The notes beneath the pieces were generated by a model. The model did not search any database. It saw only the letters and a program-made list of their open reading frames with translations, and was not told the DNA's origin. From a virus: a DNA stretch of 20,859 bases. The stretch is taken from the IMG/VR virus record IMGVR_UViG_3300017768_002424, positions 1 to 20,859 of that record; one strand, given 5' to 3'. Of the stretch, positions 1 to 20,859 are shown piece by piece; within the stretch, counting starts at the first letter, position 1; every line of letters begins with the position of its first letter. The position numbers were made by a program, and so were the translations under genes.

Positions 1-180
1 ACTGAACGCACTGTGTTGCACATCGAGGCTGACGACCGCGAACAGGCAAAAGATATGGCAACCGAAGACTACATCTGGGGTCCAGACCAACTGTCCCCCG
101 ACTACTACGATGCGTGGCTCGATGTTGAGGAAGATGATTTCTTTCCGCACAGGAAGAAGAAGGAGGACAATGATGACTAA
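1..180 (+). CDS. 3' end of an acidic hypothetical protein (cut by window edge)
   Basis: Frame 1 is open from the first base to a TAA at 178-180, giving 59 residues of a protein whose start lies outside the window. The visible part is rich in Asp, Glu and Tyr (for example DYIWGPDQLSPDYYDAWL) and ends in a basic RKKKED stretch. I recognise no domain. The next gene starts inside it at 173, and its AGGAGG ribosome-binding site (161-166) lies in this 3' end, so the two are probably translationally coupled. Codon use is ordinary and no rival frame is better. The reading frame is likely real; the function is unknown. Confidence 0.6.
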   Translation, partial: TERTVLHIEADDREQAKDMATEDYIWGPDQLSPDYYDAWLDVEEDDFFPHRKKKEDNDD

Positions 181-442
181 AGAAATCATTTCCTACTCCG
201 CTCTGACCATCGGCAAAAAACATGGGGCAACTCACTGGGGTCAGGCAAAGGAAACTCTGTGTGAGTTGCGTAACCACATACGCAGATACAATCGCAGAGA
301 GTGTGACATATTAATTTATGCACACTACTGCAGTGAGTCCGGCATCCCAAGCGAGTGCGTCGAGCAACACTGGAATGTAAAACCCAATCAAGATTTCACC
401 AACCACACACAGGAGAATGATGATGAACATAGAAACAATTAA
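173..442 (+). CDS. Hypothetical protein, 89 aa
   Basis: The start is one of two adjacent ATGs (170 and 173). I prefer 173 because AGGAGG at 161-166 then sits 6 nt upstream. An upstream extension of the frame to 110 has no ribosome-binding site. The product begins MTKEIISYSALTIGKK and is basic, with scattered Cys (CELRNHIRRYNRRECD) and a hydrophilic tail. I recognise no family. It overlaps the preceding partial gene by 8 nt and the next gene by 20 nt, the dense packing typical of a phage accessory operon. The AACCACACACAGGAG leader of the next gene lies inside its 3' end. Confidence 0.6.
   Translation: MTKEIISYSALTIGKKHGATHWGQAKETLCELRNHIRRYNRRECDILIYAHYCSESGIPSECVEQHWNVKPNQDFTNHTQENDDEHRNN
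401..415 (+). promoter_or_regulatory. AC-rich leader with SD (repeated element, copy 1)
   Basis: AACCACACACAGGAG ends in a strong Shine-Dalgarno core, 7 nt before the ATG at 423. The same 15-mer recurs exactly at 1355-1369. Shorter relatives lie before the genes at 1021, 6893, 8254 and 9595. The conserved part extends about 10 nt upstream of the SD, so it is more than a ribosome-binding site. Confidence 0.6.
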
Positions 443-731
443 AAAGGCACTGGGCAAAAAGCGATTAGCCAAAATTGAGCATGTTAATTTTTGGCATTCT
501 GATTGTCTCAGAGAGAGGGTTGAACTCATAATGAAAGCTCCATTTATAGATCACAGCGCGGAGACAGTGGTTGATGAGGAGCGAGAACCCAACTTAACTC
601 AAAAAGAATGGCTCGACACCATTAAATGGAGAGTAGATTTTATGGTGTTTGACCCCGAAGGTTGGAACGCTTGCGGGTCTACCTTGCCATATAACAACTC
701 AGACGTTAGCGAGGTGACTGACAATGGATGA
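423..731 (+). CDS. Hypothetical protein, about 102 aa
   Basis: Three in-frame ATGs stand in a row (417, 420, 423). The one at 423 has the best spacing (7 nt) from AGGAG at 411-415. The product begins MNIETIKKALGKKRL and includes LTQKEWLDTIKWRVDFMVFD, a mix of predicted helices with no recognisable catalytic motif. It overlaps the upstream gene by 20 nt. Its stop codon overlaps the next gene's start in ATGGATGA (724-731), which suggests coupled translation. Function unknown. Small proteins in this position of temperate phages are often early host-takeover or accessory factors, but nothing here shows that directly. Confidence 0.6.
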   Translation: MNIETIKKALGKKRLAKIEHVNFWHSDCLRERVELIMKAPFIDHSAETVVDEEREPNLTQKEWLDTIKWRVDFMVFDPEGWNACGSTLPYNNSDVSEVTDNG

Positions 732-912
732 ATTCATTAGAGGTCAGCAGGCGGCACGCGCCGATATCTGTGAAGACAACACGGCAACCAACATGCTTAC
801 GCTGTTGCGTTATGTCACCAACCCCACGACAAACTTCGGCAAGGGCTACCGCCAGTTCTTGCTGGCGTGGTCTGACAATGGTAACTATTTACGTGACGAC
901 AAGGCGGCTTAA
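724..912 (+). CDS. Hypothetical protein, 62 aa
   Basis: The ATG at 724 overlaps the stop of the upstream gene by 8 nt and is preceded by GAGGTGA as a ribosome-binding site. The product begins MDEFIRGQQAARADIC and contains NFGKGYRQFLLAWSDNG. No family recognised. A competing frame (728-946) is Arg/Thr-rich, lacks a ribosome-binding site, and runs through the palindrome at 937, so I treat it as a shadow. This gene ends the first run of overlapping genes; a 108-nt structured spacer follows. Confidence 0.55.
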   Translation: MDEFIRGQQAARADICEDNTATNMLTLLRYVTNPTTNFGKGYRQFLLAWSDNGNYLRDDKAA

Positions 913-936
913 CCACAACCACCACGCCGAAACATG

Positions 937-952
937 CTGCGTTTAAACGCAG
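937..952. repeat. 16-bp perfect palindrome centred on GTTTAAAC
   Basis: CTGCGTTTAAACGCAG is its own reverse complement. It lies in the spacer between the genes ending at 912 and starting at 1021. It is the longest extension of the GTTTAAAC octamer, which occurs 13 times in the window. No T-run follows, so it is not an intrinsic terminator; a protein-binding site is more likely. Confidence 0.7.
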
Positions 953-958
953 TATGTC

Positions 959-980
959 ACACGATAGTGATGTATCGTGT
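959..980. repeat. Perfect 8-bp inverted repeat with 6-nt loop
   Basis: ACACGATA (959-966), loop GTGATG, TATCGTGT (973-980). It sits 7 nt after the palindrome at 937-952 and about 40 nt before the ATG at 1021. There is no T-run on either strand. It could be an operator or an mRNA leader hairpin. Confidence 0.6.
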
Positions 981-1020
981 CTGACGAGGCAGTCAGCAAC
1001 ACACAGTAAGGAGAAACATA

Positions 1021-1305
1021 ATGGATTATTACATGCGGAAAGCAAAAGAGGATGAGTTGCAGAAACTTGATAAAGTGTTGTCTTTAATCGACGGCATTCC
1101 AAACGGAGCGGAGCATGTGTTAGCAACTACTTCGAAACTACTATTTAGTATTGCTGGAGATGCACAAGACATGGGTCAAAATGATGTGGCCCGTGCTATT
1201 TTTCAGTCTATGGAATATGTAGATGACACGATAGAGGATTTACAAGAGTTTGTTGAGAACGAAAGATACAAGGCTGACTACTGGGGTGACAAAGCATCCC
1301 AGTAA
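1021..1305 (+). CDS. Hypothetical acidic helical protein, 94 aa
   Basis: The ATG at 1021 is preceded by AAGGAG at 1008-1013, the best ribosome-binding site in this region, joined to an AC-rich leader CAACACACAGTAAGGAG (998-1014). The product is acidic and apparently all-helical, with heptad-like stretches (KEDELQKLDKVLSLIDGI near residues 9-26 and YVDDTIEDLQEFVENE near 67-82). No enzyme motif and no HTH. An intrinsic terminator follows at 1329, so this gene may end a transcription unit. Function unknown. Confidence 0.65.
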   Translation: MDYYMRKAKEDELQKLDKVLSLIDGIPNGAEHVLATTSKLLFSIAGDAQDMGQNDVARAIFQSMEYVDDTIEDLQEFVENERYKADYWGDKASQ

Positions 1306-1319
1306 CCACAACACACACT

Positions 1320-1327
1320 GTTTAAAC
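1320..1327. repeat. GTTTAAAC octamer, intergenic copy (13 copies in window)
   Basis: All copies start at 941, 1320, 2494, 3073, 3917, 5663, 7908, 9036, 10979, 11011, 13776, 15777 and 18575. Only this one and 941 are intergenic. The coding copies read Phe-Lys (TTT AAA) seven times and Leu-Asn (TTA AAC) four times. Chance expectation at equal base frequencies is about 0.3 per 20.9 kb. Confidence 0.85.
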
Positions 1328-1328
1328 G

Positions 1329-1352
1329 GCGGGGCATGTCCCCGCTTTTTTT
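1329..1352 (+). terminator. Intrinsic terminator
   Basis: GCGGGG (1329-1334), loop CATGT, CCCCGC (1340-1345), then seven T's (1346-1352). This is a textbook Rho-independent terminator for the plus-strand gene ending at 1305. The next gene's leader begins 3 nt after the T-run, so that gene either has its own start signal or depends on readthrough. Confidence 0.85.
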
Positions 1353-1354
1353 AT

Positions 1355-1369
1355 AACCACACACAGGAG
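1355..1369 (+). promoter_or_regulatory. AC-rich leader with SD (repeated element, copy 2)
   Basis: AACCACACACAGGAG is identical to 401-415 and lies 6 nt before the ATG at 1376. It begins just after the terminator T-run at 1352. Confidence 0.6.
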
Positions 1370-1375
1370 TTAGTA

Positions 1376-1588
1376 ATGAAATATATTTTGATTGTCTTCG
1401 CGTCGATAAAGACAGGAGAGCTACACTACCAGCATGGTGAATGGTTTAGTTCGCCAATGGAATGTATTGCTTATGTAAACAATGTATATAAACATATTGA
1501 TCACAAGTTTTTTAATGACAAAAATATAGGACTGAAATCTCGCGACGTTGTATGCGTAGCGGTGGACACAAGGAGGGTATTGAAATGA
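1376..1588 (+). CDS. Hypothetical protein, 70 aa
   Basis: I chose ATG 1376 because AGGAG at 1365-1369 lies 6 nt upstream. The longer frame back to 1250 reads through the terminator and the previous gene, so it is not credible. The product begins MKYILIVFASIKTGELHY, with a hydrophobic first strand followed by a soluble domain (GEWFSSPMECIAYVNNVYKH). The N-terminal segment is too short and charged to be a clear signal peptide. The stop overlaps the next start in ATGA (1585-1588). Similar small phage proteins with an ILxVF(A/V) start are common but uncharacterised. Function unknown. Confidence 0.6.
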   Translation: MKYILIVFASIKTGELHYQHGEWFSSPMECIAYVNNVYKHIDHKFFNDKNIGLKSRDVVCVAVDTRRVLK

Positions 1589-2340
1589 GCATCGTAGGAT
1601 CAAAACCCATAGACATTGATGAGCCAAACCGTTTGGCTGAAAAGTTAATGGTTGAACGGTACTCTTTTAATCCAGACGATTGTCCTTGGGAGCGTGCGTA
1701 TTGGTCATCATATCAACCGAATGAGGCAACGGATTATAAGGATCATCATGTGCCAGATCTAGTGAGGGAATATCGTTTCTCATGGCTTGCTGGGTGTGCG
1801 CAGGGTCTCCTCTATGCGCGGAAAAGTAAACTGATGACAATGCGAGAGGTAACACCAGCCAGCATGTGGGGTGTTGTCGCCGCCGCAATTTTGGAGGGAA
1901 CTTTTGCGTGTATATTTACAAGTGACAAAAATTATCTATGGACTCAATCACACCTGACAGGAGATCGACTGGGGATAACACACAAAGGTCTGCCCGATTG
2001 TACACCCCGCAACATTGCCAAGCAATTACAGGCGAACACCGATAGATCTGTGGTTGAACGCTTGTATAATCGTGAGAAGTTGACCAACAATTATCACTCT
2101 CCATACGTTTACTACGTCAGGTTATCTGGAAGAAAAACTTTTATTAGAGATGAGATTGTCAAGCAGGCTGTGTATGTAGCTCGTAACATCCGCAAAGATA
2201 CCTTGCTTGCCAAGCCTTTGTCTCGCCAGTGGTATGACATATTTGGACATACGAGTGAACTGATTAACTACTTCTTAGACATGGGTAAAGGATCCCTAAT
2301 TATGCCTCAACACACAACGAGGATCAGAGCCTCAATGTAG
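1585..2340 (+). CDS. Hypothetical protein, 251 aa
   Basis: The ATG at 1585 overlaps the upstream stop by 4 nt (ATGA) and follows AAGGAGGG at 1570-1577. The frame is open to 1552 but without a better start. The product begins MSIVGSKPIDIDEPNRLAEK. It is soluble, rich in aromatic residues (PWERAYWSSY, YHSPYVYYVRLSG) and basic near its C-terminus. A mid segment (SMWGVVAAAILEGTFACIFTSD, about residues 97-118) is moderately hydrophobic and could be a buried helix. I see no nuclease, HTH, Walker or zinc motif. It is the largest unrecognised gene of the left arm. Confidence 0.6.
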   Translation: MSIVGSKPIDIDEPNRLAEKLMVERYSFNPDDCPWERAYWSSYQPNEATDYKDHHVPDLVREYRFSWLAGCAQGLLYARKSKLMTMREVTPASMWGVVAAAILEGTFACIFTSDKNYLWTQSHLTGDRLGITHKGLPDCTPRNIAKQLQANTDRSVVERLYNREKLTNNYHSPYVYYVRLSGRKTFIRDEIVKQAVYVARNIRKDTLLAKPLSRQWYDIFGHTSELINYFLDMGKGSLIMPQHTTRIRASM

Positions 2341-2380
2341 GTTATGAATAACTTTCACCATTGATGAACAGAAAACACTA

Positions 2381-2424
2381 TACCCAATTTAAAAAATGGT
2401 GTGATAGTATCACACCGTTGGGTA
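2381..2424. repeat. Nested inverted repeats in a 149-nt intergenic leader
   Basis: An outer pair, TACCCAA (2381-2387) and TTGGGTA (2418-2424), encloses a 19-bp inner dyad, GGTGTGATA-G-TATCACACC (2398-2416). In RNA this forms a two-part stem with an asymmetric 10-nt bulge. It lies between the stop at 2340 and the ATG at 2490, followed by an AC-rich element (2435-2450). No T-run follows, so it is probably regulatory rather than a terminator. Confidence 0.65.
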
Positions 2425-2489
2425 TGCGCTTTAAAACTCCACACACAGTAGACCCTTCGGTATTTTTTAAATATAAGAAGGGAAATGTA

Positions 2490-3017
2490 ATGCGTTTAAA
2501 CACTTTTATTATCACACATCACGTCGGGGAGTTAGAGGACTTTGACTTCTATGATGGCATGGAGCGTGACTGCTCCCGTGTCGCACGGCACATCGGTACG
2601 TACTCGACTTCAGTTGACAAAGTTTACTCAGTTTGGCGGTGTGAATGTGAACTAGATTTTTTTAGGGACTGGCTGTCGAAGAACCACAAGCGAAGAACGT
2701 CGCTTAACTTAAAGTATGATGTGCATCAAGCAGAACAGGCACTCGTTAAAAAGCCAGCCGCTTTAACTGAAGGTTATTTACCAGTCGAACATATACAACA
2801 TGACCTGCAGTCTACTAATCGCATCTGGTCTGTTGTCGATGAATACCCAGATGTCTCAATTATATTTAACAATCTACAAGTTTACTTTGCCTACGATGAA
2901 ACGAAAAAACTTATCGACGCACTGCAGAAATTGGTATCAGCCAGAGAAACTGGCGAACTTACTGAAGATACAGCGTATAGTTATAAACCATACGATCCAT
3001 ATAGGCCTGCCACCTAG
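2490..3017 (+). CDS. Hypothetical protein, 175 aa
   Basis: The frame is open from 2361, but I chose ATG 2490. It has a purine-rich ribosome-binding site (AGAAGGG, 2476-2482) at good spacing, while the earlier TTG/ATG (2361/2364) have none. The region between also holds the nested inverted repeats and the AC-rich leader copy typical of untranslated DNA here. The product begins MRLNTFIITHHVGELEDFDF and is soluble and mixed alpha/beta, with WRCECELDFFRDWLSKNHKRR near the middle. No family recognised. It ends 4 nt inside the convergent minus-strand gene at 3014. If 2364 is the true start the protein is 217 aa. Confidence 0.55.
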   Translation: MRLNTFIITHHVGELEDFDFYDGMERDCSRVARHIGTYSTSVDKVYSVWRCECELDFFRDWLSKNHKRRTSLNLKYDVHQAEQALVKKPAALTEGYLPVEHIQHDLQSTNRIWSVVDEYPDVSIIFNNLQVYFAYDETKKLIDALQKLVSARETGELTEDTAYSYKPYDPYRPAT

Positions 3018-3217
3018 AAGAGACAGCCGTCGTTCTCATCTCCTACGGGAGCGGCGGCTGTTTTCCACCACTGTTTAAACACCTCGCCATTCTTTGCTTC
3101 ATAGCACTGCATACACACTTGCTTTTTGTTGGCGAGTATAAGGTATTCAATACCGACCTCGCTTTTTTCTAGGGATTTTTCACAGATCACACATGAAAAA
3201 GGTGACGAAGTATGCAT
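3014..3217 (-). CDS. Small putative zinc-binding protein, 67 aa
   Basis: Two CxxC pairs, C9-V-I-C12 and C35-M-Q-C38, could bind one zinc ion as a zinc ribbon or knuckle. The C-terminal half is short and includes a Trp pair (FKQWWK). The start codon at 3217 follows AAGGTGACGAGGG, a good but structured ribosome-binding site: the site and the start codon lie in a 10-bp hairpin (3199-3230) that also looks like a terminator for the primase operon upstream. Its 3' end overlaps the plus-strand terminator at 3023-3064. It could act in replication or host control, but only the zinc motif is visible. Confidence 0.55.
   Translation of the reverse strand: MHTSSPFSCVICEKSLEKSEVGIEYLILANKKQVCMQCYEAKNGEVFKQWWKTAAAPVGDENDGCLF
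3023..3064 (+). terminator. Probable terminator with UACG tetraloop hairpin
   Basis: Outer arms ACAGCCGTCG (3023-3032) and CGGCGGCTGT (3052-3061) pair with one G-U wobble. The inner stem CTCC/GGAG closes a TACG tetraloop (3044-3047), the very stable UNCG type. TTTT follows at 3061-3064. It lies just after the plus-strand stop at 3017. A 7-nt unpaired stretch interrupts the left arm, so strength is uncertain. Confidence 0.6.
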
Positions 3218-3230
3218 CCCTCGTCACCTT
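3195..3230 (-). terminator. Terminator-like hairpin with a start codon in its loop
   Basis: Read on the minus strand, AAGGTGACGA (3230-3221), a 12-nt loop and TCGTCACCTT (3208-3199) form a perfect 10-bp stem running into a T-run (3200-3196). That fits an intrinsic terminator about 60 nt after the primase stop (3291). The loop contains the ATG of the zinc-binding ORF (3217-3215) and the stem contains its ribosome-binding site. The element could therefore be an attenuator or a translational lock. Confidence 0.6.
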
Positions 3231-3265
3231 ACATCACTGAAAGTTCCGAAGCAGGCACGCTCCAA

Positions 3266-3281
3266 AACCCCACACACAGTA
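3266..3281 (+). repeat. AC-rich leader-like copy without a downstream gene on its strand
   Basis: AACCCCACACACAGTA closely matches AACTCCACACACAGTA at 2435-2450 and the leaders of other plus-strand genes. Here it lies in the spacer between two minus-strand genes (3218-3290), where no credible plus-strand gene starts. Confidence 0.45.
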
Positions 3282-3290
3282 ATGCTTGCC

Positions 3291-5006
3291 TTATACATCA
3301 CATGGCACCTGATAGCAACCCGTTGCCATAGAGTAGCGCAGGTCACAACTTGCCGGACTACCCGTAGTTTTGAACCGCACCTTACGAAAGTGAACCTCGA
3401 CATCAGCTGGGCTAACCGTTGGATTGCGGTGTATACATGTCAGCACGTCTGCCTTGGTAAAGAAATGCACGGATCCGAGGATATCCATTCCCGTTGGCGC
3501 TGGCACAGAACCATCTGCTGACCGCAACATCTTTGATGGGTGGGCAACCAGCCAAACATGGACACCATGTCTTTGTGCAAAGTTCCTCAGTTTACTCAGG
3601 GTCTCGCTAACATATTCCGTTTCAGTCTGCCCCTGCCTTGATTGCAGGACATAGTTCCACGGGTCAATTGTCAGTGTCTTGATGCCGAATCGTAATACGG
3701 CTGCGCGTGCGTGCCTCAAGATTGCATCGACTGTTGGCGGCGTATCATCAGACAACCTGATAAACGTCACATGCTTGTCTATAAAATCGACAGCTTCGTG
3801 TAACTGTTCCTCTGTAATCTTGACGCCTTCATGTCCAACAAAGGATGCACCCGCAAACTTTTCTGACAGGCTTGCAAGGTGTTGATCGGGTGGGTTCTCA
3901 AATGAGCATACAGCATGTTTAAACAGTTCAGACTTGCTGGTGTTAATGATCAGCTGGTCTATCCAGTTTGACTTGCCCGATCCCGGTATGCCTGTGACGA
4001 TTTCGAGTTCTCCCGTCTGGATCGTGTAAAACTTATCGATGTTCTCGTAGCCAGTCGAGACACCCCTCGACCTACCTTCCCTGTATAACTGCAGAACTGC
4101 ATCCCGATGTTCATCGGCTGACTGCAGTCCCTTCACGGGGTATGCCGTCGCACTGCTGATGAGCAGATCAACTTCATCACTGCTGTATTTAACCAGCACG
4201 TCGGATAGATCCTTACACCCGTCAGGGTAGGTGTCGATGTATGAGCAACGGTCACGACCATAAACGTCTGCTAATTTTTCCCGCAAGCTAATGCCTGCCT
4301 TGTCACCGTCTGTAGCAATAATAATCGTCGGCGTTGGATCGAAGCGCTCCAGCGTATTAGCAATGAACTCACGCTTAAACGGATCGTCGCCTGCTAGTGC
4401 CGCACCGTTGGGCACACTGATGACATTTGCATGACCTGATTCATGGGATGCGTGGGCATCCCCCTCACCTTCCACAATGATGACGGGCCTTGTGAAGTCG
4501 ATGCTGTCTAAATTGTAGTAGCACTTCCCGCCGCCTTTGGATTGCAGGTATTGACCACCCTCACGCTCTTGTAAAAACTTTGTCTTGGTGTGTTGGAGTT
4601 CCCCGTCTAGATAATACGGAAACACAACTGCATTGTTGGATGAACCGATTTTAAAATGTGCAATGGTTTCATCCGATAGCTCACGGCTATACAGATATTG
4701 CAGTGCGGGTTCATTAACTTCCGCAGGTGTTTGAACAGCTGGCTTGGTGGGTGCAGATGGTGTCCCTGCTGGACTCAATAGACCCCTGCCGATCAGCGCA
4801 TACATGACATCCGATTGGTTACAGCCGCCGTGACAATGCCAGACCAGCTTGCCATCACGGTTACCAATTGTGAGTGATGGGTTCTTATCGTTGTGTTTAT
4901 GGTTGGCTGAAACAGGACAGCTGGTTTTATATTCGCTTTGCCCAACCTGCGTAGCGCGAGGGTTTAAGGCAAAAGCAATTGACTTCGCGTCGTCAGGATT
5001 TTGCAT
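3291..5006 (-). CDS. DNA primase-helicase, T7 gp4/Twinkle type
   Basis: This bifunctional replication enzyme should synthesise primers and unwind DNA at the phage fork. The N-terminus has a CHC2-type zinc site (C30, H36, C58, C62 in HCHGGC). A TOPRIM domain follows, with E179 (VIIVEGEGDAH) and D233/D235 (IIIATDGDKAG), the metal-binding residues of primases. The C-terminal RecA-fold helicase has Walker A GIPGSGKS (339-346), a Walker B-like KTLTIDPW (D448) and a LVAHPSK motif (487-492). At 571 aa it is full length for the family (T7 gp4 is 566). The ATG overlaps the upstream gene by 14 nt and has only a weak ribosome-binding site, so coupling is likely. Function is confident; primer template preference cannot be read here. 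Confidence 0.95.
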   Translation of the reverse strand: MQNPDDAKSIAFALNPRATQVGQSEYKTSCPVSANHKHNDKNPSLTIGNRDGKLVWHCHGGCNQSDVMYALIGRGLLSPAGTPSAPTKPAVQTPAEVNEPALQYLYSRELSDETIAHFKIGSSNNAVVFPYYLDGELQHTKTKFLQEREGGQYLQSKGGGKCYYNLDSIDFTRPVIIVEGEGDAHASHESGHANVISVPNGAALAGDDPFKREFIANTLERFDPTPTIIIATDGDKAGISLREKLADVYGRDRCSYIDTYPDGCKDLSDVLVKYSSDEVDLLISSATAYPVKGLQSADEHRDAVLQLYREGRSRGVSTGYENIDKFYTIQTGELEIVTGIPGSGKSNWIDQLIINTSKSELFKHAVCSFENPPDQHLASLSEKFAGASFVGHEGVKITEEQLHEAVDFIDKHVTFIRLSDDTPPTVDAILRHARAAVLRFGIKTLTIDPWNYVLQSRQGQTETEYVSETLSKLRNFAQRHGVHVWLVAHPSKMLRSADGSVPAPTGMDILGSVHFFTKADVLTCIHRNPTVSPADVEVHFRKVRFKTTGSPASCDLRYSMATGCYQVPCDV

Positions 5007-5235
5007 AGGCTTCGCGCTTTATTGCGGCAATGGTGGGCCAGTCCCATCGCTGATGTTTGCTAACCGTGGCAGACCATGCGAGTTTCAGTGCCCGTGCAGT
5101 GAACGGGGTGAGTGCGTCAATGTATGCGTCGCGGATTGCTCGCAGGCGCTCTGCATCCATGTTGCCATCCGGCGCGTTGTATAGGGTGATCATTGGATTT
5201 ACGATTATCTCTACTACTTCCTGCGGTGTTGCCAT
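4993..5235 (-). CDS. Small protein of the replication operon, 80 aa
   Basis: It starts immediately after the stop of the upstream gene (TAAATG at 5238-5233) and overlaps the primase-helicase start by 14 nt, so it is very likely co-translated with both. The product begins MATPQEVVEIIVNPMITLYN and ends WPTIAAIKREAYAKS, a helical soluble protein with no zinc or nucleotide-binding motif. Context suggests a helicase or primase accessory, for example a loader-like partner, but no homology is visible to me. Confidence 0.65.
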   Translation of the reverse strand: MATPQEVVEIIVNPMITLYNAPDGNMDAERLRAIRDAYIDALTPFTARALKLAWSATVSKHQRWDWPTIAAIKREAYAKS

Positions 5236-5523
5236 TTACTTTAACTCCCTCACGATGTCAGCCATCGTTGGGATGGTTGGTGCTTTCTCAAAGTCCTGCC
5301 AACGCTCCTGATTTAAAAACGTGACAGCCTGCGCGACGTACTTGCGGTCCCTGACATAGGCATCGCAGTACTGCTTGTATGCGACAGCGCCTTCTATGAT
5401 TTCTTCTTTGTTGATCCCGCGCTTGACTTGTTTGATGAACGCTTTTTTTGCTGGCGCTTTGGGATTTTGATGCGGGGTTCTTTTGGGGTAGGATTGCCAG
5501 AACTTTTCGAAACTCTCACACAT
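5236..5523 (-). CDS. Phage replication-associated protein, 95 aa (loader-like C-terminal motif)
   Basis: The pattern FEKFWQSYPKR (residues 5-15), KKAFIKQVK, then AQAVTFLNQERWQDF (about 64-78) matches a module I know from the C-termini of many phage replication or helicase-loader proteins: FW-x-x-YP-(K/R) near the start and a TFLN-x-x-x-W signature near the end. Here the module stands alone. The ATG at 5523 follows GGAGG (5533-5537 in plus coordinates) at good spacing. It is followed directly by the 80-aa gene and then the primase-helicase. Its N-terminal codons overlap, out of frame, the last 130 nt of the VRR-NUC ORF. A role in primosome assembly is inferred. Confidence 0.7.
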   Translation of the reverse strand: MCESFEKFWQSYPKRTPHQNPKAPAKKAFIKQVKRGINKEEIIEGAVAYKQYCDAYVRDRKYVAQAVTFLNQERWQDFEKAPTIPTMADIVRELK

Positions 5524-6029
5524 TGGGTGCCTCCATTGGTGTTTGCAAATTTAGTTTGTAGCGTTCTCACTACACTAGATTTTTTATAGAGGCTAGTATT
5601 TTTTTTAATTATTTGTATGCACTCATCGTATGACCAAGCGACAAAATAATTTACATGAGACTGTTTAAACCACTCCTGCATAGCCAGTTGATTATCGGAC
5701 AGCCTGCCCTTCGCCGCCTTTACTTCTATAGCTATTGTTTTATTGGCACCGATGAACACATAGTCTGGTGCCCCTGCGGCTAGTCCCATAGCACGCATGA
5801 TCTTTCCAAGACGCATAGACCGCCTGCCCTCGTTTGGAATATGAAACCAGACACAACGTAAGCGACCAGCTTTTGTCTCGTTCCTGCACCAGTTTGCAAA
5901 GTCTATACATATCTGTGATTCAGGTCCGATACCCTTACCTGTCACATGTTGTTGTGTAATCCAGCTTGGTTCTGTATCAGTCAACTTGTTCGCAGTACTT
6001 AAACATATAGTCGTAAAGGTAGGCACCAC
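5394..6029 (-). CDS. VRR-NUC domain nuclease
   Basis: The core motif GAPDYVFIGANKTIAIEVKA (G-x-PD...E-x-K), followed by GRLSDNQLAMQEWF, matches the VRR-NUC branch of the PD-(D/E)XK fold, found in phage nucleases and related to Holliday-junction-cutting enzymes. It probably cuts branched or recombination DNA. The start is unsettled: GTG 6029 has no ribosome-binding site, and TTG 5984 would overlap the upstream stop by 8 nt. The recognisable domain ends near IQIIKKN. The final ~60 residues are Lys/Ser-rich and overlap the next gene out of frame by 130 nt, and an operator-like dyad (5557-5574) lies in this tail. The tail may be nonfunctional readthrough or a DNA-binding extension. Confidence 0.8.
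   Translation of the reverse strand: MVPTFTTICLSTANKLTDTEPSWITQQHVTGKGIGPESQICIDFANWCRNETKAGRLRCVWFHIPNEGRRSMRLGKIMRAMGLAAGAPDYVFIGANKTIAIEVKAAKGRLSDNQLAMQEWFKQSHVNYFVAWSYDECIQIIKKNTSLYKKSSVVRTLQTKFANTNGGTQCVRVSKSSGNPTPKEPRIKIPKRQQKKRSSNKSSAGSTKKKS
5557..5574. promoter_or_regulatory. Operator-like dyad O1 (TGTAG-N8-CTACA)
   Basis: TGTAG CGTTCTCA CTACA is a perfect 5-bp dyad with an 8-bp centre, matching the sites at 6857, 9465 and 9531. It lies 34-51 nt upstream of the minus-strand ATG at 5523, so it may control the gene set leading to the primase-helicase. On the minus strand the flank reads CTACAAACTA, as at the integrase site. I see no clean -35/-10 pair beside it. Confidence 0.55.
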
Positions 6030-6165
6030 GTCGGCGTTGAACTAAGATAATCTCTTTATCTTCGTAGCGTTTGTAAAAACTTTTTGCCATTCGTTCAATC
6101 GCTGGATCGAACTGCCGATCCCTAAATATATAGCCTGTATAATATGTCGTGTATCCGTTCATCAT
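5977..6165 (-). CDS. Small hypothetical protein, first gene of the minus-strand early operon
   Basis: The frame is open from 6315, but the upstream part would run into the repressor gene and its promoter. Plausible starts are ATG 6180, 6165 and 6162; none has a clear ribosome-binding site. From 6165 it gives 62 aa, beginning MMNGYTTYYTGYIFRDRQ and ending in a basic/aromatic stretch (VQRRRGAYLYDYMFKY). It is divergent from the repressor, a place often taken by a Cro-like protein, but no helix-turn-helix is evident. It overlaps the VRR-NUC ORF. Function unknown, start uncertain. Confidence 0.5.
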   Translation of the reverse strand: MMNGYTTYYTGYIFRDRQFDPAIERMAKSFYKRYEDKEIILVQRRRGAYLYDYMFKYCEQVD

Positions 6166-6179
6166 GCATAAAATATACA

Positions 6180-6207
6180 TTGACACAGATGGCGTGTCGC
6201 CTATACT
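6180..6207 (+). promoter_or_regulatory. Sigma70-type promoter of the repressor gene
   Basis: TTGACA (6180-6185), 16-nt spacer, TATACT (6202-6207); the -35 is perfect and the -10 matches five of six. Expected transcript start is near 6214, about 36 nt before the repressor ATG. The spacer holds an inverted repeat, GACAC-N7-GTGTC (6182-6198), which could be an operator for another regulator or for autoregulation. Confidence 0.7.
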
Positions 6208-6249
6208 TAAACTCCAAAAACCTACAGCAATGCACAAAAGGGTACAATC

Positions 6250-6828
6250 ATGCCGCAAGTATCGAGAAATAATGCGCAACGAGGCGTGGAAAAAATACGC
6301 TTTGAAGCAGGTCACACCTATAAACAGATGGCAGCTGAAGTTGGATACTCGGAACAGATGATGGCAAAGGTATGCCGTGGTGAGCGAACGCTGTCAGAAG
6401 AGCGCGTTCAGTTAATCACAAAACGCTACAGTGAATTGCTTGGCAGACACGTCACAACCAATGAAGTGCTTGGCAAATCAGAAACAATGTTAATGTCTCT
6501 AGAGACAATGCATGAACGCATTCCTACTCAGCAAGGTGACATGCCGCTGTTTGATAGTGATCACACAACGCAGTATGAACTCACTGATATGGAACGCTAT
6601 ATCCCAGCTGGCAGTTACATCACGGTGACTGATGACGCAACGCTAGCAGACAAAAATATCTACCTTGTACGCCACGAAGGCAGGAATATAGCACGTATAT
6701 ATAAGACAGACGCAGGTCAGCCAAGGTTTGAATCAGCGCCGCTGACGGGTGACACTGAACAGCTGTTTCTAACATCAGCTTCAGTGCAGGTTCTCACCCG
6801 AATAACGAGTGCTACAAAAATCCTCTAA
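6250..6828 (+). CDS. CI-like phage repressor (HTH plus S24-like C-terminal domain)
   Basis: It probably maintains lysogeny by binding operators around it. An N-terminal helix-turn-helix is visible at about residues 23-43 (TYKQMAAEVGYSEQMMAKV, then CRGERTLSEE), the usual XRE/Cro-CI pattern. A Ser/Thr/Met linker follows. The C-terminal ~80 residues (ERYIPAGSYITVTDD, KNIYLVRHEGRNIARIYK) resemble the beta-rich S24/LexA domain. The usual catalytic G-D-S-M motif is missing, so autocleavage as in lambda CI looks unlikely. The ATG has AAAGGG 8 nt upstream and its own promoter. Four similar dyads flank the gene. Identification as the repressor is fairly sure; its binding to these dyads is inferred. 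Confidence 0.8.
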   Translation: MPQVSRNNAQRGVEKIRFEAGHTYKQMAAEVGYSEQMMAKVCRGERTLSEERVQLITKRYSELLGRHVTTNEVLGKSETMLMSLETMHERIPTQQGDMPLFDSDHTTQYELTDMERYIPAGSYITVTDDATLADKNIYLVRHEGRNIARIYKTDAGQPRFESAPLTGDTEQLFLTSASVQVLTRITSATKIL

Positions 6829-6835
6829 ATAAATG

Positions 6836-6874
6836 TTGTAGTTTTTTGTAGGTTGTTGTATAGGTTACACTACA
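6836..6874 (+). promoter_or_regulatory. Promoter/operator region of the exonuclease-ERF genes
   Basis: TGTAG begins at 6837 and 6847 and TGTAT at 6857, exactly one helical turn apart. The last forms the dyad TGTAT-AGGTTACA-CTACA (6857-6874) with the CTACA at 6870. A weak promoter can be drawn as TTGTAG (6836-6841), 17-nt spacer, TATAGG (6859-6864), overlapping the operator. Repression by the CI-like protein would block this region. Confidence 0.5.
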
Positions 6875-6892
6875 CACAGTAGAAGGTAACCT

Positions 6893-7720
6893 ATGAACAA
6901 ATTTATTTTACCACACACGTCTGCTTCAGACAGTAACCTGATGCATGACAACCCGTTTGCGTGGCGGTGGAAGCACGCAGAACATTGGGGCAGGATGCCC
7001 TACCAAACTAAAATCACACCAGTCCTACCCAGAGGTAACGCCGTTGAACATGGCGGTGATCAGATCCTATTGCATCAGGCAAGTGTCGAAGATGCCAGTG
7101 ATGCGGCACAAAACGATTTCCTTGTGCGCGTCGAGAAAGATAAAGCTGATGACCTCAATGAAGAAGAGGCAATCCAGTACAACGACATCCCTGCCTACAT
7201 AGCCCAGCTACACCGTGCTTTACACAGTGACGACTTCAAGGAACTGGGTCTTGGTAAGTTCATATCACGGCAGGGTTTTCATAAAGAGATAATACCGACG
7301 CAGGCTGGCGAGATGGAATTTGTTGGATACAGCGACTGGACTTTTGAAAAAGGCACAGTGGACCTCAAATCGACAACCGCTATCCCCGGAGTTATGCGTG
7401 ACAGCCACGCTTTTCAGCTGGGGTTTTATGCAGATATGACAGGACTGGACCAGTACTGCCTGTACTGCAAGCCAGTCGGTGCGCTGACACCCACGGGTAA
7501 AGTCAGCAAGGCTGTCGGCTTTGCCTTCAGGAAACTCAACAAGACACAACAGGAATTTGTACGCAGTGAGCGCATCGCAAGGGCGAAGCACATGGCGGCA
7601 ATGTATAGCCTATCATGGGAGCAGGCACAGTACCTGACTATGCCCCGTGACATAGGCGGCTTCCGTTGGGATGACGGATTACGTGAACTAGCAAATAAGG
7701 AGTGGGGTATATTGAAATGA
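6893..7720 (+). CDS. PD-(D/E)XK exonuclease (RecB/Cas4-like) for recombination
   Basis: It likely resects double-stranded ends to make single strands for the ERF annealing protein encoded next. Visible RecB-family motifs are RGNAVEHGG with H53 (motif I), E132 (HKEIIP), D148 (GYSDW), DLK with D157 and K159 (TVDLKST), and QLGFY (175-179), the Q-x-x-x-Y motif of Cas4/RecB-like nucleases. There is no four-Cys iron-sulphur cluster as in true Cas4. AGAAGG lies 8 nt before the ATG within an AC-rich leader. Its TGA overlaps the ERF ATG by 4 nt. Length (275 aa) is normal for phage recombination exonucleases. Confidence 0.85.
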   Translation: MNKFILPHTSASDSNLMHDNPFAWRWKHAEHWGRMPYQTKITPVLPRGNAVEHGGDQILLHQASVEDASDAAQNDFLVRVEKDKADDLNEEEAIQYNDIPAYIAQLHRALHSDDFKELGLGKFISRQGFHKEIIPTQAGEMEFVGYSDWTFEKGTVDLKSTTAIPGVMRDSHAFQLGFYADMTGLDQYCLYCKPVGALTPTGKVSKAVGFAFRKLNKTQQEFVRSERIARAKHMAAMYSLSWEQAQYLTMPRDIGGFRWDDGLRELANKEWGILK

Positions 7721-8235
7721 CAGATGAAACTCAGGATGTAGTAGAAAAATTTCCATCCATTGTACGGCATGGACCAGCCAATCAAATCGCCAATGCACTC
7801 GTACAGTGTTGCGGTGATCTCGTTGAGCCAGTCAAGCATGGCGTAGGTAACTTCCGAAACACTTACGTGACGTTGCCAACGATCTTAGAACTGCTTCGCC
7901 CCGTGTTGTTTAAACATGGTCTCACTGTGCAGCAATACCCATCGGGTGATGGCTCATCACTAGTCACAAGTGTCATGCACAAATCAGGCGAGGCATTTAC
8001 ATGTACATATCCCTTGGCATTACCAGCCACTGTATCTAAAGGCGGCAGGCCAAACTGGGATTTGCAATCCACCATCAGCTATGCAAGGCGCTACGCTTTG
8101 ATGATGGTGTTTCAGCTGGCGGGAGATGAAGAAGATGAACCTGCTGGTCAGGTGGGTAGTGGTGAACATCACCCACCAACAACCCCTGCGTTAGGTGATG
8201 CTGGTAGATCAGCGGATCCGAATGCACCATTTTAA
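7717..8235 (+). CDS. erf: ERF-family single-strand annealing protein
   Basis: ERF proteins anneal complementary single strands in phage recombination and circularisation. The family pattern is clear: LLRPVLFKHGLTVQQYP (about 59-75), a SGEAFTCTYPL strand (90-100), and the signature STISYARRYALMMVFQLAGD (118-137) followed by acidic residues. I chose ATG 7717 over GTG 7702 because 7717 overlaps the exonuclease stop (ATGA) while 7702 is directly against its ribosome-binding site. The C-terminus is a flexible Gly/Pro linker ending DPNAPF, which recalls the acidic-hydrophobic tips of SSB proteins. Length, 172 aa, is short for ERF (P22 Erf is about 204). Confidence 0.85.
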   Translation: MTDETQDVVEKFPSIVRHGPANQIANALVQCCGDLVEPVKHGVGNFRNTYVTLPTILELLRPVLFKHGLTVQQYPSGDGSSLVTSVMHKSGEAFTCTYPLALPATVSKGGRPNWDLQSTISYARRYALMMVFQLAGDEEDEPAGQVGSGEHHPPTTPALGDAGRSADPNAPF

Positions 8236-8246
8236 ACCACACGGAG
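8235..8246 (+). promoter_or_regulatory. AC-rich leader with SD (variant)
   Basis: AACCACACGGAG, identical to 9574-9585 before the integrase, precedes the ATG at 8254 by 7 nt. It is a shorter form of the AACCACACACAGGAG leader in the left arm. Confidence 0.5.
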
Positions 8247-8253
8247 TAATACT

Positions 8254-8640
8254 ATGACTATCGAATATCAGAATAAAGCGAGTATCTTTCAGCCAACCTA
8301 CAATGCTGATGCCAAGGTGGCAGGCGAAGGCTCTATCTCAGGCACTGAAGCAGAACATAGACTGCTGTTTATGAAGTCGTCTACCAAGGGTGGATCCCCA
8401 ATATTTAAAGTGTATGCGGAGCTTGGTGCTGTCTTCCCCTCAGACTACTGGGAAGAAGGCGGGAACAAACCCAAGTACAAAGGCACCGTCAACGTCAATG
8501 GGTATGATCAAGACCTTGCGTTGTGGGCACAGTCATCCAATGGAAAGGCATATCTATCTGGTAAAGTGTCGGACAAATACGATGCGGGATCAGGCGATAC
8601 GGCAACAGCACCAAACGCATCAGCGGATTCCATTCTCTAG
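8254..8640 (+). CDS. Hypothetical protein, 128 aa (possible ssDNA-binding protein by context)
   Basis: The ATG at 8254 follows GGAG at 8243-8246. The product begins MTIEYQNKASIFQPTYNADA and looks beta-rich: SPIFKVYAELGAVFPSDYWE, KGTVNVNGYDQDLALWAQ and NGKAYLSGKVSD alternate like strands of a small barrel. It ends with a flexible Gly/Ala/Thr/Ser tail. Position directly after the exonuclease/ERF pair is one where phages often carry an SSB-like protein. I do not see the canonical OB-fold SSB signature or acidic tip, so this is context only. Its stop overlaps the next start (TAGTG, 8638-8642). Confidence 0.65.
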   Translation: MTIEYQNKASIFQPTYNADAKVAGEGSISGTEAEHRLLFMKSSTKGGSPIFKVYAELGAVFPSDYWEEGGNKPKYKGTVNVNGYDQDLALWAQSSNGKAYLSGKVSDKYDAGSGDTATAPNASADSIL

Positions 8641-8861
8641 TGGCATTCGAAGTTCAAGCAAAAGTACTAACCCCCAAGGATGTCGCACATATCCTTGGGG
8701 TCTCGGAGGGAACCTTGCGCAACTGGAGACAGCGAGGCAAGGGTCCACCGTATATGAAGATTGATCCTACAAGTAACCACGCAAGGCCACGCTACGAACT
8801 CACGATGCTGGTTGCGTGGATGAAGGAGTCGGGCCTTGGCGACAAGTTCGAAATCCTTTGA
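8640..8861 (+). CDS. AlpA/excisionase-like helix-turn-helix protein
   Basis: A winged HTH of the MerR/HTH_17 kind is clear: LTPKDVAHILGVSEGTLRNW (residues 10-29), then RQRGKGPPYMKI, the usual wing with G-(P/L)-P-Y. C-terminal residues (RPRYELTMLVAWMKES) complete the fold. Such proteins act as phage excisionases or as small activators. At 73 aa and two genes before the integrase, an Xis role is plausible. The start is GTG 8640, overlapping the upstream stop; no strong ribosome-binding site is visible, so coupling is likely. Whether it bends att DNA or regulates transcription cannot be read from sequence. Confidence 0.75.
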   Translation: MAFEVQAKVLTPKDVAHILGVSEGTLRNWRQRGKGPPYMKIDPTSNHARPRYELTMLVAWMKESGLGDKFEIL

Positions 8862-9405
8862 GCATCACGACTACAAGATCACCACCGTCATATTAAATAC
8901 AAGAGAGCTAGCCTTTGCTAGACACATTGCTGATAGACGCAATGACAAGGCAGAAGGTGTGAGATCGGCTAGAATTGCAACCAATAGAACTGACTTCAGC
9001 ATCCATCAACAGGGTGCTGAAGCGGAGATCGCTGTGTTTAAACAGCTTAACTGGCCTGTCGATATATCCGTTAACAAGCATGGCGGTGACGATGGTATCG
9101 ATGGGTACTGCGGGAACCATAGCGTGCAAGTTAAATCATCGCGGCACTGCCCACCTTCTATGATATTTAATTATGCAGGAGACTTTCGAGCAGACGTTGC
9201 TATTGCCTGTCTGGTTAGACCAAAAGGACATATCGATATCTATGGGTATATCACCCGTCAAAGGTTTATGGGTATGTTTGTCGTGCGGGATTATGGTTAC
9301 GGGACTCGGCTGGTCGTCGAACCCAAACACCTGAAGCCATTTAGCGACCTGAATACAGGCGTTGACAAAATGGCAACAATAACTTTCCGTTCGGAAACCC
9401 CTTGA
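8836..9405 (+). CDS. PD-(D/E)XK-like nuclease or nuclease-derived protein, TTG start
   Basis: The fold pattern is a helix with E62/E64 (QQGAEAEIAVFKQL), then GGDDGIDG (D86, D89) and VQVKSS (Q98-V-K100). This gives E...D...Q-x-K, a variant of the PD-(D/E)XK active site with Gln in place of Glu. The rest (DIYGYITRQRF, GTRLVVEPKHL) looks like strands around the core. The best start is TTG 8836, with AAGGAG at 8823-8828 spaced 7 nt; it overlaps the HTH gene by 26 nt. It could be a phage restriction-like or resolvase-type enzyme. Gln-x-Lys variants exist in active members, so activity is possible but unproven. Confidence 0.6.
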   Translation: MATSSKSFEHHDYKITTVILNTRELAFARHIADRRNDKAEGVRSARIATNRTDFSIHQQGAEAEIAVFKQLNWPVDISVNKHGGDDGIDGYCGNHSVQVKSSRHCPPSMIFNYAGDFRADVAIACLVRPKGHIDIYGYITRQRFMGMFVVRDYGYGTRLVVEPKHLKPFSDLNTGVDKMATITFRSETP

Positions 9406-9451
9406 TATTTATTCAATAATATCATAGGGTTACAGGGTAGTGAGAAAAGAG

Positions 9452-9466
9452 TGGCGACCCCTACGG
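9452..9466. other. Candidate attachment-site core (tRNA 3'-end-like)
   Basis: On the minus strand this reads CCGTAGGGGTCGCCA, resembling the end of a tRNA acceptor stem with CCA, a common integration target. It lies in the 190-nt spacer upstream of the integrase, inside an inverted repeat GTTACA (9429-9434)/TGTAAC (9470-9475). The evidence is resemblance and location only. Confidence 0.25.
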
Positions 9467-9482
9467 TAGTGTAACATGTACA
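9465..9482. promoter_or_regulatory. Operator-like dyad O3 (degenerate)
   Basis: GGTAG TGTAACAT GTACA matches the reverse complement of the site at 6857-6874 at 15 of 18 positions. It lies 49 nt upstream of the second integrase-side dyad at 9531. Confidence 0.5.
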
Positions 9483-9530
9483 CGATAAGAACAATTCTTC
9501 TGTAAGTCACACGAAATATGACCAAATTGT

Positions 9531-9548
9531 TGTAGCTTTGACACTACA
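9531..9548. promoter_or_regulatory. Operator-like dyad O4 overlapping the integrase promoter
   Basis: TGTAG CTTTGACA CTACA. Its centre contains the TTGACA -35 element of the integrase promoter, so a bound protein would exclude RNA polymerase. Another CTACA half-site lies at 9561. Confidence 0.6.
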
Positions 9549-9567
9549 AACTATAGTAAACTACAAT
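9538..9567 (+). promoter_or_regulatory. Sigma70-type promoter of the integrase gene
   Basis: TTGACA (9538-9543), 18-nt spacer, TACAAT (9562-9567). The transcript would start near 9574, at the beginning of the AACCACACGGAG leader (9574-9585), leaving a leader of about 20 nt before GTG 9595. Confidence 0.65.
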
Positions 9568-9594
9568 AATCGCAACCACACGGAGTGACAAAAA

Positions 9595-10917
9595 GTGACA
9601 AAACTAATACACACAGGAAATTTAAGCGTAAGAAATTTACAGCGCGAGTACAAAAAATTAATGTCCGTTTCACCCAAGAAAAAGTCTAGATGCATTGTCT
9701 GGGATAAATCAATACCCGGTCTCGGTGTGAGGATATTAAATCCAAGCGGTACGATGACCGCAATATACAGATCACGGCAGTATGAAAATAATGGTACATC
9801 AAATTCTGTTGAGAAAATGATATGCAGAGTATCTATGACGACAGAGTCTTTACAGCAGGCAATTGACATAGCCGCATCATTGTATGAGAAGCGTGCCGTA
9901 GGCTACGATACAACCCGTGTTCTAAAACTCCCTTCTACCGTGGAAGAGTTTTACAGAGATATTTACTTTATGGAGCATAGGGATAAATGTCTCGACGGTA
10001 GTCAAAAGGCACCTAAATCAATTCAACGTGATGGGCAGATTGCTAACAAGTTAATTGAACACGTTGGTTGGATGGACCTCAAAGACCCTGAAATCTACGA
10101 CGCTTTTATTAGGTGGAGACATGAGGTTGTTGAAGCAGGTACAGGCTATCAGACAATGAAGAAAGCGGCACAGTTAATGCGCAGGTTATTTCGTATGGGT
10201 ATACGCCGTGGCGTATGTTCCCATGATTTTCTTTCTGACTTCAAGATACCTAATCATCAGCCTCGCAACATGCACGTACCACCTGAAGAAGTCGCGGCAA
10301 TATATAAAGCCTGCCTACAATATAAAGCTACAGGTGGTAGAAAATGGACACGCATTGCAGACATGTTCATTTTAAAAATACTCCTTGGCACTCGCAGTGG
10401 GGAGATGGTTGATCTCAGGAAGAGCGAAGTTGATCTAGATAAGGCTGTTATCATTATGGATCCATCACGCACAAAGACACGCAAGAGTTACAGGTTCAAG
10501 CTAACTAAAATGGCTGTTGATTTATTGCGTAACACAGAAGCAATGTCTGAACCTAATAATCCATTGATGTTTGGCATCAAGGGGAATTCATGCACCGCAT
10601 ATCTTATGGAGTGGCACCGCATCCTTGACATCACGGGGTTATACAACACACTTCCAGAAGGCACATGGGAGCAACAAACGCCTGCCGAACGCATATTCAC
10701 AAGCGAGGTAAAGGCAAAACGCCCAAGACCCCACGATCTTAGACATGCGTTTATTACCAATGCACGGGAAGCAGGCATCAGCCGCGAAGACGTAGCACTT
10801 GCCGCCCAGCACAGTAATACAAACACAACCGAACTGTATGAGCATGTGACTGACGAAATAAAATCAAAGGTTATTTCTGCGCGTGAAGCATCACTGGTTA
10901 CTGCACTTAATCAGTAG
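9595..10917 (+). CDS. int: Tyrosine-recombinase integrase
   Basis: It should catalyse site-specific integration into, and with an excisionase excision from, the host chromosome. The N-terminal part (SIPGLGVRILNPSG, about 39-52) matches the arm-binding domain of P4-type integrases, a core-binding helical domain follows (about 113-215), and the catalytic domain shows R267 (LLGTRSGE), a K near 294, H380-x-x-R383 (PHDLRHAF), H406 (AAQHSNT) and the nucleophile Y415 (TTELYEHV). All key residues are present, so it should be active. The start is GTG 9595, with GGAG 9 nt upstream. Length, 440 aa, is normal. It ends by overlapping the lysozyme tail by 11 nt. Confidence 0.95.
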   Translation: MTKLIHTGNLSVRNLQREYKKLMSVSPKKKSRCIVWDKSIPGLGVRILNPSGTMTAIYRSRQYENNGTSNSVEKMICRVSMTTESLQQAIDIAASLYEKRAVGYDTTRVLKLPSTVEEFYRDIYFMEHRDKCLDGSQKAPKSIQRDGQIANKLIEHVGWMDLKDPEIYDAFIRWRHEVVEAGTGYQTMKKAAQLMRRLFRMGIRRGVCSHDFLSDFKIPNHQPRNMHVPPEEVAAIYKACLQYKATGGRKWTRIADMFILKILLGTRSGEMVDLRKSEVDLDKAVIIMDPSRTKTRKSYRFKLTKMAVDLLRNTEAMSEPNNPLMFGIKGNSCTAYLMEWHRILDITGLYNTLPEGTWEQQTPAERIFTSEVKAKRPRPHDLRHAFITNAREAGISREDVALAAQHSNTNTTELYEHVTDEIKSKVISAREASLVTALNQ

Positions 10918-11374
10918 GAGTGTTAGAGGCGGCGCTTGCAAAGAGTGTCGCCTCATCCCTACGTCGGGATACCAAACCGTTTAAACGAACCCCTCGGCAA
11001 TACACCCAGCGTTTAAACTCTTTCTTTGCACCCTCAAAATTAGAACGATTTATCTTTCTTCTGAGAGTAGAACTCCTGAAGGCATTGCTGCCAAGGTTGT
11101 AGCAGAACGAAATACACGCGCCGTATTGGTTAGGGTTTAGCTCTACCTTCAACATACCATCAAGCCTGCGTTCAAATGCACGTAGCTCTTTTCTTAGTAG
11201 TGCTTCAGCCTCATCCTTTGTGATGGTGTCACTGTCCATTACCAGCCGCCTGCCACTCATATCGCGGGTACTACCATAGCCCCACGTAACTACGCCAGCA
11301 CTGCAGTGGTATTTCGCAGACCGGAAACCTTCCCAGAATTTTATGAGGTCAGTGGCTTCTTGATTTGTTTGCAT
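10907..11374 (-). CDS. GH24 lysozyme (endolysin)
   Basis: It cleaves the glycan strands of peptidoglycan for host lysis. The T4/lambdoid GH24 catalytic pattern E-8aa-(D/C)-5aa-T is present as E15 (FWEGFR), C24 and T30 (VVTWGYGST). Cys replaces Asp, as in P1 Lyz. Downstream FCYNLG (90-95) and RRRDEATLF (137-145) are typical for the family. There is no signal peptide or SAR segment, so it needs a holin or equivalent to reach the wall. Length, 155 aa, is normal. The start at 11374 overlaps the MscS-like gene by 26 nt; its ribosome-binding site is weak. Convergent with the integrase. Confidence 0.93.
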   Translation of the reverse strand: MQTNQEATDLIKFWEGFRSAKYHCSAGVVTWGYGSTRDMSGRRLVMDSDTITKDEAEALLRKELRAFERRLDGMLKVELNPNQYGACISFCYNLGSNAFRSSTLRRKINRSNFEGAKKEFKRWVYCRGVRLNGLVSRRRDEATLFASAASNTPTD

Positions 11375-11711
11375 TACTCACTGGTTTCTTATCGATGCAT
11401 CGTTCTATTCTGAGAAACTTGATGCGGTCATTACTGACGTGCCGCCATACGGTGCCTCGCCCGTTTTGTATCGCAAAGATTGTTTCGCTTACGGAGATCT
11501 TTATAATAATCGCAGGCTCTCCATCTACGTAACATGGTTGCCCTTCCCACCATGACTCGGACCACTTGAACCGTAGCCCTGCGACAAGGTTACCTGCCCA
11601 ATCCTTCAGCGCCAATGCTATCACCATCGCTAAAGTAATTGCCATAAGTGGTTGTAACATCTCAATAAAACCAAAGCTGATTTCGTTGAGGTTCATCGCT
11701 GGTATTTCCAT
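11349..11711 (-). CDS. MscS-like small channel protein (pore helix plus beta domain)
   Basis: At 120 aa this resembles the conserved middle of MscS mechanosensitive channels without the other membrane helices. A hydrophobic, Ala-rich helix (about 18-36) is followed by LALKDWAGNLVAGLRF, recalling MscS TM3 (LALQ...LSNLAAG). Then come WWEGQPCYVDGEPAIIIKI and ETIFAIQNGRGTVWRHVSND, comparable to the GD-x-V-x-x-x-G and D/N-G...PN-G/D stretches of the MscS beta domain, with S in place of P. The ATG at 11711 overlaps the upstream stop (TAATG); a GTG at 11735 is a less likely start. Lying between membrane proteins and lysozyme, it may form the lysis pore or sense envelope tension. Fold assignment by eye. 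Confidence 0.6.
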   Translation of the reverse strand: MEIPAMNLNEISFGFIEMLQPLMAITLAMVIALALKDWAGNLVAGLRFKWSESWWEGQPCYVDGEPAIIIKISVSETIFAIQNGRGTVWRHVSNDRIKFLRIERCIDKKPVSNANKSRSH

Positions 11712-11884
11712 TACTTTTTGTCCCTCGAATTCCACAACTCAAACAGGGTCTTTATTTTTTCACCGTGGTTTTGTTTAAGTGACTCCAGATCGACTGAGAT
11801 TTTTATAAGCTGATAGACTACAACGGCGATACCCACAACGATGGGCCACAAAGTCCCTATCCAATCCAGTATTGTCCCTTCCAT
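11711..11884 (-). CDS. Small single-TM protein of the lysis cassette, 57 aa
   Basis: The ATG at 11884 follows AGGTGA at good spacing, and the frame ends at TAA 11711-11713, overlapping the next start. The product has one hydrophobic helix (IGTLWPIVVGIAVVVYQLI, about residues 9-27) and a charged helical tail (VDLESLKQNHGEKIKTL, KK end). This architecture fits small holins or holin regulators, or a truncated spanin-like protein. Position between the 3-TM holin-like gene and the MscS-like and lysozyme genes supports a lysis role. No outer-membrane spanin partner is visible nearby. Confidence 0.65.
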   Translation of the reverse strand: MEGTILDWIGTLWPIVVGIAVVVYQLIKISVDLESLKQNHGEKIKTLFELWNSRDKK

Positions 11885-11892
11885 CGCATCAC

Positions 11893-12351
11893 CTATGCTG
11901 ATTTACTTTTTTGAAAATGCCTTGCACCAAACCAGAATGAAATCACACAACTAAGCATGGCTTGATCGTACTCTGTGTAAATAATAGCGGCAGCTTCAAC
12001 GAGTAACCCGCCATCAATTACTGTGAAGGCCCACAACTGCACAGCTTTGCATGACATATAGAGCAAGAGGAGAAGATACGATATGATAGGGCGCACGGAA
12101 GCACGTAGGGTGCCCACCCAGCCAGTGTCTTTGAGAGACTGATCGTGCTTATATATGCTTTTAGTTTCTTGAATATCGGCATGTGCTTCTATCTCCGTTA
12201 ATTTTAATTCTGATTGAACCTTCGCCGCATCGATATTGAGTGCGTGCATTTCCTTTTCGTGTTTCCTGTCCTGCCACTCATCGAACATATCAAACACCCG
12301 TGGCAAGGCTGACGTTCCAAATCCAATGAGAGACCCAATAATTGTAAGCAT
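11893..12351 (-). CDS. Putative 3-TM holin (GTA-holin-like)
   Basis: Three hydrophobic stretches are visible: residues 2-18 (LTIIGSLIGFGTSALP), about 88-110 (RPIISYLLLLLYMSCKAVQLW) and about 127-146 (EYDQAMLSCVISFWFGARHF). Between the first two lies a long charged helix (KHEKEMHALNIDAAKVQSEL onward), likely a coiled coil. This layout, with the Arg-Pro before the second TM, fits the 3-TM holins of the gene-transfer-agent type. It would open or depolarise the inner membrane to release the lysozyme. ATG 12351 overlaps the stop of the giant gene (TGATG) and AGGAG lies 9 nt upstream. Family call by pattern only. Confidence 0.7.
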   Translation of the reverse strand: MLTIIGSLIGFGTSALPRVFDMFDEWQDRKHEKEMHALNIDAAKVQSELKLTEIEAHADIQETKSIYKHDQSLKDTGWVGTLRASVRPIISYLLLLLYMSCKAVQLWAFTVIDGGLLVEAAAIIYTEYDQAMLSCVISFWFGARHFQKSKSA

Positions 12352-15300
12352 CAGTTTGCTCCTGCTCTTTGTTCTTTTCCGTACTGCGACAGGAAGTTCT
12401 TAGATATGTGGGCACGCAACTGATCAATTCGACGCAACTGCTTCAGTCGTTCGCCTTTCTTTTCTTCTGGGTAAGCCGCATTGTATATTGCACGACGGTC
12501 CTTGTTCAGCTGATTGAGATCCTTTTTAAGTTTCTGTGCGCGTGAAACAAACTGCGCATCCAACCCACGTTCAGCCAGCATCCCTGTTATGATCCCACCG
12601 GGATCTGTTTTGTTGTTCTTCTCGATATTTTTTATTGCTTTATCTAGCGACAGTATTTCCTTGTTGATTAGGAGCCGTGCCCTTTTTTCGTAGCTACTAT
12701 ATCGCGGAAATTCTGGTGGGTTGAACCTGCCTACGGTTATTTGCCCTAAAGCCGTGTCTTTAAATTCCATCGGAGCAGGTGGTAACCCATTTACCTGCCT
12801 ATAATACACGTCTGCCAGCGACATGACAACATTACCAATCTTCGGTGCCCAGCTATCGAGCGCATTCTGTATACGTTGTGCGGCGAAGTTTGTCTCACGC
12901 GCAAGCGCAAGCGTTACCTCATTCGCCCGTGGGTCTGCTATCCCAGCACCCTCGTCAGCCGTTCCCTTTAGCGGCAGTGAATACGGTGGTATTATATCCC
13001 TGTCCCTAAACGTGTCCTTGTTTATTACATCCTGTATAATGCCCTTTCCTATAGGGCCAGCAATCTCATAAGGATTTATTTTAAAAATATTCACAACGCC
13101 GAACATCAACGAGTCCATGAAATCACTACCCGCATTTTCAGCACCCCTAGCCGCCGCAAGCAGACGCTCTGGGATTGTCATGCCTACGAATCCTGCCTCG
13201 AATGGCTTGGGTATCGCTATGTGTGGATTGTCTATGATGCCGTCTAACGCACCATCAGGAAAAAATTTATCGAGATAGATGTGCATGTATAGATCCCTAG
13301 ATTCCTGCGGCAACGCTTGGTAGCGTTCATCATCTTCGTTTATTGCATAGAGCGCAGTGGCAAAGCCTGCCATGACACCCATCGTCGCATAGAAGTTTAG
13401 TCTGTTTTTGTTATTAGATAGAGGTGATCCAGCGCGTGCTAATCGATACGCACCCTGTGCCCTTGCGTTGATGAACGGCACTGTTGTGATGAGGTACTCA
13501 ACAATCTTGAACGCGCCTTTGTCAGCCTTGCCACGCAACGAAAAGTCCAGTACCTCACGCGCACGGAACCCCGACTCTTCTTTTGTGAACCCCTGCTTTC
13601 TGGATGCCTGATAGACTGCAAGGCGGTTAGCATTTTCTGTCGCTTCCGACACACGATCTACCAAGGCCCACGCATTCTTTGCAGTTACAATCAATGGGTT
13701 ACTGCTATCTCCTGTGGCTTTAGCGTAACGTCGCAACGCACTGCTTCGATGGTAGCCACCGATAGGTGTGCCACCGTTTAAACGTATCTCCCGTAGCAGG
13801 TCAGGATTAGTGAACGACTGTCCCACACCCTTGATCGCGTTGGTTATAGGTTCGTAGCCACTGTACAAAGCGCGGGTACTGAGTGTGTCACGTACCAAGT
13901 TTGCCTGCAGGAAGTCTGGCATCTTGGTAATCATCTGTGAGAACGCGTTGCGCTGAAAGTTCATAAACCGCATGAACATGTTAAGATTTCGCGTTGGTAC
14001 GTGGGCAAGTGCATTAAACAAATCTACATCCTCGACCTTGTAGAATGTTTCGGTTGTGTCTTCAGACATACCACGCACAGTAACCACGTTTTCATCACGC
14101 ATCTTAGGCTCGAAAACAAATACATCGTATAGTCCTTCGAGTGCGTCGATGTCTGTCTGCTCTTCGAGGATAGCGATGTCTTCGCCAAGCACCTGCTCTA
14201 ATGTCTTTTTAATTTCATTAACCGTGGTCTTCTTGCGCACCACCTTGCTACGTTTGGTTTCTGTCATCGCAGGGTTAGCTGTGTCTGGACCTATCTCGTT
14301 GACGATGGCACGCATGGCATGGTTGCGCATCGTCTTGGTAATCAGTGCTTCTGCATTGCGCACCATGTTGGGCACGATGCCATTCAGTTTATATGCACCA
14401 CCCTTTAGTCTGCGGGATGGATCCCCAACACGACCAACACCGCCACTGGTTGGACCTATCGGTGTTGCCGACAGTGTCGCTTCGTCGCCCTGCATCAACC
14501 TGTAGAACGGTAGGTAGTCACCGAAACGCTTCCAGCTTTCCGCTTGGTTCTGCGTTAGGTATTTACCATCAACTGCAAACTGCAGCAGGTCATTGTTGAA
14601 ATCCACATACTGCTGACGCGCTACCTCAAACTCTGGGTAGAGCCTGCCAAGATCGAGCAGGTCTATAATCTCCATAGGTGTAAGGAGTTTCTCCCTGCCT
14701 TCTGCTTGTAGTCTGCGTGCCCTGTACGCGTACATATACGCACCCCATAGATGCATCCCAACATCACCGTGCATCTTGGCGATAGGCTCTATAATTTTGA
14801 CAAGACCGGGCTTGCGGATGATGTTGCCATCTGCGTCACGGTATTCTTCCCTGCCCTGTTCTGTAAATTTAGGGACACCGTTGACCAAGGATTCCGCAAC
14901 CATGTCAGCTGTATCATGTGCCACTCTAGCAAGCTGGTAACCACGTTCAGCGCCAGCGCGTGCAATCGCCATGTACGGATCAAGCGTCTGCGCTAGGATC
15001 TCCTGCCTGTTGCTGACCGTGTTGACGATCAAGTCACGTATCGCGCCATAGAAAGAACCAACGGTAGACACTGACCTGTCGGATATCTTATCCGCTGTAG
15101 CCTGCTGATTTTCTGTGAGCTTGGAAAACTGTAGGTCTGTTTTTTCTGCGCTGAACAGTGTGTCTTGGTTGAAAATACCGGGTTCCCGTTCAGCACTCCT
15201 GAAGTAGGTTATGTTGGCGTAGATCACAGGTCGTTCAGATTGCATAGCCTCAACTATCCTATGATTGCCTTCAACTATGACAGCAAACCCATCATTCCTA

Positions 15301-18300
15301 AATTGTTTAGGGCGAACGTATATTATAGGGTTGTCTTGAGGATTCTCTGATGGGTTATAACCCTCTCTTGCTATACTTTCTTTTAAGCGACGTAATTTAC
15401 TACCTTCCGTGTCTTTGTTTCTGTACGAGTGTTCACCGTTCATGCCGGGAATGTACATAAGTTCCACTGGATCAAACGGTACGTTGAACGCCTCGGCTGT
15501 TGGTCCGGTTTGAGGTCCGAAATAAAATATATTACCAAGCTCACGCTCTTCGCGTATCTTTTGATTAGCATCTTCGTTAAAGAGATCTATCTGATCTTGA
15601 TATTCTGGTTCGCCGTTTTCTTTAAATCCAAATTTTGCCCCACTTATTAATTCTTGCGCACGCCAAAGTAAACTAACCTTACGACCCTCACGCATCTGCG
15701 AGGCGGTGTTAGTTAACTTACTGTATACAATGTTGTCGGGTTCTTTGGGCCTGCCTTTTTCATCAAAGCTGGCTACGTTTAAACTCTTTAGGCTGAGACC
15801 TAATCTTTGTTGCGCAGTTCCTCTTGGCGCTGGATAAGCCAAGCCTTGTGCCACTCTGGCAGATGCGAGGGTATTTCCAATTGGTTCGCCGCCAACTGTT
15901 GGTCCAGCCGCTCCCTCCGACGTTGCCCCTGCAGAAGTTTGTATTCCCCTAGCAAGCCTTCTGCCTCTAGACGTTCGCTGTCGCTCTTGTACGGATGGTT
16001 CTGCTCCGCTTCGCTTCGACTTTGCGGGTTGTCGAAAGTCATTTTTGTAGGCTTCGACGAATTCTCTTGCACCATCTGAAAATACCTCAAGTTCTGTGTT
16101 GTAACCCAGTGAATTCCACAGGTCTTTCTCGTAGAACCATAGCACAGCCTGCAAGTTTCTACTATCTAAATCTACACCTGTTTCGTTTGAAACATCGTCT
16201 GCTACTTCACGCAACAATCGTTTGATTTGTTCGTGATCTTTTACATCTGGACCTGACCTTGCGTCATCAATCGTATCATCAAACAGCCTGCCAAGATGAC
16301 GGTACACAGAACGTGATGCCCAGCTGTCTACTGTCTCATCGTGCATACCGTTAAGGTTTGTGAAGAACGGTCCTATCTTTTTGCCAAACATATACGCACC
16401 ACGACGCATACTGTTTATGCCAAGTCCTGTTAGACCAGACTTGATACCGTGTCTGGCACGCATCTCGTTGAGATCCCTGACCCCGTGGTCCTCAAGCATC
16501 CAGTCTGTCACCCTTGCGAATGACGGATAGTTAGATCCGGGGAAGTCAAACTGAGGATCGTTCAACATGCCGTTAACCATGTTGAGTTGTCCTGCTACAA
16601 TCTTACCTCGCTGCCCCCACTGTTCTGTAGACAGCGGATTGGTCACCGTAAGTTTACCAGTACGCAACCACTCAGCGAATATCATAGAAGCGTTGAAGAG
16701 GTTTGCCTTTGCCTTGGTGCCGTTCGATGTGATTGCGGCAATGACTGTAAACATTCTGCGATAGTCATCACCAAACGCTGGATCATTCAAGACTGGGAAT
16801 GTTTCTGACAAAGTTTCGAATACTAACTTAATGTCGTCGTCATACCACCCTAATCCAGATTGATCCTGTCCAAGCTGGTGAACAACTTCAGGTACCATCG
16901 AGCGTTTGACATCCTCAAAGACTGCTTCGTCATTGAGATCACGGCGACGATATCTGTTTCTAAATGCTCGTACCAAGGCACGGTTATAATTATCAAACGC
17001 CTTTGCGATATCGGATGCTAATACTGTACCTGTTTCCTGCAAACGTTGACTGATGCCGCGCTCACGGTTCTCGCGTATTTGTACACTGCTTGTGCCACTG
17101 GCTTCGTATAGTTCAGCTGTCGGTTCTTGTACGTTAACCAGCTTACTAAATACTATGTCGCCGCCTTCAACTTCAGACAGCCGTTTTCGCAATGCGAAAA
17201 TCTCATCAGAATTAAAATTGTTTACAAACTTTTGCGGATTAATCTCGTCGGCAATACTCACAACAACGTCGCGTGGAACAGTAAACTGATCAGCGAGAGT
17301 TTGAAACAAATCGGTTTGTGGTGTCTCGGTAGGTGTGGGTGCAGGAGCGGCTATAGTTGGCGCGAATACACCCTCCGATATTATTCGTGTGCCAAAATGT
17401 ACGTTTGATCCATCCTGCGAAACCACAGTTTCAGGATCAAATATTTCAAGTGGCGTTAGACCAGCTTCTGGTTTTACTGATATGTCAATGCTTGTGCCGG
17501 GAACTGGATCCCCCTTCTTTCTGATCTTGCCATAGTCCTCGGTATATACCAGTCTGCCCCGCTTGTTTTTTCTGCTTGGCATACGCTCGAACTTCACAGG
17601 CATTTCAGGGTTCTGCAACAACCCACCTATTTCTTTAACGGAAACATCATCTATAAACACTGTGTCTATGGAGCGTGGTTGTTCCCCACCTAGGCTTGGG
17701 TCTTCGTCTTCCGACAACGCACGATTGCGTATGGTTGTGCCATCTTTGAACTGTTTGTAGGTTGAGCCTCTTGACGTTTGGAATTCTGCCACAACCTCCC
17801 CTGACTGAGCGGGATCTGCTGGTGCAGGCTCTGCCGCTACTGGCTCTGTTGGTGCAGGCTCTGCTACTAGCTCGGCTGTTACAGGTTCAACCGCAACCCG
17901 TGAGCCTTCTTCCAATGTAGACCACTGCACGCGCTCACCTGTCGGTGTCTTACCCGCATACAGTCGTTCTCGTTTGCCACCAATCTCTTTGTCAGTGACA
18001 CTTGTTACTTCTACTTCGTTAGTAGTGAACTCACTGTCGCTACTTTCCGCTGTTGGCTTGGATGACAGGGTAACCGTTTCACCTACTTCGTATCGCTGTG
18101 TTGCGGGTGCTGGCTGAACAGCCGCTGCTTCACGTATTGGTGTAGTCGGCGGCGCTTCCGGCGTAGGATCTGCAATAGGAACAACGGGTGTCTCAGGCTG
18201 GGGTGCCTGTGCTTTTGTTTTTCGTTTTCGTTTTTCTGCTGGGACAAGGCTCTGTAACCTTTCTGTCAAGTTACCGTCGATAACGAAGTTCAACGCATCA

Positions 18301-20024
18301 AACTGCGTCTTGAACTCGTTGCCACTTAGCTTGTTAACAATCCTGCCAACGGTGTTAGCGGCAGACTCAAATGCTTTTCTTAATATGCCCTGCGGTTTTT
18401 GACCGGGCAGTATGTTTCGTCGTCGTGCTTCTTCATAAGCCTGCAGTGAATACGCCATGAGTTCCTGCGTAGTCATCTCCACGCCTTGGAGCTTACCGTC
18501 AAACTCGTTTACTATTTCATCACCAAGTAATCGCCTGACACCACTGGATAGTCCAGACTTAAAAGTGTTAGACCGTTTAAACGCCCCGACAAATGCTCGA
18601 TGCGCTTTAGGATCGAGCTTCTGCAACATGGTATCCCAGTGATGGAACGTCTCATGGTATAGCGTTGACAGTGGGTATTCCGTTGGGTCTATATTTATCT
18701 CGCCCGTCTGGACATTGTATGATCCTGCACCACCGCCCTGTATTCCCTGCGGTGTGAACTTTATAACGGGGTCTAGCTTGCCTGCGTTCTTACCTTTGTT
18801 AGTTTCGGCAATGACACCCAATCCAGCCATGTGTATGCGTGCCTGCGTCGGGGTAAAGATATAGTTACCGTCTGCATCTTTTTCTTTAAGCTGGCTTGCG
18901 GCTTCAGCGAGGCGTGGGCGCTCTAGCGCATTGAAGTTGTCTATTGCAGAATCAAAAAGCGTTGGTCCCTTGACTGCTGTGCCCTCATCATCCAATACGG
19001 GTTCGCGTATGTCTGGTATTTCCAGATCGTCTGGTATTCGTAATGCTTGAGCTTCTTCTTCCTGACGTGCCTGCCTGCCCCGCACAGCTGTGGACACAGT
19101 TGAGGTTGCGCTACCCACCGTACCACCAACCAGAAAACCGCCAGCGAGACTGTTGACCAATCGCTCCTGCACTTCTTCAAGCGGTATCGGTTTCCCCGTA
19201 GCCAGTGCTTCCGCTGACATTTTGACACCTTCTTGAGCGCTTTCAGTTACACCCTCAACGGCGGCTAACTTCAAGGCATCCTTGGTAATGCGTCGTATTG
19301 CACTTTTCTTTATGGATTCTTTGAGTGGTGATTTAATAATGTCGGTTATAATTTTAAGTGCTGGCACTGAATCCAGCGCACCCATGATACCACCTGCACC
19401 TAACCCAAATTGCTGGGCATCATCCTTGCTCACGCCTTCTTCTAGTAATGTCTTGTATACATCGCCAGCATTGATAGCTGTAGATGTCAGCCAGCCCGTA
19501 CCAGCTACAAGAGCAGTTGTTGCCAGACCGGGAACTGTAACTGGTGCTAACGCGATAGTACCAGCCACTGCACCAGCGGTTCCAAAGACTGCACCCAACG
19601 ATGGTATTGCACTACCTAGCGTGGAAAGCGCCCAGTCAGCGGCATCATCGAGCGAATCTACTTTATAGATAGAGCCTACTCTTGGCGGTTCATACTGTTC
19701 GGCTTCTGCTGTTTGTTCCAGCCTACCTTCTTTGAAATATTCTTCTGCATCTTCAAAGCCAAGCTGTCCAGAAAGTGATTCAGCGGTGCCAAATAAACCA
19801 GCCTGCAGTTCATCTGTGCCCCGTGCCAAACCCCTACCGAATTCACCCATCTGTTCGGGTGGTTCTACCGGGTCTACTGGTTGTGCTGTTTGTTCTACAA
19901 CTGGTTGTGCTGGTGGAGTGTCTTGGAAAAAGTCTTTTTTCAAAAGACGTTCTATTTCCTGTGGTGGCATACCATCTGGGAAGGATAAAATCCCTACACC
20001 TTGAACATCAATTAACTGGGCCAT
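12351..20024 (-). CDS. Giant polyvalent virion protein, 2557 aa, with HExxH, ParB-like and LPD38-like regions
   Basis: This is probably an internal virion protein injected with the DNA. By residue: a disordered acidic/proline start (1-60); a hydrophobic, Gly/Ala-rich region (137-187) that may insert into membrane; YHETFHHWD with HExxH at 457-461 and a possible third ligand E521, a zinc-metallopeptidase motif like those of phage polyvalent proteins; Pro/Ala/Glu linkers (600-640, 705-745); a helical domain (about 1000-1300) with GWYDDDIK and FFTNLNGMHDETVDSW; a ParB-like VEGNHRIVEA (1585-1594); and a C-terminal region (about 2010-2200) matching LPD38-type sequences (PDFLQANLVRDT, PFINARAQGAY). 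A coiled coil ends it. The start follows the upstream stop by 3 nt. Substrates are unknown. Confidence 0.85.
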   Translation of the reverse strand: MAQLIDVQGVGILSFPDGMPPQEIERLLKKDFFQDTPPAQPVVEQTAQPVDPVEPPEQMGEFGRGLARGTDELQAGLFGTAESLSGQLGFEDAEEYFKEGRLEQTAEAEQYEPPRVGSIYKVDSLDDAADWALSTLGSAIPSLGAVFGTAGAVAGTIALAPVTVPGLATTALVAGTGWLTSTAINAGDVYKTLLEEGVSKDDAQQFGLGAGGIMGALDSVPALKIITDIIKSPLKESIKKSAIRRITKDALKLAAVEGVTESAQEGVKMSAEALATGKPIPLEEVQERLVNSLAGGFLVGGTVGSATSTVSTAVRGRQARQEEEAQALRIPDDLEIPDIREPVLDDEGTAVKGPTLFDSAIDNFNALERPRLAEAASQLKEKDADGNYIFTPTQARIHMAGLGVIAETNKGKNAGKLDPVIKFTPQGIQGGGAGSYNVQTGEINIDPTEYPLSTLYHETFHHWDTMLQKLDPKAHRAFVGAFKRSNTFKSGLSSGVRRLLGDEIVNEFDGKLQGVEMTTQELMAYSLQAYEEARRRNILPGQKPQGILRKAFESAANTVGRIVNKLSGNEFKTQFDALNFVIDGNLTERLQSLVPAEKRKRKTKAQAPQPETPVVPIADPTPEAPPTTPIREAAAVQPAPATQRYEVGETVTLSSKPTAESSDSEFTTNEVEVTSVTDKEIGGKRERLYAGKTPTGERVQWSTLEEGSRVAVEPVTAELVAEPAPTEPVAAEPAPADPAQSGEVVAEFQTSRGSTYKQFKDGTTIRNRALSEDEDPSLGGEQPRSIDTVFIDDVSVKEIGGLLQNPEMPVKFERMPSRKNKRGRLVYTEDYGKIRKKGDPVPGTSIDISVKPEAGLTPLEIFDPETVVSQDGSNVHFGTRIISEGVFAPTIAAPAPTPTETPQTDLFQTLADQFTVPRDVVVSIADEINPQKFVNNFNSDEIFALRKRLSEVEGGDIVFSKLVNVQEPTAELYEASGTSSVQIRENRERGISQRLQETGTVLASDIAKAFDNYNRALVRAFRNRYRRRDLNDEAVFEDVKRSMVPEVVHQLGQDQSGLGWYDDDIKLVFETLSETFPVLNDPAFGDDYRRMFTVIAAITSNGTKAKANLFNASMIFAEWLRTGKLTVTNPLSTEQWGQRGKIVAGQLNMVNGMLNDPQFDFPGSNYPSFARVTDWMLEDHGVRDLNEMRARHGIKSGLTGLGINSMRRGAYMFGKKIGPFFTNLNGMHDETVDSWASRSVYRHLGRLFDDTIDDARSGPDVKDHEQIKRLLREVADDVSNETGVDLDSRNLQAVLWFYEKDLWNSLGYNTELEVFSDGAREFVEAYKNDFRQPAKSKRSGAEPSVQERQRTSRGRRLARGIQTSAGATSEGAAGPTVGGEPIGNTLASARVAQGLAYPAPRGTAQQRLGLSLKSLNVASFDEKGRPKEPDNIVYSKLTNTASQMREGRKVSLLWRAQELISGAKFGFKENGEPEYQDQIDLFNEDANQKIREERELGNIFYFGPQTGPTAEAFNVPFDPVELMYIPGMNGEHSYRNKDTEGSKLRRLKESIAREGYNPSENPQDNPIIYVRPKQFRNDGFAVIVEGNHRIVEAMQSERPVIYANITYFRSAEREPGIFNQDTLFSAEKTDLQFSKLTENQQATADKISDRSVSTVGSFYGAIRDLIVNTVSNRQEILAQTLDPYMAIARAGAERGYQLARVAHDTADMVAESLVNGVPKFTEQGREEYRDADGNIIRKPGLVKIIEPIAKMHGDVGMHLWGAYMYAYRARRLQAEGREKLLTPMEIIDLLDLGRLYPEFEVARQQYVDFNNDLLQFAVDGKYLTQNQAESWKRFGDYLPFYRLMQGDEATLSATPIGPTSGGVGRVGDPSRRLKGGAYKLNGIVPNMVRNAEALITKTMRNHAMRAIVNEIGPDTANPAMTETKRSKVVRKKTTVNEIKKTLEQVLGEDIAILEEQTDIDALEGLYDVFVFEPKMRDENVVTVRGMSEDTTETFYKVEDVDLFNALAHVPTRNLNMFMRFMNFQRNAFSQMITKMPDFLQANLVRDTLSTRALYSGYEPITNAIKGVGQSFTNPDLLREIRLNGGTPIGGYHRSSALRRYAKATGDSSNPLIVTAKNAWALVDRVSEATENANRLAVYQASRKQGFTKEESGFRAREVLDFSLRGKADKGAFKIVEYLITTVPFINARAQGAYRLARAGSPLSNNKNRLNFYATMGVMAGFATALYAINEDDERYQALPQESRDLYMHIYLDKFFPDGALDGIIDNPHIAIPKPFEAGFVGMTIPERLLAAARGAENAGSDFMDSLMFGVVNIFKINPYEIAGPIGKGIIQDVINKDTFRDRDIIPPYSLPLKGTADEGAGIADPRANEVTLALARETNFAAQRIQNALDSWAPKIGNVVMSLADVYYRQVNGLPPAPMEFKDTALGQITVGRFNPPEFPRYSSYEKRARLLINKEILSLDKAIKNIEKNNKTDPGGIITGMLAERGLDAQFVSRAQKLKKDLNQLNKDRRAIYNAAYPEEKKGERLKQLRRIDQLRAHISKNFLSQYGKEQRAGAN

Positions 20025-20027
20025 TAA

Positions 20028-20859
20028 TTAGCCGCCCTGATTCATAGTTAAGCCACCGTCAGCGGAGTAGCTTCCCATTATTTTAGGACCACCCTTGCCG
20101 CCATATTTTTTGAGGGACTCTTGTTTTATAAACTCTTTGAAGGCTGGTGAACTAAAAGCTCGACCTGCAGCTGAACTTCCAACGGTAGCTAATAGCCTAT
20201 CCTCTACTAAAGAAGTTAGTTTTTCTGCAGCTGCCGACGGTTCCATTCGATTGAGGTTGTAGTTGCTTTTGTTTGCCGCAATCACCAGATCTGAGGTTGT
20301 TTTCCATACAGTTTGGAACAGTGATTGATCTGCTCGAATATCCTTGGATGTAAGTTCACGTTCTTTGAGATTAAGCATCTTGTCAGCTACCCTGCTTTCC
20401 GCTCTCAAACCAGTAATCCGCGCATTAATTAGCTTTTCGTCAATGTTAAGTTTGTCACTTTGAAATCGGACTTCTGCCATCCGCGCTTCATAAATGTTGT
20501 CAATCTTCTCTTTCTCTAGCTTTCGGTTCTTGTCACCTTCGCCCATTCTAAAATCACGCTCAAGCTGTGCCATGTCTTGTTTGAGTTTTCGATCAGCCGC
20601 TTTTTCTTCCCGTACTGTTTTCGCTGCTAAAGTTTTCTGAGCAGCATCACCAAACATTCCAAGCACAGTAGGCTTATCAGATGCCATCATGTTCAGACCT
20701 AGTTCGACCAAGGTCATGTTTGCAAAATCGTTTTCAGTTTTTTCTGCAGGGGCACGGTTGTCTAGCTCCTGATCCATTCCTGCATTAAGCTCACTATCGG
20801 TTGGATCCATCACTGCGTCTGGTAGCGGTGTAGCCATGCTGTCTGGAACAGCACCCTCT
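20028..20859 (-). CDS. Coiled-coil protein next to the giant virion protein, probably cut by window edge
   Basis: From ATG 20837 the product is 269 aa, but that ATG lacks a good ribosome-binding site and the frame stays open to the window end (seven more codons), so the true start may lie outside. The N-terminus is acidic and disordered (VMDPTDSELNAGMDQELDN). Residues about 65-165 form a long charged coiled coil (KAADRKLKQDMAQLERDF, NRKLEKEKIDNIYEARMAEV). The C-terminus is Gly-rich. It is directly upstream of the giant gene (3 nt gap) and likely co-expressed. Its position suggests an internal or ejection protein, or a scaffold; no family recognised. Confidence 0.7.
   Translation of the reverse strand, partial: EGAVPDSMATPLPDAVMDPTDSELNAGMDQELDNRAPAEKTENDFANMTLVELGLNMMASDKPTVLGMFGDAAQKTLAAKTVREEKAADRKLKQDMAQLERDFRMGEGDKNRKLEKEKIDNIYEARMAEVRFQSDKLNIDEKLINARITGLRAESRVADKMLNLKERELTSKDIRADQSLFQTVWKTTSDLVIAANKSNYNLNRMEPSAAAEKLTSLVEDRLLATVGSSAAGRAFSSPAFKEFIKQESLKKYGGKGGPKIMGSYSADGGLTMNQGG

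Follow-up and report, generated by a model that had tools for sequence, protein, structure and literature searches.

A palindromic octamer iterated in unrelated phages is associated with the zinc ribbon of SprT-like proteins

Introduction

The stoperators of mycobacteriophage L5 are asymmetric sites, about 30 in number, which are read by a helix-turn-helix repressor and are limited to related phages. The parS site is 16 bp long, occurs in few clustered copies, and is bound by ParB. We know of no specific DNA sequence that is read by SPRTN. The octamer HIP1 of cyanobacteria (GCGATCGC) is chromosomal and tied to DNA methyltransferases (PMC4390886).

Here we describe the octamer GTTTAAAC. Like HIP1, it is a dispersed, highly iterated palindrome located in both genes and spacers; unlike HIP1, it is restricted to phages, recurs across host phyla, and accompanies a zinc-ribbon or SprT protein. 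The resemblance to the stoperators bound by the gp71 repressor of L5 lies in the many dispersed sites and the single phage-encoded binder, here a candidate. In contrast to stoperators, the octamer is identical and symmetric in unrelated phages and occurs with a ribbon protein; whereas L5-type sites are asymmetric, intergenic, and oriented with transcription, it is a perfect palindrome and mostly genic. The likeness to SPRTN concerns the protein, which in the phage studied here matches the Pfam SprT-like family and has a predicted structure with a best PDB match to entry 6mdx. However, it is the C-terminal ribbon of the phage proteins that tracks the octamer, and the phages with the densest sites have either a degenerate protease part or none. 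With ParB/parS the octamer shares palindromic sites on phage DNA, but neither the site nor the ribbon protein matches. HIP1, stoperators, and parS are thus the nearest concepts, and each fails at least one defining feature.

Results

The octamer is over-represented in the window

The window, which is the whole stretch of 20,859 nucleotides (20.9 kb) that was analyzed, contains 13 exact copies of GTTTAAAC, all at the positions listed in the original prediction (Table 1). One hundred dinucleotide-preserving shuffles of the window contained a mean of 0.37 and a maximum of 2 copies, which corresponds to an approximately 35-fold enrichment, close to the 40-fold claimed before. No other octamer is as frequent in the window as GTTTAAAC, and the runners-up among palindromic octamers reach three copies. 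Of the 24 TTTAAA hexamers, 13 lie within the octamer and 11 outside it, in agreement with the previous count of about ten hexamers without the G/C flanks. All 24 one-mismatch variants of the octamer sum to three copies; therefore, it is the octamer itself, rather than the hexamer, that is under selection, and the earlier statement that the octamer is what is enriched holds. From a Markov model of maximal order, fitted to the window, 7.6 copies would be expected, but this value is uninformative because the training data include the same 13 copies. The earlier description of copies in genes and spacers and in two reading frames also holds: ten copies are genic, in the Leu-Asn or Phe-Lys frame, and three are intergenic. 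The third frame of the octamer would contain a TAA stop codon, and genic copies occur only in the other two. The flanks prefer the arrangement Y-octamer-R, which is found in 23 of 26 half-sites. The enrichment is confirmed as real; the original prediction would have been contradicted by a lack of enrichment in relatives, but the excess extends to relatives and to many phages unrelated to them.

The window encodes an integrase, a primase-helicase, a VRR-NUC nuclease, an ERF annealing protein, a lysozyme, and an open reading frame of 2557 amino acids. It is a fragment of a marine phage that, because of the integrase gene, is probably temperate. A search for relatives of the integrase, as a clue to the host, found none.

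Table 1. Positions of the octamer copies and of the arm shared with neighboring contigs in the window
Feature	Position	Strand	Context
GTTTAAAC copy 1	941..948	.	intergenic
GTTTAAAC copy 2	1320..1327	.	intergenic, immediately ahead of GC-rich inverted repeat
GTTTAAAC copy 3	2494..2501	.	ORF 2361-3017 (+), Leu-Asn frame
GTTTAAAC copy 4	3073..3080	.	intergenic
GTTTAAAC copy 5	3917..3924	.	primase-helicase gene 3291-5006 (-), Phe-Lys frame
GTTTAAAC copy 6	5663..5670	.	VRR-NUC nuclease gene 5394-6029 (-), Phe-Lys frame
GTTTAAAC copy 7	7908..7915	.	ERF annealing-protein gene 7702-8235 (+), Phe-Lys frame
GTTTAAAC copy 8	9036..9043	.	ORF 8836-9405 (+), Phe-Lys frame
GTTTAAAC copy 9	10979..10986	.	lysozyme gene 10907-11374 (-), Leu-Asn frame
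GTTTAAAC copy 10	11011..11018	.	lysozyme gene, Phe-Lys frame; 32 bp from copy 9
GTTTAAAC copy 11	13776..13783	.	2557-aa ORF 12351-20024 (-), Leu-Asn frame
GTTTAAAC copy 12	15777..15784	.	2557-aa ORF 12351-20024 (-), Leu-Asn frame
GTTTAAAC copy 13	18575..18582	.	2557-aa ORF 12351-20024 (-), Phe-Lys frame
Window left arm	1..6206	+	also in L005/L006, 99.6-99.9% identical

The window phage carries an SprT-like gene

Two near-identical IMG/VR contigs, L005 and L006, overlap the window by about 6 kb and extend past its first base. They contain 14 copies of the octamer in 12.7–12.9 kb. An SprT-like zinc-ribbon gene is located at L005:10054-10758 on the minus strand of the locus, approximately 3.8 kb outside the window. 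The original prediction included a phage DNA-organizing protein encoded outside the window among the possible binders, and this gene is a candidate for it. The protein matches the Pfam family PF10263 (SprT-like) with an E-value of 4.1e-8, above the cut-off, and 23 of the 43 family members match PF10263 at E ≤ 0.1. Distant SprT relatives were sought with subsets of the alignment, as the whole alignment A1 lacks a conserved stretch. The HExxH motif, VHELVHA in the L005 protein, is nearly invariant in alignment A3 and is kept in most members; it is lost, with the ribbon kept, in L012, L045, L076, and L094. The predicted structure of the protein has a pLDDT of 88.5, and its best PDB match in Foldseek is 6mdx_A, with a probability of 0.90 but an E-value of only 7e-3 and TM-scores of 0.27–0.32. 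Entry 6mdx, titled “Mechanism of protease dependent DPC repair”, is that of a DNA-protein-crosslink protease. The architecture of the family is that of an SprT/Spartan-like metalloprotease followed by a C-terminal zinc ribbon with the pattern KQxTR...C...R...CPxC.

The octamer is dispersed in unrelated phages and not in cells

GTTTAAAC is dispersed in phages of cyanobacteria and of alpha-, beta-, and gammaproteobacteria, as well as in phages of freshwater actinobacteria, judged by their gene content. The enriched genomes belong to at least 11 backgrounds, which share fewer than two other proteins. A scan of IMG/VR for two octamers 10–40 bp apart identified at least 120 contigs, many of which hold 10–40 copies per 10 kb, whereas about 0.1–0.5 are expected per locus. 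The enriched contigs form groups with few genes in common, including one with a WhiB-like protein, which probably represents freshwater actinophages, one with a terminase of its own, and one with the primase of the window. The family that spans the groups is the SprT-like protein with the C-terminal zinc ribbon. A LexA-type small DNA-binding protein, considered as a reader of the octamer, was confined to one contig group.

Isolates carrying the SprT-ribbon protein were located by tblastn. Whole records contain 34 octamers in Methylophilales phage Venkman (38.6 kb), eight in Acinetobacter phage Alexa, and seven each in Burkholderia phage Mica and Enterobacter phage Arya; Dinoroseobacter phage R5C has 17 and Pseudanabaena phage Pan1 has 16, with order-2 Markov expectations of 0.04 and 0.02, respectively. 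The reversed control sequence occurs 0–1 times in these six isolates. The E. coli phage HeidiAbel_Bas97, which encodes both the protease part and the ribbon, has six sites. According to the order-2 Markov model, GTTTAAAC is the top palindromic octamer in all six, which represent five host groups. When all open reading frames of at least 60 amino acids were compared (blastp, E < 1e-4), SprT was the sole protein family common to the six isolates. The next shared component, present in four, appears to be an antisense frame of sprT, and it is followed by families of three related phages.

Among the matches listed, a scan for three copies across 85,000 species of bacteria and archaea returned only local clusters. 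In eight cellular genomes, chosen for an octamer cluster, the counts of octamer and reversed pattern are 67/67, 22/38, 102/97, 124/115, 12/134, 131/242, 12/73, and 89/67, so that the octamer is at or below the control in five and at most about one-third above it in three. A host factor, which had been suggested as a possible binder, finds no support in these cellular genomes, as they lack a clear excess over the reversed control. The enrichment is a property of phages, not of cells.

Octamer and ribbon are associated in both directions

All 80 viral loci fetched by SprT homology alone are enriched, with 934 octamers observed against 15.7 expected and 11 copies of the reversed control CAAATTTG. 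The query was an alignment of seven SprT-ribbon proteins from enriched contigs; therefore, a second set was fetched with a protein from non-enriched phages. Relatives at least 65% identical to this actinophage-type query (GC content 63–73%) contain no octamers, with few exceptions such as L458 (66% identity, GC 0.67), which has six against 0.07 expected. Most relatives with 44–57% identity are enriched, for example, L466 (14 against 0.21) and L476 (20 against 0.45). Together, the 182 records with a Q[GSTP]TR ribbon contain 1417 octamers, compared to the expected 31.4, and 133 of them are enriched. The 55-aa stand-alone ribbon used as a query fetched 23 further contigs, every one of which is enriched (402 octamers against 7.2 expected; control 4).

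In the opposite direction, 23 phage records, each 28 kb or longer, were selected by a single criterion, the presence of three octamers inside roughly 130 bp. Seventeen of them bear the ribbon (E-values 1e-10 to 1e-25) and contain 21–49 copies, whereas the six without the ribbon contain 4–12. The probability of this split in Fisher's test is 1/100,947. Within the terminase lineage of Mica, 38 sites fall in the 257 kb of phages with sprT and six in the 162 kb of those without it (p 2.6e-4), which corresponds to 4–8 and 0–2 sites per phage. PPpW-3, FoX1, and FoX3, which lack the gene, still keep two octamers each. The octamer and the ribbon are thus, by computation, tightly associated in both directions across unrelated phages.

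The association is with the ribbon rather than the protease

Among the phages with the densest sites are L043, L047, and L092 (42 copies in 19.8 kb, 19 in 6.9 kb, and 25 in 21.4 kb, respectively), in which all that remains is a free-standing ribbon protein of roughly 55 amino acids, and HExxH is absent. Conversely, CN2 and Epa43 have the protease part without the cysteine ribbon and contain no octamers. Octamers are likewise absent from the other records whose ribbons lack KQxTR (Dismas, Armstrong, L455, L477, L488, L500, and L504). Nine records with a full-length C-terminus but without QxTR contain no octamers, while about 0.9 are expected in sum, so that the coincidence of QxTR loss with octamer absence is suggestive only. 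The invariant positions of the ribbon are Q, TR, C, R, and P, and some ribbons lack the complete set of four cysteines. The ribbon was modeled with moderate confidence, and a PDB search with the model gave no significant match.

The main exception is a clade of GC-rich actinophages (Arthrobacter/Microbacterium type, more than 30 records), which keep KQ[GST]TR in an apparently intact ribbon but have 0–2 octamers, as do L475 and L501/L503; the absence of octamers from GC-rich genomes is weak evidence because expected counts are low there. In the tree, most non-enriched rows fall into this clade, and the enriched rows are spread over the remainder. Loss of the sites, a shift in specificity, or a need for only a few of them may account for this clade. 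No replacement palindrome dominates in the GC-rich actinophages. The iterated site of Emotion is parS-like.

Discussion

A candidate reader of the octamer

From sequence comparison, GTTTAAAC, in the extended form YGTTTAAACR, is probably recognized throughout the genome by a phage-encoded zinc ribbon, a putative DNA-binding domain. This putative domain usually forms the C-terminus of an SprT/Spartan-like metalloprotease, and in the densest freshwater actinophages either the protease part beside it is degenerate or the ribbon is a protein by itself, of about 55 amino acids. The ribbon itself would contact the DNA of the octamer, probably with two subunits arranged as a symmetric pair on the palindrome. 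More speculatively, and with somewhat less than even confidence, the many spaced and occupied sites might mark or organize the phage genome, with the ribbon in the role of a nucleoid-like protein of the phage. Where the predicted protease is intact, the ribbon would tether it to phage DNA, and it could then clear proteins bound or crosslinked to that DNA. We tentatively consider that this may be a previously unrecognized transferable phage system, in which a predicted zinc-ribbon binder, with or without a Spartan-type protease, is accompanied by octamers evolved by the dozen in every phage genome that acquires it. Such a system could provide a self-mark or a phage nucleoid across host phyla, and its protease could strip host proteins off phage DNA.

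If the ribbon reads the octamer, the SprT-like phage gene, which is commonly annotated yet blank as to function, gains a DNA target, a testable mechanism, and a genomic signature that is readable from sequence alone. Unrelated phages of several bacterial phyla would then have seeded their genomes with the site of one small domain, and there would be a possible reason for the presence of Spartan-like proteases in phages.

Placement of the sites and possible operator function

The consensus YGTTTAAACR is found in all groups. In 777 distinct sites, R occupies position +1 in 84% (0.40 bits), and positions beyond it carry little information. Although open reading frames make up 84% of the DNA, 44% of 751 sites are outside them, which is about twice the expectation when the forbidden frame is allowed for. 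Several genomes show a spacing of the sites that is more regular than random (Pan1, CV 0.49, p 0.002; L012, p < 0.001), and the window has a CV of 0.60 (p 0.055). In Venkman, L524, and L529, the octamers are clustered in one region. The dense actinophages have no adjacent octamers less than 37 bp apart, where about 37 such pairs are expected, and prefer distances of 38–67 bp, as if neighboring complexes excluded one another. Octamers also occur in terminator-like loops and at gene junctions. In all six phages of the Mica/Arya lineage, an octamer is positioned approximately 13–25 bp upstream of the sprT start.

These features bear on the possibility that the sites are operators or stoperators and the ribbon a putative global transcription regulator, just as the L5-type repressor of mycobacteriophages acts at many sites. 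This role is compatible with recognition of the octamer by the ribbon, but we regard it as rather unlikely. The excess outside open reading frames, the preferred pair distances with the depletion of gaps below 37 bp, the octamer ahead of sprT in one lineage, and the loops and junctions are in its favor, whereas more than half of the octamers lie within genes, their density reaches about 3–4 per kb, and they are often spaced more regularly than by chance. Autoregulation through a site ahead of sprT was rejected as a general rule, as the 80 loci have nine sites in the 100 bp upstream against about 7.7 expected. A role as a promoter or start-codon element was also set aside, since an ATG immediately 3′ of the site shows just a mild excess; several copies in Venkman make up the gene junction GTT TAA AC ATG. 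Helical phasing of paired octamers is weak.

Other explanations

It is improbable that the octamer is bound by another co-inherited phage protein, too diverged or small to be detected, on which the SprT-ribbon protein acts, for example, as a protease that removes the binder as ImmA does to ImmR. Metalloproteases acting on repressors are known, and blast-level sharing can miss very diverged small helix-turn-helix proteins. However, the highest octamer densities occur with stand-alone ribbons that have no protease, and besides the SprT gene no family is present in more than three of the six isolates.

We consider it very unlikely that GTTTAAAC, which is also the target of PmeI/MssI, serves as a mark for methylation or restriction in the way suggested for HIP1. 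Venkman, one of the enriched isolates, has an annotated DNA methyltransferase. However, the two families searched, N6_N4_Mtase and D12, are present in none of the six enriched isolates, and no methyltransferase family is common to the six, so that the methylation protein proposed originally is not supported. HIP sequences are paired with cognate methyltransferases (PMC4390886), so that the comparison with HIP1 made in the original prediction stands for the style of the repeat and fails for its partner.

Phages often adopt the oligonucleotide usage of their hosts, but a host-genome property or mutational bias passed to phages is the least probable explanation and is already contradicted, because the hosts span several classes, the eight cellular genomes contain 12–131 octamers, near or below the reversed control, the genome-collection scan found local clusters only among the matches listed, and phages without the ribbon are not strongly enriched.

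Recognition by the ribbon is thus the reading that we prefer. In the open PMC literature, no paper was found on the octamer in phage genomes or on its connection with SprT, and the paper on R5C mentions neither SprT nor the octamer. The SprT-like phage gene is often labeled as transcription elongation protein SprT.

Placement of the octamer

The octamer often forms the junction between two genes in Methylophilales phage Venkman, as GTT TAA AC ATG, where it supplies the stop of one gene and immediately precedes the start of the next. In several phages, it is located in the loop of terminator-like hairpins. Among the matches listed from bacterial and archaeal genomes, many gut Firmicutes contain three copies of GTTTAAAC within about 75 bp as a single local cluster. 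These clusters are probably a repeat array with no relation to the phage system.

Positions of octamer copies and other features
Feature	Record	Position	Strand
Octamers at gene junctions, examples	Venkman (L432)	2154-2161, 2375-2382, 2611-2618, 9009-9016
Octamer in terminator-like hairpin loop	L270	16915-16973
Octamer in terminator-like hairpin loop	L300	18303-18373
Octamer in terminator-like hairpin loop	L287	17194-17260
Local GTTTAAAC cluster, among matches listed	L131, L135, L146, L180, other Lachnospiraceae
2557-aa ORF	window	12351-20024	-

Iterated palindromes and additional proteins

Other palindromes are iterated in some of the phages. The parS-like palindrome GTTTCACGTGAAAC is present in seven copies in Arthrobacter phage Emotion (L247), against 0.0 expected, and two genes annotated as encoding DNA-binding proteins are positioned immediately upstream of its sprT. 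Together, the repeats and the neighboring genes look like a putative phage ParB/parS partition or regulatory system. Microbacterium phage Zeta1847 (L378-L380) contains six copies of TACACGTGTA, and phage Caron (L248/L377) four of CTTGCGCAAG. Contig L509, which encodes a diverged form of the zinc ribbon proposed to read the octamer, has eight copies of ATGATCAT compared with 0.39 expected; this sequence may represent an altered target.

Contig L099 (at 321-701) and 19 related contigs encode a short protein that has a DNA-binding domain of the LexA type and no peptidase domain; among the matches listed, this protein is frequent in one group of octamer-rich contigs. More than one third of the window is occupied by the 2557-aa ORF, whose size and place make it a possible candidate for a virion or polyvalent protein.
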